Source: an uncultured Clostridia bacterium
GTDB lineage: Bacteria > Bacillota > Clostridia > Oscillospirales > Oscillospiraceae
Length of the DNA stretch: 64,000 nucleotides
NCBI GenBank assembly: GCA_945948535.1
Contig: CAMFBN010000006.1
Location: 22,347 to 86,346, forward strand
Direction of reading: 5' to 3'
The notes under the pieces were generated by a model. That model was not told the DNA's origin. It did not search any database and worked only from the letters and a program-made list of their open reading frames with translations. The position numbers and the translations under genes were made by a program. Positions 1 to 64,000 of this stretch are shown piece by piece (position 1 is the stretch's first letter; each line of letters begins with the position of its first letter).

Positions 1-2
1 TG

Positions 3-464
3 GCTATGATCGGCGTGTTCATCGATACCTTTATCGTTCTGACCATGACCGCGCTGGTCATTCTGACCTCCGGCGTTCTGGGCACTGTGGGCGCTGACGG
101 TGAGCTGCTCAGCGGCACCGCGCTGGCGCAGGCGGCTTTCAACCATTCTTTTGGCGGCTTCGGCAACGCCTTTGTGGCAATCTGCCTGCTGTTCTTTGCG
201 TTCTCCACCATTATCGGCTGGTATTTCTTCGGAGAATCCAATGTGAAGGCCCTGTTCAAGGGGAAGAAGGCAGCCCGGGTGGCTTACGGTGTCATCGCGC
301 TGGTCTTCATCGCCATCGGTTCTTTCCAGAAGGTTTCTCTGGTGTGGGATATGTCCGATATGTTCAACGGCCTGATGGTCATTCCCAACCTGCTGGCGGT
401 ACTGGCCCTCAGCGGCGTGGTCGCCAAGTTTGCGAAGGATGACAATAACCTGACCGGAGAATAA
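3..464 (+). CDS. Alanine/glycine:cation symporter (AGCS family), C-terminal part
   Basis: The reading frame is open at the window edge, so this is the last ~153 residues of a longer gene (the family is usually ~450-480 aa). It has three to four hydrophobic segments and the AGCS C-terminal signature 'FSTIIGWYFFGE'. The family imports alanine or glycine with Na+ across the cytoplasmic membrane. A bidirectional terminator follows. The substrate cannot be told from this fragment. Confidence 0.85.
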   Translation, partial: AMIGVFIDTFIVLTMTALVILTSGVLGTVGADGELLSGTALAQAAFNHSFGGFGNAFVAICLLFFAFSTIIGWYFFGESNVKALFKGKKAARVAYGVIALVFIAIGSFQKVSLVWDMSDMFNGLMVIPNLLAVLALSGVVAKFAKDDNNLTGE

Positions 465-470
465 AATAGC

Positions 471-502
471 TGCGCCGGGAAACTTTCCCGGCGCAATTTC
501 TC
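471..502. terminator. Bidirectional terminator between symporter and ecfT
   Basis: TGCGCCGGGA at 471-480 pairs with TCCCGGCGCA at 486-495. A T-rich tail follows on the plus strand, and an 'ATTTTA' run follows on the minus strand. It serves the two converging genes. Confidence 0.75.
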
Positions 503-1329
503 TATTGGAAGGGATTGAAATAGCGTCCGCCGTTTAAATAAGTCAGCGTCAGCGACAGGAGCATCAGAACGGCGCAGCTCAGCATACAGGCAAGATCCAA
601 TTTTGAAAAGGGCCTGCCGGAGTACCATGTGCGTTTCTTTTCCTTGCCAAAGCCCCGCAGCTCCATGGCATTGGAAATGGTTTCAATTCGTTCCATGGAG
701 GAAAGAATCAGGGGAATCAGAATGGCGCTGGCAGCTTTCAGACGGTGAATCAGATTGGCCTTTTTACTCATTTCCGTTCCCCGGGCCTGCTGGGCAAGGG
801 AAATGTCCCGATATTCCCGCTGAATGTCCGGGATATACCGCAGCGCCAGCGCCACAGCGTAGCTGATGCGGTAGCTGATGCCAATGCGGTTCAGGGAGGC
901 GGCAAACTCGGACGGATTCGTCGTGCACACAAACAGCAGAACGATGGGGATGGTGCAGGCGTTTTTCAGAATCACATTGAGGTGGTAGAACAGCTGTTCC
1001 GCCGTCACGCTGTAGGGGCCAGCAATGTGGAACAGAACCGTTTTCGTACCGTAGATATTGGTTCCGTGCATGGGGCTGAACAGGAAAATCAGGATGTTGT
1101 TCATCACAATATAGACGCACATGATCCCCAGCGTGACCGAAATGTCCTTCAGCTTCAGCCTTGCGATGCGGAACAGGAGTACAGCGGCGACGGTCATAGC
1201 CACCAGCAGCGGTGTGTAGAAGCTGGTCATGGCAGCCAGTGTCCACAGGATCAGACACACCAGCTTGCAGGCGCCTGTGAGCCGGTGGATGGGGGAGGGA
1301 CGGTCGATATAATTAAAGAGGTTGGTCAT
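502..1329 (-). CDS. ecfT: Energy-coupling factor transporter transmembrane protein EcfT
   Basis: This 275-aa membrane protein has about five hydrophobic segments and the cytoplasmic coupling motif of EcfT near residue 182 ('QARGTEM', the family's A-R-G box). EcfT links the ATPases to the substrate-binding S component. The start overlaps the ecfA stop by 4 nt, so the two are translationally coupled. It is the last gene of a four-gene operon. Confidence 0.9.
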   Translation of the reverse strand: MTNLFNYIDRPSPIHRLTGACKLVCLILWTLAAMTSFYTPLLVAMTVAAVLLFRIARLKLKDISVTLGIMCVYIVMNNILIFLFSPMHGTNIYGTKTVLFHIAGPYSVTAEQLFYHLNVILKNACTIPIVLLFVCTTNPSEFAASLNRIGISYRISYAVALALRYIPDIQREYRDISLAQQARGTEMSKKANLIHRLKAASAILIPLILSSMERIETISNAMELRGFGKEKKRTWYSGRPFSKLDLACMLSCAVLMLLSLTLTYLNGGRYFNPFQ

Positions 1330-3035
1330 TTGCGCACCTCCCGGTCTCTGGCAATAAAGCGGCGGGTGAACTCTTCGGAATTGTCAATGCCGCACAGGGC
1401 GGAAAGGTGGTACAGCGAGGTTTCCTTCAGGTGGGCTTCCGCTACAATCTGGGGATCGTTCAGCACCTCTGCCGCGGACTTGTCGGCGATGACCTTGCCC
1501 GCATGGAATACCACCGCTCTGGGGGTGTATTCCAGCATCAGGTGCATATCGTGGGTAATCAGGACAACCGTGATGCCCTGACGGTTCAGCTCCCGCAGAA
1601 AATCCATAATTTCCGTGTAATGCTTCAGATCCTGACCGGCGGTGGGCTCGTCCAGTAGAATCATCTCCGGCTTCAGAACCAGAATGGAAGCAATCGTCAC
1701 GCGCTTCTTCTGACCATAGCTCAGGGCGGAAACGGGCCAGTTTCGGAAGGGGTACAGTCCGCAGATTTTCAGTGTTTCCTCCACCCGGGGGCGGATTTCC
1801 TCCTCCGGCACCTGCCGGTTCCGAAGGCCCAGCGCCACTTCGTCATAAATCTGTGTCTTGGAAATCATCTGATTGGGATTCTGCATCACATAGCCAATGT
1901 GGTCAGCCCGCTCCTTGATGGACAAGGTGTTCAGGTCGATGCCGTTCAGTTCCAAAATACCGCTCTGGGCTTTCTCAAAACCGCAGACTACCTTGGAGAA
2001 GGTGGACTTTCCGGCGCCGTTGGTGCCGACAATGCTGAGCATCTCCCCCTTGTGTACCGTCACACTGACACCCCGCAGGGCATGGTGTCCGCCGTCGTAG
2101 GTAAAATCGAGATTTTCTGCCCGGAGCAGTACCGGCGCGGCGGCATTGACTTCGGCATTGGGATGCTGCTCGTACCAGCAGCGAACCTGTTCCTTCTGCG
2201 CATCGCTGAGAGTCAGCTCCGGGAGGTAGGAGGGGCGCATAGCTTTTGTCAATGCAACACCCGCGTATTTCAGTGCTGTGACATACAGCGGCTCCCGAAT
2301 GCCGCAGGCGGGAAGCAAATCGGTGCACAGCAGAGAGTCCGGATCCCCATCATAGCGAATACGCCCATCCTCCATCAGGATGACGCGGTCCACCGGTCGA
2401 TAGAGTACATCCTCTACCCGGTGCTCGATAATAATGACGGCGCAGCCGGTCCGCTTCTGAATCTCGTCGATCAGAACAATGGCCTGTTTCCCGGTAGCGG
2501 GGTCCAGATTGGCGAGCGGTTCATCAAACAGCAGAACGTCAACATTTCCGACCATAACGCCGCCCAGGCCGACCCGCTGCTTTTGCCCGCCGGATATTTC
2601 GTGGGGCGCATGGTTCAGAACCTGCTTAACATCCACCAGTTCCGCAATACGCGCTACTGTGTCGTGCATAGGGCCGACCGGAACGCAATCGTTCTCCAGC
2701 GCAAAGGCAATATCCTCCGCCACCGTCAGGCCGATAAACTGCCCATCGGAATCCTGCAAAACGGTTCCAACCGTTTGCGACAGTTCAAACAGGCCCATAT
2801 TCTGGGCATTTTTACCGCCGATGGTCAGGCTGCCGGTGGACTTTCCGGGATAGGAATTGGGTACAAGGCCGTTGATGCAGTGGGCAAGGGTGGACTTGCC
2901 GCAGCCGGAGGGCCCGGCAATCAGCACCTTTTCGCCCTTGTGAATGTCCAGATTGATGTGGTACAGGGTCGGCTCCGCCTGAGCGGTATACTGGAAACCG
3001 AAGTCCTGAAAACGGATAATGGGTTCATTCTCCAA
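1326..3035 (-). CDS. Fused ECF transporter ATPase (two ABC domains)
   Basis: Two ABC ATPase domains sit in one chain. The first has Walker A 'GPSGCGKST' and signature 'SGGQKQR'; the second, after about residue 300, has 'GTNGAGKST' and 'SYGQKKR'. In many Firmicutes EcfA1 and EcfA2 are separate genes, so this is a fusion of ~569 aa. I chose the TTG start at 3035 because AGGAGG lies 8 nt upstream; an ATG at 3086 in the same frame falls inside an intercistronic hairpin and lacks a ribosome site. Together with EcfT and the S component it energises vitamin or nucleoside-type uptake. Confidence 0.9.
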   Translation of the reverse strand: MENEPIIRFQDFGFQYTAQAEPTLYHINLDIHKGEKVLIAGPSGCGKSTLAHCINGLVPNSYPGKSTGSLTIGGKNAQNMGLFELSQTVGTVLQDSDGQFIGLTVAEDIAFALENDCVPVGPMHDTVARIAELVDVKQVLNHAPHEISGGQKQRVGLGGVMVGNVDVLLFDEPLANLDPATGKQAIVLIDEIQKRTGCAVIIIEHRVEDVLYRPVDRVILMEDGRIRYDGDPDSLLCTDLLPACGIREPLYVTALKYAGVALTKAMRPSYLPELTLSDAQKEQVRCWYEQHPNAEVNAAAPVLLRAENLDFTYDGGHHALRGVSVTVHKGEMLSIVGTNGAGKSTFSKVVCGFEKAQSGILELNGIDLNTLSIKERADHIGYVMQNPNQMISKTQIYDEVALGLRNRQVPEEEIRPRVEETLKICGLYPFRNWPVSALSYGQKKRVTIASILVLKPEMILLDEPTAGQDLKHYTEIMDFLRELNRQGITVVLITHDMHLMLEYTPRAVVFHAGKVIADKSAAEVLNDPQIVAEAHLKETSLYHLSALCGIDNSEEFTRRFIARDREVRK

Positions 3036-3056
3036 TGAGGATTCCTCCTGACGAAC

Positions 3057-3082
3057 AAAGGCAGGCGGTTGCGCCTGCCTTT
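3057..3082 (-). promoter_or_regulatory. Intercistronic hairpin between ecfS and ecfA
   Basis: AAAGGCAGGC (3057-3066) pairs perfectly with GCCTGCCTTT (3073-3082) around a 6-nt loop. There is no strong U-tract after it on the minus strand. It may partly terminate or stabilise mRNA between the S component and the ATPase gene; this is inference. Confidence 0.5.
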
Positions 3083-3095
3083 GCAATGCTGAAAA

Positions 3096-3644
3096 TTATT
3101 CCTTAGTCAGACTGCCGGCCTTAGTCTTGGTTGCGGCGTAGGCGATGCACAGCAGGCTTCCGACGATGGCGGTGGTAACAGCGTTGGCAACGGCGGCCAT
3201 CAGACCCTGGGCGATCAGCTTGTCCCAGGGCTCGCCCATCATGTACACATCCAGCACAGGGGCGACAGCCAGCCAGCAGATCAGGTGGCAAACCAGCTGG
3301 GAGATATTGAACTTAATCAGGCCCTTCTTACCCAGCTCGCCTTCCTCCATCTTCAGGGTCTTGGCGGCAATGCCCATCAGCAGACCGAACACGCCGGAAG
3401 CGATGACCCAGCTCCACCACACACCCCAGCCGTAGCTGAAGTCAATCAGCGTGTGTCCGATGAGACCGACGAGAGCGCCAGCAACGGGGCCGTAGACCAC
3501 GGCCAGGAATGCCAGCAGACCGTACTGCACAGAGATGCTGGTATTGGGCACGGGGCTGGGGATGGCGACAAAGCGGCCCAGAACGAAGAACAGGGCGGCG
3601 CCGATGCCAATGGCAACGATGGTTTTCACAGAGAATTTCTTCAT
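3096..3644 (-). CDS. ECF transporter S component, UPF0397 family
   Basis: This hydrophobic protein of 182 aa has the UPF0397 opening 'MKKFSVKTIVAIGIGAALF', the motif 'IPSPVPNTS' and 'GHTLIDFSYG'. S components bind the substrate in the membrane and use a shared EcfAAT module. The start at 3644 follows GGAGG by 8 nt; an ATG 15 nt upstream overlaps that ribosome site and is less likely. The substrate is not established. The neighbouring SAM hydroxide adenosyltransferase-type gene suggests adenosine or a SAM-related compound. Confidence 0.85.
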   Translation of the reverse strand: MKKFSVKTIVAIGIGAALFFVLGRFVAIPSPVPNTSISVQYGLLAFLAVVYGPVAGALVGLIGHTLIDFSYGWGVWWSWVIASGVFGLLMGIAAKTLKMEEGELGKKGLIKFNISQLVCHLICWLAVAPVLDVYMMGEPWDKLIAQGLMAAVANAVTTAIVGSLLCIAYAATKTKAGSLTKE

Positions 3645-3700
3645 GTTTTCTACCTCCATAGTAATTTCTATTCAGGCATAAATGCCAAAACAGCTTTCTC

Positions 3701-4546
3701 TCAGAAGCCCTTAAACGGCTCAATACGGATGCGCCAGGAGTTGCCTGTGCCGATGTTGTAGGCCCGGGCAAAGCTGCCCTGATTGATGGCAACAGCAACG
3801 CAGTCCAGGCTGTTGACATAGGCCAGCGCCTCGCCCACGTACACATCCGCAAAGCTCTTGGCAAACTGGATAATGTTGCGGTAGACGCAGCGGGTGTCAT
3901 TCTCAATGGTAATGCTCACCCGATCACCGTATTGAATGCCGGTTTGCAGGAACAGCGTCCGGGGGATGTTGGTCCACAGGCTGCCGAACCGCACGTCCAG
4001 CACATCAATGGTGCCGCACACGGCATGGCCTTCCATCCTCGGTTCGATTATGGGAAGCCGCACCAGTGAGTCTGTGTCCCGCAGAGGGCCGACCTCGGCA
4101 AAATCAATGATGCCGCTGGCAAGCCGCGCGCCGGTATAAGCGTAGACATCCCGTCCGTGGAAGGTGTAGCTTTCACCGGAGCGGGGGAGACGGTTCACAT
4201 TTTCATCGATTTCCCGGACTTCCTCAATGCCGTCAAACCGGATCACATGGGTCAGCGTACCGTTGTCGGGTGTAACGACATAGTGCCCACTGGCGGTCTT
4301 GACCACAACGCTCTTTCGGTCAGAGCCGACACCGGGATCCACCACAGATACAAATACGGTGCCCTGGGGCCAGTAACGAATCGTCTGGATCAGGCGATAG
4401 CTGGCTTCCCAAATATTGTAAGGGGTAATGTCGTGGGTCAGGTCGTGAATATTCAGTTGGGGGTGAACGGAATACGCAACGCCGTACATGGCGCTGACCG
4501 CGCCGTCCACAAGGCCGAAGTCCGTTTGAAATACCAGATGATTCAT
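3701..4546 (-). CDS. SAM hydroxide adenosyltransferase family protein (DUF62)
   Basis: This 281-aa protein belongs to the DUF62/SAM-dependent fluorinase-chlorinase fold. It shows the N-terminal 'QTDFGLVDGAVSAMYG', the family's 'DITHD'-like segment ('DLTHDITPYN') and 'VVDPGVGSDR'. Non-halogenase members hydrolyse SAM to adenosine and methionine. It opens an operon with an ECF transporter, which suggests a link between transported nucleoside or cofactor and SAM breakdown. The start follows a good -10/-35 at 4579-4606. Confidence 0.88.
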   Translation of the reverse strand: MNHLVFQTDFGLVDGAVSAMYGVAYSVHPQLNIHDLTHDITPYNIWEASYRLIQTIRYWPQGTVFVSVVDPGVGSDRKSVVVKTASGHYVVTPDNGTLTHVIRFDGIEEVREIDENVNRLPRSGESYTFHGRDVYAYTGARLASGIIDFAEVGPLRDTDSLVRLPIIEPRMEGHAVCGTIDVLDVRFGSLWTNIPRTLFLQTGIQYGDRVSITIENDTRCVYRNIIQFAKSFADVYVGEALAYVNSLDCVAVAINQGSFARAYNIGTGNSWRIRIEPFKGF

Positions 4547-4578
4547 GTCTGTGTTACCTCCGGGGAATTCTATAGTTC

Positions 4579-4606
4579 ATTATACAGGCTGCGGCGAGAT
4601 TGTCAA
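4579..4606 (-). promoter_or_regulatory. SigA-type promoter of the SAM hydrolase-ecf operon
   Basis: On the minus strand TTGACA (4606-4601) and TATAAT (4584-4579) are separated by 16 nt, both perfect consensus boxes. Confidence 0.8.
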
Positions 4607-4633
4607 TGGAAAACATTTTTTCGTATGCTGTCG

Positions 4634-4662
4634 TTGCAATGAGCGGATACCTATGCTATAAT
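4634..4662 (+). promoter_or_regulatory. SigA-type promoter of the flavin reductase gene
   Basis: TTGCAA, 17 nt, then TATAAT preceded by TGC (extended -10). It lies 21 nt upstream of the start codon. Confidence 0.8.
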
Positions 4663-4682
4663 ATGGAATAGGGAGTGATTTT

Positions 4683-5213
4683 ATGAAGAAAAAAGTAGAT
4701 GCTTTTGACTACGCCAAAGTGATCTGCAAAGCGCTGCGTAAGGGCGTACTGCTGACGACCCGCGCTGGCGACCGCGTGAATACCATGACCATCGGTTGGG
4801 GCAAGATCGGCGTGGAATGGGGGAAGCCCATTTTTATTGCCTATGTGCGCGACAGCCGCTATACAAAGCAGCTTTTGGAGGAATCCGGGGAATTTACGGT
4901 CAATGTTCCGATGAACGAGGAAAACCGGGAGATACTGGGCTACTGCGGCAGCAAGTCAGGCCGCGACACCGACAAAATCCGTGACAGGAAGCTGGAAACT
5001 GTGGATTCCGATGTGGTGGCAGCCCCGGGAATTGTACAGTTTCCCCTGACCTTGGAGTGTAAGGTGATCTACCAGCAGAAGCAGGAGCTTGCGCAAATGC
5101 CCCGGGAGGTAATCGGAAGATTCTATCCTCCGGTGGGAGCGGAAGCGGCGCCTGATATGCACACCGCGTTCTACGGTGAAATCGTGAATGCGTATCTTAT
5201 CGAGAAGGACTGA
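4683..5213 (+). CDS. Flavin reductase-like domain protein
   Basis: This 176-aa protein has an FMN-binding split-barrel pattern: an N-terminal 'GVLLTTRAGDRVNTMTIGWG', then 'YVRDSRYT' and 'FTVNVP'. Members bind FMN and reduce flavin or an unknown acceptor. It stands alone between its own promoter and a strong terminator. The physiological substrate is unknown. Confidence 0.8.
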   Translation: MKKKVDAFDYAKVICKALRKGVLLTTRAGDRVNTMTIGWGKIGVEWGKPIFIAYVRDSRYTKQLLEESGEFTVNVPMNEENREILGYCGSKSGRDTDKIRDRKLETVDSDVVAAPGIVQFPLTLECKVIYQQKQELAQMPREVIGRFYPPVGAEAAPDMHTAFYGEIVNAYLIEKD

Positions 5214-5219
5214 CAGTAT

Positions 5220-5256
5220 GTAAGCCGCTGCGTGGCGCAGCGGCTTACTTTTTTTC
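5220..5256 (+). terminator. Terminator of the flavin reductase gene
   Basis: GTAAGCCGCTGCG (5220-5232) pairs with CGCAGCGGCTTAC (5236-5248) around a 3-nt loop and is followed by seven T residues. Confidence 0.9.
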
Positions 5257-5422
5257 ATGGAGGAATTCTGGGTTCCCTGACGTGTGATTTTCTATTCGAC
5301 TGGATGATTCTTAAAAGTTCTGTCAAAATTACCAGTACCGGGCGGTAAAAACCGGCGGCAATCAGCAAAGCGCAAGAATTGTCGAATTTTGCAAAATTCT
5401 TGTAGCAGTTCTGTCAAGAGTG

Positions 5423-5431
5423 TGTTACAAT
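5423..5431 (+). promoter_or_regulatory. Possible extended -10 promoter of prs
   Basis: TGTTACAAT matches an extended -10 (TGn-TACAAT), about 74 nt before the prs start. No clear -35 is seen at the right distance. Confidence 0.4.
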
Positions 5432-5504
5432 AGGAACGTTGGTTTCTATCGCATTGCATTTCACTATGAATACTGTAGCGTTGAGATGGAGGAGAGATAT
5501 TACC

Positions 5505-6650
5505 ATGTCGAACAACAATATCACGCCGTCAGATTTTTTTAATCCGGATACGCAGGTTGCGCATCTTGGATTGATTGCTTGTCCGGGTGCAGAGGAACTG
5601 ACCAACCTGATCGATGGTCACCTTCGCACATGGGCAAGGGAAGCTGGCATTGAGAAGGACACGTTTGTCATTGACTGTGACTGCCCCCGCTTTCAAAGCG
5701 GCGACGCAAAGGGCCTCGTCAAGGAGTCTGTCCGGGGAGACGATATTTTCTTCGTCGTAGACCCCGGCAACTACAGCCTGACCTATAATCTGTTCGGTCA
5801 GGAAAACCATATGTCTCCGGACGACCACTTTGCGAACCTGAAGCGGCTGATTCAGGCAGTGGCAGGCAGAGCCCACCGTATGACGGTTATCATGCCCAGT
5901 CTGTACGGCGGCCGGCAGCACCGGCGTGTTGCCCGTGAAAGCCTGGACTGCGCGGTTGCTTTGCAGGAGCTGCAGAGCATGGGCGTTCAGAACATCATTA
6001 CCTTCGATGCCCACGATCCGCGGCTGATGAACGCGGTTCCGCTGATGAGCTTCGATAATGTGATGCCAACCTATCAGGTGCTGAAAACACTCCTGCGTAA
6101 GATGCCCGAGCTGAGCTTCGACAAGGATGACTTTATTGTCATCAGCCCTGATGAAGGCGCCATCAACCGGAATATGTATTTTTCCAGTGTTCTGGGCTGC
6201 AATCTTGGTATGTTCTACAAGCGCCGGGACTATACCCGGGTGGTGAATGGCCGTAACCCGATCGTTGCGCATGAGTATCTCGGTGAGAGCGTGGAAGGGA
6301 AGACCGTTTTCATTGCCGATGATATTATCGCCTCCGGTGAAAGTATGCTGGAGGTTGCCGGAGAGCTGAAAAAGCGCGGGGCGAAGAACATTATCGCCAA
6401 CGCTACCTTCCCGCTGTTTACCAGTGGTGTCGCCAAGTTTGATGAGGCGGTCCGGGAGGGTACGCTGACTGCCGTTCTCGGTACCAACCTGACCTACCGC
6501 AAGCCGGAGCTTTTGAGCAGAGAATGGTACTTTGACGTGGACTGCTCCAAGTACTGCGCATACTTTGTTGTTGCCATCAACCATGAGATGAGTGTCTCCT
6601 CCATTTGCGACCCCATCAAGAAGATTGAAGCGCTGCTGAAGAATCGCTGA
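5505..6650 (+). CDS. prs: Ribose-phosphate pyrophosphokinase
   Basis: PRPP synthetase makes 5-phosphoribosyl-1-pyrophosphate from ribose-5-phosphate and ATP for nucleotide, His and Trp synthesis. Visible are 'SLYGGRQHRR' (flexible-loop/ATP region), 'FDAHDPR' (metal/His loop) and the PRPP-binding loop 'VFIADDIIASGESM'. At 381 aa it is longer than the ~315-aa classic enzyme, matching a longer clostridial form. ATG 5505 is chosen for the GGAGGA site 8-12 nt upstream; an in-frame ATG at 5439 lacks one. Confidence 0.92.
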   Translation: MSNNNITPSDFFNPDTQVAHLGLIACPGAEELTNLIDGHLRTWAREAGIEKDTFVIDCDCPRFQSGDAKGLVKESVRGDDIFFVVDPGNYSLTYNLFGQENHMSPDDHFANLKRLIQAVAGRAHRMTVIMPSLYGGRQHRRVARESLDCAVALQELQSMGVQNIITFDAHDPRLMNAVPLMSFDNVMPTYQVLKTLLRKMPELSFDKDDFIVISPDEGAINRNMYFSSVLGCNLGMFYKRRDYTRVVNGRNPIVAHEYLGESVEGKTVFIADDIIASGESMLEVAGELKKRGAKNIIANATFPLFTSGVAKFDEAVREGTLTAVLGTNLTYRKPELLSREWYFDVDCSKYCAYFVVAINHEMSVSSICDPIKKIEALLKNR

Positions 6651-6669
6651 TATCCCCGCAAAAACACAG

Positions 6670-6701
6670 CCTCCCGTTCCAAACCGGAACGGGAGGTTTT
6701 G
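6670..6701. terminator. Terminator between prs and the cotJC 3' part
   Basis: CCTCCCGTTCC (6670-6680) pairs with GGAACGGGAGG (6686-6696). TTTT follows on the plus strand, and a T-rich stretch (6660-6665 read in reverse) follows on the minus strand. It can end both prs and cotJC. Confidence 0.8.
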
Positions 6702-6704
6702 TGC

Positions 6705-7118
6705 TTACATATCCATTGCAGGGTTCATATAGTATACATTTTTCTGATTCAGTTTCTCCCGCAATAATTGCGCGGCTTCTCCGAACCTTTGGAAATGGAC
6801 GATTTCCCGTTCACGCAGGAACTTAATCACATCGTTGACATCGGGATCGTCACTAAGCCTGAGAATATTGTCATAGGTAACCCGCGCTTTCTGCTCTGCC
6901 GCGAGGTCCTCCACCAGATCTGCCATGGGGTCTCCCTTGACGGCCATGCTGGCAGCGTTCCAGGGGCTGCCGGATGCGGCGGTGGGATATACACCCACGG
7001 TGTGGTCGACGAAATATGGTGCGAATCCGGCATCTTTGATCTGCCCATCATTGAGATTTCTTGTCAGCTGATGCACAATCGCGCCAATCATCTCCAGGTG
7101 ACCCAGTTCCTCTGTACC
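6705..7118 (-). CDS. cotJC: 3' part of split cotJC (Mn-catalase-type spore coat protein)
   Basis: This frame encodes the C-terminal two thirds of CotJC, beginning at the metal-binding segment 'EELGHLEMIGAIVHQL' and including 'DLVEDLAAEQKAR' and 'REREIVHFQRF', whose Glu and His residues are manganese-catalase ligands. It has no start codon of its own except an internal ATG at 7091. The frame runs on through the recombination core at 7114-7118 into element DNA. The missing N-terminal half lies at 24664-24915. Joined at the shared GGTAC, the two give 597 nt, an in-frame 198-aa CotJC of normal length. Unless excised, this gene is broken. Confidence 0.9.
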   Translation of the reverse strand, partial: GTEELGHLEMIGAIVHQLTRNLNDGQIKDAGFAPYFVDHTVGVYPTAASGSPWNAASMAVKGDPMADLVEDLAAEQKARVTYDNILRLSDDPDVNDVIKFLREREIVHFQRFGEAAQLLREKLNQKNVYYMNPAMDM

Positions 7119-7141
7119 CGGAGAAGCATCGGAAATGTTCC
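7114..7141. other. Right attachment site of the cotJC element
   Basis: The core GTACC (7114-7118) is followed by the element arm GAAGCATCGGAAATGTTCC (7123-7141). The same core and a 17/19-matching inverted arm lie at 24708-24732. Left of the core is cotJC; right of it is element DNA. Confidence 0.8.
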
Positions 7142-7173
7142 AAAAAACAGTGGACAGGCAATGTCTGTCAGTT

Positions 7174-9084
7174 TTAGCAGCACTCCATAAGGTAGGACTG
7201 TCCGGCTTTTACGGTCAGTTCGATGCTGGAGCCGTCCACCGGGCGGTACTCCAAGGGCGTTCCGAAGATATCCGTGTGTTCCTTAGGCGTGGTTGCGCCT
7301 ACCGCGCCAAGAGGCAGACGGATTTTCACATCCTGCTGTTCCGTTGAGATTACGCCGACGAGCACATCATCCTCCCAGAACCGGGCGATGGCTACCACAT
7401 TGCCTTCGGCGTACAGGAATTTCATACCGCCCAGCCGCAGCGCTTTGTGATCTGCCTTCAGGTGGGTCATGGTGTGAATCAGGCGGTAAGCGTCACAGGA
7501 GGGAATGTCCCGGCTCCAAGGCATGGGATAGCGGCAACCCTCGTTGGTGCCCAGCGTTCCGTCAATTTCCGCTTCGTCTCCGTAGTAGACAGAAGCCGCG
7601 CCGGTGAGCAGGAACTGGAAAATCACCGCCCCCCGGTAGCTTTCCTGAGAAATTATGGGATTGTTGTGCAGGCGGCTGGCATCGTGGCTGTCAAACAGGT
7701 TAAACTGGTTCTCCCACATCACGTAGGGCAGCTTCGCCAGATGCTCCAGAACGCGGTTTTTCACATCCTGCGCCGTCATCCGGTAGGGCACGCTGCGAAG
7801 AACGGCGTTTCTCGCCATGAACAGATCCGGCTCTCCCAAAAACTGCCGGATGACTCTGCCGCAGCCGTAGTAATTCATCGGCGCGTCCCATTCATTTCCC
7901 TGCAAATACTGAGCACAGTCGCCCCAGTCCTCCGCCAGAATATAGGCCTGTGGGTTAACAGCGCGAATGCTTTCACGAATCTCGGGCCAGAGAGTGTGGG
8001 CCAGCTGAAGCTCGTCCTTTCTGCCGAAGGTATCCGCCACGTCAAATCGCCAGCCGTCAATGCTGTAGGGTGGCTTCAGCCATTTTTTCAGAACAGAATC
8101 CTCCCCGCGGTAGATCACATCCCGCAGAGCCTCAGAGGTATAGTTGAGGGTGGGCAGGGTATCGACACCCAGCCATTTGTGATAGGAATTGTCGGGTGCA
8201 AAGAAATAGTATTCCCGCTCCGGGCTGTCCGGGTTGTTGTAGGCTCCGACGGACTTATCGAAGAAGGCCCCGTCCCGATTAAACCACTTGTGAGCAATGC
8301 CGGTGTGGTTGATGGAGATATCCAGAATCAGCTTCATGCTATTCTCATGAAGCGCCTGGCTCAGCTCCGCCAGCGCCTGATCACCGCCCAGATGGGGGTC
8401 CACATGGAAGTAATCCAGGCAATCGTACTTATGTACAGAGGGCGCCACAAAAATGGGGTTTAAGTACAGGGCAGTCACGCCCAGCTCTTTCAGATAGGGA
8501 ATCTTCTGCCGGATGCCCTGCAGATCGCCGCCGAAGAAATCCATGCAGTAGCCCTTCTCATAGGGCAGGGGCGTATCTTCCCAGTGCTCCATGTGAATGG
8601 CCGGGTGACCATCCTGAGAGTATTCACCGGTGCGAACATCGTTTGAGGAGTCACCGTTGCAGAACCGTTCCGGGAATATCTGGTAAAACACCGCGTCCTT
8701 GACCCACTCCGGCTGGACATAATCCGCCAGCAGCACGAAATCGTAGGTGTGATCCGGCACATAGGTGGTGATTTCCTTCTGCGTATAGAAGTAAATCACA
8801 TTCTCACAGACCAGATAGAATTGGTACTGCATCCGATTTTCCGTCATCTGCAGAGGGGCTTCGTAGTAGACAAGCCCCTTTTCTTCCTTCCAACGGGTCA
8901 TCGGGATCAACTGCTCCACACCGTTGGGAATGGTACGCAGAAAAACACAGTTCACCGGAGCATCCCGGTAAAAACGCAGCCTGATGGTAACGGTTTCAAA
9001 CAGCTTTGGGCAAGGGCTGCTGACGAAGGCAGGAGTGCCGTCGCTGTAGACGCTTTCCAGCCAGAGGTCATTGCAATTTTCCAT
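7174..9084 (-). CDS. Glycoside hydrolase family 13 (neopullulanase/cyclomaltodextrinase-like)
   Basis: A ~636-aa GH13 enzyme with an N-terminal beta-rich domain, then the catalytic barrel. Conserved regions are visible: 'DISINHTG' (region I), 'GWRFDVAD' with the nucleophile Asp (II), 'YILAEDWG' with the acid/base Glu (III) and 'FNLFDSHDASR' (IV). No signal peptide is evident, so it should degrade maltodextrins or cyclodextrins in the cytoplasm. ATG 9084 follows GGAAG; the ATG at 9120 has no ribosome site. It is the first cargo gene inside the right end of the element, and no terminator is seen between its stop and the attachment site. Confidence 0.88.
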   Translation of the reverse strand: MENCNDLWLESVYSDGTPAFVSSPCPKLFETVTIRLRFYRDAPVNCVFLRTIPNGVEQLIPMTRWKEEKGLVYYEAPLQMTENRMQYQFYLVCENVIYFYTQKEITTYVPDHTYDFVLLADYVQPEWVKDAVFYQIFPERFCNGDSSNDVRTGEYSQDGHPAIHMEHWEDTPLPYEKGYCMDFFGGDLQGIRQKIPYLKELGVTALYLNPIFVAPSVHKYDCLDYFHVDPHLGGDQALAELSQALHENSMKLILDISINHTGIAHKWFNRDGAFFDKSVGAYNNPDSPEREYYFFAPDNSYHKWLGVDTLPTLNYTSEALRDVIYRGEDSVLKKWLKPPYSIDGWRFDVADTFGRKDELQLAHTLWPEIRESIRAVNPQAYILAEDWGDCAQYLQGNEWDAPMNYYGCGRVIRQFLGEPDLFMARNAVLRSVPYRMTAQDVKNRVLEHLAKLPYVMWENQFNLFDSHDASRLHNNPIISQESYRGAVIFQFLLTGAASVYYGDEAEIDGTLGTNEGCRYPMPWSRDIPSCDAYRLIHTMTHLKADHKALRLGGMKFLYAEGNVVAIARFWEDDVLVGVISTEQQDVKIRLPLGAVGATTPKEHTDIFGTPLEYRPVDGSSIELTVKAGQSYLMECC

Positions 9085-9272
9085 AGACAATTCTTCCTTT
9101 CCTTTGTAGCACCCTGACATTGTATCAAAATGACAGAAAAAGTAAAGGGCATAAGCAAAGCTGTTTCCGGATTAAGACTTTTTGTTGAGATAGCTTGGTC
9201 AAAGCATATCCGAATCAGTTATGGCTTCTTGCGGAACTCATAAGAGAAGGCGAGAACCGACCCGCTGGTGTA

Positions 9273-10532
9273 TTATTTGCGTTTGGCAGATGTCTGCCTT
9301 TGGCGCTGTGGCAGCGTTACAGTGATTTGCAGTTTGCCCTTTGTGGGCTGGGACGCATGAATCTGACCGTTGTGGGCGGCAGTAATGGCACTGGCGATGG
9401 AAAGGCCGATGCCATGCCCACCGGTTTGAGAGTTTCGGGAAGGGTCAGCCCGGTAGAAACGCTCAAACAGCCTGTTCAGATCACCTTCCGGCAGGGGAAC
9501 TGCGGAGTCATTGCAGACTGTCAGCCTGAGCTGCTTACCGTGCTTTGACAGAGACAGCATAATAGCAGTCTCTTCCGGGGAATACTTCAGAGCATTGTCC
9601 AGCAGGATACCGACCAGCTTGGAAATCGCCTTTTCGTCTGCTTCCATGGAAAGCATGGGTTCGACGGCAATTTGCAAATCTTTCTTCTGTGTCTGCGCAA
9701 GGGTATGGAAGGACTGCGCCGTTTCCGCAATTACATCGGCAACCGGGATTTCCAGCAGCTCCAGCGGCGTTCCGCCTTCCTCCATCCGGGCAAGGCTCAC
9801 CAGATCATTGGTCAGGCCTGTTAGCCTGTGAACATTGCTTTGGATATCCGCCAGCCACTCGTTTTCTCCCAACTCCATTGCCAGAACGTCTGCATCCGCC
9901 TGAATAATGGTCAAAGGCGTTTTGATTTCATGTCCCGCATCCGTGATAAACTGCTTCTGCTTTCCGTAGCTTTCCGCAAAGGGACGGACGATCCTGCCGG
10001 AAAAGTAGACCACAATGCCAAAAATCAGCAGCAGGCCAGCGGCTGAAAGGAGGATACTGGTCAGCAGAAACCGCTGAAAGGCGCTGATTTCCCGTCCGCA
10101 GTCCAGAAATCGAATCCGAACGGTATCCCCATCATATTGCTTGCGGTAGCGGTAGATACTCTGAAAGCCGGTATCTGTGTCCTTTGCAAAGACTTTGGCA
10201 GCCAGGGAGGAGGCTTCGTCATCATCGATCATGGCCCCAACCGGAAGCTGGGTGTCAAGCACATTGCCGTCCGATGACAGAACCACAGAAAAGAAACGGG
10301 CATAGCTGTGCGAGTCCGGCGAAAATTGGCTGAACAAACCATTTGCCCCTGTTCCAATGGTGCCTTTGCTTTTCACCATGCGTCCCGGATTATCGACAGT
10401 TATTATTCGGTCCGCCTCTGACACGATGCCCCGGTAACTGGCAAGGTTGATTCCACCTACCAGTACCACCAGCACGACAAGCAGGGTAGACATAGACAGA
10501 ATGATAAAGCGGGCGCGTAACTTCTGGATCAT
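9273..10532 (-). CDS. Sensor histidine kinase
   Basis: A 419-aa membrane kinase: transmembrane segments at about 9-30 and 155-177 flank an outer sensor region, followed by the H-box 'DAGHEIKTPL' (His201), an N-box 'LLDNALKYS' and a G-box 'GGHGIGLSIA'. The start overlaps the response regulator stop (ATGA). It presumably phosphorylates the upstream-encoded regulator. The divergent VTC-DUF4956-lipoprotein cluster starts next to the regulator gene and may be its target; this is inference. Confidence 0.9.
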   Translation of the reverse strand: MIQKLRARFIILSMSTLLVVLVVLVGGINLASYRGIVSEADRIITVDNPGRMVKSKGTIGTGANGLFSQFSPDSHSYARFFSVVLSSDGNVLDTQLPVGAMIDDDEASSLAAKVFAKDTDTGFQSIYRYRKQYDGDTVRIRFLDCGREISAFQRFLLTSILLSAAGLLLIFGIVVYFSGRIVRPFAESYGKQKQFITDAGHEIKTPLTIIQADADVLAMELGENEWLADIQSNVHRLTGLTNDLVSLARMEEGGTPLELLEIPVADVIAETAQSFHTLAQTQKKDLQIAVEPMLSMEADEKAISKLVGILLDNALKYSPEETAIMLSLSKHGKQLRLTVCNDSAVPLPEGDLNRLFERFYRADPSRNSQTGGHGIGLSIASAITAAHNGQIHASQPTKGKLQITVTLPQRQRQTSAKRK

Positions 10533-11200
10533 GTATGTTCCTCCAAAAGATACCCGGCGTTTCGCACCGCTTTAATGGCAACATTGGCGTTTAACGCATT
10601 CAGCTTTTTGCGAAGATAGGAAATATAGACCCAGACCACGCTGTTTTCCACATTGGAATCCAAACCCCAAATCTTTTCCATAAAACGGTCAGGGGAGATC
10701 AGCTGCCGTGGGTTTGCCATCAGCAGCTCCATCATCTGATATTCCTTGTTGGCCAAACGGAAGCTGCCGGTGGGAGAGCTTAATTCGAAATTTCTGCGGT
10801 TCAGGGTGAGGTTTCCGAAGGTCAGGGAGGCATCCACCTCCAGATGTCCTCTTGTCATGGCACGAATCCGGGCCAGCAGCTCCTGTGTATCAAAGGGTTT
10901 TGTCAGATAGTCGTTGGCCCCGGAGTCCAGACCCAGCACTTTGTCATCGACTTCTGCTTTCGCGGTCAGCATCAGTACAGGAACCTGCTTTCCCTTGGCA
11001 CGGATAGCCTTTAAAACGGAGATTCCGTCCAGCTTCGGCATCATGATATCCAGAATTACACCGTCATAGTCACCGTTTTCCAGATACTCCATCGCAGTCT
11101 GTCCATCGTATACGGCATCCACACTGTAACAGTTTTTCTCCAAGATATGTGTGATGGCTCTGGACAGGGAACGTTCATCCTCAGCAAACAATAATTTCAC
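10529..11200 (-). CDS. OmpR-family response regulator
   Basis: A 223-aa protein with a receiver domain (phospho-acceptor Asp51 in 'VILDIMMPK', Lys in 'LTAKAEVDD') and a C-terminal winged-helix DNA-binding domain ('VENSVVWVYISYLRKKL'). A GTG start at 11200 is preceded by AGGAGG. It forms an operon with the overlapping histidine kinase. Confidence 0.92.
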   Translation of the reverse strand: MKLLFAEDERSLSRAITHILEKNCYSVDAVYDGQTAMEYLENGDYDGVILDIMMPKLDGISVLKAIRAKGKQVPVLMLTAKAEVDDKVLGLDSGANDYLTKPFDTQELLARIRAMTRGHLEVDASLTFGNLTLNRRNFELSSPTGSFRLANKEYQMMELLMANPRQLISPDRFMEKIWGLDSNVENSVVWVYISYLRKKLNALNANVAIKAVRNAGYLLEEHT

Positions 11201-11356
11201 GGTCCATTCCTCCTTTTCGGCTATTGTACACCATTCACATTAACTATAGCTTAAATTTGGAGGCAAGTAAAGCAGGCCAATTTTGAAATTTTTGTGTCTT
11301 TAAGGCTCAGTTATGGTTGGCGTGTTATGCTTTCCCCAGAAAAGGAGGAATCCCAT

Positions 11357-12076
11357 ATGGCCTATCAATCGGTGTTCAGTCGGTATGAGCTGAAATATTT
11401 ACTGACCCCAGCCCAGAAAAAGCAGGTTCTTCTGGCAATGCAGCCTTATATGAAGCTGGACGACTACGGGCGAACTACCATACGAAATATCTATTATGAT
11501 ACCCCCAGCTACCGTCTCGTGCGGCAGTCGCTGGAGCGTCCCGCTTACAAGGAGAAGCTGCGCATTCGCAGCTATGCCCAGGCTGATCCCTTCAGCCCGG
11601 TGTATGTGGAGTTGAAAAAGAAATACGACGGCATAGTATACAAACGCCGTATCGCCCTGCCGGAGAGGGAAGCCATGGCATGGATTTCGGGAAATTGCCC
11701 CTGCCTGCGGGAGGAACAGATCGTGAGAGAAATCGACTATTTCAAATGTTTTTACACCCCGCTGGAACCAAAGGTGTTCCTTTCTTACGAACGGGAGGCC
11801 TATTACGCGCTGGATGGTTCCGATTTCCGGGTGACCTTCGATGAATCCATCCTCAGCCGTCAGAGAAATCTGTCCCTGTGCGACGGAATATGGGGCACGC
11901 CTCTGCTGAGTGCAGGACAAACCCTCATGGAAATCAAATGTGCAGGCGGAATTCCGCTGTGGATGACGGCAGTGCTTTCTGAAGAAGGTATTTTCAAAGC
12001 TTCCTATTCCAAATACGGTACAGCATATCAGAAAATGATTTATCCATATTTACAGGGAGGACGCAAATATGCTTGA
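11357..12076 (+). CDS. VTC-domain polyphosphate polymerase-like protein
   Basis: A 239-aa protein with the VTC catalytic tunnel-fold pattern: 'RYELKYLLT', 'IRNIYYDTPSYRLV', 'KEKLRIRSY', 'VYVELKKKYDG', 'KVFLSYEREAY' and a final 'MEIKC'. Related enzymes make polyphosphate from ATP. The gene has a strong AGGAGG site and overlaps the next gene by 8 nt. It opens a three-gene cluster with a DUF4956 membrane protein and a surface lipoprotein. Confidence 0.85.
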   Translation: MAYQSVFSRYELKYLLTPAQKKQVLLAMQPYMKLDDYGRTTIRNIYYDTPSYRLVRQSLERPAYKEKLRIRSYAQADPFSPVYVELKKKYDGIVYKRRIALPEREAMAWISGNCPCLREEQIVREIDYFKCFYTPLEPKVFLSYEREAYYALDGSDFRVTFDESILSRQRNLSLCDGIWGTPLLSAGQTLMEIKCAGGIPLWMTAVLSEEGIFKASYSKYGTAYQKMIYPYLQGGRKYA

Positions 12077-12764
12077 CTTTTTCTTTCGGGGAGTCTTTAA
12101 TACAGATATTTCCGGTGTGATTTCCTTCGGAGATTTCCTTTTGTGCATGGGCTGCTCGTTGCTGATTGGCGGGATTCTGGCCTTTAGCTGCCGCTATCAG
12201 GGACGGTATACCAAGAGCTTTCTGGTCACGCTCATGCTGCTGCCTGCTGTGGTCTGCACCATTATCATGATGGTAAGCGGCAGTGTGGGCGCAGGTGTGG
12301 CGGTAGCGGGAGCCTTCAGTCTGGTGCGCTTTCGTTCGGCACCGGGGACAGGCCGTGAAATTACCATGCTGTTTCTTGCCATGGGTGCGGGATTGATTGC
12401 GGGTATGGGGTATCTGGCATTTGCATTGCTGTTTGCTCTGATCATGTCGGTCATGAATGTGATATACAATCGTCTGGACTTTGGCGAAAAGAAAAATAGC
12501 CAGCGGTATCGGACACTGTCCATCATGATCCCGGAGAGCCTTGATTACGGCGGTGTCTTTGACGAGGTGCTTCGCCATTACACCACGGATTACACGCTGA
12601 CCCGGGTAAAAACCACCAATATGGGAAGCCTTTTCCGCCTGACCTACGACCTGACCCTGCGGGAAGACGTCAGCGAAAAGGAACTGATTGACCAGCTGCG
12701 CTGCCGGAACGGGAACCTGGAAATCATGCTGTCCTGTCAGGAGAGCGCCCCGGCGGAGCTGTAA
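12069..12764 (+). CDS. DUF4956 membrane protein
   Basis: A 231-aa protein with about four transmembrane segments in the first 130 residues, including the family's 'GAFSLVRFRSAPGTGRE', followed by a soluble alpha/beta C-terminal domain. Function is unknown. In Clostridia this family is commonly a neighbour of VTC polymerases, so it may help move or sense polyphosphate; this is inference from gene order. Confidence 0.82.
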   Translation: MLDFFFRGVFNTDISGVISFGDFLLCMGCSLLIGGILAFSCRYQGRYTKSFLVTLMLLPAVVCTIIMMVSGSVGAGVAVAGAFSLVRFRSAPGTGREITMLFLAMGAGLIAGMGYLAFALLFALIMSVMNVIYNRLDFGEKKNSQRYRTLSIMIPESLDYGGVFDEVLRHYTTDYTLTRVKTTNMGSLFRLTYDLTLREDVSEKELIDQLRCRNGNLEIMLSCQESAPAEL

Positions 12765-12776
12765 GGAGGAAGAGCT

Positions 12777-14633
12777 GTGAAGAATAGAGCAATGATCAGT
12801 TTTGTGCTGTGCGCCGGTATGATGCTGACAGGGTGTGTCTCCGGCAGCAGTGCAACTGTGGCAACTGTTACCGCTGCGGGAACAGCGCCCACGGAGGCAA
12901 CCATTGCGGCGGAAAAAACCGACATTTTCAGCGACCGGGATATGGACACATCCTATTCCAAAACGGACAGTATTGCCGTTGTACTGACCGGTGACGCCGT
13001 CTCCTGTAATAGCGGCAATGTGGATATTTCCGGTACGACAGTGACCATCGAAAAGGAAGGCACTTATCTTCTCAGCGGAACACTGGACGATGGTGTAATC
13101 CTTGTAGATGCGGACAAAGCTGATAAAATTCATCTGGTTTTGAATGGCGTATCTATCCACAGCGAAGCGAGCGCTCCAATTTTTGTCCGTCAGGCGGACA
13201 AAGTGTTTGTAACGCTGGCGGCAGGAACCCAGAACAGCCTGACAAACGGCGGCAGCTTCACGCCGGATGGGGATACCAATGTGGACGCGGTGATTTTCTC
13301 CAAGGAGGACCTGACTCTGAACGGAACCGGAACGCTGACCATTACCAGTCCCGGCGGGCACGGCGTTGTCTCCAAGGATTCCCTGAAAATAACCGGGGGC
13401 ACCTACGCCATTGACGCGGAGGCCCACGGACTGTGCGGCAAGGATGCGGTGAGCATTGCGGATGGCACCTTTGATATCATCGCCGGGAAGGACGGCATTC
13501 ACGCTGAAAACAGCGAGGACGCAGAGCTGGGCAGAGTCTATCTGGAAAACGGCGCCTATCGCATCAACGCTGAAGGAGACGGCATCAGCGCTTCCGGGAG
13601 CTGTCGGATTGTGGACGGAGACTATGCCATCACAACTGGCGGCGGCAGCGAGAACGCCCAAAAGCCTGCCTCCAATCCGGGCTTTGGCAGAGGACAGAAG
13701 GGCGGAGGTACCCCCGCTGGCAAACCGCAGTTTGATTCTCAGGACTTCCCGGAACGGGGAGCGGACGGAAAGGGCGGAATCAAGGGAATGGAACGAATAG
13801 ATCCGCCCCAGGAGCCTGCGGGGGGACAGGAGCCCGCAGCTACCACGGCGGAAGCCGATACCGTCAGCACCAAGGGCATCAAGGCAAAAAGCCTGACCAT
13901 TGAGGGCGGTACCTTCACCATCGATTCTGCCGATGACGGTCTCCATACCGATGGAAATCTGACCCTTCGAGGCGGAACACTGGAAATTGCCTCCGGCGAC
14001 GACGGCATCCACGCTGATGATACTGTGACCATTGCTTCCGGCGCCATCCACATTACGGAAAGCTATGAGGGAATCGAGGGTCAGCACGTTGTCATTCAGG
14101 GCGGCGAGATCACGCTGACGGCCACCGACGACGGCCTGAACGCCGCAGGCGGTATGGATGGCAGTGGCTTTGGCAAACGCGGCGATACCTTCGCCAAGTC
14201 CGGCGAGACCCCCAGCATTGTGATTTCCGGCGGCAGCGTCGATGTCACAGCCTTCGGCGACGGCATTGACGCCAACGGTACACTGGAGATCACCGGCGGT
14301 ACTGTGACCGTCAGTGGCCCCACCTATGGAGATACCTCTGTTCTGGACTACGACATTTCCGGAACAATCACCGGCGGCGCCTTCATTGGTACAGGCGCGT
14401 CCTCAATGGCACAGAACTTCTCCGTCAGCACGCAGGGGGTAATCTGCGTGAATGTGGGCGCACAGAACGCAGGCACGAACATCACCTTGACGGACCATAA
14501 TGGAACGGTTGTCCTGTCCCACACGCCGGCACTGGACTATGAAATTGTGATTCTCAGTGCTCCTTCGATTCAGTCGGGCGAAAGCTATACACTGAACGTT
14601 GGCGGTTCCACGCAGGTATCCACCGCGAAATAA
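12777..14633 (+). CDS. Lipoprotein with carbohydrate-binding (Cthe_2159-like) beta-helix repeats
   Basis: A 618-aa exported protein with a lipobox-like 'GMMLTGC' near residue 20. The mature part is a long run of repeats such as 'GTLTITSPGGHGVVSKDSL', 'DGIHAENSED' and 'GDDGIHADDTVTI', the pattern of parallel beta-helix polysaccharide-binding proteins (Cthe_2159/DUF4353). A low-complexity Gly/Pro/Lys linker lies at about 295-350. The GTG start has AGGAGG upstream. It is probably a surface protein that binds acidic polysaccharide. Confidence 0.83.
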   Translation: MKNRAMISFVLCAGMMLTGCVSGSSATVATVTAAGTAPTEATIAAEKTDIFSDRDMDTSYSKTDSIAVVLTGDAVSCNSGNVDISGTTVTIEKEGTYLLSGTLDDGVILVDADKADKIHLVLNGVSIHSEASAPIFVRQADKVFVTLAAGTQNSLTNGGSFTPDGDTNVDAVIFSKEDLTLNGTGTLTITSPGGHGVVSKDSLKITGGTYAIDAEAHGLCGKDAVSIADGTFDIIAGKDGIHAENSEDAELGRVYLENGAYRINAEGDGISASGSCRIVDGDYAITTGGGSENAQKPASNPGFGRGQKGGGTPAGKPQFDSQDFPERGADGKGGIKGMERIDPPQEPAGGQEPAATTAEADTVSTKGIKAKSLTIEGGTFTIDSADDGLHTDGNLTLRGGTLEIASGDDGIHADDTVTIASGAIHITESYEGIEGQHVVIQGGEITLTATDDGLNAAGGMDGSGFGKRGDTFAKSGETPSIVISGGSVDVTAFGDGIDANGTLEITGGTVTVSGPTYGDTSVLDYDISGTITGGAFIGTGASSMAQNFSVSTQGVICVNVGAQNAGTNITLTDHNGTVVLSHTPALDYEIVILSAPSIQSGESYTLNVGGSTQVSTAK

Positions 14634-14642
14634 ACGCATAGG

Positions 14643-14670
14643 CCGGGACTCCCACCTCAGGGAGTCCTGG
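14643..14670. terminator. Hairpin between convergent genes
   Basis: CCGGGACTCCC pairs with GGGAGTCCTGG with one wobble. The T-tail is weak. Confidence 0.5.
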
Positions 14671-14686
14671 CATTCTAATGGATGAT

Positions 14687-15184
14687 TCAGTAAAGGGAAC
14701 GGATAATCTCAGCACACCGCTCCAGCCCCAGTACACCGCTGTCAAGCGTAACATGGTAGTTCTGGGATTGTCCCCACTTCTTGTCCGTATAGAAGCGATG
14801 GTAGGCAGCCCGGCGCTTGTCCTTGTCCTTAAGCCGCTGCTCCGGGGAAGCGTCCCGCTCACCGTAGACCTCAACAATCCGCTTTGACCGGAAATTCAGA
14901 TCTGCGTGGATAAAGACCTTCAGGCAATCTGCTGTGTCCCGGAGGATGTAATCCGCGCAGCGGCCCACGATGACACAGGACCCCTTCCGGGCAAGCTCTG
15001 TAATGATTTGATATTGGATTGTCCACAGATAATCTTCGTTGGTAGGGCCATAGGCACGGTTGGAGAATACATTGGCAAGCACGCCGCCGGGGGTATATTC
15101 CCCGGCTTCCAGGATGTAGCCCTCGCTGAACCCGCTCTCCTCGGCAATTTTCTGGATGATCTCCGCGTCATAACAGTCTGCCAA
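14687..15184 (-). CDS. Cytidylate kinase-like protein lacking its P-loop (probably broken)
   Basis: The protein matches the C-terminal part of the cytidylate kinase-like family: 'CYDAEIIQKIAEESGF', 'VIVGRCADYIL', 'VFIHADLNFR' and 'YTDKKWGQ'. The normal start of the family carries a P-loop of the type S-R-E-[FY]-G-S-G-G-R; here the frame reads 'PISIWEQRVLADCYDAE', so about 20 residues with the ATP-binding loop are absent. No ATG exists in this frame; TTG 15184 is the first usable codon. A well-placed ATG 36 nt upstream is out of frame and stops after 17 codons. This looks like a deletion pseudogene. Confidence 0.7.
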   Translation of the reverse strand: MADCYDAEIIQKIAEESGFSEGYILEAGEYTPGGVLANVFSNRAYGPTNEDYLWTIQYQIITELARKGSCVIVGRCADYILRDTADCLKVFIHADLNFRSKRIVEVYGERDASPEQRLKDKDKRRAAYHRFYTDKKWGQSQNYHVTLDSGVLGLERCAEIIRSLY

Positions 15185-15248
15185 TACGCGCTGTTCCCAA
15201 ATGCTGATTGGATTGTTCCATTGGTATCACGTTCCTTTGCATAATAAT

Positions 15249-15294
15249 AGCGTGCAGCCTGAAAACGCTGGATTTACGCCGCAGGCTACACGCT
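15249..15294 (-). terminator. Hairpin downstream of the small conserved gene
   Basis: A 13-bp stem with one mismatch (15249-15261 / 15282-15294) lies just after the stop of the 15307-15546 gene. The loop shares 12 nt with the loop of the hairpin upstream of that gene. Confidence 0.4.
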
Positions 15295-15306
15295 TAATGG
15301 ATGTAT

Positions 15307-15546
15307 TTAGTTCAGATAGTCGCCCACAGGACAGGAGTTATACTGTTTTATGACTTTTAAGAGGATTGAGCCATCCTCTTGAGGAATTTCCTCCACAATT
15401 TTGTACTTTGTGCGGTTCCGACCCAAGTTTGCCTTATAATGCGCCACTTCTTCCGTTACCAGCTTTACTGCGTAATCGTGTTCTACATCCTCCTTCAGCA
15501 GGAAATGAAGTGTCTGGCAGATGCACGTCGCTTTTACCCGTTTCAT
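15307..15546 (-). CDS. Small conserved hypothetical protein
   Basis: A 79-aa basic protein starting 'MKRVKATCICQTLHFLLKED' and ending 'KVIKQYNSCPVGDYLN', with three cysteines. It looks like a small family recurring in Oscillospiraceae and Lachnospiraceae genomes, without known function. The start has AGAGGG upstream. It is flanked on both sides by hairpins. Confidence 0.7.
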   Translation of the reverse strand: MKRVKATCICQTLHFLLKEDVEHDYAVKLVTEEVAHYKANLGRNRTKYKIVEEIPQEDGSILLKVIKQYNSCPVGDYLN

Positions 15547-15568
15547 TCTGATACCCTCTTTCAAAAAT

Positions 15569-15610
15569 AGTGGCACCTCTGCGCAACTGGATTTACGCAG
15601 AGATGCCACT
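15569..15610 (-). promoter_or_regulatory. Leader hairpin followed by a T-run (possible attenuator)
   Basis: A 15-bp stem with one mismatch (15569-15583 / 15596-15610). Read on the minus strand it is followed by ATTTTTG, 23 nt before the start codon of the small gene, like an attenuator. Confidence 0.45.
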
Positions 15611-15700
15611 CGTTACAATCATAGTATACTTCGTTTTGTGATGGGTTGCAAAGGACAATTTACACAAAAAACAGCCGTTTTCCTTTGGGAAAAACTGCCT

Positions 15701-15730
15701 TTGCAATTGCGGGCCCATTTTTGATACAAT
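15701..15730 (+). promoter_or_regulatory. SigA-type promoter of the CarD-like gene
   Basis: TTGCAA, 18 nt, TACAAT with the extended element TGA before it; 40 nt upstream of the GTG start. Confidence 0.7.
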
Positions 15731-15769
15731 ATGGTTGTATTCAATTGCCCAGTGGAAGGATGATGAAAC

Positions 15770-16249
15770 GTGTATCGGAAAGGCGACTATATCAGCTATA
15801 ACGGACATGGTGTCTGCCGGATCGGAGATATTCGAAAAATGAACTTTGGAAATGGGGAACAGGAATACCTTGTGATTGAACCGATTGCTTCCGGCAGCGC
15901 GACGATTTACCTGCCGGCGGAGAATCCAAAGGCGCAGACGCGGATGCGTCCGGTGCTGACCCGGGAAGAAATCGATTCTATCATTTTCAGTGTCAGAAAC
16001 GACCAAATGCCGTGGATACTGGATCGTAAGGCCAGAATGGCTCTGTTCCAGCAGATACTGTCCCGGAGAGATACACGGGAACTGCTTCTGCTGGCAAGCT
16101 GTCTGCACAAGCGAAAAATAGAAGCAGGACTCCCGACCAGTGAAATGGATATCCTGCATAAAGTGGAGGGTATGATTGAGCAGGAGTTTTCCTTTGCTCT
16201 GAATATCAGCAGGGCGGAGATTGGACAGTACATTCGAGATCGGCTGTGA
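15770..16249 (+). CDS. CarD-family transcriptional regulator
   Basis: A 159-aa protein with an N-terminal CarD/TRCF RNA-polymerase-interacting domain ('YRKGDYISYNGHGVCRI', 'YLVIEP') and a helical C-terminal part. Such proteins bind the RNA polymerase beta subunit and stabilise open promoter complexes. The GTG start follows GGAAGG. As element cargo it could influence host transcription, but nothing shows this directly. Confidence 0.82.
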   Translation: MYRKGDYISYNGHGVCRIGDIRKMNFGNGEQEYLVIEPIASGSATIYLPAENPKAQTRMRPVLTREEIDSIIFSVRNDQMPWILDRKARMALFQQILSRRDTRELLLLASCLHKRKIEAGLPTSEMDILHKVEGMIEQEFSFALNISRAEIGQYIRDRL

Positions 16250-16315
16250 GATGCAGCCAGACCTCAGACATCCTTCAAAGAAGGGGCGCACAATGATTAT
16301 GTCCCCATGAAAAAT

Positions 16316-16351
16316 GGAAAGGACTCGGGCAGAAGTGCCTGAGTCCTTTCC
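16316..16351 (+). terminator. Terminator after the CarD-like gene
   Basis: GGAAAGGACTCGGGCA pairs over 16 bp (one wobble) with TGCCTGAGTCCTTTCC. The T-tail is short. A second short hairpin (CATAGGTTCC/GGAACCTATG) follows at about 16370. Confidence 0.65.
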
Positions 16352-16386
16352 GCTTTGCGTTATGAACACATAGGTTCCCTCGGGAA

Positions 16387-16545
16387 CCTATGAATAAATC
16401 ACCTGCGGCTGAGCAGCGGGCCTTTTGCTTTCCCAGTGCGGTTTGAAAAACAGGAAATACACACAGTATTCTTCTGTTTTTCAAATCTTCCGGGAAAACA
16501 AAATCTCATGCTGTCAGCTCTTGCTGATTTAATCAGAGCTTCCCT
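16387..16545 (+). repeat. Dispersed ~160-bp non-coding repeat, copy A
   Basis: This segment is closely similar to the reverse complement of 52278-52435. Shared blocks include CTGCGGCTGAGCAGCGG, AACAGGAAATACA and AGAGCTTCCCT, plus a central hairpin between GAAAAACAG and CTGTTTTTC. It has no coding potential and touches the 3' end of the TetR gene. It is most likely a small mobile or REP-type repeat. The gap 16250-16543 holds only this and the terminator. Confidence 0.75.
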
Positions 16546-17077
16546 AGTTCCGATTCGGAAAGCGACCGATTTGGTAAAATACCTCCGAAAGCTCATCTAC
16601 GCTCTCTGCTTTCCCATTTTGGAGCCAGACCAGACCGGTGTTGTACAGGGAACCGGTGTACATATACAGCTCGTAACGTTCAATAGAACGTTGGGGCATA
16701 TTCCCGGCAATTTCCTCATGAAACTGGTTGAGCTTCTCCAGAATGAGGGAGCCATATCCAAAGCGGTGCAGATCCAGTATCTGCTTTTCATACCGGCTGA
16801 AGAATTCAAAACTTCTGCGCATATTATCGTAAGTATAGTAGTTATCGCCATCGTATTGAACCTCTGCCCGGAACTGTTCCAGAACATCGGTGATCAGCGT
16901 GGTAATCACGCTTTCCTTCGACGAGTAATTGCGGTAAAAGGACGCACGGGCCACACCGGCTTCTGATATGATCTCCGTGACTGTGATGTCAGAAATACTT
17001 TTTTCATTCAATAGTGTTAATAAAGCGGCTGTGATCCGTGCTTTTACCCGTATATTTGCTTCCTGACGTTTGTTCAT
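16544..17077 (-). CDS. TetR/AcrR-family transcriptional regulator
   Basis: A 177-aa protein with an N-terminal helix-turn-helix ('ISDITVTEIISEAGVARAS', then 'FYRNYSSKESVI') and a variable ligand-binding C-terminal domain. It is divergent from the DegV gene, and a perfect palindrome lies between them, a likely operator for both promoters. The ligand is unknown. Confidence 0.88.
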   Translation of the reverse strand: MNKRQEANIRVKARITAALLTLLNEKSISDITVTEIISEAGVARASFYRNYSSKESVITTLITDVLEQFRAEVQYDGDNYYTYDNMRRSFEFFSRYEKQILDLHRFGYGSLILEKLNQFHEEIAGNMPQRSIERYELYMYTGSLYNTGLVWLQNGKAESVDELSEVFYQIGRFPNRN

Positions 17078-17134
17078 TGATAGCTCCTTGCAATATATGA
17101 TATAAATACTGCGTTTTTGTCTCAGTTTGCCTTA

Positions 17135-17163
17135 TTGCGGCAGTCAGTGAAATAAGATACAAT
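17135..17163 (+). promoter_or_regulatory. Promoter of the DegV gene
   Basis: TTGCGG, 17 nt, TACAAT. The -10 box lies inside the palindrome at 17156-17169, so a repressor bound there would block it. Confidence 0.5.
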
Positions 17164-17169
17164 TGTATC
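17156..17169. promoter_or_regulatory. Palindromic operator, probably for the TetR protein
   Basis: GATACAATTGTATC is a perfect 14-bp palindrome in the divergent tetR-degV gap. It contains a TACAAT -10 box on each strand. Confidence 0.5.
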
Positions 17170-17284
17170 ATTTCATTATATCTATTTGAAAGTCCCGTTG
17201 TCAACAGCTGACCATATGAATGATTACAACTTGCCGGATGGAAGGGACTGCGCCGATTATGTGGATAAACAGAAAGGAAACGCT

Positions 17285-18151
17285 ATGAAAATTGCGATTA
17301 CGACAGACAGCAACAGCGGCATCACTGCCCAGGAGGCGGAGAAGCTGGGGGTTTTCTTGCTTCCCATGCCGGTGATAATCGATGAGGAAACCTATCTGGA
17401 GGGTTTGAATATTCACACAGAGCAGCTGTTTGCGGCGATGGAACTGGAGCGCGGTGTTTCTTCATCCCAACCGGCACCGGGCAGCATTCTCCAATTGTGG
17501 AATTCTATTTTTGAGCAGGGCTATGACGCCATCGTATATATTCCCATGACCAGCGGACTCAGCGGAAGCTGTCAGAATGCCGCTATGCTCGCGGAAGACT
17601 TCGAAGGCAGAGTATATGTGGTGGACAATCACAGAATCTCCGTGACCCAGCGGGGGTCGGTGCTGGAAGCGAAGCATATGGCGGACGCGGGATATCCGCC
17701 GGAAGAAATCAAAGCGTATCTGGAGGCATCTGCGTTTCAGGCCAGCATCTATCTGACGGTTGCGGATTTAAAGTATCTTCAGCGGGGTGGACGGCTCAGT
17801 TCCTCGGCGGCTTTGCTGGGAACGCTTCTGAATATCAAGCCGATTCTTTCCATACAGGGTTACCAAATTGACGTATTTTCAAAGGTCCGCGGATTGAAGG
17901 CATGTGAGAAGAAAATGATCGAAGCGGTTCAAAACGATATTTCGACACGCTTTGCGGATGTTCCCATGGAAAAGCTCCGAATTGAGGCAGGCGGAACCCA
18001 ACGGAATCAAGAGGACAGGGACCACTGGCAGTCGACAGTTCAGGCGGCGTTCCCGGGTGCGGCAGTGGAGTATGTGACGCTTCCGTGCAGTATTGCCAGC
18101 CATGTTGGACCGGATTGTATGGCGATGGCTGTTTTTGCCAGTGAATATTGA
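17285..18151 (+). CDS. DegV family fatty-acid-binding protein
   Basis: A 288-aa protein with the DegV start 'MKIAITTDSNSGIT', 'GLNIHTEQLF', 'SSQPAPGSIL', 'MTSGLSGSCQNA' (fatty-acid head-group loop) and 'LKYLQRGGRLSSSAALLGTLLNIKP' split over residues about 160-185. FakB-type members hand fatty acids to the FakA kinase for phospholipid synthesis. An AAAGGAAA site precedes the ATG. It is probably controlled by the divergent TetR regulator. Confidence 0.9.
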   Translation: MKIAITTDSNSGITAQEAEKLGVFLLPMPVIIDEETYLEGLNIHTEQLFAAMELERGVSSSQPAPGSILQLWNSIFEQGYDAIVYIPMTSGLSGSCQNAAMLAEDFEGRVYVVDNHRISVTQRGSVLEAKHMADAGYPPEEIKAYLEASAFQASIYLTVADLKYLQRGGRLSSSAALLGTLLNIKPILSIQGYQIDVFSKVRGLKACEKKMIEAVQNDISTRFADVPMEKLRIEAGGTQRNQEDRDHWQSTVQAAFPGAAVEYVTLPCSIASHVGPDCMAMAVFASEY

Positions 18152-18255
18152 CAGACGGCGCCTGCGGAGAGGTGATCGTCCTTGATGGAAATTTCCGCTA
18201 ATGCGGGCGCATAACATAGAAACTATTGGTTGCATAACGGATATTTGCAGTATTT

Positions 18256-19575
18256 TTAGAGGGAATTTTGAATATAAAAAACGAGACCCGCCGCGTTGGC
18301 CAGGAACCAGCCGATAGGAATGGAGCACCAAATCGCGACCACGCCCAGCGGCGTATGGGGCGCCAGTGCGTAAGACAGGGCTACGCGGGTGCCCAGAGAA
18401 ATGATGGTGAGAGTCAGGGAAATGTGGGGCCTGCGGATGCCGCGGAAGTAACCGTACCAAAGGAACAGCACGCCGATGCCCACATACATGGCACCCTCAA
18501 TCCGTAGGTATCGGGCGCCTTCCGCAATGATTTCTGTCTCACTGGCATCAACAAAAAATCCCATCAGATTTCCGGCGAAGAGGAAGATCAGAACGGAGAT
18601 GGCAAGACAGAAGCAGGCAGAAGCAAGAAAGGAAATTCTCGTTCCCTTACGGATGCGGTCTTCCTTTTTGGCACCGTAGTTCTGTGAAACGAACAGGGAG
18701 TAGGCGTTGCCGAATTCCTGTGCGGGCATATAGACGATGGTGTCAATTTTGACGGCGGCAGCGAAAGCGGCCATAATGGCGGCGCCAAAGCTATTGACCA
18801 GGCCCTGAATCATGAGAATGCCAAAATTCATGACAGACTGCTGGATGCCCGTTGCGACATCGTTGACAATGATTTCCCGAAGCCTGTGAAAACTCCGTCC
18901 TGGGGACTTGTCTCCACGCAGGATTGGGAGCCTGGCAAGTGAATAGGCGGCGATGCCGATACCGGAGGCAGCTTGCGCGATTACCGTCGCCCAGGCAGCG
19001 CCGCCAACGCCCATGTTCAGGCCCACAACGAACCCAATATCCAACACAATGTTCAGTCCGGCGGATACGGCCAGAAAAATCAGTGGCACCATGGAGTTGC
19101 CCATAGCCCGAAGCAGATACGAGAAGAAATTGTAAAGAAATACGAAGAGAATACCCACAAACACTGCGGAAACATATTCCCGGGTCATCTCCATCAGTTC
19201 TGTCGGCGTTTGCAGCAGATTCAGAATGGACTGCATTCCCGGGTAGATAACGAGGTAGATTAGCCCGGATACAACAAGAATAAACCAAAACGACAGCCGG
19301 ATATCCTCCCGGAGTCTTCCATCCTCACCGGCGCCGTAGTCGGCGGAAAAGAAGGCACCGCTTCCCATGCACAGGCCGATGATAATAGAGGTAATGAAGA
19401 TCATCAGCGTGTAGGCGGAGCCCACGGAGGCCAGCGCATCCGCGCCGATGCACTTGCCGACGATCAGCGTGTCCGCCAGATTATATACCTGCTGCAAAAG
19501 ATTTCCCGCAATCATAGGCAAGGAAAAACGAATGAGCTTCTGAAAAATAGAACCTTCTGTTAAATTGATTTCCAT
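18256..19575 (-). CDS. MATE family efflux transporter
   Basis: A ~439-aa, 12-segment membrane protein beginning 'MEINLTEGSIFQKLIRFS', with the family's 'NLADTLIVGKCIGADALASVG' region split over residues 32-52 and a second-half repeat ('QEFGNAYSLFVSQNYGAKK'). Multidrug and toxic-compound extrusion proteins export cationic drugs with Na+ or H+. ATG 19575 follows GGAG; an alternative TTG at 19590 is possible. The gene stands alone inside the element. Confidence 0.9.
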   Translation of the reverse strand: MEINLTEGSIFQKLIRFSLPMIAGNLLQQVYNLADTLIVGKCIGADALASVGSAYTLMIFITSIIIGLCMGSGAFFSADYGAGEDGRLREDIRLSFWFILVVSGLIYLVIYPGMQSILNLLQTPTELMEMTREYVSAVFVGILFVFLYNFFSYLLRAMGNSMVPLIFLAVSAGLNIVLDIGFVVGLNMGVGGAAWATVIAQAASGIGIAAYSLARLPILRGDKSPGRSFHRLREIIVNDVATGIQQSVMNFGILMIQGLVNSFGAAIMAAFAAAVKIDTIVYMPAQEFGNAYSLFVSQNYGAKKEDRIRKGTRISFLASACFCLAISVLIFLFAGNLMGFFVDASETEIIAEGARYLRIEGAMYVGIGVLFLWYGYFRGIRRPHISLTLTIISLGTRVALSYALAPHTPLGVVAIWCSIPIGWFLANAAGLVFYIQNSL

Positions 19576-19792
19576 CTTTATAAACTCCAATCGTAGCTTC
19601 CGTATCTTTTCTTGATTTCAGCGTTGATTCAAAAAGCTATTTTACTGTAAAAGCGGCTAAATTGCAAGACACACCGGATGGAATGGTCACTAAAAACGGA
19701 TACCGCAAATACGGCTATGCGTATACGCGCCAGTGCGCGCCAGCATGAATTCCGTTCTGCGCCATATAGCAGGGCAGGGGAGGAATGTCTGA

Positions 19793-19915
19793 TGAAGTCG
19801 AAAGCAGATACATCAGTGGGAGAGGCGATTCCAGATCTGGATAAACCGGAATACATCATTTCCCGGCTCACCCGGAAAAATCTGTCCTCTGTTCCCTCGA
19901 AAAGAGGAATCTGAT
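19793..19915 (+). CDS. Short unrecognised ORF
   Basis: A 40-codon ORF starting 'MKSKADTSVGEAIPDLDKP' with GGGGAGGA upstream. I do not recognise it. It could be the remnant 5' end of a longer gene such as the truncated oxidase gene that now begins near 20950. Apart from this ORF and the hairpin at 19965, the gap 19576-20048 shows nothing else. Confidence 0.25.
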
Positions 19916-19964
19916 TAGCCTGTCCCGGCGGGACAAATGTTAAAATAAAAAACCAAAAGAGGGG

Positions 19965-19993
19965 AAAGCACCAGACGTTGAATCTGGTGCTTT
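19965..19993 (-). terminator. Terminator of the DUF2935 gene
   Basis: AAAGCACCAGA pairs with TCTGGTGCTTT around a 7-nt loop. On the minus strand it is followed by a long T-rich tail. The stem matches that of the hairpin at 23152-23178. Confidence 0.7.
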
Positions 19994-20048
19994 CCGTTTC
20001 GTAAGAAACCTAAAAAGCCAATTGAAAGGTTTCCAATATCCCTGCCGC

Positions 20049-20939
20049 TCAGTGCTTCAAGATCCGAATATAATGGTTTGCTTCGCGCAGCACATGATCT
20101 GCCAGCAAGGGAAGAATGATGCTGCGAATTTTGCACTGCTGTATTCCTTGCACGCCTGCTATCTTGAAATCCCGGAAGCGAATGGTTTCTGAAAGAGATT
20201 CTGCCATCTGCGTTTTTTGAGCGGCATTTTTGCTGTTTTCCAGAAGTTTGCCATACTCTTTTGCGAAATTATCCGCAGTGCAGAAGAGCTCTGCTTCGCA
20301 GGGGTCCAGCAGCCCCCGGATAAACTGGGCGTGCTCCATCATGATCTGGTTCCAGAAGCATTCATTTTCCTTCATGGAGCACTCGGACAGGTCACCGTCC
20401 CGCTCCAGCATTTCCACGAACTTTCGGTACAGCTTCGCCTCCCGCAGAATGTGTTCGATCAGGAGCGGATAATTCAGAGTGAACATTTCGCATCTTAATG
20501 CCCGTTTGAGAATGGTTTCCTTGAAATCGATCAGCCCAGCCAGAAGCTTTAGCGCAGTGCGGTTCAGTCTGTGCACTTTTTCCTGCATTTGGGTCAGATT
20601 ACTTTGGCAGTCTCCGGGCCGTAAACACAGGGAATGATTTGTAATTTCCCTGGCAATGGGAATTCCGGTAAAGCACTCTGTCTGCTTTTCTGTCCAAGCC
20701 GTAAACTCCGTCACTACCTCTCCCGACTCGATCACATCCCTACCGACGACACCGCCTGCCAAAGTAACGGTGTCCCGCAGCAGTGCCTCGAAGCTCTTTT
20801 GGTAAAATGCTGCCCTTTCTGAGAAGGAAGGATCGGCAGAGGTGAATCCTGCCCGCAGGAAAAACGCATGCTCTTTCATGATTCGCCCGAAAAACAGGTG
20901 CAGCTCCAATGATTTTACAACATACCGGTTCGTATTCAT
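20049..20939 (-). CDS. DUF2935 protein (two ferritin-like helical repeats)
   Basis: A 296-aa all-helical protein with two related halves, each with an E-H pair in a helix: 'LELHLFFGRIMKEHAFFL' near the start and 'CFWNQIMMEHAQFI' near residue 190. This matches DUF2935, found in Bacillus and Clostridia, of unknown role. The Glu/His pattern suggests a metal or redox function. GGAGG lies 4 nt before ATG 20939. The gene is divergent from a multicopper-oxidase-like gene whose 5' end is missing right at this start. Confidence 0.8.
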   Translation of the reverse strand: MNTNRYVVKSLELHLFFGRIMKEHAFFLRAGFTSADPSFSERAAFYQKSFEALLRDTVTLAGGVVGRDVIESGEVVTEFTAWTEKQTECFTGIPIAREITNHSLCLRPGDCQSNLTQMQEKVHRLNRTALKLLAGLIDFKETILKRALRCEMFTLNYPLLIEHILREAKLYRKFVEMLERDGDLSECSMKENECFWNQIMMEHAQFIRGLLDPCEAELFCTADNFAKEYGKLLENSKNAAQKTQMAESLSETIRFRDFKIAGVQGIQQCKIRSIILPLLADHVLREANHYIRILKH

Positions 20940-20948
20940 AGTACCTCC

Positions 20949-22889
20949 AGACCAAAGCCAAATTTCGAAACCCTGATCGAGCGGTTCTTTGCCAATGAGG
21001 AGCTGCACACCGTCTTTTTCCATGACCATCTGTTTGCCAACATGCACCAGCAGCATGGCCTGTTCGGCGCGCTGATCGTCGAACCCGCCGGGGCGGAATT
21101 TCTGGATCCCCACACCCTGTGCCCCATCCGTTGTGGTACGCAGGCAGTGATCCGCCGGAAGGACGGCACCGCATTCCGGGAGTTCTCTCTGTTCCTCCAT
21201 GATTTTGCCCTGCTGTTTGACGGAAAGGGAAATCCTTTGAACCCACCGGAGCAGCCCGGTTCCCACGATGATCCCGGCGTCATGGGAATCAACTACCGCT
21301 GCGAGCCTATGCCAGAGCGGCTGAAATACAAAGACGACCCGGCACACATCTTCTCGTCTCTGACCTACTGGGACCCTGCTACACCTATGCTGGAAACCTA
21401 TCCTGGCGAGGAGCTGGTGATCCGGCTGCTGGACGGGGCCCATGAGGAGCAGCACGCCTTTAACATTGTGGGCATGTCCTGGGAAAAGAAAATCACCAAC
21501 CCGAATTCCCCGGTGGTAGCAGCACAGACCATCGGCATATCGGAGGTCTTCAATATTCGCGTTGAAGAGCCCTACGCCGCCGGAGATTACCTCTACTACA
21601 GCGGCAGCGTGGACGATGTATGGCTTGGGCTTTGGGGAATTATCCGCGCTCATGCCGAGCCACTGGAATGCCTGCCGCCCCTGTGCGGAAAGCGGAAGAA
21701 ACAGGTATGCCTGACGCCGCCGCCCGGGGCTTGCATCCACAAATTTGAGATTGCCGCGATTCAACAGGATCTGGAGTATAACCGCTACGGCGACCACGAC
21801 CCGGACGGACTGCTGTTTGTTCCGCTGGAGGATGTGGAAAACATCCGCCGGGGCAGGAAACGGCCCGTTCCGCTGATTCTCCGGGCCAATGCCGGAGACT
21901 GGATCGAAGTGACACTTCACAATCTGTTTGAAAAACAGGTGCCCTATTTTGACTACCCCTCCGTGCCGCTGGATCTGCGCCACAGGCCCTCCAACCGGGT
22001 GTCGCTGAATCCCCAGTTTCTTCAATACGACCCAATAAATGACTCGGGTCTGAATGTGGGCTATAACGATGCAGAGCAGACCGTTGCGCCCGGGGAATGC
22101 AGAAAATACCTGTGGCATGCCGACAGGGGCCTGCTCCGTTCCTTCGGCGACCTGAGAAACCACAAGTATCACGGTCTGTTCGGCGCAATCATCATCGAGC
22201 CGCCGGGAGCCAAATACTACCGCACATTCAGTCAGGTGGCGCAAAACCATGAGGTGCAATCCATTATTACGGCGCCGGGTGCGGCAACCTTCCGGGAGTT
22301 TGTTCTCTTTGCCCACAACGGAATCCGAATGTTGGTTAAAGCGGGGAATCTCATAAAAACCACGGAGGCAGGGGAACCCCACGGTGCCCACGGCGAGGTG
22401 GATCATGAGGACACGGGGGAGAAAGGCTTCAATTACCGCTCCGAACGGTTCTTTAACCGCTTTCAGAGGGTGCCTCTGGCTTCCAAACTTTTTGATTCCA
22501 AGGTGCACGGGGAACCGGCTACCCCGGTGCTCAAGGCCTATACCAGGGAGCGGGTGATCATCCGCTACCTGATGCCGGGAGATAAGCCCAGAAACACAGT
22601 CTTCCTGATCCACGGTCATGTATGGCGGGAGCAGCCCGGGAATCCACTGTCCAATGTGGAGCCGGTGAAGGGGGCCATCAGCGTGGGCAATGTCTACAAT
22701 CTGGAACTGCTGGGGGGCGCTTCCGACTGTCCCGGCGACTATCTCTACCGTTCCGGCGCCCTGCGCTGGGATGTGGAGTCCGGAATGTGGGGCATTCTCA
22801 GAATTCAAATGCGTACGGCGTTCTACACGCTGGCATCCTGCTACCGCAATGTGGGGCAGTGGTGGGAGAAGGTATGGAGGAAAGACTGA
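20949..22889 (+). pseudogene. Multicopper-oxidase-like (MnxG-type) protein, 5'-truncated
   Basis: The frame is open from 20913, but homology-like sequence begins near 20950 ('FETLIERFF') and no ATG occurs until 21042, inside a conserved 'HDHLFANMHQQHGLFGALI' copper-ligand block. It holds two cupredoxin pairs; the second shows 'HKYHGLFGAIIIEP' and 'FLIHGHVW'. The usual final ligand motif H-C-H-x3-H-x4-M is not present: the matching places read 'DYLYYSGSVDDV' and 'DYLYRSGALRWDV'. It could still be translated from 21042 (615 aa), but lacks the N-terminus. The closest type is the large Mn-oxidising family of Bacillus spores. Confidence 0.65.
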
Positions 22890-22918
22890 CGGTTTGGATG
22901 GTTTGGGTGATTACAATG

Positions 22919-22948
22919 GCATGTATCTTTTTCGAACCCCATATAGTA
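22919..22948 (+). promoter_or_regulatory. Possible SigE/SigK-type promoter upstream of the recombinase
   Basis: GCATGTA, 14 nt, CATATAGTA. The -10 box fits the SigK form CATAnnnTA exactly and resembles the SigE box; the -35 is a partial SigE match. Such a promoter would place recombinase expression in the sporulating mother cell. Confidence 0.35.
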
Positions 22949-22992
22949 GGGGGTGGAGGTGCTGCCTGCTGTATCATAAGGAATATGTATAC

Positions 22993-23166
22993 GTGGGAGG
23001 ATCCATTCCAGAGCTGAACGCACAGGAACACAGGGATTTTTTGATTCTTCTGGAAAAAGCGGTTCTCTATTCTCTGGAGAATCGAAATCTGATCAGCCGT
23101 AATCAAAGGGACAGGTGTCTCATTGGGATCGACAACCTGCACGCAAAGGATAAGCACCAGACTTAG
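22993..23166 (+). CDS. Small unrecognised ORF directly upstream of the recombinase
   Basis: A 57-codon frame from GTG 22993 (or 41 codons from TTG 23041) containing 'EHRDFLILLEKAVLYSL' and 'RNQRDRCLIGIDNL', a helix-rich, charged sequence. The codon pattern looks real, but no strong ribosome site is seen. Its place between a sporulation-type promoter and the recombinase makes a recombination accessory factor possible; this is not recognisable from the sequence. No other gene is seen in 22890-23230. Confidence 0.35.
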   Translation: MGGSIPELNAQEHRDFLILLEKAVLYSLENRNLISRNQRDRCLIGIDNLHAKDKHQT

Positions 23167-23178
23167 GGTCTGGTGCTT
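23152..23178 (+). terminator. Hairpin between the small ORF and the recombinase
   Basis: AAGCACCAGAC pairs with GTCTGGTGCTT around TTAGG. There is no clear T-run after it, so it may be a weak terminator or attenuator. Confidence 0.45.
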
Positions 23179-23230
23179 TCCATATTGGCGTGCCTGCATG
23201 GAGGCAAAAAAGCAGAAGGGAGCATTTGCC

Positions 23231-24778
23231 GTGTCTGTCAATCGATATGAACGTTTGAATGAGGAACACCGGCACCAGCAGGTGAAAAAGCGCGTTGCCG
23301 CATACTGCCGGGTTTCCACCGACCATGAGGATCAGGCCAATTCCTTTGAAAGCCAGCAGCGGTATTTTCGCCAATACATTCAGTATCACCCGGACTGGGA
23401 GCTGTATGACATTTTTGCGGATGAAGGTTTGTCCGGAACCACAACGAAAAAGCGCAGAGAGTTTAACCGAATGATTGCCTGCGCAGAAAACGGTGAAATC
23501 GACCTGATTATTACGAAGGAGATCTCCCGTTTTGCCAGAAACACATTGGATAGCATTTCCTATACCCGGAAACTGAAACGACACGGAGTGGGTGTGATTT
23601 TTATGAGCGACAACATCAACACCCTGGACGGGGATGCAGAATTGCGCCTTGCCATCATGTCCTCCATCGCCCAGGAGGAGAGCAGAAAAACCTCTGAACG
23701 TGTCAAGTGGGGGCAGAAGCGGCAGATGGAGCAAGGGGTTGTCTTTGGAAGGAACATGCTTGGGTATGACGTGAAAGATGGAAAGATGACAATTAACGAA
23801 GATGGCGCGGAAGTGGTGCGCCGGATCTTTCATAAATTCGTTCATGAGGGAAAAGGCACCCACGTGATTTGCCGGGAACTGCGGGAAGAAGGGATTGTGC
23901 CGATGCGGGGGAAAGAGTGGTGCAATACGGTGATTCTTCGGCTCCTTCGGAATGAAAAATACTGCGGTGATCTGGTTCAAAAGAAAACCTATACGCCGGA
24001 TTACCTGTCCCACGAAAAAAAGTACAACAAAGGTCAGGAAGAATTCGTAATCATCAAAGATCACCATGCGCCGATTATTTCCCGGGAACTGTTTGATGAA
24101 GCAAATCGAATTCTGGACGAACGGTCCGATTCTCAGGCCGGGAAATCAAAGCACTCCAACCGCTACCCGTTTTCCGGAAAAATCAAGTGTGGATGCTGTG
24201 GTGCAAGCTATGTTTCCCGGTATAAGCCCCGGAAGGATGGAAGCAGGTATAAATCATGGAGGTGCTATGAAGCAGTGAGGAATGGTTCCCCCCATATTGA
24301 CCCATCGGGAAACCACGTTGGGTGTTCCGGCACCGGTATCCGCAATGAAGACGCCGTCCATATCATGTATTTGGTAACCCGGAGCCTGAAATATGACAGA
24401 AAAAAGGTAGCAAACAATCTTCTCAGCGTCATTCAGCCGGTTATCCATCAGGATATGTCCGGCGTGGGCATAGAAAGCAGCCAATACCAGATCCAGCGTG
24501 AAAAGCAGCAGGAACGGATCCGGGCAATTACTGATGCGATTGATGAGATCATTTCAGGTGCGGCAGATGAGGATGTGTTTTACAAGCACATCCTGAATAA
24601 AATGGTAGTGATTGACTCGGAACATATCGAAGTATACCTTAACCTGCTTCCTTTTACATGGACCTACGCAGTATCCAGAGTGTTGCCCACCGAGGCCAAA
24701 GCACAACGGAGCATTTCTGATGCTTCAGTACCAATGTCGGTCAGCAGCCCCTTCAATTCGTCGAAGGGCATGGAGTAG
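23231..24778 (+). CDS. Large serine recombinase of the cotJC element
   Basis: A ~515-aa site-specific recombinase. The resolvase domain has 'AAYCRVSTDHEDQ' (catalytic Ser29), 'FADEGLSGT' and 'ITKEISRFARN'. It continues with a recombinase domain ('GYDVKDGKMTINEDGAEVV'), a zinc-ribbon 'CGCCGASY...RCYEA' and a coiled coil at about 435-465. I prefer GTG 23231, with AGAAGGGAG upstream; ATG 23198 is an alternative. The last 17 codons lie beyond the recombination core, inside cotJC on the opposite strand, so excision changes the C-terminus. It is the predicted enzyme that excises the element. Confidence 0.92.
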   Translation: MSVNRYERLNEEHRHQQVKKRVAAYCRVSTDHEDQANSFESQQRYFRQYIQYHPDWELYDIFADEGLSGTTTKKRREFNRMIACAENGEIDLIITKEISRFARNTLDSISYTRKLKRHGVGVIFMSDNINTLDGDAELRLAIMSSIAQEESRKTSERVKWGQKRQMEQGVVFGRNMLGYDVKDGKMTINEDGAEVVRRIFHKFVHEGKGTHVICRELREEGIVPMRGKEWCNTVILRLLRNEKYCGDLVQKKTYTPDYLSHEKKYNKGQEEFVIIKDHHAPIISRELFDEANRILDERSDSQAGKSKHSNRYPFSGKIKCGCCGASYVSRYKPRKDGSRYKSWRCYEAVRNGSPHIDPSGNHVGCSGTGIRNEDAVHIMYLVTRSLKYDRKKVANNLLSVIQPVIHQDMSGVGIESSQYQIQREKQQERIRAITDAIDEIISGAADEDVFYKHILNKMVVIDSEHIEVYLNLLPFTWTYAVSRVLPTEAKAQRSISDASVPMSVSSPFNSSKGME

Positions 24779-24915
24779 CGCTGAGACAGATAGCGCAGGG
24801 AAGCGCCAAGCTCGCCATCCGGGCCGCCGTACTGGGAAATGATGATTGCCGCCAGCCGGGGATTGGTATTGGAAATTTTCACGGGATATTGCAGCTTCTT
24901 GTCATATACAAACAT
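24664..24915 (-). CDS. cotJC: 5' part of split cotJC
   Basis: The first 63 residues are the N-terminus of CotJC: 'MFVYDKKLQYPVKIS', 'ISQYGGPDGELGASLRYL' (with the first metal-ligand Glu) and 'LKGLLTDIGT'. After the core GGTAC the frame enters element DNA and stops after 20 foreign residues (83 aa in all). Spliced to 7113-6705 it gives the complete 198-aa protein. The ATG lies 2 nt after the cotJA-cotJB stop and has AAGGAGG upstream, so it belongs to the cotJ operon. CotJC is an inner spore-coat protein related to manganese catalase. Confidence 0.9.
   Translation of the reverse strand: MFVYDKKLQYPVKISNTNPRLAAIIISQYGGPDGELGASLRYLSQRYSMPFDELKGLLTDIGTEASEMLRCALASVGNTLDTA
24708..24732. other. Left attachment site of the cotJC element
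   Basis: Arm GGAGCATTTCTGATGCTTC (24708-24726), then the core GTACC (24728-24732), then cotJC. The arm is the inverted partner of 7123-7141 with two mismatches. Confidence 0.8.
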
Positions 24916-24917
24916 GG

Positions 24918-25364
24918 TTACGCCTCCTTATTTGCGCAGTATTCCCAGGGCCATGGGTCATCCAGCCAGGTATATCCCTCGGCGGTGGCAGGCATACCGT
25001 GGGTCAGCGGACCATGTTCCTGGATATACAGCTGCCTGCACTTATCGTACATTTGCTGATACTCTCGGTACAGTGCCAGCGCTTCCTGATCTTCCCTGTG
25101 CGTATCTAGGTAAAGTGCCAGCTCCTGAACGGCAAAGCCCAGTGACTGAAGCTCTGCCAGTGTTGTCGGCGGCAGTTCATACTGATTGACCATGCCCATA
25201 AACGGCAGATCCAGACCCGGGAAGAGGGTACCCCGAACCAGACCCTTTTTTGCCTCATATCTTGCGGGGTTTTCCATCTGGAAGGGAACGTAAGGATTCG
25301 CCAGAGGCGCCATGGCAGGTAAGCGCCCGTCCCGATAGGACGGTTCCTGAATTTGTCTGTCCAA
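24918..25364 (-). CDS. CotJA-CotJB fusion, spore coat protein
   Basis: The 148-aa protein joins two coat proteins that are normally separate. Residues about 20-60 match CotJA ('PLANPYVPFQ', 'GTLFPGLDLPF'), and about 65-145 match CotJB ('LQSLGFAVQELALYLDTH', 'YIQEHGPL', 'DDPWPWE'). CotJA, CotJB and CotJC interact in the coat. The TTG start has AGGAGGT 7 nt upstream. It is the first gene of the cotJ operon, directly before split cotJC. Confidence 0.85.
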   Translation of the reverse strand: MDRQIQEPSYRDGRLPAMAPLANPYVPFQMENPARYEAKKGLVRGTLFPGLDLPFMGMVNQYELPPTTLAELQSLGFAVQELALYLDTHREDQEALALYREYQQMYDKCRQLYIQEHGPLTHGMPATAEGYTWLDDPWPWEYCANKEA

Positions 25365-25407
25365 TTTCGATACCTCCTGAAAGATAGAGTCGGATTTTCG
25401 TCCACGT

Positions 25408-25437
25408 CATACTATGTTTTCTCCCCGCGGGATGTTC
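25408..25437 (-). promoter_or_regulatory. Possible SigE-type promoter of the cotJ operon
   Basis: On the minus strand GAACATC, 15 nt, CATAGTAT, resembling the SigE boxes (KMATATT and CATACAMT). It is placed about 45 nt before the TTG start. In Bacillus cotJ is SigE-dependent. Confidence 0.35.
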
Positions 25438-25481
25438 AGAAAAGGGCTGCCCCCGCATAAAAATTGCAGGAGGTGGTGCAT

Positions 25482-26180
25482 TTGAAAAGGTGGAAGTATT
25501 ATCTGTTCTGCGTTGGGGTCATGACGCTGACGCTGCTGTGCGCGTATTGGGGAAGCATGGCCGTGACCGTAATCTCCGAAGAACTGCCGTTTGTGCGGAA
25601 GCACTGCGTTGTGATTGATCCCGGTCATGGAGGGGAGGATGGAGGCGCCACTTCCTGTACGGGGCGAATGGAAAGCGCGTATAATCTGGCTATCTCGAGA
25701 AGGCTGGATGACCTGCTGCACCTGCTGGGCTATCAAACGCGCATGACACGTACATCGGATGTTTCCATCTACACGACCGGCGACACCATTGCACGCAAGA
25801 AGATATCGGATTTGAAGGAAAGGGTCAGAATTGTCAATGAAACACCCGGCGCGGTTTTCATCAGCATCCATCAGAATCTGTTCAGTGATGCCCGGTACAG
25901 CGGTGCACAGGTGTTTTACGCAAAAACCGATGGGAGCAAAGAACTGGGGCAGAAGCTTCAAAGTGAATTGGTCACAGCGCTGAACCCAGGCAGCAACCGG
26001 AAAAGCAAGCCAATCAGCGGCGTATATCTGATGGAGAATATCCAATGCACCGGGGTTCTGATTGAATGCGGTTTCCTGTCAAATCCCCGGGAGGAGGCAA
26101 AGCTAAGGAATGCCGAATATCAAAAAAAGCTGTGCTGTGTCATTGGAGCCACGCTGAGTCAGCAGCTTTCGAACACTTGA
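25482..26180 (+). CDS. cwlD: Germination-specific N-acetylmuramoyl-L-alanine amidase CwlD
   Basis: A 232-aa amidase_3 enzyme with an N-terminal membrane anchor (residues 5-25). Zinc ligands are visible in 'VIDPGHGGEDGG', 'ESAYNL' and 'FISIHQN', and the catalytic Glu in 'GVLIECGFLSN'. Length and features match CwlD, which starts muramic-lactam formation in spore cortex peptidoglycan. A TTG start at 25482 follows AGGAGGT. Confidence 0.85.
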   Translation: MKRWKYYLFCVGVMTLTLLCAYWGSMAVTVISEELPFVRKHCVVIDPGHGGEDGGATSCTGRMESAYNLAISRRLDDLLHLLGYQTRMTRTSDVSIYTTGDTIARKKISDLKERVRIVNETPGAVFISIHQNLFSDARYSGAQVFYAKTDGSKELGQKLQSELVTALNPGSNRKSKPISGVYLMENIQCTGVLIECGFLSNPREEAKLRNAEYQKKLCCVIGATLSQQLSNT

Positions 26181-26205
26181 CCCCCTGAAAATTTGCTGGT
26201 ATAAT
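26177..26205 (+). promoter_or_regulatory. SigA-type promoter of radA
   Basis: TTGACC, 17 nt, TATAAT. The -35 overlaps the cwlD stop codon. Confidence 0.75.
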
Positions 26206-26241
26206 CACCATAAACGCAATGATTCTCACGGAGGATACCAT

Positions 26242-27603
26242 ATGGCAAAGACGAAATCCGTTTTTTTCTGCACCAACTGCGGCAATGAGACGCCGAAGTG
26301 GATGGGCCGCTGCCCCAGCTGCGGCGCCTACAATACCATGGAGGAGCACATCGAGAAGCCGGTCGCTCCCGGTAAGGGGAAGGCCGCGCCGGTCGGTATG
26401 AGCCGCAGGCCCCAGCGGATCCGCGAGGTAGACGGCGACGGGGAAATCCGCTTTTCCACCGGTATGGGAGAACTGGACCGGGTCTTAGGCGGCGGTGCGG
26501 TGGCAGGCTCACTGGTGCTGGTAGGCGGCGCTCCCGGCATCGGAAAATCCACCCTGCTGCTTCAGATCTGCAACAGCCTGTGCAGTGGACGGCAGGTGCT
26601 GTACGTTTCCGGTGAGGAAAGTGAGCGCCAGCTGAAGCTCCGGGCGGAACGGCTGGGGGTGTCTCCCGAGAACCTGTTCATTCTCTCCGAAACACGGCTT
26701 TCGGATATTGTGGAGACCGTGGACGAGATGAAGCCGGATATTCTGATTGTCGACTCCATTCAGACGCTGTACAACGAAAACAACGATTCCTCCCCCGGCA
26801 GCGTCTCTCAGGTCAAGGACTGCACCATGACTATGATGCAGCTTTCCAAAGCGCAGGGAATCACGGTGTTCGTGGTGGGCCACATCAACAAGGACGGCAA
26901 CATTGCCGGCCCGAAGGTGCTGGAGCACATGGTGGACTGCGTTCTGTACTTTGAGGGCGACCCCAATACGTCCTATCGGCTCCTGCGTGCGGCCAAAAAC
27001 CGCTTCGGCTCAACCAATGAGATTGGCGTATTTGAAATGCTGGACACCGGTCTGGTGGAAGTGCCGAATCCCTCCCAAATGCTGCTGGAGGGGCGGCCCG
27101 AGGGGGCCAGCGGAACCTGTGTCGCCTGTGTCATGGAGGGAACCCGGCCCGTTTTGGCAGAGGTTCAGGCACTGATTGCAAAAACGACCTTTAATGTACC
27201 ACGCCGCGCGGCGGATGGTTTTGACTTCAACCGTGCGGTACTCCTGATGGCTGTTGCGGAAAAGCGGGCCGGAATGAAGCTGAGTGCCTTTGATGCCTAC
27301 ATCAATGTCATCGGTGGCCTGCATCTGGACGAACCGGGCGCTGACCTGCCGGTGGCGTTGGCAATCGCCTCGTCTTACCGGGATGTGCCCATTGCGGATG
27401 ACTTGGTCGCCATCGGGGAAGTGGGCTTAACGGGAGAAGTGCGTGCCATATCCCATCTGAGCCAGCGTCTCGGGGAGGTGGCCCGGCTGGGATTTCATAA
27501 GTGCATGATTCCCAGAAGCGGGTCAGAAAAAGTAGAGATTCCCCAGGGACTGACGGTATACCGGGTGAGGAATCTCCGGGAAGCCATCGAAACGGCATTA
27601 TAA
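26242..27603 (+). CDS. radA: DNA repair protein RadA
   Basis: A 453-aa protein of normal length: zinc finger 'CTNCGNETPKWMGRCPSCG', Walker A 'GAPGIGKST', the RadA motif 'KNRFGS' and a C-terminal Lon-protease-like domain. It is a helicase-type branch-migration factor in homologous recombination. Confidence 0.95.
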   Translation: MAKTKSVFFCTNCGNETPKWMGRCPSCGAYNTMEEHIEKPVAPGKGKAAPVGMSRRPQRIREVDGDGEIRFSTGMGELDRVLGGGAVAGSLVLVGGAPGIGKSTLLLQICNSLCSGRQVLYVSGEESERQLKLRAERLGVSPENLFILSETRLSDIVETVDEMKPDILIVDSIQTLYNENNDSSPGSVSQVKDCTMTMMQLSKAQGITVFVVGHINKDGNIAGPKVLEHMVDCVLYFEGDPNTSYRLLRAAKNRFGSTNEIGVFEMLDTGLVEVPNPSQMLLEGRPEGASGTCVACVMEGTRPVLAEVQALIAKTTFNVPRRAADGFDFNRAVLLMAVAEKRAGMKLSAFDAYINVIGGLHLDEPGADLPVALAIASSYRDVPIADDLVAIGEVGLTGEVRAISHLSQRLGEVARLGFHKCMIPRSGSEKVEIPQGLTVYRVRNLREAIETAL

Positions 27604-27638
27604 AAATGCGGCTGTCCTGTCAACATGCAGGGCAGCCG
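27601..27638. terminator. Bidirectional terminator between radA and coaBC
   Basis: CGGCTGTCCTG (27609-27619) pairs with CAGGGCAGCCG (27628-27638) with one wobble. Minus-strand transcription then meets ATTTTTA. Confidence 0.7.
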
Positions 27639-27651
27639 ATTCATTATGGGC

Positions 27652-28848
27652 CTATTGTTTTGAAAGCGCGATTGCTTTGTCCAGAATGGTATTTGATACT
27701 TCCTCCTTGGAAAGCAGTGGCAGTTCCGTGGTATCAGCCTGCGTGATGATCGTAATCACATTGGTATCCACCCCAAAGCCGGCGCCGGGAACCTTCAGAT
27801 TATTGGCACAGATCATGTCCACGTGCTTCTTCTCCAGCTTTGCCCGGCTGTTTTCCAGCATATCCCTGGTTTCCATGGAGAATCCGCAGATAATCTGGTC
27901 ATCTGTGCGGTGCTCCCCCAGATATCCCAGAATATCCTGTGTCCGTTTCAGGGAAATCTGCATATTTCCATCCTGCTTTTTAATTTTGTCGTCTGAATAC
28001 TGCACCGGAGTATAATCGGCCACGGCAGCTGCCATGAAAATATAGTCAGACTGGGGCGCGCGGGACGTAATTTCTGCATACATATCCTGCGCGGAAATCA
28101 CCGGAACAACCCGAACAAAGGGAGGCGGCGTAATAGAAACAGGACCGGATACCAAGGTTACAGCCGCGCCTCTCAGCATTGCCATGCGGGCAAGGGCATA
28201 TCCCATCTTTCCCGTGGAATGGTTGGTCAGATACCGAACAGGGTCCAGAGACTCCTGAGTTGGCCCGGCGCTGACGAGAACCCGCTTTCCTTCCAAATCC
28301 TGCGCCAGCGCCAGACGCCGCAGAACATATTGCAGCAGTTCCTCCGGCTCCGGAAGCTTGCCCAGGCCGACCGCACCGCAGGCAAGCCGGCCGCTGGCAG
28401 GGGAGATCACCTCCCAGTCATACCGGCGCAGGATGTCCAGATTGTCCTGCGTTACCGGATTCTCGTACATATTGGTGTTCATGGCTGGGGCAATTAGCTT
28501 GGGGCAGCGGCAGGCGAGTACGGTGGTCGTCAGCATATCGTCAGCCAGTCCGTGTGCCAGCTTTGCGCAGACATTGGCGGTGGCGGGCGCAATGATAACC
28601 AGATCCGTGCGCTGGGCAAGAGAAATGTGCTCCACTTGATGCACAAAATTACGGTCAAAGGTATCGACCATAACCTTGCGCCCGGTGAGCTGCTCAAAGG
28701 TCAGCGGCGTAATAAATTCCGTGGCATTTTTTGTCATAACCACCTCAACGGCAGCATGCTGCTTGACCAGTGCGGATGCCAGTGCTGCTGCTTTATAGGC
28801 GGCAATACCGCCGGTAACACCCAGCAAAACGGTTTTTCCCTTCAGCAT
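27652..28848 (-). CDS. coaBC: Bifunctional phosphopantothenoylcysteine decarboxylase/synthetase
   Basis: A 398-aa coenzyme A enzyme. The flavin-dependent decarboxylase half has 'GVTGGIAAYKAAAL', 'IAPATANVCAKLAHG' and 'APAMNTNMY'; the synthetase half has 'VLVSAGPTQESLDPVRYLTN' and 'AAAVADYTP'. ATG 28848 has GGAGG upstream. Other CoA genes in the window are coaD and coaX. Confidence 0.95.
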   Translation of the reverse strand: MLKGKTVLLGVTGGIAAYKAAALASALVKQHAAVEVVMTKNATEFITPLTFEQLTGRKVMVDTFDRNFVHQVEHISLAQRTDLVIIAPATANVCAKLAHGLADDMLTTTVLACRCPKLIAPAMNTNMYENPVTQDNLDILRRYDWEVISPASGRLACGAVGLGKLPEPEELLQYVLRRLALAQDLEGKRVLVSAGPTQESLDPVRYLTNHSTGKMGYALARMAMLRGAAVTLVSGPVSITPPPFVRVVPVISAQDMYAEITSRAPQSDYIFMAAAVADYTPVQYSDDKIKKQDGNMQISLKRTQDILGYLGEHRTDDQIICGFSMETRDMLENSRAKLEKKHVDMICANNLKVPGAGFGVDTNVITIITQADTTELPLLSKEEVSNTILDKAIALSKQ

Positions 28849-28876
28849 ATCGTGTCCTCCAGAATGGTTTCTGTAT

Positions 28877-28905
28877 ATTATAGCCGGAATATCGAGTGCT
28901 GTAAA
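28877..28905 (-). promoter_or_regulatory. SigA-type promoter of coaBC
   Basis: On the minus strand TTTACA, 17 nt, TATAAT. Confidence 0.75.
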
Positions 28906-28945
28906 GCCCGAAAAAGAAAAGATAAGCCGATAGGGAATTTTCTGG

Positions 28946-28974
28946 TTGACAAATTTAAAAACCTGTGTTAACAT
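28946..28974 (+). promoter_or_regulatory. Promoter of tRNA-Leu
   Basis: TTGACA, 17 nt, TAACAT, 32 nt before the tRNA. Confidence 0.75.
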
Positions 28975-29006
28975 AGTCCAGTCGTTGAGAGATGACGGCA
29001 GAATAT

Positions 29007-29094
29007 GGGCGAGTGGTGGAATTGGTAGACTCGCTAGATTCAGGTTCTAGTGTTCACTGCGGACGTGCGGGTTCAAGTCCCGCCTCGCCCACCA
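29007..29094 (+). tRNA. tRNA-Leu (CAG)
   Basis: Acceptor stem GGGCGAG/CTCGCCC with encoded CCA, a long variable arm typical of class II tRNA, TTCAAGTC in the T loop, and an anticodon stem CTAGA/TCTAG with loop TTCAGGT, anticodon CAG. Confidence 0.93.
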
Positions 29095-29096
29095 TG

Positions 29097-29137
29097 GAAA
29101 ACAGGAAGGTACGTGTTTGCGTATCTTCCTGTTTTTG
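29097..29137 (+). terminator. Terminator of tRNA-Leu
   Basis: AAAACAGGAAGGTACG pairs with CGTATCTTCCTGTTTT (one wobble), followed by T residues. Confidence 0.8.
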
Positions 29138-29166
29138 CTGTACGCTGAAAGGGGAGAGGGGAGACG

Positions 29167-29556
29167 CTAAAAGAGAACTGCTCCAAGTAAGAAGCCTATA
29201 ATCAAAGAACCAATTCCAACAAGCGCGTATTCTACAGGATTTCTACGATATTTGATTCGTACCACCTTACGAATCACAGGCTTTTCAACAACTTTTTCAA
29301 CCACCTTATCGACCTTTTTGACCATATTCAGAACAATTGGAGGGTCCTCATAAACAGGCTTTCGTCCTGTTGCCAAATACTCAACTTCTGTATCCAGAAT
29401 ATCCGAAAGCTTTATCAGATGAATCGTGTCCGGACTGCTTTGATCGTTTTCCCATTTGCTGATTGCTTGTCGGGAAACGCCAAGCGACTGGGCCAGCTGC
29501 CCCTGCGACATATTCTTTTGACTGCGAAGCTGTACTATTCTTTCACCGATTGACAT
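29167..29556 (-). CDS. XRE-family regulator with C-terminal membrane segment
   Basis: A 129-aa protein: helix-turn-helix at 5-60 ('MSQGQLAQSLGVSRQAISKW'), a Val/Lys-rich linker at about 78-105 and a hydrophobic segment at 110-129 that could anchor it. DNA target and signal are unknown. Confidence 0.82.
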   Translation of the reverse strand: MSIGERIVQLRSQKNMSQGQLAQSLGVSRQAISKWENDQSSPDTIHLIKLSDILDTEVEYLATGRKPVYEDPPIVLNMVKKVDKVVEKVVEKPVIRKVVRIKYRRNPVEYALVGIGSLIIGFLLGAVLF

Positions 29557-29604
29557 ATAAATTACCTTTAAAATGTGTCAACTATTTGTTGCAATTACAG
29601 ATTT

Positions 29605-30609
29605 TTATGAACTTTTATCAAAATCCAGCTTGGACAGTGGATTCGCCTCAGCGGCTATTTTGAGTTCCGTACTTTCTATGTGTGTGTAGATTTGCGTGGT
29701 GTTCAGGTTCTCGTGCCCAAGCACTTCCTGCACAGTCTTAACATCAACGCCGCCTGAAAGCATCATGGTTGCGGCCGTATGGCGCAGCTTATGTGCGGAA
29801 AACTGCGTGGAATCCAGCCCCGCCTTCATTAGTGCCTTTTTCACCAGCCTGTGAACCGCTGTGACGCTGATTCTGTTATTATCCCTCGACCCAAAGAGCG
29901 CGCGGTTGTCCGAGAGTTCTTTCATATTTCGCTCCACCAGATAAGCATCAATTGCCTTTCGACACGCTTTTCCAAAATAAACAAATCGCTCCTTGTTACC
30001 CTTGCCAACTACTCGAATTCGATCCTCATAGACATCCGAGATATTCAGCCCTACCAATTCGCTTCGGCGAATTCCGCAATTCAAAAAGAGCATCAAAATC
30101 GCATAATCTCTCTTTTCATTTTGCCCGGAAACAGCCTGAAGCAGAGCCGCTGACTGCTCCATGGTAAGATACTTTGGCAAACTTTTGCGCAATTTAGGAT
30201 ATTCGAGATCTGCAACCGGATTGTCCTGCAATTGTTTCGTCCTTACTGTAAGGTATTTGAAAAAGGATTTAATTGAGGACAATTTTCTGGCACGTGCGGC
30301 TGCAGAGATTCCGTAGTCCGGGGAAGCAGTACCCGGATTTATGGCGCGGTCATTGGCCAAATAGGACAGGAAATCAAAAACATCCGAGGTATCAATATCC
30401 TGAATGAATTCGATATCCACATCTCGGATATCAATGTCATCCAAAACCGTCGAAATTGGCATTTCATTTCGCATCAGCTTTATAAATCTTAAAAACATTC
30501 TTAAATCCAAATAATACTCGGATATTGTTAGCGGTGATTGTCCCATGATATTTTCATGGTAGATCAGGAATTCCCGCAGAACCTGCGGGCAGTCCGAATA
30601 ACGTTTCAT
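29605..30609 (-). CDS. Tyrosine recombinase, XerC/XerD-like
   Basis: A 334-aa site-specific recombinase. The N-terminal SAM-like domain is followed by the catalytic domain with Arg in 'CGIRRSELVGL', the H-x-x-R pair in 'AHKLRHTAA', His in 'LGHENLNTTQ' and Tyr in 'TTQIYTH'. It could be XerC, partner of the XerD-type protein at 32440-33327. It is longer than usual (~300 aa), with an extended acidic linker at about 55-85. Confidence 0.85.
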   Translation of the reverse strand: MKRYSDCPQVLREFLIYHENIMGQSPLTISEYYLDLRMFLRFIKLMRNEMPISTVLDDIDIRDVDIEFIQDIDTSDVFDFLSYLANDRAINPGTASPDYGISAAARARKLSSIKSFFKYLTVRTKQLQDNPVADLEYPKLRKSLPKYLTMEQSAALLQAVSGQNEKRDYAILMLFLNCGIRRSELVGLNISDVYEDRIRVVGKGNKERFVYFGKACRKAIDAYLVERNMKELSDNRALFGSRDNNRISVTAVHRLVKKALMKAGLDSTQFSAHKLRHTAATMMLSGGVDVKTVQEVLGHENLNTTQIYTHIESTELKIAAEANPLSKLDFDKSS

Positions 30610-30663
30610 GATTTCCTCCTGGTAATTGGATTGGTTTGCTGCTATTATAACAGATTCTCATCG

Positions 30664-30697
30664 CGAACGCAACAAAATTTTTATTTTGTTGCGTTCG
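30664..30697. repeat. Perfect 15-bp inverted repeat with TTTT loop
   Basis: CGAACGCAACAAAAT (30664-30678) pairs perfectly with 30683-30697. Part of it recurs at 30736-30766. Confidence 0.75.
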
Positions 30698-30735
30698 TCA
30701 GGGCTTTTTAATAAACAGGGCTAGTTGCCCTGCCC

Positions 30736-30766
30736 AACGCAACAAAATCAGGCTTGTTGTTGCGTT
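30736..30766. repeat. Second inverted repeat sharing AACGCAACAA
   Basis: AACGCAACAA (30736-30745) pairs with TTGTTGCGTT (30757-30766) around an 11-nt loop. The 30610-30835 gap holds these two repeats and no gene. Confidence 0.65.
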
Positions 30767-30835
30767 CGCCTATCAGACCCTGACTTCCTCCTTTCAGTAG
30801 TGCTATTCGTAGGATATCACAGCCGCCCTCACTTG

Positions 30836-31252
30836 TCAACTCGCTTTTCGCCCGGATGAAGCCCGCCGCCGTCTATACTTGGCCTGCAACTGCAAATCCG
30901 CCAGCGCGTAAATCATGGTCACTGACTCCGAGTTGTGATTCAGTGCCCGCCGCACTTTCTCGATATCCCCGTACTTTTTCATCAATTCCACCGCATAAAC
31001 CTTACGAAAGCTGTGCGGGGCCACGTTCTGCGGCAGTCTGAACGCCTGCGCGGCCCGCTTTACATCCTTCCAGGCCGCCTGTCTGGTATGGTGTTTCCGG
31101 GGATTCCTGCCGGGAAAGACCCAGTATTCCCCGGCATGGTTCCGGAGGTCAGACAGCAGGGGCTCAGGTAAACCCACTTGCCGCCGCTTCCCTGTCTTGT
31201 CCTCAGTAACCCAGAAATGGGGCCGCAACTGCCACGGCTGAAGCTGTAGCAT
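30836..31252 (-). pseudogene. Tyrosine integrase, C-terminal fragment
   Basis: A 138-aa frame with the second half of a phage-type integrase catalytic domain: 'HFWVTEDKTGKRRQVGL', 'APHSFRKVYAVEL' (H-x-x-R) and 'RRALNHNSESVTMIYA' (His and Tyr). The first catalytic Arg and the N-terminal domains are absent, so it is a remnant. It marks an old integration event next to the inverted repeats. Confidence 0.7.
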
Positions 31253-31328
31253 GCCCCCGCCTTTGGTACAACCAATACAAGTACGGTTTGGATTATGAAA
31301 AACAGTCGGGCGAAAGTCGAATTACTTC

Positions 31329-31357
31329 TTTACATTTTGACGTTTTCCGGCTACAAT
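31329..31357 (+). promoter_or_regulatory. Promoter of pfkA
   Basis: TTTACA, 17 nt, TACAAT, 38 nt before the start codon. Confidence 0.7.
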
Positions 31358-31395
31358 ATACTTGAATCAAACCTGAAAGAACGGAGGAACCCTAA

Positions 31396-32367
31396 ATGAG
31401 CGTAAAAAGAATTGGTGTACTTACCAGCGGTGGCGACGCCCCCGGCATGAACCCCTGCGTGCGTGCAGTCGTGCGCACTGCTCTGTATCATGGCCTGGAG
31501 TGTTACGGCATTCGGCGTGGATGGAACGGCTTAATCACTGGCGATGTTGTCAAGCTGGATGAAAAAAGCGTATCCCATACAATCAACAGGGGCGGTACAA
31601 TCCTGTATACTGCGCGAAGCAAGGAGTTTATGACTGAAGAGGGTCAGAGAAAAGCTGTTTCTACCTGTAAATTCCTTGGTTTGGACAGCATTATTGCCAT
31701 TGGCGGTGATGGCACATTCCGTGGCGCTCGTGCTCTGAGCAAGTATGGCATTAACGTAATCGGAATTCCCGGTACAATTGATAATGATATCAGCTGCACG
31801 CATTACTGCATTGGCTTTGACACTGCCGCAAATACCGCGATCGAGTGTATCGATAAGCTGCGCGATACCATGCAGTCTCATGAGCGCTGCTCCGTGGTTG
31901 AGGTAATGGGTAGAAACGCCGGATATCTTGCGATGTACGTTGGCCTGGCTGTCGGTGCCACCGCCGTTCTGGTGCCCGAGGAGGAAATTGACTTTGAGCG
32001 GGATGTCGTTGAAAAGATCCGCAAAGCACGGCTGAACGGTTTTACGCACTATATGATCGTAGTTGCAGAGGGCGCTGGTTCGGCTTCTGACATCGCAGCG
32101 AAAATCAAGGAAGCAACTGACTTGGATCCCCGTGTGACTGTATTGGGGCATATCCAAAGAGGCGGCTCCCCCACTGGGCGTGATCGTGTCAATGCCACAA
32201 AGATGGGATACCTGGCTGTGGAGCTTCTGCTGCAGGGTAAGACAAACCGGATCGTCTGTACGCATGATGGCGGGTTTACAGACGTCGATATTGACGAAGG
32301 ACTATCCATGCAAAAGGGCATCCAGAAAATGGAAGTGGATGTGCTTGCGGCAATGACAGGAATTTAA
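31396..32367 (+). CDS. pfkA: ATP-dependent 6-phosphofructokinase
   Basis: A 323-aa enzyme of glycolysis that phosphorylates fructose-6-phosphate. Motifs: 'LTSGGDAPGMNPCVR', 'IGGDGTFRGA' (ATP site), 'IPGTIDNDIS' with catalytic Asp, 'VEVMGRNAGYLA' and 'LGHIQRGGSPTGRDR'. GGAGG precedes the ATG. It is monocistronic, ended by the next terminator. Confidence 0.95.
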   Translation: MSVKRIGVLTSGGDAPGMNPCVRAVVRTALYHGLECYGIRRGWNGLITGDVVKLDEKSVSHTINRGGTILYTARSKEFMTEEGQRKAVSTCKFLGLDSIIAIGGDGTFRGARALSKYGINVIGIPGTIDNDISCTHYCIGFDTAANTAIECIDKLRDTMQSHERCSVVEVMGRNAGYLAMYVGLAVGATAVLVPEEEIDFERDVVEKIRKARLNGFTHYMIVVAEGAGSASDIAAKIKEATDLDPRVTVLGHIQRGGSPTGRDRVNATKMGYLAVELLLQGKTNRIVCTHDGGFTDVDIDEGLSMQKGIQKMEVDVLAAMTGI

Positions 32368-32407
32368 GGTACTTCTTCTCTGCTGTACGTAATTGAACAT
32401 ATAATTT

Positions 32408-32441
32408 AAAAAGTCTGCCGTTTCAGGACGGCAGACTTTTT
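32408..32441. terminator. Bidirectional terminator between pfkA and xerD
   Basis: AAAGTCTGCCGT pairs with ACGGCAGACTTT, with T-runs on both strands. It overlaps the stop codon of the minus-strand gene. Confidence 0.85.
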
Positions 32442-33327
32442 ATGCTTTCGGATGGCATTTATCATAAACAGATTTCACTTTTGCGTTAACCAGTGAAGCG
32501 TACATTTGTGTAGAAGAAATATCGCTGTGTCCCATCAATTCCTGGAGCGCACTGAGATCTGCCCCATTTTCCAAAAGATGAACAGCAAAGCTATGACGAA
32601 GAGTGTGCGGTGTTATGTCTTTCTCAATCCCAGCCTTAGACTGATAATACTTCAATATCTTCCAGAACCCCTGCCGGCTCATGCGTACGCCGCTCACATT
32701 GACAAACAGCGCATCTTCAGAAGCGCTTACTGCCATCAGAGGCCGTGCATCATTTAAATAACTCGCAAGTGCTTTCAAAGCGGCAGGATACAAGGGAATC
32801 ACACGGGACTTCTTGGCGCCATTGCAGCGAACAAAGCCCATTCCCAAGTTTACGTCCTCGACATTTAGTTCGATCAATTCCGTAACACGAATCCCGGTCG
32901 CGTACATAACCTCAAGCATCGCTTTGTCACGAAGCCCTTTAGAATCTGTCGTAACTGGCTGCGAAAGAAGAAGCTCCACTTCCCTGCCTGTCAAAATCTG
33001 AGGAGGCTTACGCTCGCCGCGATCCACATGGATCTGATCGGTAATCGGAGATGCTTCCAGGAATCCGGAAGACACGGCGTATACGTAGAAATTTTTAAGG
33101 CTGGCAAGCGTACGTGACACCGTTGCACCAGACTTCCCCTGATCCTGCAGATGGGTAAGATACACGCTGATATTCTGTTGTACAGCATTCAGCAGCTCGG
33201 TTCCCTCGGTACGCTCCAGCCAATCAGAGAACTGGCGGATATCGCGCATATAGGAGGAAACCGTATTACCGGACGCCTTTTTTACCTTACTCAGGTAATT
33301 TTCATAAGTGCTTATTATGTCCAGCAT
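32440..33327 (-). CDS. xerD: Tyrosine recombinase XerD-like
   Basis: A ~295-aa XerCD-family recombinase with catalytic Arg in 'ATGIRVTELIEL', 'HTLRHSFAVHLL' (H-x-x-R), 'LMGHSDISSTQMY' (His, Tyr). It should resolve chromosome dimers at dif together with a partner. ATG 33327 is chosen; a TTG at 33342 is also possible. The neighbouring membrane gene recalls the spoIIM-xerD order of bacilli. Confidence 0.87.
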   Translation of the reverse strand: MLDIISTYENYLSKVKKASGNTVSSYMRDIRQFSDWLERTEGTELLNAVQQNISVYLTHLQDQGKSGATVSRTLASLKNFYVYAVSSGFLEASPITDQIHVDRGERKPPQILTGREVELLLSQPVTTDSKGLRDKAMLEVMYATGIRVTELIELNVEDVNLGMGFVRCNGAKKSRVIPLYPAALKALASYLNDARPLMAVSASEDALFVNVSGVRMSRQGFWKILKYYQSKAGIEKDITPHTLRHSFAVHLLENGADLSALQELMGHSDISSTQMYASLVNAKVKSVYDKCHPKA

Positions 33328-33343
33328 GAAACAGCCTACCAAT

Positions 33344-33874
33344 TTACCCTTTCGTAGAATCTATCAAGCACACAAATGGTGCAATAATGCGGTAATCCAA
33401 TATAGTGGTAAACACGATCGCAGCAAACACGGTACAGGTAACAATAAGCCAGTGCAGCCTATCCGGCATGGAAACTGAGCAGAGCCAGTACCAATACAGT
33501 AACGGGAGTGTTGTACAGCCACTAAATAGAAGGAAGTATCGAAGAAGCCATCCGCCAGAGCCAAAGCTCACAAGGATTCGCAATGAAACAAAAGAAAACA
33601 GGAACGCCTTCACATAGCATACGCCTGCGATTGCCCAGGGCATTGAGAAGACACCAAAAAAAGCGGACAGCAGAAAAGGTAACAGAGCTGCGTTCAGCAG
33701 GCCAACGATCGACGCAGAACAAGAAACGATTCTGTGCATCAAAGAAAATGTCTCTGGTGAAAAAAAGAAATACGGAAAAGCACCGAATAACAGGCCGCCG
33801 ATCCAACACATTGCAAGAACGAACGGCATTCCCTTGCGAGCATTCAGACGTGCAGAAAACCAATTTTTGTGCAT
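33344..33874 (-). CDS. Membrane protein upstream of xerD (possible SpoIIM-type)
   Basis: A 176-aa protein with about five hydrophobic segments and a short basic N-terminus. GGAGG lies 10 nt before ATG 33874. It shares its promoter with xerD, 16 nt downstream. The position matches spoIIM in other spore formers, but I do not see enough sequence signature to assign it. Confidence 0.6.
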   Translation of the reverse strand: MHKNWFSARLNARKGMPFVLAMCWIGGLLFGAFPYFFFSPETFSLMHRIVSCSASIVGLLNAALLPFLLSAFFGVFSMPWAIAGVCYVKAFLFSFVSLRILVSFGSGGWLLRYFLLFSGCTTLPLLYWYWLCSVSMPDRLHWLIVTCTVFAAIVFTTILDYRIIAPFVCLIDSTKG

Positions 33875-33981
33875 GCCAAAGCCACCTCCGAACACAAACA
33901 GGATACCAAAAACCTGCTTACGAAAAAAGGGAGCTGGTATGTCACAAGGGATAGAATATCTCGTAAAACCTTTACGCACAT

Positions 33982-34010
33982 ACTATACTCCATTTCTTAC
34001 AAAAATTCAA
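33982..34010 (-). promoter_or_regulatory. Promoter of the membrane protein-xerD unit
   Basis: On the minus strand TTGAAT, 17 nt, TATAGT. The gap 33875-34214 contains this promoter and the 20-bp palindrome at 34159, and no gene that I can support. Confidence 0.6.
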
Positions 34011-34158
34011 GCTTTTTTAGCCAAAATTGCTTTTTTTGTAAATTATGACGGATAATTATGTAAACAAAATTATGTGAACGAAAGTAGGGCTTGTTGCAGA
34101 TTCTTTACCATTTTAAATTATCGTCCCTATATGTTGCGATTGAGCGAGTCGCGCGCTA

Positions 34159-34202
34159 CTAAATATTGGATTTGCAAGGCTTCTTGCAAATCCAATATTT
34201 AG
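34159..34202. repeat. Perfect 20-bp inverted repeat
   Basis: CTAAATATTGGATTTGCAAG (34159-34178) is perfectly inverted at 34183-34202 around GCTT. It lies 12 bp beyond the stop of the next minus-strand gene and has no T-run, so it may be a terminator or a mobile-element remnant. Confidence 0.7.
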
Positions 34203-34214
34203 AGTAATATTTAT

Positions 34215-34658
34215 TTACCTCCTTGGCCTATTGACGCTTGGTATTCGCCGGGAACCCGCTTTTCTTCCCCTCTCCCCTTTCATTTCAAGCATACAAATGA
34301 CTGTACTTCCACAAAGAATAAGGATCCCAGTGGTTCCAATGCCGTTGAATTGACCTCCAAAGAATAGGGCGCTGATTATTAACAATGTCACCCAATACAA
34401 AATACCCGCAATTGCGCATGTCAATAGTTTTCTTCTCTTGATAATGCGGCAGGCTGTTTTTGTCCCAATCATCGACGTGACCAGTAACATAATGGCAATC
34501 CCATAACCAATTTTCTCCCATTCCAACTTTTCCAAACTGATCAATTTTGCCAGGAATGCGGACAGAATCAACATGATACCCAGGCTGATACTGGTAGCGA
34601 TTGCGAATCCGGCAGGCATGGAAACAGCTCTGCCTGTCACCATATGGTTACGCATCAT
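34215..34658 (-). CDS. TIGR04086/YrzE-like membrane protein
   Basis: A ~147-aa protein with four predicted transmembrane segments (near 20-40, 52-70, 85-105, 112-130) and a basic tail. The layout fits the TIGR04086 small membrane family of Firmicutes, of unknown role. ATG 34658 follows GGGGGA; upstream in-frame ATGs lack a site. Confidence 0.6.
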   Translation of the reverse strand: MMRNHMVTGRAVSMPAGFAIATSISLGIMLILSAFLAKLISLEKLEWEKIGYGIAIMLLVTSMIGTKTACRIIKRRKLLTCAIAGILYWVTLLIISALFFGGQFNGIGTTGILILCGSTVICMLEMKGERGRKAGSRRIPSVNRPRR

Positions 34659-34700
34659 TCTCACGTCCCCCTTTCTCTTCATTCTATTCACTCACGATAT

Positions 34701-34736
34701 AAAAATACCGGGACAGGCATACGCCCATCCCGGATA
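34701..34736 (-). terminator. Terminator of the rsmD-coaD unit
   Basis: ATCCGGGA pairs with TCCCGGTAT on the minus strand, followed by TTTTTAT. Confidence 0.65.
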
Positions 34737-34750
34737 TGTTTATATTCATT

Positions 34751-35254
34751 TTACACATCGATGTCCACATTCATCGTTTTTCGCTGTTCCTGTGCTTCAG
34801 TTACCGCGCGGAACTTCATCCTCGTATCCCTTACCTCATTCAGAGCCTTGGAAACAACTTCCTCTGTCTGCCGCAGGGACTCGTCCATATACTCATTCGC
34901 AGCCTTCCGCAGTTGGTTGATTCGGCTCTGCGTTTGAGCGACCAACTCCTCACTGCGTTTTTTCGCTTCCATGTAGACCGATTCCTTGGTGACCATCTGC
35001 TTGGCTTTTTCCTGCGCTTCCCTGACGATATTTTCCGCTTCCCGCCGGGCCTGGCCAACAATTTCTGTACGGGATTCTACTATGGCGCGAGACTGCTTGA
35101 TTTCGCCAGGCAACTGAGCCAGAATTTCATCCAGCATATCCAAAACACGATCCCGCTCCAGAATACACTTATCCGCAGCAAGCGGCATGGAGCGAGCATC
35201 CTGCACCATGTCATACAGCGCGCCAATGATATCTTCCGTGTTGCGTTCCGCCAT
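34751..35254 (-). CDS. Coiled-coil protein (DivIVA/ATPase-like), function unknown
   Basis: A 167-aa protein, almost all helical, with a long coiled coil from about residue 50 to 150 rich in Glu, Lys, Arg and Gln ('AKQMVTKESVYMEAKKRSEE'). It resembles small proteins found beside coaD in Clostridia. AGGAGG precedes the ATG. It is third in an operon with rsmD and coaD. Confidence 0.6.
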   Translation of the reverse strand: MAERNTEDIIGALYDMVQDARSMPLAADKCILERDRVLDMLDEILAQLPGEIKQSRAIVESRTEIVGQARREAENIVREAQEKAKQMVTKESVYMEAKKRSEELVAQTQSRINQLRKAANEYMDESLRQTEEVVSKALNEVRDTRMKFRAVTEAQEQRKTMNVDIDV

Positions 35255-35266
35255 AATGATTTCCTC

Positions 35267-35761
35267 CTAAAATTGTTTTTTCCTGCTCTCTATTCTTTCC
35301 TGAAAGTCCGGAATAATTTCACTGGGCAGAAAATCCGATAAGTCCACGCCGTAAGCTCCCAATTCCTTGACCATGCTGGAACTCAGGTACATATACTGAC
35401 TGTCAGCAGTCAGGAACATAGTATCCAGATCGGGGTTAATTTTGTGGTTAACCAGCGCCATCTGAAACTCTGTTTCAAAGTCCGAGACAGCCCGCAGCCC
35501 CTTTACAACCACACAGCTCCCCCTTCGCCTGGCGTATTCCGCCAGCAGCTCATTGGAACTGTCGACCTCAACGTTTGGCAAATCCCCGGTAACACGGCGT
35601 ATAAGTTCCACCCGTTCTTTCTGCGTAAACATCGGATTCTTGCCGGCATTGACCATAACGCAGACAATCAGCTTGTCAAAAATACTGGAAGCTCTGCGTA
35701 TAATATTCAAATGGCCGCTGGTAATCGGATCAAAACTGCCCGGATAGATTGCTGTTTTCAT
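35267..35761 (-). CDS. coaD: Pantetheine-phosphate adenylyltransferase
   Basis: A 164-aa enzyme of CoA synthesis that joins ATP and phosphopantetheine. It has the nucleotidyltransferase motif 'YPGSFDPITSGHLNI' and the C-terminal 'YMYLSSSMVKELG' signature. ATG 35761 has AGG upstream. It follows rsmD, a common pair. Confidence 0.95.
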   Translation of the reverse strand: MKTAIYPGSFDPITSGHLNIIRRASSIFDKLIVCVMVNAGKNPMFTQKERVELIRRVTGDLPNVEVDSSNELLAEYARRRGSCVVVKGLRAVSDFETEFQMALVNHKINPDLDTMFLTADSQYMYLSSSMVKELGAYGVDLSDFLPSEIIPDFQERIESRKKQF

Positions 35762-35778
35762 ATATAACCTGACACTAC

Positions 35779-36321
35779 TCACAACCTGCGATAAATCGTG
35801 AGCAATGTCTTCCCATATTTATAGTCTTTAGAGCGTTGGTAACCGTCGAATTCACAGGGTAACTCTTTCCCAACCGGCCTCTCTGTGACTATTATACCAT
35901 CTGTTTGCAAAATGTCAATTTCTGTGATTCGTTTTAGTGCATTTTCAAGATACGTTTCGGCGTAGGGTGGGTCAAGAAAGATGATGGAGAAGGTTTCCCG
36001 GCATCTGTTCACATAATCCATGTAGTCGCTGCGGATTACTGTTCCATCCTGCGCAAGCTTCGTGCGTCTCAAATTTTCCCGAATCAATTGGCACGCTTCT
36101 TCTCGGGCGTCTACAAACACACTTCGTTTTGCGCCCCTGCTTAGCGCTTCAATTCCCAACTGCCCAGTGCCGCCAAACAGATCCAAAACATTGGCTCCTG
36201 GAATATCAAAGTTGATAATGCTGAAAAGTGCTTCCTTGACTCGGTCCGCCGTTGGCCGTGTCAGCATCCCCTCCGGGGTTTTCAACTGAACACCTCTGGC
36301 TTTTCCAGTGATAACACGCAT
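35779..36321 (-). CDS. rsmD: 16S rRNA (guanine966-N2)-methyltransferase
   Basis: A 180-aa Rossmann methyltransferase with 'MRVITGKARG', 'RPTADRVKEALFSII', 'VLDLFGGTGQLGIEALSRGA' and the catalytic 'LDPPYAE'. It methylates 16S rRNA in the 30S subunit. It precedes coaD. Confidence 0.95.
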   Translation of the reverse strand: MRVITGKARGVQLKTPEGMLTRPTADRVKEALFSIINFDIPGANVLDLFGGTGQLGIEALSRGAKRSVFVDAREEACQLIRENLRRTKLAQDGTVIRSDYMDYVNRCRETFSIIFLDPPYAETYLENALKRITEIDILQTDGIIVTERPVGKELPCEFDGYQRSKDYKYGKTLLTIYRRL

Positions 36322-36329
36322 ATTTTCAC

Positions 36330-38147
36330 CTAGCTTTCTGCGTTTCTGAAATGGGAATATACAGCTGCAGCCGCATCTTTTGGAAGCAGTCGCTCCAATT
36401 CTGGCAGCGTTGCCTGACGAATCGCCTGAATGGATTTAAACTGTCGCAGAAGCTCCTGCTTCCGTTTCGGGCCGATGCCCGGGATTTCATCCAGCTCGGA
36501 ATAGCGCAGCCTTTTACTGCGCAGCTGCCTGTGATACGTAATCGCAAAGCGATGGGTTTCTTCCTGAATAGTACCAATCAAGGAAAAGATTGCCGGATTG
36601 TTGTCGATTCGGATTTCCTGCCCCTCCGGCGTTACCAGCGCCCGTGTGCGGTGCCGATCATCTTTTACCATGCCGAACACCGGGAAAGACAGGTTTAATT
36701 CTTCCAGCGCGCTTACGACGGTTCTGGCATGATTCACGCCGCCGTCAATCAGGAGAAGATCCGGTGCGGTCTCAAAACCATTGTCCCCGGATTTGTAATG
36801 CGTAAACCGCCGTTTGACGATCTGGTGCATGGAAGCGTAGTCATCCTGATTGGAAAGCCCCTCCAGCTTAAACCGTTTGTAACCGCTTTTATAGGGCCTT
36901 CCAGATTGAAATACCACCATGCTGGCAACGATATCCGTTCCGGAAATGTTGGAAATATCGTAGGATTCAATTCGCATCGGCGGATCCATCCCCAACATTT
37001 TGCCGAGAAGTGTCAGTGTCGCGCTGACGCGCTCATCCTTGCCTGTCACCCGCTCTGCTTCCTCCTGGGCGTTTTTGCAGGCCAGTTCCACCAAACGTAC
37101 ATTGTCCCCTCTTTGCGGTACCAGCAGCTTAGGCTTTCGTCCCAGCTGCTGCTCCAGCAGCTGAGAAAATAACTCAGCATCTTCCAAAGGAAAAGGAAGC
37201 AGCACACGTTTGGGAGCCAACCCTCGGCTTAAATAGAACTGCTTCATCAGGCTGGATACGGCATCCGCTTTTTCGTCCGGTCTGGAAAACACCTCATATT
37301 CTTTATCCAGAAGGCTTCCTCCGGAAAAATGAAGTACCGCAAAACAGGCCTTGGCTTCTGTCTCACCGTAGCCAATCACGTCTGTATCCGCCAATGTACC
37401 TGCTGTGACAAGCTGTTTCTGTCCCAGATTCTCCACGGCCTGCAATCGATCCCGAAGGCTTGCGGCCAGTTCAAATTCCAAGTTTTCCGCTGCGGCAAGC
37501 ATCTGCCCACGAATCTCGTCCGCTACAGACTTATAGTTACCCTGAAGCAGTTCCCGTGCCTGCAGCATGGTTTGCCTGTATTCCGTGCAGGACTTTCCCT
37601 CCTGACACCAGCCGGCGCATTGATTCATGTGGTAGTTCAGGCAGGGTCTCCCCTTCCCTACGTCTCTGGGAAACTGCAAATGGCAGCCGGGCAGCTTCAG
37701 CGTCAGGCGAAGCGCTTCCATGACATCATGCGTTACGCTTCTACCACCGAAGGGGCCAAAGTATTCCGCACCGTCGTCGCTGAGTTTGCTCACAAGGGTG
37801 ATTCTGGGGTAAACCTCCCGCATATCCAGCCGGAGATAGGGATACCCCTTATCGTCCTTCAGCAGAATATTATACTTCGGCATATACCGCTTAATCAGAG
37901 AGCATTCCAGCACCAGCGCCTCAAATTCGGACGCGGCAACAATCACATCAAAATGATGAATCTTAGTCACCATGATGCGGGTCTTCGGCGTATGGGACGC
38001 GGTATCCTGAAAATACTGGCTGACACGGTTTTTCAGCTTTTTGGCCTTGCCGACATATATCACCTTGTCTGTCTGATCCCGCATGATATACACGCCGGGG
38101 GCATATGGCAGGCTAAGCGCTTTTTCCTTCAGCTGGTCAAACGTCAC
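36330..38147 (-). CDS. uvrC: Excinuclease ABC subunit C
   Basis: A 605-aa nucleotide-excision-repair nuclease. It has the GIY-YIG domain at the start ('PGVYIMRDQTDKVIYVGKA'), a UVR motif near 205, the C-terminal RNase H-like nuclease ('ESYDISNISGTDIVASMVVF', 'LLIDGGVNHA') and two helix-hairpin-helix motifs ('IPGIGPKRKQELL'). GTG 38147 has GGGGGAG upstream. Confidence 0.95.
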   Translation of the reverse strand: MTFDQLKEKALSLPYAPGVYIMRDQTDKVIYVGKAKKLKNRVSQYFQDTASHTPKTRIMVTKIHHFDVIVAASEFEALVLECSLIKRYMPKYNILLKDDKGYPYLRLDMREVYPRITLVSKLSDDGAEYFGPFGGRSVTHDVMEALRLTLKLPGCHLQFPRDVGKGRPCLNYHMNQCAGWCQEGKSCTEYRQTMLQARELLQGNYKSVADEIRGQMLAAAENLEFELAASLRDRLQAVENLGQKQLVTAGTLADTDVIGYGETEAKACFAVLHFSGGSLLDKEYEVFSRPDEKADAVSSLMKQFYLSRGLAPKRVLLPFPLEDAELFSQLLEQQLGRKPKLLVPQRGDNVRLVELACKNAQEEAERVTGKDERVSATLTLLGKMLGMDPPMRIESYDISNISGTDIVASMVVFQSGRPYKSGYKRFKLEGLSNQDDYASMHQIVKRRFTHYKSGDNGFETAPDLLLIDGGVNHARTVVSALEELNLSFPVFGMVKDDRHRTRALVTPEGQEIRIDNNPAIFSLIGTIQEETHRFAITYHRQLRSKRLRYSELDEIPGIGPKRKQELLRQFKSIQAIRQATLPELERLLPKDAAAAVYSHFRNAES

Positions 38148-38245
38148 AGTGAATCTCCCCCGTTTTCCTTGCAGTGCAGAATGTAATGGTAATGAATACC
38201 GCCCCAATGCTTCTACGGGCACTGAGGCGGTTAAGTAAAATGGTG

Positions 38246-38506
38246 TTAATATACGTCCCGCTGGAGCAGCGCTTCCAGTGCAGTCACCGCGGCTTCCTCA
38301 TCCGGGCCGATTGCGCTCAGAGTGACGGTAGAACCGGTGACAATTCCGAGAGACATAATGCCCAGAAGACTCTTGGCGTTCATCTTGCGGCTCCCGGACT
38401 CCAGCCAGATGCTGCTTTCAAATTCGTTAGCTTTCTGCACAAAATAGGTAGCCTGTCTGTTATGCAGACCGGATTCGCAGCGAACAACGACTTCTTTGTT
38501 AATCAT
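38246..38506 (-). CDS. HPr family phosphocarrier protein
   Basis: An 86-aa protein with His15 and Arg17 in 'GLHNRQA' and the Ser46 region 'NAKSLLGIMSLG', the two HPr phosphorylation sites. The usual Ala-Arg-Pro is Asn-Arg-Gln, a mild divergence. It carries phosphate for sugar PTS uptake and can regulate through HPr kinase. It has its own promoter. Confidence 0.87.
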   Translation of the reverse strand: MINKEVVVRCESGLHNRQATYFVQKANEFESSIWLESGSRKMNAKSLLGIMSLGIVTGSTVTLSAIGPDEEAAVTALEALLQRDVY

Positions 38507-38556
38507 AATTCCACTCCTTTTCATTACATCCGTGCGGATGCAACGGGTCTGCCTAT

Positions 38557-38584
38557 ATCATAGCATTTTTACTGAAAATGTCAA
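38557..38584 (-). promoter_or_regulatory. Promoter of the HPr gene
   Basis: On the minus strand TTGACA, 16 nt, TATGAT. Confidence 0.7.
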
Positions 38585-38673
38585 CTCATTTTCGTCCTGT
38601 TTTCACAAGAAGTGAGGGAAAAGAATGTCGATTCTTGTTGAAAACGTTTCCAGCTTCTTCCAGAAACCATTTC

Positions 38674-41052
38674 TCAGCGAAATTCCGCAATTGTAACGCC
38701 GTCTTCTCCCTCACCATACTGCCCAAGCCGGAATTGCTTGATGAACTTATTCTTCTTCAGCGCTTGCTGCACAGCCGCACGAAGGGTTCCGGTTCCCTTG
38801 CCGTGAATGATCCGAACCTGTGTCAAATTGGCGCGCATGGCTTCATCCAGATACCGCTCCAAAACACACACTGCCTCAATGGCATCCATCCCTCGCAGAT
38901 CCACTTCCGTGGGCATAGCACTGAGCTTCATTTCCCGGCCGGAGTGTTTTGGGCGGGCTCCTTTTTCCTGATAGGGATTCTCATTTTCCAAAAGGTACAC
39001 CTCGTCCGGTGCCGCAGTCATTTTCAGAATACCTGCCTGAAGCTGGAGGGTTCCGTCCTTGTTAATACCAATAACACTGGCCTTTGTTCCAAGCTTGAGA
39101 AGCTCCACTGTATCACCAATCAGAATGCCGCGGCTGGGCTTGGGGCGTTCCTTCTGGGGCTGCGCGGCGTGGAGCTTTTCCTCCACCTCATTCAAATTCC
39201 GGCACAGGTCCGCCTGCCGCTGGTTGAAACCGGTGGTATCCGCGCTGTCCTGAAGCTGCTTTTTCATGGCCTTCAGTTCTTCACTGGCCAAGTTCGCGGC
39301 AGCACGGGCTTCCTCGATGATGTGCTGCGCCTCCCGCCGGGCGGACTCCATGGCCTTTTCCTTTTCACGGCGAAGCTGCTCATTGTATTCCTCGCTCTGC
39401 TGCTTGATTTTTGCAGTCTCCTGACGCAGCCGCTCTGCCTCCCGCCGGGCAGCTTCCATCTGCTGACGCTGCTGTTCCAGCTGGGACAGGACATCTTCAA
39501 AGTCCTTATCGCTTTTATCGACCAGATCATCGGCTTCCTTCAGAATTTCCTCCGCCAGACCCAGCTTGCGGGAAATGGCGAAGGCATTGGACTTTCCGGG
39601 AATGCCGATCAGAAGCTTATAGGTGGGACGCAGTGTCTCCACGTCAAATTCACAGGAGGCATTGATGACCCCTTTTGTCCGCATGGCATACAGCTTGAGC
39701 TCCGCATAGTGGGTCGTAGCGACAACGTGGCTGCCCATCTTTCGGCAAAACTCAATGATAGCCGTTGCCAGAGCGGCGCCCTCCGCCGGGTCCGTACCGG
39801 CACCCAGCTCATCAAACAGTACCAGCGTCCGGTCATCACACTGGGCAACCACATCTACAATAGTACGCATATGGCTGGAGAATGTGGAAAGGCTCTGGGC
39901 AATGGACTGCTCATCACCAATATCTGCCAGAATGGCGTCAAAGGTCGAAAGAACGCTTCCATCCCCTGCCGGAATATGCAAACCACACTCCGCCATCAGC
40001 GTCAGCAGACCGATGGTCTTCAATGTCACCGTTTTACCGCCGGTATTGGGGCCGGTAATGATCATGGTGTCAAAATCCGTGCCCAGCCGGACGGTGATGG
40101 GCACAACGACCTTGGGATCAATCAGCGGGTGTCGTGCTTTGCGCAGCTCTACCCTGCCCTGATCGTTCATTATCGGCGCACCTGCGCGCATCTGGTAGGC
40201 CAGCTTCGCCTTGGCAAAGATCACATCCAGCTGCACCAGCATCTGATAGTCCAGATTGATGGCCTCCCGATAGCCTGCAGCCTCTGCGGACAACTCCGCC
40301 AGAATCCGCTCAATTTCTTTCTTTTCCTTCAGTTCCAGCTCCCGCAAGGCGTTATTGGCATTCACAGCGGACATGGGTTCCACGAAATAGGTGGAACCGG
40401 ATGCCGAAACATCGTGCACCAAACCGGGAACGTCATTTTTGCATTCGCTTTTTACGGGAACAACGTACCGCCCCTGCCGAATGGTAATGATCGGCTCCCG
40501 CAAGAATTTGGAATAGGCTGGTGAGGAAATGACCTTCTGCAAACTGTCTCGAATTTTACCGGATTGAATCCGCATATGGCGGCGGATATCCGCCAGTGCG
40601 GTAGAAGCCGTGTCCGCAATTTCCTCCTCAGACAAAATAGCGCCGTAGATTTTATCTTCCAGGTATTTGTTGGGTGTCAGCGCGTGGAACAGAGGGTCCA
40701 GCACTGTCGGTGCGTCGTCCTCGGATATATAACCCTGCGTGTTGCGGGCGCACCGTAGAATTCCGGCAATACGGAGCAGCTCCTTCGGCTGTAAGGTTCC
40801 GCCCCGTTCTGCCCGCTCCAGAGAGGCAGAGACATCAGAGACATCACCAAAAACCGGATTGCCCTTCCGGTCACATAAATCGGAAGCCGCTGTGGTCTGC
40901 GCAAGCAGAAGGTTTACTTCTTCCAAATCGGCGGTCGGTGCAAGCCCAAGGCAGGCTTCCTTGCCGCCTACGCTGCCCGCACAGGCAGACAACATCTGCA
41001 AAACCTGAGAAAGTTCCAGCTTTTGCAGGGATTTTTCGTATAATTCAGACAT
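38674..41052 (-). CDS. mutS2: Endonuclease MutS2 (ribosome rescue/recombination)
   Basis: A 792-aa protein with the MutS ATPase core ('ITGPNTGGKTVTLKTIG', 'LFDELGAGTDPAEGAALA'), a coiled coil at about 520-625 and a C-terminal Smr nuclease domain ('VDLRGMDAIEAV', 'IHGKGTGTLRAAV'). MutS2 splits collided ribosomes and suppresses recombination. It overlaps recO by 8 nt. Confidence 0.95.
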   Translation of the reverse strand: MSELYEKSLQKLELSQVLQMLSACAGSVGGKEACLGLAPTADLEEVNLLLAQTTAASDLCDRKGNPVFGDVSDVSASLERAERGGTLQPKELLRIAGILRCARNTQGYISEDDAPTVLDPLFHALTPNKYLEDKIYGAILSEEEIADTASTALADIRRHMRIQSGKIRDSLQKVISSPAYSKFLREPIITIRQGRYVVPVKSECKNDVPGLVHDVSASGSTYFVEPMSAVNANNALRELELKEKKEIERILAELSAEAAGYREAINLDYQMLVQLDVIFAKAKLAYQMRAGAPIMNDQGRVELRKARHPLIDPKVVVPITVRLGTDFDTMIITGPNTGGKTVTLKTIGLLTLMAECGLHIPAGDGSVLSTFDAILADIGDEQSIAQSLSTFSSHMRTIVDVVAQCDDRTLVLFDELGAGTDPAEGAALATAIIEFCRKMGSHVVATTHYAELKLYAMRTKGVINASCEFDVETLRPTYKLLIGIPGKSNAFAISRKLGLAEEILKEADDLVDKSDKDFEDVLSQLEQQRQQMEAARREAERLRQETAKIKQQSEEYNEQLRREKEKAMESARREAQHIIEEARAAANLASEELKAMKKQLQDSADTTGFNQRQADLCRNLNEVEEKLHAAQPQKERPKPSRGILIGDTVELLKLGTKASVIGINKDGTLQLQAGILKMTAAPDEVYLLENENPYQEKGARPKHSGREMKLSAMPTEVDLRGMDAIEAVCVLERYLDEAMRANLTQVRIIHGKGTGTLRAAVQQALKKNKFIKQFRLGQYGEGEDGVTIAEFR

Positions 41053-41803
41053 GTTCTTCTCCTATGTACAGAGATTTGTAGAAATCCAGGGTAGAAAAGC
41101 CCCGTTCCAGCTGCGTTGCAAGATAGGCCTCCGTAAGATCCGCAAGCTGTAACAGCGTATCCTCTCCCGCAGTAAAGGAAAACAAACGCTTTGGGTCACA
41201 AAGGCAGATATATCGCATCGCTTCCAGAACTGCCGGTGTAACCGGAAGTCGGATTCCGTTGGATTCCGGGCTGCGGCAGCTTTCACATTCCAATTGCCCT
41301 GCCAGAAGGTCAAAGCGGGATGGATTCTGGCTGCCGCAGATGTGGCAGCCAAACAGATCCGGCGTGTAACCGGACAAGCAGGCAGCGCGCAATTCAAAAA
41401 CGGACTTTATCTGCGCTTCCGGCAGCGCCAGATTTGACAAGGCATAGAGACTGTTTAAAAGCAGCGATTGCAGCTCGGGATTTGGCATATCCTCTTGCGA
41501 TAACACTTCAGCAACCTGTGCAAAATAGGTCGCCAAAGAGAGCTTTGTCAGCTCCCTTCGCAGGGGCGAGAATAGCTCTATGGAGTGGGCTTCATTGATC
41601 GTATACTGACCACGGTATTCAAACAGCGTAAACTCACCATAGGCCAGAAGCTGACATGGAGCGGTTAGTGGGCTGTTCTTACGCCGCAGCCCCCGTGCCT
41701 TTATCGTCAGTCTGCCATGGCGGCGGGTCAGGACGGTCAGAAGCGCATCCCGGTCATTGTGGTCCGTAACTCTCAGGACGATGGCCTGAATGGTCAAGTA
41801 CAT
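41045..41803 (-). CDS. recO: DNA repair protein RecO
   Basis: A 252-aa protein: N-terminal OB fold ('AIVLRVTDHNDRDALLTVLT', 'RGLRRKNSPL'), then a helical domain with a four-Cys zinc site ('CHICG' and 'CESC'). It loads RecA onto gaps with RecR. It overlaps both mutS2 downstream and the yqzL-like gene upstream. Confidence 0.92.
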   Translation of the reverse strand: MYLTIQAIVLRVTDHNDRDALLTVLTRRHGRLTIKARGLRRKNSPLTAPCQLLAYGEFTLFEYRGQYTINEAHSIELFSPLRRELTKLSLATYFAQVAEVLSQEDMPNPELQSLLLNSLYALSNLALPEAQIKSVFELRAACLSGYTPDLFGCHICGSQNPSRFDLLAGQLECESCRSPESNGIRLPVTPAVLEAMRYICLCDPKRLFSFTAGEDTLLQLADLTEAYLATQLERGFSTLDFYKSLYIGEEHV

Positions 41804-41897
41804 ATTGTGCCTCCGATTTTACTTGTCTGCTGTAGAGCAGATAGGCTTCCGGCGCACCGGTTTCCAGAAAAAGCTGCCAATAGTCCCCTGCGTTCAT
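41754..41897 (-). CDS. YqzL-like small protein
   Basis: A 47-aa gene between era and recO, the place of yqzL in Bacillus. It begins 'MNAGDYWQLFLETGAPEAYL', matching the YqzL pattern W-x-x-F-x-x-T-G-x-x-x-x-Y-L. GGGAGGG lies 7 nt before the ATG. It overlaps the recO start by 50 nt. Function unknown. Confidence 0.72.
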   Translation of the reverse strand: MNAGDYWQLFLETGAPEAYLLYSRQVKSEAQYVLDHSGHRPESYGPQ

Positions 41898-41952
41898 TCA
41901 GTATCCCTCCCAAGGATAGGATTTGCAGAGGGAGCAGTTTTACCACTGGAAA

Positions 41953-42840
41953 TTATTCGCTGTAGCCAAAGTTCCGAACCATAAAATCACTGTCACGCCA
42001 GTTCTCCTTGACCTTCACCCAGGTTGTCAGATAGACCTTTGTGCCCATAAACTTTTCGCAGTCCGCCCGGGCAAGAGACGAGATTTTCTTCAGCATAGCG
42101 CCCTGCTTGCCGATGATAATGCCCTTGTGGCTGGCTTTTTCGCAGTAGATCGTGGCGTCCAGATCAATGATGCCGTTGTCCCGCTCACTGAAGGTGTTGA
42201 TTTCCACGGCAGTACCATGGGGAATTTCCTTATCGAGGCACCACAGCAGCTTTTCGCGGATGATCTCCGCCATGACCTGACGCTCCGGCTGGTCGGTGGT
42301 TACGTCATCCGGGAACAGGAAGGGGCCCTCCTGGGCGTATTTTTCACACTCAGCCAGCAGCTCATCCACCCCATCACCGGTTTTTGCGGAAATGGGAATG
42401 ATGGCGTCAAAGGCACCGGTGGCAGAATAGACCGCAATGACCTCCAGCAGCTTGTCCTTCTCCACCGTATCGATTTTGTTGATGGCCAGAATCGCGGGAC
42501 AGTGAGTTGCCTGAATCCGCTCGATCAGGGCTTCCTCCTGAATGCCCACAGAAGGAATCGGCTCCACCACAAGAATGGTTGCGTCCACATCGGAAATGGA
42601 CTCCCGGACAGTGCTGACCATGTAATCGCCCAGTTTGGTACGGGCCTTGTGGTAGCCGGGCGTGTCCATAAACACAAATTGCAGATTCTCCCTTGTAACA
42701 ATGCCGCAGATGCGATTGCGGGTGGTCTGAGGCTTATTGGATACAATGGCGATCTTCTCCCCGACCAGATAATTGGTCAGGGTGGATTTTCCTACATTTG
42801 GACGACCGGCAATGGTAATAATAGCTGTTTTCGTATTCAT
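41953..42840 (-). CDS. era: GTPase Era
   Basis: A 295-aa ribosome-assembly GTPase: G1 'GRPNVGKSTL', G3 'DTPGYH', G4 'NKID' and a C-terminal KH domain ('GIIIGKQGAMLKKI'). It binds the 3' end of 16S rRNA. It forms an operon with ybeY and phoH. Confidence 0.96.
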   Translation of the reverse strand: MNTKTAIITIAGRPNVGKSTLTNYLVGEKIAIVSNKPQTTRNRICGIVTRENLQFVFMDTPGYHKARTKLGDYMVSTVRESISDVDATILVVEPIPSVGIQEEALIERIQATHCPAILAINKIDTVEKDKLLEVIAVYSATGAFDAIIPISAKTGDGVDELLAECEKYAQEGPFLFPDDVTTDQPERQVMAEIIREKLLWCLDKEIPHGTAVEINTFSERDNGIIDLDATIYCEKASHKGIIIGKQGAMLKKISSLARADCEKFMGTKVYLTTWVKVKENWRDSDFMVRNFGYSE

Positions 42841-42860
42841 ATTCTTCTCCTGTGTAGATA

Positions 42861-43361
42861 TCAGTCTCGGCTCATACCGTGAATCCCTGCGGCAATCGCT
42901 TCTTCCCGGGCGCGCATTTGACGTTTTTGCTCGCCCTCATCCAGATGGTCATAGCCCAGCAGGTGTAGCATGGAATGGATGGTCAGATAGCCAACCTCCC
43001 GGCGAACCGAATGCCCGAATTCTTCCGCCTGGGCCACAGCCCGCTCCAGACTGATGCACATATCCCCCAGCGGGACAAGACCGGTTTCCGGATCCTCATA
43101 CGCTGACCAGTCCTGCGGCGGATTCCCGGCCTCCAGCTGGAACATGGGAAAGCTCAGCACATCCGTCGGCCTGTCGATCTGCCGGCTTTCCTGGTTAATG
43201 GTCTGGATGCCTTTATCATCTGTAACCAGCACATTGATTTCACACCTTGCGCTGACCCCTTCTGCGCGAAGGGTTTCTTGAATGCACTTGCGGATAATAC
43301 TGCTGATGGTGAATTTTTGCAGGCTCAGCTGCTCAAATACCAAGTTAATCTTATGGTTCAT
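42861..43361 (-). CDS. ybeY: Endoribonuclease YbeY
   Basis: A 166-aa zinc enzyme with the three-His motif in 'HSMLHLLGYDH'. It acts in rRNA maturation and ribosome quality control. It sits between phoH and era with gaps of 20 nt or less. Confidence 0.94.
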   Translation of the reverse strand: MNHKINLVFEQLSLQKFTISSIIRKCIQETLRAEGVSARCEINVLVTDDKGIQTINQESRQIDRPTDVLSFPMFQLEAGNPPQDWSAYEDPETGLVPLGDMCISLERAVAQAEEFGHSVRREVGYLTIHSMLHLLGYDHLDEGEQKRQMRAREEAIAAGIHGMSRD

Positions 43362-43362
43362 G

Positions 43363-44376
43363 TTAATTCTTCCTCTTATATCTCCCGCTGAACTGCTGGG
43401 GCTTCTTCGCGGTTGGTTTCTTGTCTGCCTTTTCGTAGGCGTTTATGATCTCCTGCACCAGCGCATGACGCACCACATCCGCTGCCGTAAGGCGGCAAAT
43501 CGCAATGTCTTTCACGCCGTCCAAAACCCGTATGGCATCCTTCAAACCGGACACCTTATCCTCCGGTAAATCAATCTGGGTTACGTCGCCGGTAATCACA
43601 ATTTTGGAGCCAAAGCCCAGCCGGGTCAGGAACATTTTCATCTGCTCCCGTGTCGTATTCTGGGCCTCGTCCAAAATGATGAAGCTGTCATCCAACGTAC
43701 GGCCCCGCATATAGGCAAGGGGCGCCACTTCGATGGAGCCGCGTTCCTGATACTTCTGAAAGGTTTCCGCGCCCAGCATATCGTACAGGGCATCGTAGAG
43801 CGGGCGCAGATAGGGATCAACCTTGTTCTGCAAATCTCCCGGCAGAAAGCCCAGCCGCTCCCCTGCTTCCACAGCCGGGCGGGTCAGGATGATGCGGTTC
43901 ACGGTACGTTCCCGGAAGGCAGCCACCGCCGCCGCTACCGCCAGATAGGTTTTGCCGGTACCGGCAGGTCCGACACCGATGGTGACGGTATTGGACTGGA
44001 TGGCCCGCATATATCGCTGCTGTCCTACGGTTTTTGCCTTGATGGGCTTCCCTTTTGCGGTGATGCAGACCACGTCCTTTGTCATCTGCGCCACCTGCTG
44101 GTCGTTTCCCTCATTTACCAGTGTAATCAGATATCTGACGCGCTGCTCGTCAATGGTTTCGCCCTTTGAGGCCAGCGTCAGCAGGCCTTCGATGGTGCGA
44201 ACAGCCTTGTCGACCATTTCCTCATCGCCGCAGACCCGCAAGTCTGTACCGCGGTTTACCACCTGAACATTCAACGCCTGCTCAATACGCTTGATGTTTT
44301 CATCGAAGGACCCAAAAACCGCAATCAGATCCTCAACGCGGTCAGCATTAACGATTCTCTCCGTTTGTTTTGACAT
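43363..44376 (-). CDS. phoH: PhoH-family ATPase
   Basis: A 337-aa protein with an N-terminal KH-like region and a P-loop ATPase domain: 'GPAGTGKTYLAVAAAV', 'LTRPAVEAGERLGFLPGD', 'FIILDEAQNTTREQMK'. It is probably an RNA helicase/ATPase working with YbeY. ATG 44376 has GGAG upstream and overlaps the end of yqfD. Confidence 0.92.
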   Translation of the reverse strand: MSKQTERIVNADRVEDLIAVFGSFDENIKRIEQALNVQVVNRGTDLRVCGDEEMVDKAVRTIEGLLTLASKGETIDEQRVRYLITLVNEGNDQQVAQMTKDVVCITAKGKPIKAKTVGQQRYMRAIQSNTVTIGVGPAGTGKTYLAVAAAVAAFRERTVNRIILTRPAVEAGERLGFLPGDLQNKVDPYLRPLYDALYDMLGAETFQKYQERGSIEVAPLAYMRGRTLDDSFIILDEAQNTTREQMKMFLTRLGFGSKIVITGDVTQIDLPEDKVSGLKDAIRVLDGVKDIAICRLTAADVVRHALVQEIINAYEKADKKPTAKKPQQFSGRYKRKN

Positions 44377-45544
44377 TTGTTTCTCCAATCTGCTCCGGTT
44401 TCGCTTTGCCGATGGCTTCTGTGCAGACGTAACTTCCCTGAAGGCGCAGGACATCGCCACTTGGAACAATGCGCTGTGTCTCCCGCAGAATCTGTCCTGC
44501 AACCATCTGCGCTTTCAGATACTGACGCGCATATTCCTCAAGGGCAGATACTTCCGCATTCCCGTACCTCAGACTGTAATGCTGGTACGTGTCTACGCAC
44601 AGTGCGATAGGAAGCCGGAACCCACCGGGCAAAGTGAAATTATACTGTTTATACATTCTACCACATCCGGCATCCGAAATTCCACTACCTTTCCAAAAAA
44701 AGATGCGTTTTTTTCCGAGCAGAAGGCTGAGTCTCCGGGAAATACCGGTGCTGCCGGTTCTTTGCAGACAGTTTACGGGGGCGAGGGCGGTTAATTCCCT
44801 GTGCGTCTGCGCAATGATCTCGCCTTTGGCCTGTGTAGCCTGAATGCAGATACCGCATTCCGTATAGCCTGAAATCAATGTTTGACCATTCTGAACCGAT
44901 TGGCCCGGCTGAACCTGGGCAGTGCCCTGCGTAACCGTGCAGGACAGAATATACCCATCCCTGTCCGCGACAATGCTGGATACGCCGCTGCTTTCCGGTT
45001 CTTCCCGGCTGACAGCGCGTTCCCGGACGGAAATCACAGCGGTACAGCCGCTGGTGTTCACACCTGCCCATTGCAGCTGCGGAATGGCATCCAATAAGGC
45101 ATTTTTGACTTTTTCACTTCGCACATTTTTTCTGGAAGCCCCAAAGCAAATGCCGCTGTCTTCCGCCGCGCGGATAATGCGGTTTTCGGGAATTCTGCTG
45201 TTTCCTTCAACCCGGACGAACAGAATCCGCGTCGGGAGAAAAAAAGCGCTGAATAGCAGCGCTGCCATGCCCATAATCAGCATTTTCCGCATCCGCAGCG
45301 CTGCTAAGGAATCGAATATTCCCCACTTTCTCACTATTGCAAGAGACTGTCCATCTTTTTGACACAGAGCAGCCAGTCTGGCATAGTCTCGCCGCCGGAT
45401 TGTGAAGGAACAAACCAGTTCCTTTTCGTGACGCACACCGAATAGCGCAATCCCCGCCTGACTGATGGCGGACAGCGCCCGTTCTGGCTCCGCCGCGGTC
45501 ATTTCCACTTCGACGGTTCCCGCAAGGAAATTCCAAATCGTCAT
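44348..45544 (-). CDS. yqfD: Sporulation protein YqfD
   Basis: A 398-aa membrane protein with one transmembrane segment near 90-110 ('LIMGMAALLFSAFFLPTRIL') and a large outer domain. YqfD/SpoIV-type proteins act in the forespore-engulfment stage and are SigE-dependent in Bacillus. The start overlaps yqfC (ATGA). Confidence 0.9.
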   Translation of the reverse strand: MTIWNFLAGTVEVEMTAAEPERALSAISQAGIALFGVRHEKELVCSFTIRRRDYARLAALCQKDGQSLAIVRKWGIFDSLAALRMRKMLIMGMAALLFSAFFLPTRILFVRVEGNSRIPENRIIRAAEDSGICFGASRKNVRSEKVKNALLDAIPQLQWAGVNTSGCTAVISVRERAVSREEPESSGVSSIVADRDGYILSCTVTQGTAQVQPGQSVQNGQTLISGYTECGICIQATQAKGEIIAQTHRELTALAPVNCLQRTGSTGISRRLSLLLGKKRIFFWKGSGISDAGCGRMYKQYNFTLPGGFRLPIALCVDTYQHYSLRYGNAEVSALEEYARQYLKAQMVAGQILRETQRIVPSGDVLRLQGSYVCTEAIGKAKPEQIGETNVKTNGENR

Positions 45545-45828
45545 CGCTCATTCCTCCTCAGTAAGGAAATGGAGTCGATTCGTCCCCGAATTACCAATTG
45601 TTCCTTTGTCATACGGATCAGTCTCAGCCCGCATCCGCAGACACATACCGTTCCGAATCCGACATTAATCAGAATTTTTTCCGTACTGTACGCGCTGACG
45701 CCTCTGTGGTTCTCAACAAGCAGTCTCCTGTCACCGGCTACTTCAATGATGGGCTGTGCCGGCATTGGTTCCGTTTCCAACTCTGCCCGGTCTGCCAGCA
45801 GTTCCATGATGCGATATGCTTTTCCCAT
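45541..45828 (-). CDS. yqfC: Sporulation protein YqfC
   Basis: A 95-aa protein with the YabP/YqfC pattern 'VENHRGVSAYSTEKILINVG', 'CVCGCGLRLIRMTKEQLVIRG'. It pairs with YqfD in sporulation. ATG 45828 has GGGGGG upstream. The gene is divergent from the ylbJ-like gene. Confidence 0.88.
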   Translation of the reverse strand: MGKAYRIMELLADRAELETEPMPAQPIIEVAGDRRLLVENHRGVSAYSTEKILINVGFGTVCVCGCGLRLIRMTKEQLVIRGRIDSISLLRRNER

Positions 45829-45905
45829 ACCGTACGCCCCCCTTTTTTGACTATGATATGAATGACAGCACTGCGGTTTGCATAGATTCTTTTGAGGTGA
45901 AGAAC

Positions 45906-46877
45906 GTGAACCAACGGTGGCGACTATCCTGGCTTTTCTCCGCATTTGGATTGCTGATCCTGATTCTGGACGGGAAAACCGCTTTCCATGGGGCAATGAG
46001 CGGTATCGAACTTTGTTTGAAGACCGTGATTCCCGCATTATTTCCGTTCCTTGTGATATCTGCCGTTCTGCTTAACAGTACGCCTCCATCTTCACATTTG
46101 GGGAAAGCAGTCTCCTCCCTGTCTGGGCTGCCGGAAGGCGCGGGATCGCTGCTGCTTCCGTGTTTCCTTGGCGGATACCCGGTAGGCGCCCAAAGCGTAT
46201 ATCAGTCCTATGCGGGAAGGCTTCTTCAAAAACAGGAGGCAGAACGGCTATTGGCCTTTTGCAATAATGCAGGTCCAGCCTTCCTGTTCGGCATGGTCGG
46301 ACAAGTTCTTACAGAACCGTGGATGCCCTGGGCGCTGTGGGGTATCCACATTGCCGGGGCATGGGCCGCCGCGCGCTGTGTGCCGTGCATCGGCACCACT
46401 GCAAGGTTCGACAGCCGGCCGGTGAAATCACGCTCAGACATCATGCGGGGAGCCGTCTCAACACTGGGTATTATCTGCGGCTGGATCGTCCTGTTCCGGG
46501 TTTTGATTGCTTTTCTGGACAGATGGGTTCTGTGGCTTCTGCCGCAGACTGCCCGCGTCGCGCTCATTGGTCTGCTGGAACTATCCAACGGCTGCTGCGA
46601 ACTTGCACAGGTCGCGAATGCTACTAACCGCTTTATCCTTTGCAGCATAATGCTTGCAGCGGGCGGTCTCTGCGTGACAGCGCAGACGATTTCCGTCACA
46701 CCCGGTCTCAGCCTGCGTTACTATTTCCTTGGCAAAGCGATTCAAATACTGGTAAGTCTGATTCTGAGTTCCAGCGTTGTGTACCGCAGCGCACTGCCCC
46801 TGCTTTTGCTTCTGCCGGTGCTTTTTTACCAGAACAGCAAAAAAAGAAGTAGAAATCAGGCTCTGACTGGTGTATAA
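45906..46877 (+). CDS. YlbJ-like sporulation membrane protein
   Basis: A 323-aa protein with about eight transmembrane segments and nucleoside-recognition (Gate) motifs: 'AMSGIELCLKTVIPALFPFL', 'LPCFLGGYPVGAQSV', 'FCNNAGPAFLFGMVG'. YlbJ-family proteins are made in the mother cell. The GTG start follows GAGGTG by 7 nt. Confidence 0.83.
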   Translation: MNQRWRLSWLFSAFGLLILILDGKTAFHGAMSGIELCLKTVIPALFPFLVISAVLLNSTPPSSHLGKAVSSLSGLPEGAGSLLLPCFLGGYPVGAQSVYQSYAGRLLQKQEAERLLAFCNNAGPAFLFGMVGQVLTEPWMPWALWGIHIAGAWAAARCVPCIGTTARFDSRPVKSRSDIMRGAVSTLGIICGWIVLFRVLIAFLDRWVLWLLPQTARVALIGLLELSNGCCELAQVANATNRFILCSIMLAAGGLCVTAQTISVTPGLSLRYYFLGKAIQILVSLILSSSVVYRSALPLLLLLPVLFYQNSKKRSRNQALTGV

Positions 46878-46906
46878 TGAAAGCAGTTTCGTTTGGAGGA
46901 TTCGAT

Positions 46907-47116
46907 ATGCTGTTTCGTAAAAGAATGGAAAAGCTTTGCGCATACTGTGAAAATGGAGCGGCGCTTGCGGATGGACAGATTCTTTGTTCCAGAAAAGGCG
47001 TTCGTCTGCCGGAAAATAAGTGCTGGCGTTTCCGATATGACCCCTGTAAACGAATCCCGCAAAAGGCAAAGGCTCTGGATTTTTCAAAATACGATCAGGA
47101 AGACTTTACTCTGTAA
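46907..47116 (+). CDS. Small Cys-containing conserved protein
   Basis: A 69-aa protein with four cysteines: 'CAYCENGA', 'ILCSRKGV' and 'DPCKR', which could bind zinc. GGAGG precedes the ATG. It follows the ylbJ-like gene by 29 nt and ends at a terminator. Its function is not known to me. Confidence 0.72.
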   Translation: MLFRKRMEKLCAYCENGAALADGQILCSRKGVRLPENKCWRFRYDPCKRIPQKAKALDFSKYDQEDFTL

Positions 47117-47117
47117 A

Positions 47118-47155
47118 AATGGAGGTCAGCCCGTCAGAGCTGACCTCCATCTTGT

Positions 47156-47156
<1 letters not shown>
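47118..47156. terminator. Bidirectional terminator before ligA end
   Basis: ATGGAGGTCAGC pairs with GCTGACCTCCAT (47119-47130 / 47139-47150), with T-rich tails on both strands. Confidence 0.8.
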
Positions 47157-49754
<2,598 letters not shown>

Positions 49755-49797
49755 ATCCTATCCCCCCGGAACAGAATATGCGCGGTGTTTCAAAATA

Positions 49798-52206
49798 TTA
49801 CAGCTTTTTCATGTGGGCAGAAGCCGTTTTTGCCATCAGCTTCTTGGTTCCGATATCGTCAAAGGCAATTTCCAGCAGAGCGTCGCCGCCCATTTTCATG
49901 ACAGACAGCACCATACCACGTCCAAATGCAGCGTGCTGGATCATATCCCCCGGATTCAATTCCAGCATCGGCCCGCTGTTGGAAGCGCCTACAGAGCTTC
50001 CGGTAAATGTCGGCTGCGGCCTGCGGGCAGGCGATGGACGGCTTTGAGAAAGCTCCCCGGAACCGCCGTATTCGGCTGCCGCCCGGCGGTATCCGCCTTT
50101 TCGGATCAGACACTCCTCCGGGATTTCCTTCAGGAAGCGGGATGGCAGCGATGCGGAGGTGCGTCCGTACAGCATTCTCTGCCGGGCATAGCTGATGGTC
50201 AGCGTTTGCTTTGCACGGGTGATTGCCACATAGCACAGCCGCCGCTCCTCTTCCATTTCCTCCGCATCTCCAATGGCACGCATTCCGGGGAACAGGCCGT
50301 CCTCAAAGCCCACGAGGAACACATTGGGAAATTCCAGTCCCTTTGCCGAGTGCATGGTCATCATGACAACGGCATCATCGCTGTCATTGTATTGCTCAAG
50401 GTCAGTATACAGGGCGATTTCTTCCAGAAAGCCTGCCAACGTGGGTGTTTCCGCGTTTTCCATATAGGACAGAATGCTGGATTTTAATTCACGCACGTTT
50501 TCAAGCCTTGTTTTGTTCTCCTCCGTGTCCTTGGCATTCAGCATGTCCACGTATCCGGTACGTATCAACAGCTCTTCGTAGAAGTCAGGAAGGCTCATGC
50601 CATCCTCCAGCAGCTGCGCCAGTTCCTCAATCAGGGCGGAAAATTGCAGCAGCTTCATGGCTGGCTTTTCCAGCGGTGCATATGAGTATGGGTCCGATAC
50701 GATACTGTACAGCGGTTTCTGCTCTGCGTCTGCCAGCCGCTGGGCTGTCTCGATGGTTTTGGCACCAAGTCCCCGGGGCGGATTGTTAATGATCCGTCTC
50801 AGCCGGAGATCATCAGCGCGGTTGTTGATTACGCACAGATAGGACAGCATATCCTTGACTTCGGCCCGGTCAAAGAACCGGGTGCCGCCAATGACGCGGT
50901 AAGGAATACCATTCCGCTTTAACGCAAATTCCAGCGCGTTGGACTGGGCGTTCGTCCGGTATAGAATCGCGTAGTCTTTGAAATGCCTTCCGCCCGCACT
51001 GCTTACCCCGGCGATAATCCTTCCGGCAACAAAATTGCCCTCGCTGCCTTCATCACTGGCCTCATACAGCGTGATGGGATCGCCCCGACCATTGGAGGTC
51101 CACAGCCGTTTCCCTTTCCGGCCCAGATTGTGAGAAATCACTGCGTTGGCCGCGTCCAGAATCGACTGCGTGGAACGATAATTCTGTTCAAGTCGGATGG
51201 TCCGACAGCCCTGGTACTGCTTTTCAAAGTTGAGAATATTCTCGATGGTGGCACCACGGAACCGGTAGATGCTCTGGTCATCGTCGCCGACCACACAGAC
51301 ATTTTCGTACCCGCCTGCCAGCAGGGAGGTCAGCAGATACTGCATATGGTTGGTGTCCTGATACTCGTCCACCAGAACATACCGAAATTTCCGCTGATAA
51401 TACTGCTTTATGTCCTCGTGCTCCTGAAGAAGCCTTACCGTTACGTAAATGATATCGTCAAAGTCCAGAGCGTTGTTATCCTTCAGGCGGGTTTGATATT
51501 TTACGTAGCACCGGGCGATATGCAAGGCCCGCAGATCGCCGCTGGCTTCCGAACGGTTCAGCATTTCCTCAGGGGACACCATCTTGTCCTTTTCCCGGCT
51601 GATCGCGCCAAGAACGTACTTTGCGGGAAAGGTCTTGTCATCCAGCCCCATATCCTTGATGATGTCCTTCATGATCCGCTCAGAATCCGACGCATCGTAA
51701 ATAGTAAAGCTGCGGGTATACCCCATTTTCTCAATGTCCCGCCGCAAAATACGGCAGCAGGCGGAATGAAAGGTCATGGCCCAGATATCCTGCGCCTCGG
51801 GGCCAAGCAGGGATGACAGCCGGTCACGGATTTCATTGGCCGCCTTGTTGGTAAAGGTAATGGCCAAAATGCTCCAGGGCACCGCCGGCCCCACTGCGCA
51901 AAGCCGATCGGCACGCCATCGGTCCTGTTCATCCGAAGCATCACTGACAGATTCCAGGAAAGCAACGTCTTCTTCCGTAATCTCCGCAGGAATTTCGTTG
52001 CTGTCGCTGCCCCGTCCGAAGCGCATCAAATTCGCAATCCGGTTGATAAGGACTGTAGTCTTTCCGCTGCCGGCGCCCGCCAGCAGAAGAAGCGGGCCCT
52101 CCGTCGTCATAACAGCCTGCCGCTGCATATCATTCAGCTGGGAAAACTGGTTTTCAATATAGCGCCGACGGGCTGCTAAAAATTGTTCATCCAATTGTTC
52201 GTTCAT
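49798..52206 (-). CDS. pcrA: ATP-dependent DNA helicase PcrA/UvrD
   Basis: An 802-aa superfamily-1 helicase with Walker A 'LAGAGSGKTTVL', 'DEYQDTN', 'VVGDDDQSIYRFRGA', 'EQNYRST' and 'VMMTMHSAKGLEFPNVFL'. It acts in repair and in removing RecA and RNA polymerase. An acidic insertion lies at residues 67-90. It has its own promoter. Confidence 0.94.
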   Translation of the reverse strand: MNEQLDEQFLAARRRYIENQFSQLNDMQRQAVMTTEGPLLLLAGAGSGKTTVLINRIANLMRFGRGSDSNEIPAEITEEDVAFLESVSDASDEQDRWRADRLCAVGPAVPWSILAITFTNKAANEIRDRLSSLLGPEAQDIWAMTFHSACCRILRRDIEKMGYTRSFTIYDASDSERIMKDIIKDMGLDDKTFPAKYVLGAISREKDKMVSPEEMLNRSEASGDLRALHIARCYVKYQTRLKDNNALDFDDIIYVTVRLLQEHEDIKQYYQRKFRYVLVDEYQDTNHMQYLLTSLLAGGYENVCVVGDDDQSIYRFRGATIENILNFEKQYQGCRTIRLEQNYRSTQSILDAANAVISHNLGRKGKRLWTSNGRGDPITLYEASDEGSEGNFVAGRIIAGVSSAGGRHFKDYAILYRTNAQSNALEFALKRNGIPYRVIGGTRFFDRAEVKDMLSYLCVINNRADDLRLRRIINNPPRGLGAKTIETAQRLADAEQKPLYSIVSDPYSYAPLEKPAMKLLQFSALIEELAQLLEDGMSLPDFYEELLIRTGYVDMLNAKDTEENKTRLENVRELKSSILSYMENAETPTLAGFLEEIALYTDLEQYNDSDDAVVMMTMHSAKGLEFPNVFLVGFEDGLFPGMRAIGDAEEMEEERRLCYVAITRAKQTLTISYARQRMLYGRTSASLPSRFLKEIPEECLIRKGGYRRAAAEYGGSGELSQSRPSPARRPQPTFTGSSVGASNSGPMLELNPGDMIQHAAFGRGMVLSVMKMGGDALLEIAFDDIGTKKLMAKTASAHMKKL

Positions 52207-52237
52207 AATCGCACCAATCCAAACTTAAGATGCGACT

Positions 52238-52266
52238 ATTTTAGCGCATTTCTTCAAAAAGGTAAA
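52238..52266 (-). promoter_or_regulatory. Promoter of pcrA
   Basis: On the minus strand TTTACC, 17 nt, TAAAAT. Confidence 0.6.
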
Positions 52267-52277
52267 GCATTTGTTTT

Positions 52278-52435
52278 AGGGAAGCTCTGAATAAACCGGC
52301 AAGAGCTGAAAGCGAGAGATTTTGATTCATTTTTGGTTCGAAAAACAGAGGAATACTGTATGTATTTCCTGTTATTCAAACCGAACCGGTGGGTCAAAAG
52401 ATCCGCTGCTCAGCCGCAGACGATTTGTTCAGAGG
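52278..52435 (-). repeat. Dispersed ~160-bp non-coding repeat, copy B
   Basis: Reverse-complement partner of 16387-16545 (see copy A). It lies between the sigF stop and the pcrA promoter, outside the cotJC element. Confidence 0.75.
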
Positions 52436-52439
52436 TTTC

Positions 52440-53144
52440 TTAGCTCAGCATTTCGTGAAGCAGCGCAATTGCCCTTTTTTCAATTCGGGATACCTGAACC
52501 TGACTGACATTCAGGATTTTTGCCACTCTCTGCTGCGTCAGGCAATGAAAATACCGCAGTTCCACCACAGAACGTTCCCGTTGAGGCAATTCGGTAATGG
52601 CCTGTCTCAGGGCTATTTTTTCCAGCATCTGATCTTCCGATTCCGTGTCAGTCAGAACATCTTCCAGGGAAAAGCCCTCTTCCCCATTTTCCTGCTGAAT
52701 GGATTCCGTTGAGGCTGTCGCTGTTTCTGCCAGGGCAATATCTTCCGGAGAAAAACCGGTCTGCCTGGAAATTTCCTGTATGGTCGGTTCTCTTCCCAGA
52801 GCTGCTGCCAGCTGATTACGGCAGGAGCGAATGGCGGCGGCACGCTCTTTAATGCTCCGGGAAACCTTCACCGCACCGTCATCGCGCAGAAAGCGGCGGA
52901 TCTCCCCGGCAATTTTGGGGACCGCATAGGTGGAAAACTGGGTTCCAAAGGACAGATCAAACCCATCTACCGCTTTCAGAAACCCCATGCACCCCAGCTG
53001 ATACAGGTCATCTGTCTCCACGCCCCTGCCGAGGAAACGCCTTGCAACAGCCCAAATCAGACCGGAGTTTTCCGTTACCAGTTTTTCCACGGCCTCCTTG
53101 TCCCCCGACTGGGCAAGCCGAATCAATTCCTCCGTTGCACTCAT
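52440..53144 (-). CDS. sigF: RNA polymerase sporulation sigma factor SigF
   Basis: A 234-aa sigma-70-type factor: region 2 ('DLYQLGCMGFLKAVDGFD', 'QFSTYAVPKIAGEIRRFLRD'), region 3, and region 4 with HTH 'LTQQRVAKILNVSQVQVSRI'. SigF is the first forespore-specific sigma factor. The start overlaps spoIIAB by 4 nt. It is the last gene of spoIIA. Confidence 0.94.
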   Translation of the reverse strand: MSATEELIRLAQSGDKEAVEKLVTENSGLIWAVARRFLGRGVETDDLYQLGCMGFLKAVDGFDLSFGTQFSTYAVPKIAGEIRRFLRDDGAVKVSRSIKERAAAIRSCRNQLAAALGREPTIQEISRQTGFSPEDIALAETATASTESIQQENGEEGFSLEDVLTDTESEDQMLEKIALRQAITELPQRERSVVELRYFHCLTQQRVAKILNVSQVQVSRIEKRAIALLHEMLS

Positions 53145-53572
53145 TGGCGTCGCTGGAGCTTTCGGCGCATATGTACTGTGGTTCCCTTTCCGGGTTTGGA
53201 GGAAATGTCCAGGTCGGTCATAAAGCTCTCCATAATGGTAAAGCCCATTCCACTTCGTTCATTTCCGCCGGTTGTGAAGGAGGGTCTTCTGGCCTGCTCG
53301 ATATCCGTAATGCCGACGCCCCGATCCTTCACCACAATATCCAGCACATTGTCCTTCAGAATCCGGCAGCGAAGGGTGATATTTCCCAGTTTTTCCGGGT
53401 AAGCATGGACAATACAATTGGTGACAGCCTCCGATACCGCCGTGCGGATATCCCCCAACTCTTCCAGCGTCGGGTCCATCTGTGCCGCGAAGCAGGCGAC
53501 AGCAGACCGTGCAAACGCTTCATTGCTGGATTTGCTTGGAAAATCCAGAATCATATAGTTTTCAAATTTCAT
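53141..53572 (-). CDS. spoIIAB: Anti-sigma F factor SpoIIAB
   Basis: A 143-aa GHKL kinase: 'AVSEAVTNCIVHAYPE' (N box), 'VKDRGVGITDIEQA' (G1), 'RSGMGFTIMESFMT' (G2). It holds SigF inactive and phosphorylates SpoIIAA. Overlaps of 4 nt on both sides couple translation. Confidence 0.94.
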   Translation of the reverse strand: MKFENYMILDFPSKSSNEAFARSAVACFAAQMDPTLEELGDIRTAVSEAVTNCIVHAYPEKLGNITLRCRILKDNVLDIVVKDRGVGITDIEQARRPSFTTGGNERSGMGFTIMESFMTDLDISSKPGKGTTVHMRRKLQRRQ

Positions 53573-53886
53573 GATACCGCCTCCTTGATTTCAACCAGCT
53601 TGTCAATCCCGGATGCACGGAATACCCGCATAGGCTGGGGCGCAATCCCAGTCAGCAGCAGCCGCCCTTCGATTTGCGTCATACTCCGCAACGCATTGAT
53701 AACCACCGCGATTCCGGAAGAATCCACGAAGGATACCTCCCGGAAATCCAGCACACAGACGCTTGGCATATACGCCTCGATCTTTGCCGCGATTGCCTGA
53801 ATATACGCCTTGGCGCAGTGGTGATCTATTTCACCGGTCAGAGCGACAGTCAGCCGCCCTTCCTCCAAAAAGCTTGTGAAGTGCAT
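53569..53886 (-). CDS. spoIIAA: Anti-anti-sigma factor SpoIIAA
   Basis: A 105-aa STAS protein with the phosphorylatable Ser in 'FVDSSGIAVVINAL'. Dephosphorylated by SpoIIE, it frees SigF. AGGAGG precedes the ATG. It is the first gene of spoIIA. Confidence 0.93.
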   Translation of the reverse strand: MHFTSFLEEGRLTVALTGEIDHHCAKAYIQAIAAKIEAYMPSVCVLDFREVSFVDSSGIAVVINALRSMTQIEGRLLLTGIAPQPMRVFRASGIDKLVEIKEAVS

Positions 53887-53923
53887 GCAAATACCTCCTT
53901 ATTTTTTATCTTCTTAAGTATAA

Positions 53924-53959
53924 AATCCCGTTTCCGAATTTTCAGTCGGAAACGGGATT
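53924..53959 (-). terminator. Terminator of valS
   Basis: AATCCCGTTTCCGA and TCGGAAACGGGATT form a 14-bp stem. On the minus strand it is followed by TTTAT. Confidence 0.7.
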
Positions 53960-54013
53960 CTTAAAAAATATCGGCAGGGCGCAAACCATCGGTCTGCGCC
54001 CTGCATTTGGAAT

Positions 54014-56653
54014 TTACAGTTTCTTCATTGAAGCCTCGCTCTGCTCCAGCTGGGCGATCAGATCCCGGGTTTTTTGGGTTTTCTGGCGTTCCGCTTCCAC
54101 AACCGCCTCCGGGGCACGGGAAACGAACTTTTCGTTGGCCAGTTTTCCCTCCACAGATGCCAGGAACTTTCTGGCGTCTGCCAGTTCCTTCGCGATACGT
54201 TCCAGTTCCTTCGCCACATCCACCAATTGGCCCATGGGGATATACAGCTTGGCGTCAGCGGTAGTGATGGTGACCATTCCATCCAGATTCTCCGGCTCCG
54301 CGCTCAGCAGCGTCACGGTGTCTGCGTAGGCCAAACGCTGGATGAAGCCTTCTCCCTCCGTGTACACCTGCGGCTTGCTGGTCAGGATATACAGAGCAGC
54401 CTTTTTGCTGGGCGGGACATTCATCTCCGTCCGGCGGGCACGGATGGCACGAATGGCCTCCATAACGGATTCCATGTGGCTCTCCTCGGCGCTGAAAGCC
54501 AGCTCCTGACGGTACTGGGGCCACTGCGCAGCAATCAAAGCCGGGCCTTCGTGGGGCAGATTCTGCCAGATTTCCTCGGTGATGAAGGGCATAAAGGGAT
54601 GCAGCAGACGCAGCAGCTGATCCAGAACATAGACAAGCACCTGCAGAGCGGTCTGTTTACGGTCGGCATCCTCGGAATACAGTCGTGCTTTGGTCAGCTC
54701 GATATACCAGTCGCAGTAGGTATCCCAGATAAAGTCGTACACTTTCTGGACAGCCACGCCCAGCTCATACTTCTCCAGATTCTCGGTAACCTCGGCAATC
54801 AGGGTATTCAGCTTGGACAGTACCCACTTGTCGGGAATTTCCAGCTTTTCCGCAACAGGCAGTTCATTGACAGCATCCTCGTTCAGATTCATCAGCACAT
54901 AGCGGGATGCGTTCCACAGCTTGTTGGCGAAGTTCCGCATAGCCTCGCACTTTTCCGTGAAGAACCGGGTGTCATTTCCGGGGGAATTGCCGGTAATCAG
55001 GTTCAGCCGCAGAGCGTCACAGCCGTACTTATCGATCATCTCCAGCGGGTCAATGCCGTTGCCCAGAGACTTGGACATTTTCCGTCCCTGATTATCCCGC
55101 ACCAAGCCATGAATCAGCACGGTGTGGAAGGGTGTCTTGCCGGTGTGCTCGCAGCCGGAAAAGATCATTCTGGCAACCCAGAAGAAGATGATGTCGTATC
55201 CGGTGACCAGAACGTCGGTGGGATAGAAATAATCAAGATCCTCAGTCTTGTCGGGCCAGCCCAGCGTCTCAAAGGGCCACAGGGCGGAGGAGAACCAGGT
55301 GTCCAGAACATCCTCCTCCCGGGTAATATTGGTGCTGCCGCACTTCTCGCACTTGCAGGCATCTTCACGGGAAACGGTAATATGACCGCAGTCATTACAA
55401 GTCCAGGCCGGAATCTGATGCCCCCACCAGAGCTGACGGGAAATGCACCAGTCGCGGACATTTTCCATCCAGTTCATATAGGTCTTGCTGAAGCGGTCGG
55501 GAACGAACTTCGTCTCCCCTTCCTTCACGACCCGGATGGCTTCCTGTGCCAGGGGCTTCATCTTCACAAACCACTGAGCAGAGATGATTGGTTCCACATC
55601 CTGATGGCAGCGATAACAGGTACCCACATTGTGGGAGTAGTCCTCCACCTTTACCAGATATCCGCCGGCTTCCAAATCCGCGACAATCTGCTTGCGGGCC
55701 TCATAGCGGTCCAGACCCTGATACTTTCCGCCGTTTTCGTTGACTCTGCCGTTGTCATCCAGGACCCGGATAACCTCCAGATTGTGCCGCAAACCGACCT
55801 CAAAGTCGTTGGGATCGTGGGCAGGCGTCATCTTGACGCAGCCGGTGCCGAAGTCCATCTCCGCGTAGTCGTCCGCTACGATGGGGATTTCCTTGTTGAC
55901 CAGCGGCAGAATGACCATTTTGCCGACAATATCCTTATAACGATCATCGTTGGGGTTGACGCAGACACCGGAGTCACCCAGCATGGTTTCGGGACGGGTG
56001 GTTGCCACGATCACCTCACCGCTGCCATCCGCCAGCGGATAGCGGATATGCCACAGGTGGCCGGGCTTGTCAACATATTCCACCTCGGCATCGGACAGGG
56101 CAGTGACACAGTGGGGACACCAGTTGATAATTCGGCTGCCCTTGTAAATCAGTCCCTTTTCATACAGGGACACAAATACCTCACGGACAGCCTTGGAGCA
56201 GCCCTCGTCCATGGTAAACCGGGCACGATCCCAGTCGCAGGAAGCGCCCAGCTTCTTCTGCTGCTCCACGATCCGGTTGCCGTACTTATTCTTCCAGTCC
56301 CAAACCCGCTCCAGGAACTTTTCCCGGCCCAGGTCGTAACGGGTCAGGCCTTCCTTGCGCAGTTCTTCCTCAACTTTGATCTGCGTTGCGATGCCGGCGT
56401 GGTCCACACCGGGAACCCACAGCGCATTGTAGCCCTGCATCCGCTTGAAACGGATCAGGGTATCCTGCAATGTCGCGTCCATGGCATGGCCCATGTGCAG
56501 CTGACCGGTAACGTTGGGTGGGGGCATCACAATGGTGAAGGGCATTTTGCTTTCGTCCTTCTCCGCATGGAAGTAGCCGCCGTCCTGCCACATCTGGTAG
56601 ATACGGGACTCGACCTGCTGCGGCTCGTAGGTCTTGGGTAATTCTCTTGCCAA
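54014..56653 (-). CDS. valS: Valyl-tRNA synthetase
   Basis: An 879-aa class I synthetase: HIGH-type '[14 protein letters not shown]', KMSKS '[11 protein letters not shown]', an editing domain with '[14 protein letters not shown]', an anticodon-binding domain and a C-terminal coiled-coil arm (last ~65 residues). It is preceded by a T-box leader with a Val specifier. Confidence 0.96.
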
Positions 56654-56674
56654 TTTCTTTCACTCCTTTGAAAA

Positions 56675-56912
56675 TTAAGAAACGCCCTGAGTCACAATTG
56701 ACTCAGGGCGAAAGATTTTCCGCGGTACCACCTGAATTCCCTTGCGGGCACTTAAGCTGCTGTAACGGGCAGACCCGTACTCCCCTAACCTGTGCTCAGG
56801 AAATCCGCTCCGGGGCGACCATCCGCTTTTCACCGCATACCCTCGCACCAGCCGGGCACTCTCTTTCCGGTTCAGGAAGCGGAACCTCCCCATCCATGCG
56901 TTTACTCGCTTA
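56675..56912 (-). promoter_or_regulatory. T-box leader of valS (specifier GUC, Val)
   Basis: The minus strand carries the T-box sequence AGGTGGTACCGCGG (near 56729-56742), with a downstream terminator stem CGCCCTGAGTC/GACTCAGGGCG and a T-run. A likely specifier GTC lies at 56819-56817 before GCCCCGGAGC. Uncharged tRNA-Val should pair with the T-box and prevent termination, switching on valS. Confidence 0.88.
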
Positions 56913-56940
56913 AAGTAGCATATTTTCCGCCGAATGTCAA
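56912..56940 (-). promoter_or_regulatory. Promoter of the valS T-box transcript
   Basis: On the minus strand TTGACA, 17 nt, TACTTT. Confidence 0.65.
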
Positions 56941-56980
56941 CCAATTCCTTTCATTCTTTTGACTCAGGCATCTTTCATAC

Positions 56981-57009
56981 TTGACGTTTGCTCTCTCGGT
57001 CAATATAAT
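56981..57009 (+). promoter_or_regulatory. Promoter of the glycosyltransferase gene
   Basis: TTGACG, 17 nt, TATAAT. Confidence 0.78.
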
Positions 57010-57044
57010 ACCACTAGAACACTAATACATTGCGAGTGATGAAT

Positions 57045-57983
57045 ATGAAATTATCTCTGGTTGTCCCCTGCTATAATGAGGCAGAAAATGTGGCCGCTTT
57101 TCAGGCGGCCGTCCTGTCCGCATTTTCCGACTGCGGTTTCGATTATGAAATCGTATTTGTAAACGACGGCAGTAAGGACGCGACGCTGCATAATCTGAGG
57201 AAAATCCATGCCGCGCAGAAATGCCCGGTACAGGTCATCTCCTTCTCCCGTAATTTTGGCAAGGAAGCTGGCCTATACGCCGGTTTGGAGCACGCCCGGG
57301 GGGAATATATTTCCCTGATCGACGCGGATTTGCAGCAGCGCCCCGAAATTGTCCGGGATATGGTTCGTATTCTGGATGAAGAGCCGGAGGTGGATGTGGT
57401 GGCGGCCTATCAGGACAGGCGCGGCGAGGGTAAAGTTCTCTCTTTTTTTAAAAAGAGCTTTTATACCCTGATCAACAAGCTCTCCCGCGTTTCCCTGCAG
57501 CCGGATGCCAGCGATTTCCGAACCTTCCGCAGAAGCGTCCGGGACAGCCTGCTGTCTCTTGCGGAGTATCACCGCTTTTCTAAGGGGCTGTTTGCGTGGG
57601 TTGGATATGAGACCAGGTTCATCCCTTACACAGCCTGTGAACGCGCGTCCGGCACCACCAAGTGGAGTTTTTGGAAACTGGTTGAGTATGCCATTGAGGG
57701 AATCATCGGGTTTTCCACGGCCCCGCTGCGGCTTGCGACCGTTTTGGGCTGCGTTACCGGCATTGCCGCGATTCTTTATCTGATCTGGGTCATTATTGAA
57801 AAGCTGGTGTGGGGGATTGCAGTTCCGGGCTACGCAACCATTATCACCCTGATTCTTTTTTTCAGCAGCGTTCAACTGTTCTGCATCGGAATCATCGGAG
57901 AGTATGTGGGCAGAATCTTTGAGCAGAGTAAAGACCGTCCCATTTATATTGCCAAGGAAGTACTGGATTATCACGAAGAATGA
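57045..57983 (+). CDS. Glycosyltransferase family 2 (GtrB/DPM1-type)
   Basis: A ~312-aa enzyme: N-terminal GT-A domain with 'VVPCYNEAENV', 'SRNFGKEAGLYAGLEHA' and the metal-binding 'LIDADLQQ', then two transmembrane segments near 230-255 and 265-290. Related enzymes put sugars on polyprenyl phosphate for wall polymer decoration. The start is uncertain (ATG 57039 or 57045). Confidence 0.88.
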   Translation: MKLSLVVPCYNEAENVAAFQAAVLSAFSDCGFDYEIVFVNDGSKDATLHNLRKIHAAQKCPVQVISFSRNFGKEAGLYAGLEHARGEYISLIDADLQQRPEIVRDMVRILDEEPEVDVVAAYQDRRGEGKVLSFFKKSFYTLINKLSRVSLQPDASDFRTFRRSVRDSLLSLAEYHRFSKGLFAWVGYETRFIPYTACERASGTTKWSFWKLVEYAIEGIIGFSTAPLRLATVLGCVTGIAAILYLIWVIIEKLVWGIAVPGYATIITLILFFSSVQLFCIGIIGEYVGRIFEQSKDRPIYIAKEVLDYHEE

Positions 57984-57988
57984 TGGAA

Positions 57989-58025
57989 AGCTCCCGCAGA
58001 CATTGTGCCTGCGGGAGCTGCTATT
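57989..58025. terminator. Terminator between glycosyltransferase and spoIIIAH
   Basis: AGCTCCCGCAG pairs with CTGCGGGAGCT. ATTTT follows on the plus strand. Confidence 0.75.
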
Positions 58026-58589
58026 TTACTGAACTTCCACTACCCGGATGTCATCCAGAGAATAGTCAGACTGCGTCATGACGATGTCGGCGATTACTGC
58101 CACATCCGCCTGCTGCAGCCCGCCTTCCGGTGAGGACACCGCAACCGAGATCCCGTCTCCGGACATATAGGCTACGCAATCGGCATATCCCTTCGCAATA
58201 ATCAGGCTTTCAATCTGTGCTTCGCTCAGCGCTGTCTGCACGATTTCCTCCAGTTCCATAGCGGACTCCACATCCTTGGAGCTTTCGCTGCCGCTGTACG
58301 CCATTGCTTCCTGCAGGAGATTGACCGCATTGTCTCTTGCCTGCTGACGGGACAGACGCACCGCCGCAAAATAGTCCGTGGCTGTTGATGCCGCATCCTC
58401 CCCGGAAGCAATTGCTTCCATGTCCCCGCTAAGTACCAGTGAATCTTCATTCATAACCTTCTGCGTGTCCAGAGTATTCTCAAGACTTGCGGCAGTTTTG
58501 TCTTCTGTATACAGCCAGTTTACATAAATTCCTGCGCATACCGTAACCAAAATCGCGGCAGCCACCAAGTTCTTCTTCCAAACCTTCAT
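58026..58589 (-). CDS. spoIIIAH: Stage III sporulation protein AH
   Basis: A 187-aa protein with an N-terminal membrane anchor (8-28) and a C-terminal YscJ/FliF-like ring-building domain ('QIESLIIAKGYADCVAYM'). SpoIIIAH in the mother cell binds SpoIIQ in the forespore, forming the channel or feeding tube. GGAGG precedes ATG 58589. It is the last gene of spoIIIA. Confidence 0.88.
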   Translation of the reverse strand: MKVWKKNLVAAAILVTVCAGIYVNWLYTEDKTAASLENTLDTQKVMNEDSLVLSGDMEAIASGEDAASTATDYFAAVRLSRQQARDNAVNLLQEAMAYSGSESSKDVESAMELEEIVQTALSEAQIESLIIAKGYADCVAYMSGDGISVAVSSPEGGLQQADVAVIADIVMTQSDYSLDDIRVVEVQ

Positions 58590-58604
58590 GAAAAATGCCT
58601 CCAT

Positions 58605-59099
58605 TCATTTCATTTTCAACACACTGATACGGTCCGTGGTAAGTCCTGTGGCGCTTCGGACTGCCTCAACAACGGCCAGCCTGACCGCGGCATTATCCGC
58701 GCCCTGACATACGACCACTGCCCCAAGATAAGTCGGCTCTCTCACCTGCCGAACCAGCCCGGTTTCCTCCCTGCCTGTTCCGGAAACCAGAACCGTCTGG
58801 CGATGGCTGCTGCTTCCGCCGTTTTCCGCTGAAGCGTTTTCATCGATCTGGTAAACCGTTTCCTTCCCCGCTGCCTGTGTCAGAAGAACCGATACCCTGC
58901 CCGCGCCGGAAATTTGACTCAGGATTTCTTCCAGAGATTCCTGCAGCGATGTTTCCGTGCTGACGGGCATCGGTTCCTCTTTCTTTTCTTCTCCGTTCGG
59001 GAATACAAGCAGCAGGATTCCGGTCAGGAGTACAATGATCACGAGCCTGTATTTCTTTAGAAAATCCAGGGCTGTTCGTTTGCTTGTTACCCAATCCAT
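58605..59099 (-). CDS. spoIIIAG: Stage III sporulation protein AG
   Basis: A 164-aa protein: membrane segment at about 17-34 and ring-building domain with 'QISGAGRVSVLLT' and 'YLGAVVVCQGADNAAVRLAV'. SpoIIIAG forms a large ring in the outer forespore membrane. It overlaps spoIIIAF by 13 nt. Confidence 0.88.
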   Translation of the reverse strand: MDWVTSKRTALDFLKKYRLVIIVLLTGILLLVFPNGEEKKEEPMPVSTETSLQESLEEILSQISGAGRVSVLLTQAAGKETVYQIDENASAENGGSSSHRQTVLVSGTGREETGLVRQVREPTYLGAVVVCQGADNAAVRLAVVEAVRSATGLTTDRISVLKMK

Positions 59100-59554
59100 T
59101 CCTGCTGCTCCCTCGGAATCCCTAATTCGGAAACGATCACCTGGGCCAGCCGGCTCCTGTTCAGGGGAGATATTTTGCCTGTAATCCTTACGGAGACAGG
59201 AACGAAATCCTCCCCAAGTGAGACGCTGGCCTGTATCTCCGCGCCTATTGTCTCGGCTCTGTTTGAGATATATGCTTCCACCCGCTGCTTTATGAATTCC
59301 TTTCGGAGGCTTTCAGCCTCGGCGGTGCCTTCCTCGGAAATAGCTTCCGCCTGCTTGCTAAGCCCCTGCAATTCTGAGTCCAAAATCAGCTTTTTTCGCC
59401 CAATAACTGGCTGAATCAGGACAATTGTCATGAAAATTCCGCAGAGCATTCGGACAATTTCACCGCTGCCGCACCGCTGGGTCAAACGTGTCAGGATACC
59501 GCTGAGCAGAGCAGCGGCAACGACACAGATCACATATCTGCACAGCCCGTCCAT
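59087..59554 (-). CDS. spoIIIAF: Stage III sporulation protein AF
   Basis: A 155-aa protein with two N-terminal transmembrane segments and a soluble C-terminal domain. ATG 59554 follows GGAG by 9 nt. Identified by pattern and by position between AE and AG. Confidence 0.85.
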   Translation of the reverse strand: MDGLCRYVICVVAAALLSGILTRLTQRCGSGEIVRMLCGIFMTIVLIQPVIGRKKLILDSELQGLSKQAEAISEEGTAEAESLRKEFIKQRVEAYISNRAETIGAEIQASVSLGEDFVPVSVRITGKISPLNRSRLAQVIVSELGIPREQQEWIG

Positions 59555-60594
59555 CAATTCATACTCCGCAGGAAGCACACCGTGCTTATTAAAATCAGGA
59601 GACAGCACGTCCCGGTCATGGCAAGAATCAAACCCATGGCGCCGGAAAAAACGTCTATCAATCCGCCCAGTCCCTTCGGATCAAGAACCGTGCAGACAGC
59701 CCCGGTTCCCTTCAAAACAAGGTAGTGAGCGCCTATTTTTAAAAAAGGTTCCAGAAAAATTGCGGCTGCCGCAAGAATTCCGTAGATACCGGCGGCATTT
59801 TTCATTGTTCCAACACTGACGAGTACCGCCTCAGATGCGTCAGACAGGATTCCGCCAACGACCGGGACAACGGTCGAGATGGTCAGTTTCGCGGCCTTTA
59901 GCGCGGCGGCATCCGTGGTTCCGCTGACGACACCTGTTATGCCCATATAGGCTGTATACGCAATCAGGATCGCTTTCAGGCTCCAGGTTACAATTCCTTT
60001 CACCAACTCCTGAAGTCTTTTCAGGGTGTCATCGCCAAGTGCGTACACTGCAATGCCAATCGCTATAAAAACAAGAACCATGGGTGTAAACAAGCGGGCA
60101 ATCAGGCTGCTGAGGACGGTATCAAATGCGGTAGTTCCCACATACAGTGCTGCGGAGGCCGTCACGCCGCCCTGTGCCGCCAGTGCCGTTGCCATAACCG
60201 GGAGCAGGAGCTTTCCGTAATTACTCAGTTCGTTGATTGTATCGCAGCCCAGACGAAGCATAGAATTCGCTGAAGACAGAAGCTGTATGGACACGATAAC
60301 CGCGCCGGTTAAGGTCACCGCGCTTTTGGAAATCCCCGAGAAGGAACGCAGCGAACTGACCAGAATCACGGACGCAATCAGGCCGGCAGCGAGTCTGAGC
60401 GCCTCTGACAGGTCCGGGCGAATCAATAAAATCGCCTTTTTCAGAAGCTCTGCCATGCCGCTGCCGAAATTTTGCGTTTCGGAAGGCATCAGGCTGCTGC
60501 CGGAATCCGGCACCTCAGGCGCGGAAAATTCCGCTGCGGAAGCAGGCAGGCATAATAACAGAACAAGCAATATTGAGGCAATCAGCTTGGTCAT
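59554..60594 (-). CDS. spoIIIAE: Stage III sporulation protein AE
   Basis: A 346-aa polytopic protein with an N-terminal signal peptide (residues 1-21) and about seven membrane segments ('VVPVVGGILSDASEAVLV'). It is the main membrane component of the SpoIIIA complex. It overlaps AD by 4 nt. Confidence 0.9.
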   Translation of the reverse strand: MTKLIASILLVLLLCLPASAAEFSAPEVPDSGSSLMPSETQNFGSGMAELLKKAILLIRPDLSEALRLAAGLIASVILVSSLRSFSGISKSAVTLTGAVIVSIQLLSSANSMLRLGCDTINELSNYGKLLLPVMATALAAQGGVTASAALYVGTTAFDTVLSSLIARLFTPMVLVFIAIGIAVYALGDDTLKRLQELVKGIVTWSLKAILIAYTAYMGITGVVSGTTDAAALKAAKLTISTVVPVVGGILSDASEAVLVSVGTMKNAAGIYGILAAAAIFLEPFLKIGAHYLVLKGTGAVCTVLDPKGLGGLIDVFSGAMGLILAMTGTCCLLILISTVCFLRSMN

Positions 60595-60986
60595 AGGCCT
60601 CCGATCATCTCCTTAATTATCGTCATAAGTGTACGAAACATCGGAACGGACAGCGACAGTACAACCGCTCCGCCTAGAATTTGCAGCATCCTGCCCAGTA
60701 AAGCGTTTCCGGCATCCGTACAGACTGCCGAGGACAGTTCCGCTACCAGTGCAATTCCCACCGCCTTCAGCAGCACGCTGACCAGCCCCTCCGGCAGATC
60801 ACAAAGCCGCTGAAGCTCCCACAGGTAATCCAGAACCGGTTCCAGAATCGTCACCGCAACGCCGGCGGCGATGCAGGCGGCGACCAGACTCAATACCGCC
60901 GAAATATCCCGCTCTGTTTTTCCAACCGCCAGGCCGAGGATCACCGTGAGAAGCACAATGGATGTGGTTTTCCAAAATTCACTCAT
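60591..60986 (-). CDS. spoIIIAD: Stage III sporulation protein AD
   Basis: A 131-aa protein with four transmembrane segments, typical of SpoIIIAD. It overlaps AC by one nucleotide. Confidence 0.88.
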   Translation of the reverse strand: MSEFWKTTSIVLLTVILGLAVGKTERDISAVLSLVAACIAAGVAVTILEPVLDYLWELQRLCDLPEGLVSVLLKAVGIALVAELSSAVCTDAGNALLGRMLQILGGAVVLSLSVPMFRTLMTIIKEMIGGL

Positions 60987-61180
60987 CAGAACTCAAACAG
61001 ATTCTTCACCAGGTCAAACAGTTCCGCTATTTTTTGCGCCAGAATCATCAGTACCACCACCAAACCAGCCAGGCTGGTCATCGTTGCCTGCTCTTCCCTG
61101 CCGGAACGGGAGAGCACCTGATTCAATATGGATACGATAATTCCCACAGCGGCAATCTTGAAAATCAAGTCAATATCCAT
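60986..61180 (-). CDS. spoIIIAC: Stage III sporulation protein AC
   Basis: A 64-aa protein with two transmembrane segments ('KIAAVGIIVSILNQVL', 'LAGLVVVLMIL'), the SpoIIIAC pattern. One-nucleotide overlaps on both sides. Confidence 0.88.
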   Translation of the reverse strand: MDIDLIFKIAAVGIIVSILNQVLSRSGREEQATMTSLAGLVVVLMILAQKIAELFDLVKNLFEF

Positions 61181-61692
61181 TAGGCAAACAATATCACCAG
61201 TGCCGCACCCGTGCAGAGCCCCAGCGTCTGATAGCTGCGCAATCTGGCATCCCGGTTATTCTCAAGCCGGGCAATTTCTCTTCGGCAGGCATCCTGCACA
61301 GATTTAAGTCCCTGCAGCTGTCCCGGAAGGTCGAAGCGTCCAAGTGTCTGCCCCAGCAGGCGCAGAGGCCGTCTCAGGCAGGTTGGAAGATCATGACATT
61401 TATCCATGGCGGCACGCATACAGCTTCCCGCATCCGGCTCTGACTGCCAGTCCAGCTCTCTGGCAAGGTTCAGAAATACATCCCGCAATACGCCGCCAGT
61501 ATCCTTTGCGGCTTTGCGGGCAAGCTCCGGCAGAGGCGTCAGCCGATATTCCAGTTCTGAGGCCATCATTTCCAGCGCTGCAAGCAGCTGATGCAGAAGT
61601 CGTTCCCTTTGCCGGTAGCTGTGCGCAATGCTGAAACCGAACCCGCCGCAGCTGAAAAGCACAAAAATTGTCCCAATCCACCTGGCGTTCAT
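61180..61692 (-). CDS. spoIIIAB: Stage III sporulation protein AB
   Basis: A 170-aa protein with an N-terminal and a C-terminal membrane segment and a helical middle similar to GspF ('LEMMASELEYRLTPLPELA'). ATG 61692 has AAAGGG upstream and overlaps AA by 4 nt. Confidence 0.88.
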   Translation of the reverse strand: MNARWIGTIFVLFSCGGFGFSIAHSYRQRERLLHQLLAALEMMASELEYRLTPLPELARKAAKDTGGVLRDVFLNLARELDWQSEPDAGSCMRAAMDKCHDLPTCLRRPLRLLGQTLGRFDLPGQLQGLKSVQDACRREIARLENNRDARLRSYQTLGLCTGAALVILFA

Positions 61693-62516
61693 GATACCAC
61701 CCTTTCTACGCAATAGGACTTGTCTTTTTTGAGCAGCACAAAAGCCTGAAAAACCCGGCTGTCCAGAAGGGACCGGTAAATAGGTCTTTGTTTCAAATCC
61801 TGTATACCGGAGGCGTGAGCGGTGGCAATCAGACGCACACCACAATTCGCTGCCTGAATCAATGCGGCGCAGTCCGCGTCCGCGGTGATTTCATCCACCG
61901 CGATGTAATTCGGGCCCATGGTTCGGAGCACCATGTCCATCCCCCGAGGCTTTGGAAATCCATACAGAACGTCCATCCGTTTTCCGCGCTGAAAGCCTTC
62001 CGGATACAGTTCTCCCCGCTCGTCCACAACGGAGACAATGCAGTCACTGGCGATTCTTCTGGCCAGATCCCGAAGAAGTGTGGTCTTGCCCCAGCCGGGA
62101 GCACCAACGATCAGGATAGATTCCCGTGTATCCGTAATTCTGTCCGCTGCTCCCGGATAGTCCCGGGCAACACGGATACACAGGGATGTGAATCTTTGAA
62201 AGCTGCCCGGTACATCCGCATTCCATACCGCGTCACCGCAAATGCCGATTCGATGACCGCCGGGAGCTGTAAGGTAGCCCTGTGCCATGGTGCTGGCGCA
62301 CCATGGGGAATAGCGGCTGGCGGAATTTACGACATAATCCAAATTTTCCTTACGGACAGTTCCCTTCAGCCAGACGCTGCCCGCAGCGGTGACCATTTCC
62401 GGCGGCGCGTTGAGCCGGAGACGCAGTTCCTGAAGGGTCTCCTTTCCCTGGCGGTCCACTTGCGTTCCAACCTCCGGTGGCAGAATAGACAATAGCTGCT
62501 TCCACGCACAAATCAT
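61689..62516 (-). CDS. spoIIIAA: Stage III sporulation protein AA (ATPase)
   Basis: A 275-aa secretion-type ATPase with Walker A 'VGAPGWGKTTLLRDLARR', 'SVVDERGEL' (Walker B) and 'YIAVDEITADADCAAL'. It powers the SpoIIIA channel. ATG 62516 follows AGGAG by 8 nt. It is first in the eight-gene operon. Confidence 0.92.
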   Translation of the reverse strand: MICAWKQLLSILPPEVGTQVDRQGKETLQELRLRLNAPPEMVTAAGSVWLKGTVRKENLDYVVNSASRYSPWCASTMAQGYLTAPGGHRIGICGDAVWNADVPGSFQRFTSLCIRVARDYPGAADRITDTRESILIVGAPGWGKTTLLRDLARRIASDCIVSVVDERGELYPEGFQRGKRMDVLYGFPKPRGMDMVLRTMGPNYIAVDEITADADCAALIQAANCGVRLIATAHASGIQDLKQRPIYRSLLDSRVFQAFVLLKKDKSYCVERVVS

Positions 62517-62530
62517 TTGCATCACTCCTG

Positions 62531-62566
62531 GCATAGCCTATGCTTCCGGGAAGTGGAATAGCACTG
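62531..62566 (-). promoter_or_regulatory. Possible SigE-type promoter of spoIIIA
   Basis: On the minus strand GCTATTC, about 14 nt, CATAGGCT, just before spoIIIAA. The match to SigE boxes is partial; spoIIIA is SigE-dependent in Bacillus. Confidence 0.35.
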
Positions 62567-62569
62567 AAA

Positions 62570-62599
62570 AAACCACCCCGCAAAAAAGCGGAGTGGCTT
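62570..62599 (-). terminator. Terminator of coaX
   Basis: AACCACCCCGC and GCGGAGTGGCTT form a stem with one wobble. Six T residues follow on the minus strand. Confidence 0.8.
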
Positions 62600-62610
62600 T
62601 CCAAAATATA

Positions 62611-63378
62611 TCATTTCTTGTTCTTCTTATAGATAATATTCAGGCCCTTCAGCAGAAGATCCTTTTCCAAAATGATCTTCCTTTTGCACAGGGGCGTAAT
62701 AAACTGGGCAAGTCCGCCGGTGGCAATCAGCGTGCAGCGGTGGCCCAATTCCTCCTCCATCCGTTCCACAAGGCCGTCAATCATGGCAGCTGTTCCGTAC
62801 ATCATCCCGCTGCGCATGCAGTCCACGGTATTTTTCCCGATGACCTGCTTTGGCTGATCCAGGCTGATGCCCGGCAGCTGGGCCGCGCGGCTCGTCAGCG
62901 CGTCCAGAGAGACCCGCACGCCGGGAATAATCACGCCGCCCATGTAAATATTATCCGGTTCCACCGCCTCAATGGTGGTGGCAGTGCCAAGGTCCATCAG
63001 GAGCATCGGCGCTTTGTATTCCGCCAGCGCCGCAACCGCAATCACAATTCGGTCACTGCCGACCTGAGAAGGAACATCCACATGGATATTCAGGCCTGTT
63101 TTCAAACCGGGTCCGACCACCATGGGCTGCTTTCCGATAATTTTAATGACGCCTGTCCGCACAGAGTTAAACACCGGCGGAACCACTGAAGAAATGATGC
63201 AGTCCTCGATGTCCGAAATTTGAACGCCATATGCTTCCAGCATACTTTTGATTTCCACACCGTACTGGTCAGAGGTTCTTGTGTGGTCGGTTGCGATACG
63301 TGCCTTGAACAGAATCTTGTCATCCCGAAAGCAGCCAATCACCAGATTGGTATTGCCGATATCAATCGCCAGAAGCAT
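62611..63378 (-). CDS. coaX: Type III pantothenate kinase
   Basis: A 255-aa ASKHA kinase: 'MLLAIDIGNTNLVIGCF' (phosphate 1), 'GSDRIVIAVAAL', 'MDLGTATTIEAV' (phosphate 2) and 'GGVIIPGV'. It phosphorylates pantothenate at the first step of CoA synthesis. The next gene upstream codes for an ECF S component, plausibly for pantothenate. Confidence 0.95.
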   Translation of the reverse strand: MLLAIDIGNTNLVIGCFRDDKILFKARIATDHTRTSDQYGVEIKSMLEAYGVQISDIEDCIISSVVPPVFNSVRTGVIKIIGKQPMVVGPGLKTGLNIHVDVPSQVGSDRIVIAVAALAEYKAPMLLMDLGTATTIEAVEPDNIYMGGVIIPGVRVSLDALTSRAAQLPGISLDQPKQVIGKNTVDCMRSGMMYGTAAMIDGLVERMEEELGHRCTLIATGGLAQFITPLCKRKIILEKDLLLKGLNIIYKKNKK

Positions 63379-63389
63379 GTCCGTCCTCC

Positions 63390-64000
63390 TTACCGTCTCT
63401 TCATACGTTCCATTAAATGCAGCAGCGCCTTGCCAATCACGGTAACAAGCACTGCCGCGATAATCGCCTCAGGAATCCCGGAAGCTGTTACAGTGCCCAT
63501 CACCAGACCGAATACCGCCGTAATGGCAACATTTTTTGCCTGTGCGTACTGCTGCGCCAGCAGCAGATAGATGCTGCCCATCACAAGGATTGTATGGCAG
63601 ATCGTCGCAACTGCCGCAGTCACTGGCAGTGCCAGATAGTCCTGCTTCAAAACCCGCTTCAGCCCCTTCCAGAGCCACCCCGCGATCACACCCAGCAAAA
63701 TACGGCATCCGAGAGCAATCCAAAGGCTTTTCAGCACACCGGGCAGGCCTTCCGTTGTCATAAACGGAGAAAAGGCAAAAGCCAGAAGTCCGGGAGAAGT
63801 GGTGTTCGCCCAGATGGAGCAAAGGCCGAACACACCGCCAAGTACCGCGCCTGCAGCGGGTCCCAGAAGGATCGCGCCAAGAATCACCGGGATGTGCATG
63901 GTGGTTGCTTTGATGACTGGCAGCGGAATAAATCCGATCCCTGTCGCGCCCATCACCAGCAAAATTCCGCAGAACATTGCCAGCGTCGCCATATAGCGGG
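63390..64000 (-). CDS. ECF transporter S component (likely pantothenate), 5' end outside window
   Basis: A hydrophobic protein of at least 200 aa with about six segments ('MHIPVILGAILLGPAAGAVLGG', 'SPFMTTEGLPGVL'). The frame continues past the window edge (codons before ATG 63992 are open), so the true start is not seen. Linkage to coaX suggests pantothenate uptake (PanT-like), but the substrate is inferred. Confidence 0.75.
   Translation of the reverse strand, partial: RYMATLAMFCGILLVMGATGIGFIPLPVIKATTMHIPVILGAILLGPAAGAVLGGVFGLCSIWANTTSPGLLAFAFSPFMTTEGLPGVLKSLWIALGCRILLGVIAGWLWKGLKRVLKQDYLALPVTAAVATICHTILVMGSIYLLLAQQYAQAKNVAITAVFGLVMGTVTASGIPEAIIAAVLVTVIGKALLHLMERMKRR

What the first reader, a model, noticed from the sequence alone, without database searches (positions are those of the whole stretch)
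7114..24732. A 17.6-kb recombinase-borne element splits the coat gene cotJC (skin-like)
The N-terminal 63 residues of CotJC (24915-24728, minus) and the rest (7118-6705, minus) are 17.6 kb apart. They join at a shared GGTAC into 597 nt, an in-frame 198-aa protein. The break falls just before the metal-binding EELGHLEM, so neither half can bind metal. The element has inverted arms and a large serine recombinase at one end. This matches the logic of skin in sigK: excision in the doomed mother cell restores a gene needed only there, while the forespore keeps the element. It is not a random insertion, because the ORF phase is exactly preserved.
Basis: partly seen in the sequence, partly recalled or inferred. 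Interest (0 to 1): 0.95.

Follow-up and report, generated by a model that had tools for sequence, protein, structure and literature searches.

The report
Spore-coat gene split by excisable element
In this bacterium the spore-coat gene cotJC is cut in two by a 17.6-kb DNA element that carries its own recombinase, the same gene is cut at up to five places in many related spore-formers, and the element is likely cut out in the mother cell during sporulation so that the gene would work only there.

Summary
CotJC residues 1-63 and 62-198 lie 17.6 kb apart and share GTACC (24728-24732, 7114-7118); joined they give an in-frame 198-aa CotJC. An uninterrupted protein with one difference exists in public data. 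A serine recombinase abuts one end and the circle joint is a strong dyad.

It is not isolated. Of 101 genus genomes, 35 have cotJC cut inside a contig (checked one by one) and 31 only intact; RadA next door is whole in 59 of the 62 in which it was found. Cuts fall at five sites with largely site-specific recombinase clades, and some genes are in three pieces. Of 80 recombinase relatives, 66 have cotJC at their 3' end, and the elements move between species. The same genome has sigK in three pieces, two beside recombinases.

In relatives, a conserved small ORF with a sigma-E-like promoter precedes a recombinase with a sigma-A-like one, the layout of C. difficile skin; the window's own copies are weak or lacking. 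Mother-cell excision is strongly suggested, not shown.

The parts
24728..24915 (-). cotJC 5' piece, residues 1-63 including the core
   Evidence: Mn_catalase profile 1-65; in-frame join
6705..7118 (-). cotJC 3' piece, residues 62-198
   Evidence: Mn_catalase profile 101-198; in-frame join
24728..24732 (+). core GTACC at the cotJC 5' junction
7114..7118 (+). core GTACC at the cotJC 3' junction
24708..24726 (+). attP arm GGAGCATTTCTGATGCTTC (element side)
   Evidence: dyad; similar arms in elements L049, L052, L056, L059, L085, L103, L114
7123..7141 (+). attP arm GAAGCATCGGAAATGTTCC (element side)
   Evidence: dyad
23231..24778 (+). large serine recombinase; start at GTG 23231 predicted from relatives, ORF open from 23123; its end is antisense to cotJC
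   Evidence: relatives' starts
22969..23166 (+). small ORF (65 aa if it starts at CTG 22969, 57 aa from GTG 22993), conserved beside this recombinase clade; candidate recombination directionality factor (predicted)
   Evidence: no Pfam match for the 57-aa form, no PHROGs match for the 65-aa form
22940..22947 (+). CATATAGT, predicted sigma-E-like -10 before the small ORF; the -35 here is weak
7174..22889 (.). cargo: alpha-amylase, histidine kinase and response regulator, VTC, DUF4956, Cthe_2159, cytidylate-kinase-like, CarD, TetR, DegV, MATE, DUF2935, and a 615-aa ORF without Pfam or PHROGs match; no phage structural or lysis family
24918..25364 (-). single ORF with CotJA and CotJB domains, upstream in the cotJ operon

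Best explanation
A 17.6-kb element with a large serine recombinase sits inside the spore-coat gene cotJC, and it is likely excised as a circle in the sporulating mother cell to rebuild an intact cotJC, the way skin works in sigK. Shown from sequence: precise ends with a shared core, a palindromic circle joint, a full-length joined gene, an uninterrupted version in public data, and relatives of the recombinase that sit at this codon of cotJC in many Clostridia and move between species. Inferred: the recombinase alone would integrate the element, and excision would need a small partner, for which the conserved ORF just upstream is the candidate; in relatives that ORF has a sigma-E-like promoter while the recombinase has a sigma-A-like one, so excision would be confined to the mother cell. 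The forespore would keep the element, so the cargo is inherited. In this genome sigK is itself in three pieces, so the mother cell would need at least three excisions to finish its programme.
For: Ends, core, joined ORF; attP dyad with p<=0.05 against shuffles in 38 of 54 junctions counted (13 of 67 rows dropped). Uninterrupted 198-aa homologue with one difference. Genus: 35 of 101 genomes cut inside a contig, 31 intact only, 8 undecided at contig ends, 5 with only a paralogue, 22 with none; all 35 show a sharp in-register loss of CotJC sequence at the cut. RadA control: 59 whole, 3 partial. 13 of 14 split genes tested rejoin to exactly 198 aa. Of the 80 recombinase relatives kept (best 80 of 148), 66 have cotJC residues 1 to 60-90 antisense at the 3' end. 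120 of 141 recombinase ORFs on cut loci lie within 400 nt of a cut, 115 of them by the 3' end; site labels need 6 changes on the recombinase tree against a mean of 36.2 for shuffled labels. sigK in three pieces in the same genome, two with a recombinase abutting; Spo0A and SpoIVA present. Small ORF beside 69 of 120 recombinases; CATA[CT] before it in 10 of 14 divergent regions against a shuffled mean of 1.7, maximum 6; TCGACA N15-18 TA.A.T before 36 of 74 site-A recombinases against a shuffled mean of 0.1, maximum 2 (loci are related). C. difficile skin has this layout: recombinase from sigma A, 72-aa RDF from sigma E and SpoIIID (passages of PMC5025042); SPbeta sprA/sprB likewise (passages of PMC4191935).
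Against: No excision, circle or expression was observed. The window's own recombinase lacks the sigma-A-like match, and its small ORF has a weak -35 and starts with CTG or GTG. dN/dS of split cotJC (median 0.057) equals that of intact (0.059), but insertions can be recent, so this does not prove use after insertion. In G069 the recombinase next to the cut is in fragments. CotJC may be dispensable: B. subtilis mutants are said to show no apparent defect (PMC12122855, passage), and three of 28 genomes carry a second full-length copy. The in-register offset test favours offset 0 in 29 of 54 junctions, but not in the window itself. Control promoters matched the sigma-E-like pattern poorly: cotJ 2 of 49, spoIVA 6 of 23.
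Confidence: 0.78

Rival explanations
1. Safe-harbour insertion: cotJC is a landing site tolerated because CotJC is dispensable, and the element is simply a mobile cargo element with no programmed excision; carriers make spores without CotJC.
For: Elements move between species on short time scales: recombinase dS 0.06-0.3 with cotJC dS about 1-1.5 in a number of pairs, G060/G078 edges 92-99% identical with saturated cotJC. Cargo is ordinary genes. Second cotJC copies in three of 28 genomes. Weak phenotype of cotJ mutants (PMC12122855, passage).
Against: Split pieces are free of in-frame stops in 17 of 17 and dN/dS is as low as in intact genes although 35 of 66 resolvable species are split; sigK, needed for sporulation in C. 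difficile (PMC5025042, passages), is split in the same way in this genome; sigma-E-like promoter before the small ORF in relatives.
Confidence: 0.15
2. Reversible switch not tied to the mother cell: the element excises by growth phase or stress in part of the population, like yin in yabG, and cotJC restoration is a side effect.
For: Many recombinases in relatives have sigma-A-like promoters; yin shows growth-phase-dependent excision (abstract of PMC10747680).
Against: Conserved sigma-E-like promoter at the small ORF in divergent relatives; several recombinase clades converge on one coat gene.
Confidence: 0.06
3. Assembly or binning artefact, or an ordinary pseudogene.
For: The window's genome is a draft of 112 contigs with 4.4% contamination.
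Against: Both halves and the whole element are on one contig; single-contig genomes G167 and G332 show the same split; Blautia sp. An249 has three pieces in order on one contig; dyads and cores at the ends; uninterrupted near-identical homologue.
Confidence: 0.01

Closest known systems
skin in sigK (Bacillus subtilis, Clostridioides difficile)
   Same: Serine recombinase at one end, short core, mother-cell gene split and precisely restorable; in C. difficile recombinase from sigma A and a 72-aa RDF from sigma E plus SpoIIID (PMC5025042, passages)
   Different: Target is cotJC; excision not shown here; small ORF has no demonstrated RDF activity
gin in gerE (Bacillus cereus ATCC10987)
   Same: Non-phage element in a small mother-cell gene, recombinase GirC plus a small RDF GirX, inverted attG (PMC5595907, first sixth of the text and passages)
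   Different: gin has three recombinases and one target site; here this element has one recombinase, and elements of the kind use five sites in one gene
SPbeta in spsM (Bacillus subtilis)
   Same: Recombinase made in growth, 58-aa RDF SprB from a mother-cell promoter (PMC4191935, passages)
   Different: SPbeta is an active phage; no phage structural gene recognised here
yin in yabG (Clostridium botulinum V73)
   Same: Intervening element in a gene for coat assembly (PMC10747680, abstract and section 3.1)
   Different: yin is a prophage reported from one isolate; cotJC elements are widespread
phi027 near cotG (C. difficile R20291)
   Same: Prophage attachment site beside a CotJC-like Mn-catalase gene (PMC11222575 and PMC12122855, passages)
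   Different: As described there the gene lies downstream of attR and is not said to be split

Membership tests
Sporulation gene-intervening elements (skin, SPbeta, gin) | Splits a sporulation gene whose halves rejoin in frame at a shared core | tested here: met
Sporulation gene-intervening elements (skin, SPbeta, gin) | Carries a site-specific recombinase adjacent to an attachment site | tested here: met
Sporulation gene-intervening elements (skin, SPbeta, gin) | attP with inverted arms about the core | tested here: met
Sporulation gene-intervening elements (skin, SPbeta, gin) | Encodes a small RDF expressed in the mother cell | tested here: inconclusive
   conserved small ORF and sigma-E-like promoter in relatives; weak -35 in the window
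Sporulation gene-intervening elements (skin, SPbeta, gin) | Excision during sporulation restores the gene | not testable with these tools
   needs cells or reads
Prophage | Phage structural, packaging or lysis genes inside the element | tested here: not met
   14 interior ORFs besides the recombinase scanned with Pfam and PHROGs: none of these categories; 6 of the 14 match PHROGs families, all of unknown function except one named kinase
skin (sigK element) | Inserted in sigK | tested here: not met
   this element is in cotJC; sigK is separately split in the same genome

The most novel reading that the evidence does not exclude
cotJC, together with sigK, is a shared landing pad on which about six recombinase clades have converged at five codons in Clostridia, giving genes in two or three pieces, so that the mother cell must carry out several programmed DNA excisions, in effect DNA splicing of a bacterial gene, to finish its spores, while the forespore germ line keeps and spreads the cargo.
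Probability: 0.6. Interest if true: 0.93.

Novelty: new variant of a known kind. Interest (0 to 1): 0.85.

Why it matters
Programmed DNA excision in sporulation is known, in the papers seen here, from a handful of genes. Here one coat gene is split in 35 of 66 resolvable species of a genus and in many other Clostridia, at five sites, by several recombinase clades, sometimes twice at once. It would make terminal mother-cell genes a general haven for mobile cargo, could explain why whole cotJC or sigK genes seem to be missing from some genomes, and gives a directly testable case of bacterial gene assembly by DNA splicing in isolates such as Blautia sp. An249.

Tried and rejected
That cut sites are the most conserved stretches of cotJC: not supported. 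Windows at the five sites lie at the 95th (E), 74th (C), 62nd (A), 54th (B) and 27th (D) percentiles of 24-nt identity in 30 intact genes.

That dN/dS would show use after insertion: inconclusive. Split-split 0.057 (46 of 136 pairs with finite dS), intact-intact 0.059 (183 of 435), split-intact 0.062 (210 of 510), but no vertically inherited insertion pair was found among the 17 split genus genes compared.

That the cargo is a block of shared host genes: not supported by the one gene tested. The 615-aa cargo ORF occurs in 1 of 61 genus genomes, the window's own; G+C does not clearly differ. A shared RDF in 16 small elements by BLAST: one weak pair of antisense ORFs only; the small ORF came from a profile search. 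Sigma-K-like promoter before the small ORF: 0 of 54. Control promoters: cotJ operon regions matched the sigma-E-like pattern in 2 of 49 (by eye they show CATAG[AT]AT instead) and spoIVA regions in 6 of 23, so the pattern is a rough one. SpoIIID box: the conserved GTACAA does not fit the C. difficile consensus given in PMC5025042; not claimed.

Viral collection: 10 relatives, two with cotJC pieces, L179 and L180; a third, L187, matched at 40%. Rows dropped from the junction counts: E G015, G224; C G015, G167, G119, L108; A G015, G119, L086, L095; B G042, G043, G332 (uninterrupted by BLAST or assigned to the wrong site). G015 did not rejoin. L096 and one L101 recombinase sit inside clade A on the tree with other labels and may be mislabelled.

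Full report
OBSERVATION. The window holds two pieces of cotJC on the minus strand, residues 1-63 (24915-24728) and 62-198 (7118-6705), separated by 17.6 kb. They share GTACC on the plus strand at 24728-24732 and 7114-7118. Joined at that core they give 597 nt and 198 codons without an internal stop. Both match the Pfam Mn-catalase profile in complementary parts. No other CotJC was found in the draft genome (2 matches in G000, both pieces; 95.6% complete). A public protein, P0001, is uninterrupted, 198 aa long and differs from the joined one at a single residue; it lies on 18 contigs. So the empty site exists in close relatives.

ANATOMY. The element has a large serine recombinase at the cotJC 5' end (Resolvase, Recombinase and Zn-ribbon domains; PHROGs integrase). 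Joined as a circle, the two ends give an imperfect palindrome centred on the core, 17 of 24 mirror pairs, while the empty site shows 9, the level of shuffles. Similar arms (GGAACATTTC..GATGCTTC) recur in other elements with this recombinase clade, for example L049, L059, L085 and L114. The cargo is about a dozen ordinary genes; of 14 interior ORFs besides the recombinase none matches a phage structural, packaging or lysis family in Pfam or PHROGs. Its 615-aa ORF occurs in 1 of 61 genus genomes, this one. G+C does not clearly differ from the flanks.

NOT ALONE: THE GENUS. Searching 101 genomes of the genus with the joined protein, 79 match. Reading the pieces and contig lengths, I count 35 genomes with a cut at least 100 nt inside a contig, 31 with only intact genes, 8 undecided at contig ends and 5 with only a paralogue; 22 have no match. 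All 35 were then checked: each has at least one place where at least 8 of 12 residues match CotJC on one side and at most 4 of 15 on the other. One of the 35, G095, also has an intact copy. RadA, 1.3 kb away and more than twice as long, is full length in 59 genomes and partial in 3; both pieces of G015 and one of the two of G054 end at contig ends, and I could not check G051. Of 18 matches to a CotJC paralogue (35-40% identity), 16 run over 178-181 residues and two weak ones (G001, G046) cover only residues 11-79. Thirteen of 14 split genes tested rejoin to exactly 198 aa.

FIVE SITES, SEVERAL RECOMBINASE CLADES. Cuts cluster near residues 30, 50, 63, 135 and 178. In one search, 54 of 80 family genomes, chosen because their best match was not full length, show two or more complementary pieces by my reading of a truncated list. 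Single-contig genomes show it: G167 with 3.1 kb and G332 with 12.8 kb between pieces. Of 141 serine recombinase ORFs of 300 aa or more on cut loci, 120 lie within 400 nt of a cut and 115 of those point at it with their 3' end. On a tree of 119 of them, site labels change 6 times, against a mean of 36.2 and a minimum of 31 for 500 shuffles. Site 63 has two separate clades, and the site-50 and site-178 groups (2 and 5 members) are small. Some genes with two elements have two different recombinases, each at its own junction, for example G197, G316 and G162. Blautia sp. An249 has three cotJC pieces in order on one contig. Of 28 genomes searched through their loci, 27 have complementary pieces and 7 have three; three also carry a second full-length copy.

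MOBILE AND TARGET-SPECIFIC. The recombinase has 148 relatives in a collection of 84,980 species; the best 80 were kept (57-75% identity). Of these 80, 66 have cotJC residues 1 to 60-90 antisense within 400 nt of their 3' end; of the other 14, eight have cotJC pieces elsewhere on the locus and six show none there. Pairs such as L072/L076 have recombinase dS 0.06 and cotJC dS 1.21, and G060/G078 have element edges 92-99% identical with saturated cotJC. So the elements jump between species into the same codon. This also limits the selection test: dN/dS is as low in split as in intact genes (0.057 and 0.059) with no stop in 17 of 17 split genes, but recent insertion could explain that.

SIGK IN THE SAME GENOME. 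The sigma-K gene of G000 is in three pieces on contigs C43, C69 and C77, and the second and third are abutted by serine recombinases. The second junction shares AAATG at ARCVEN/EILMYF; I recall, without a call, that B. subtilis skin sits at this place. In the genus, by my reading, 19 genomes show sigK pieces ending or starting near residues 90-125 and 9 near 53-63; I did not check these for contig ends. Spo0A and SpoIVA are present. Sigma K is needed for sporulation in C. difficile (PMC5025042, passages), so if this lineage sporulates it probably restores at least one split gene.

HOW IT LIKELY WORKS. In 69 of 120 cases a related ORF of about 50-70 aa lies directly upstream of the recombinase; the window's, at 22969-23166, has no Pfam or PHROGs match. 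TCGACA N15-18 TA.A.T stands before 36 of 74 site-A recombinases, against a shuffled mean of 0.1 and a maximum of 2, but not before the window's; by eye a hairpin precedes the ribosome site in many of them. The small ORF has a conserved TATAT..GTACAA..CATA.AT block before its ribosome site: 10 of 14 divergent regions have CATA[CT], against a shuffled mean of 1.7 and a maximum of 6; the stricter form with a -35 is in 3 of 14, against 0.02. The loci (35 of 54 against 2.9) and 95 are related, so those counts are not independent. In C. difficile the skin recombinase is read from sigma A and its 72-aa RDF from sigma E and SpoIIID (PMC5025042); SPbeta uses SprA and the 58-aa SprB in the same way (PMC4191935); gin uses GirC and GirX (PMC5595907). 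I infer that the small ORF is the RDF and that sigma E triggers excision in the mother cell. The window's own promoter copy is weak, and control promoters matched the pattern poorly.

KNOWN OR NEW. Searches for cotJC with serine recombinase and sporulation (none), cotJC alone (48 papers, 40 listed, seen as titles and abstract starts), cotJ with intervening, recombinase and excision (one paper, the C. difficile skin study), and wider searches (listings only) showed me no report of an interrupted cotJC; the library lacks most subscription papers. phi027 is described as lying beside, not inside, a CotJC-like gene (passages). The kind is known; the target, the number of sites, the double insertions and the spread appear new.

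Noticed in passing
G000 C43:14361-14528, C69:6655-6912, C77:1697-2074 (outside the window): sigK of the same genome is in three pieces, the second and third each abutted by a serine recombinase; no whole sigK was among the matches.
   Followed up: partly
23123-24778 (+): The end of the recombinase ORF lies in cotJC antisense, so excision would give the recombinase a different C-terminus on the circle.
   Followed up: no
24918-25364 (-): CotJA and CotJB domains are in one 148-aa ORF.
   Followed up: no
upstream of cotJA in the genus, for example L122: By eye, cotJ promoters share TGAAC, a spacer and CATAG[AT]ATGA, often followed by an inverted repeat like GGAACGACAGTTCC.
   Followed up: partly
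L248:4845-10444 (G000 C52): Three serine recombinases in tandem, which recalls the three of gin.
   Followed up: no
20049-22889: A DUF2935 gene (-) and a 615-aa ORF (+) that by eye resembles multicopper oxidases; both could be spore-related cargo.
   Followed up: partly
L163 and L178 (G095): One genome has both an intact and a split cotJC on different contigs, either two copies or mixed bins.
   Followed up: no
L179, L180 (viral collection): Two predicted viral contigs carry cotJC pieces beside this recombinase clade.
   Followed up: no
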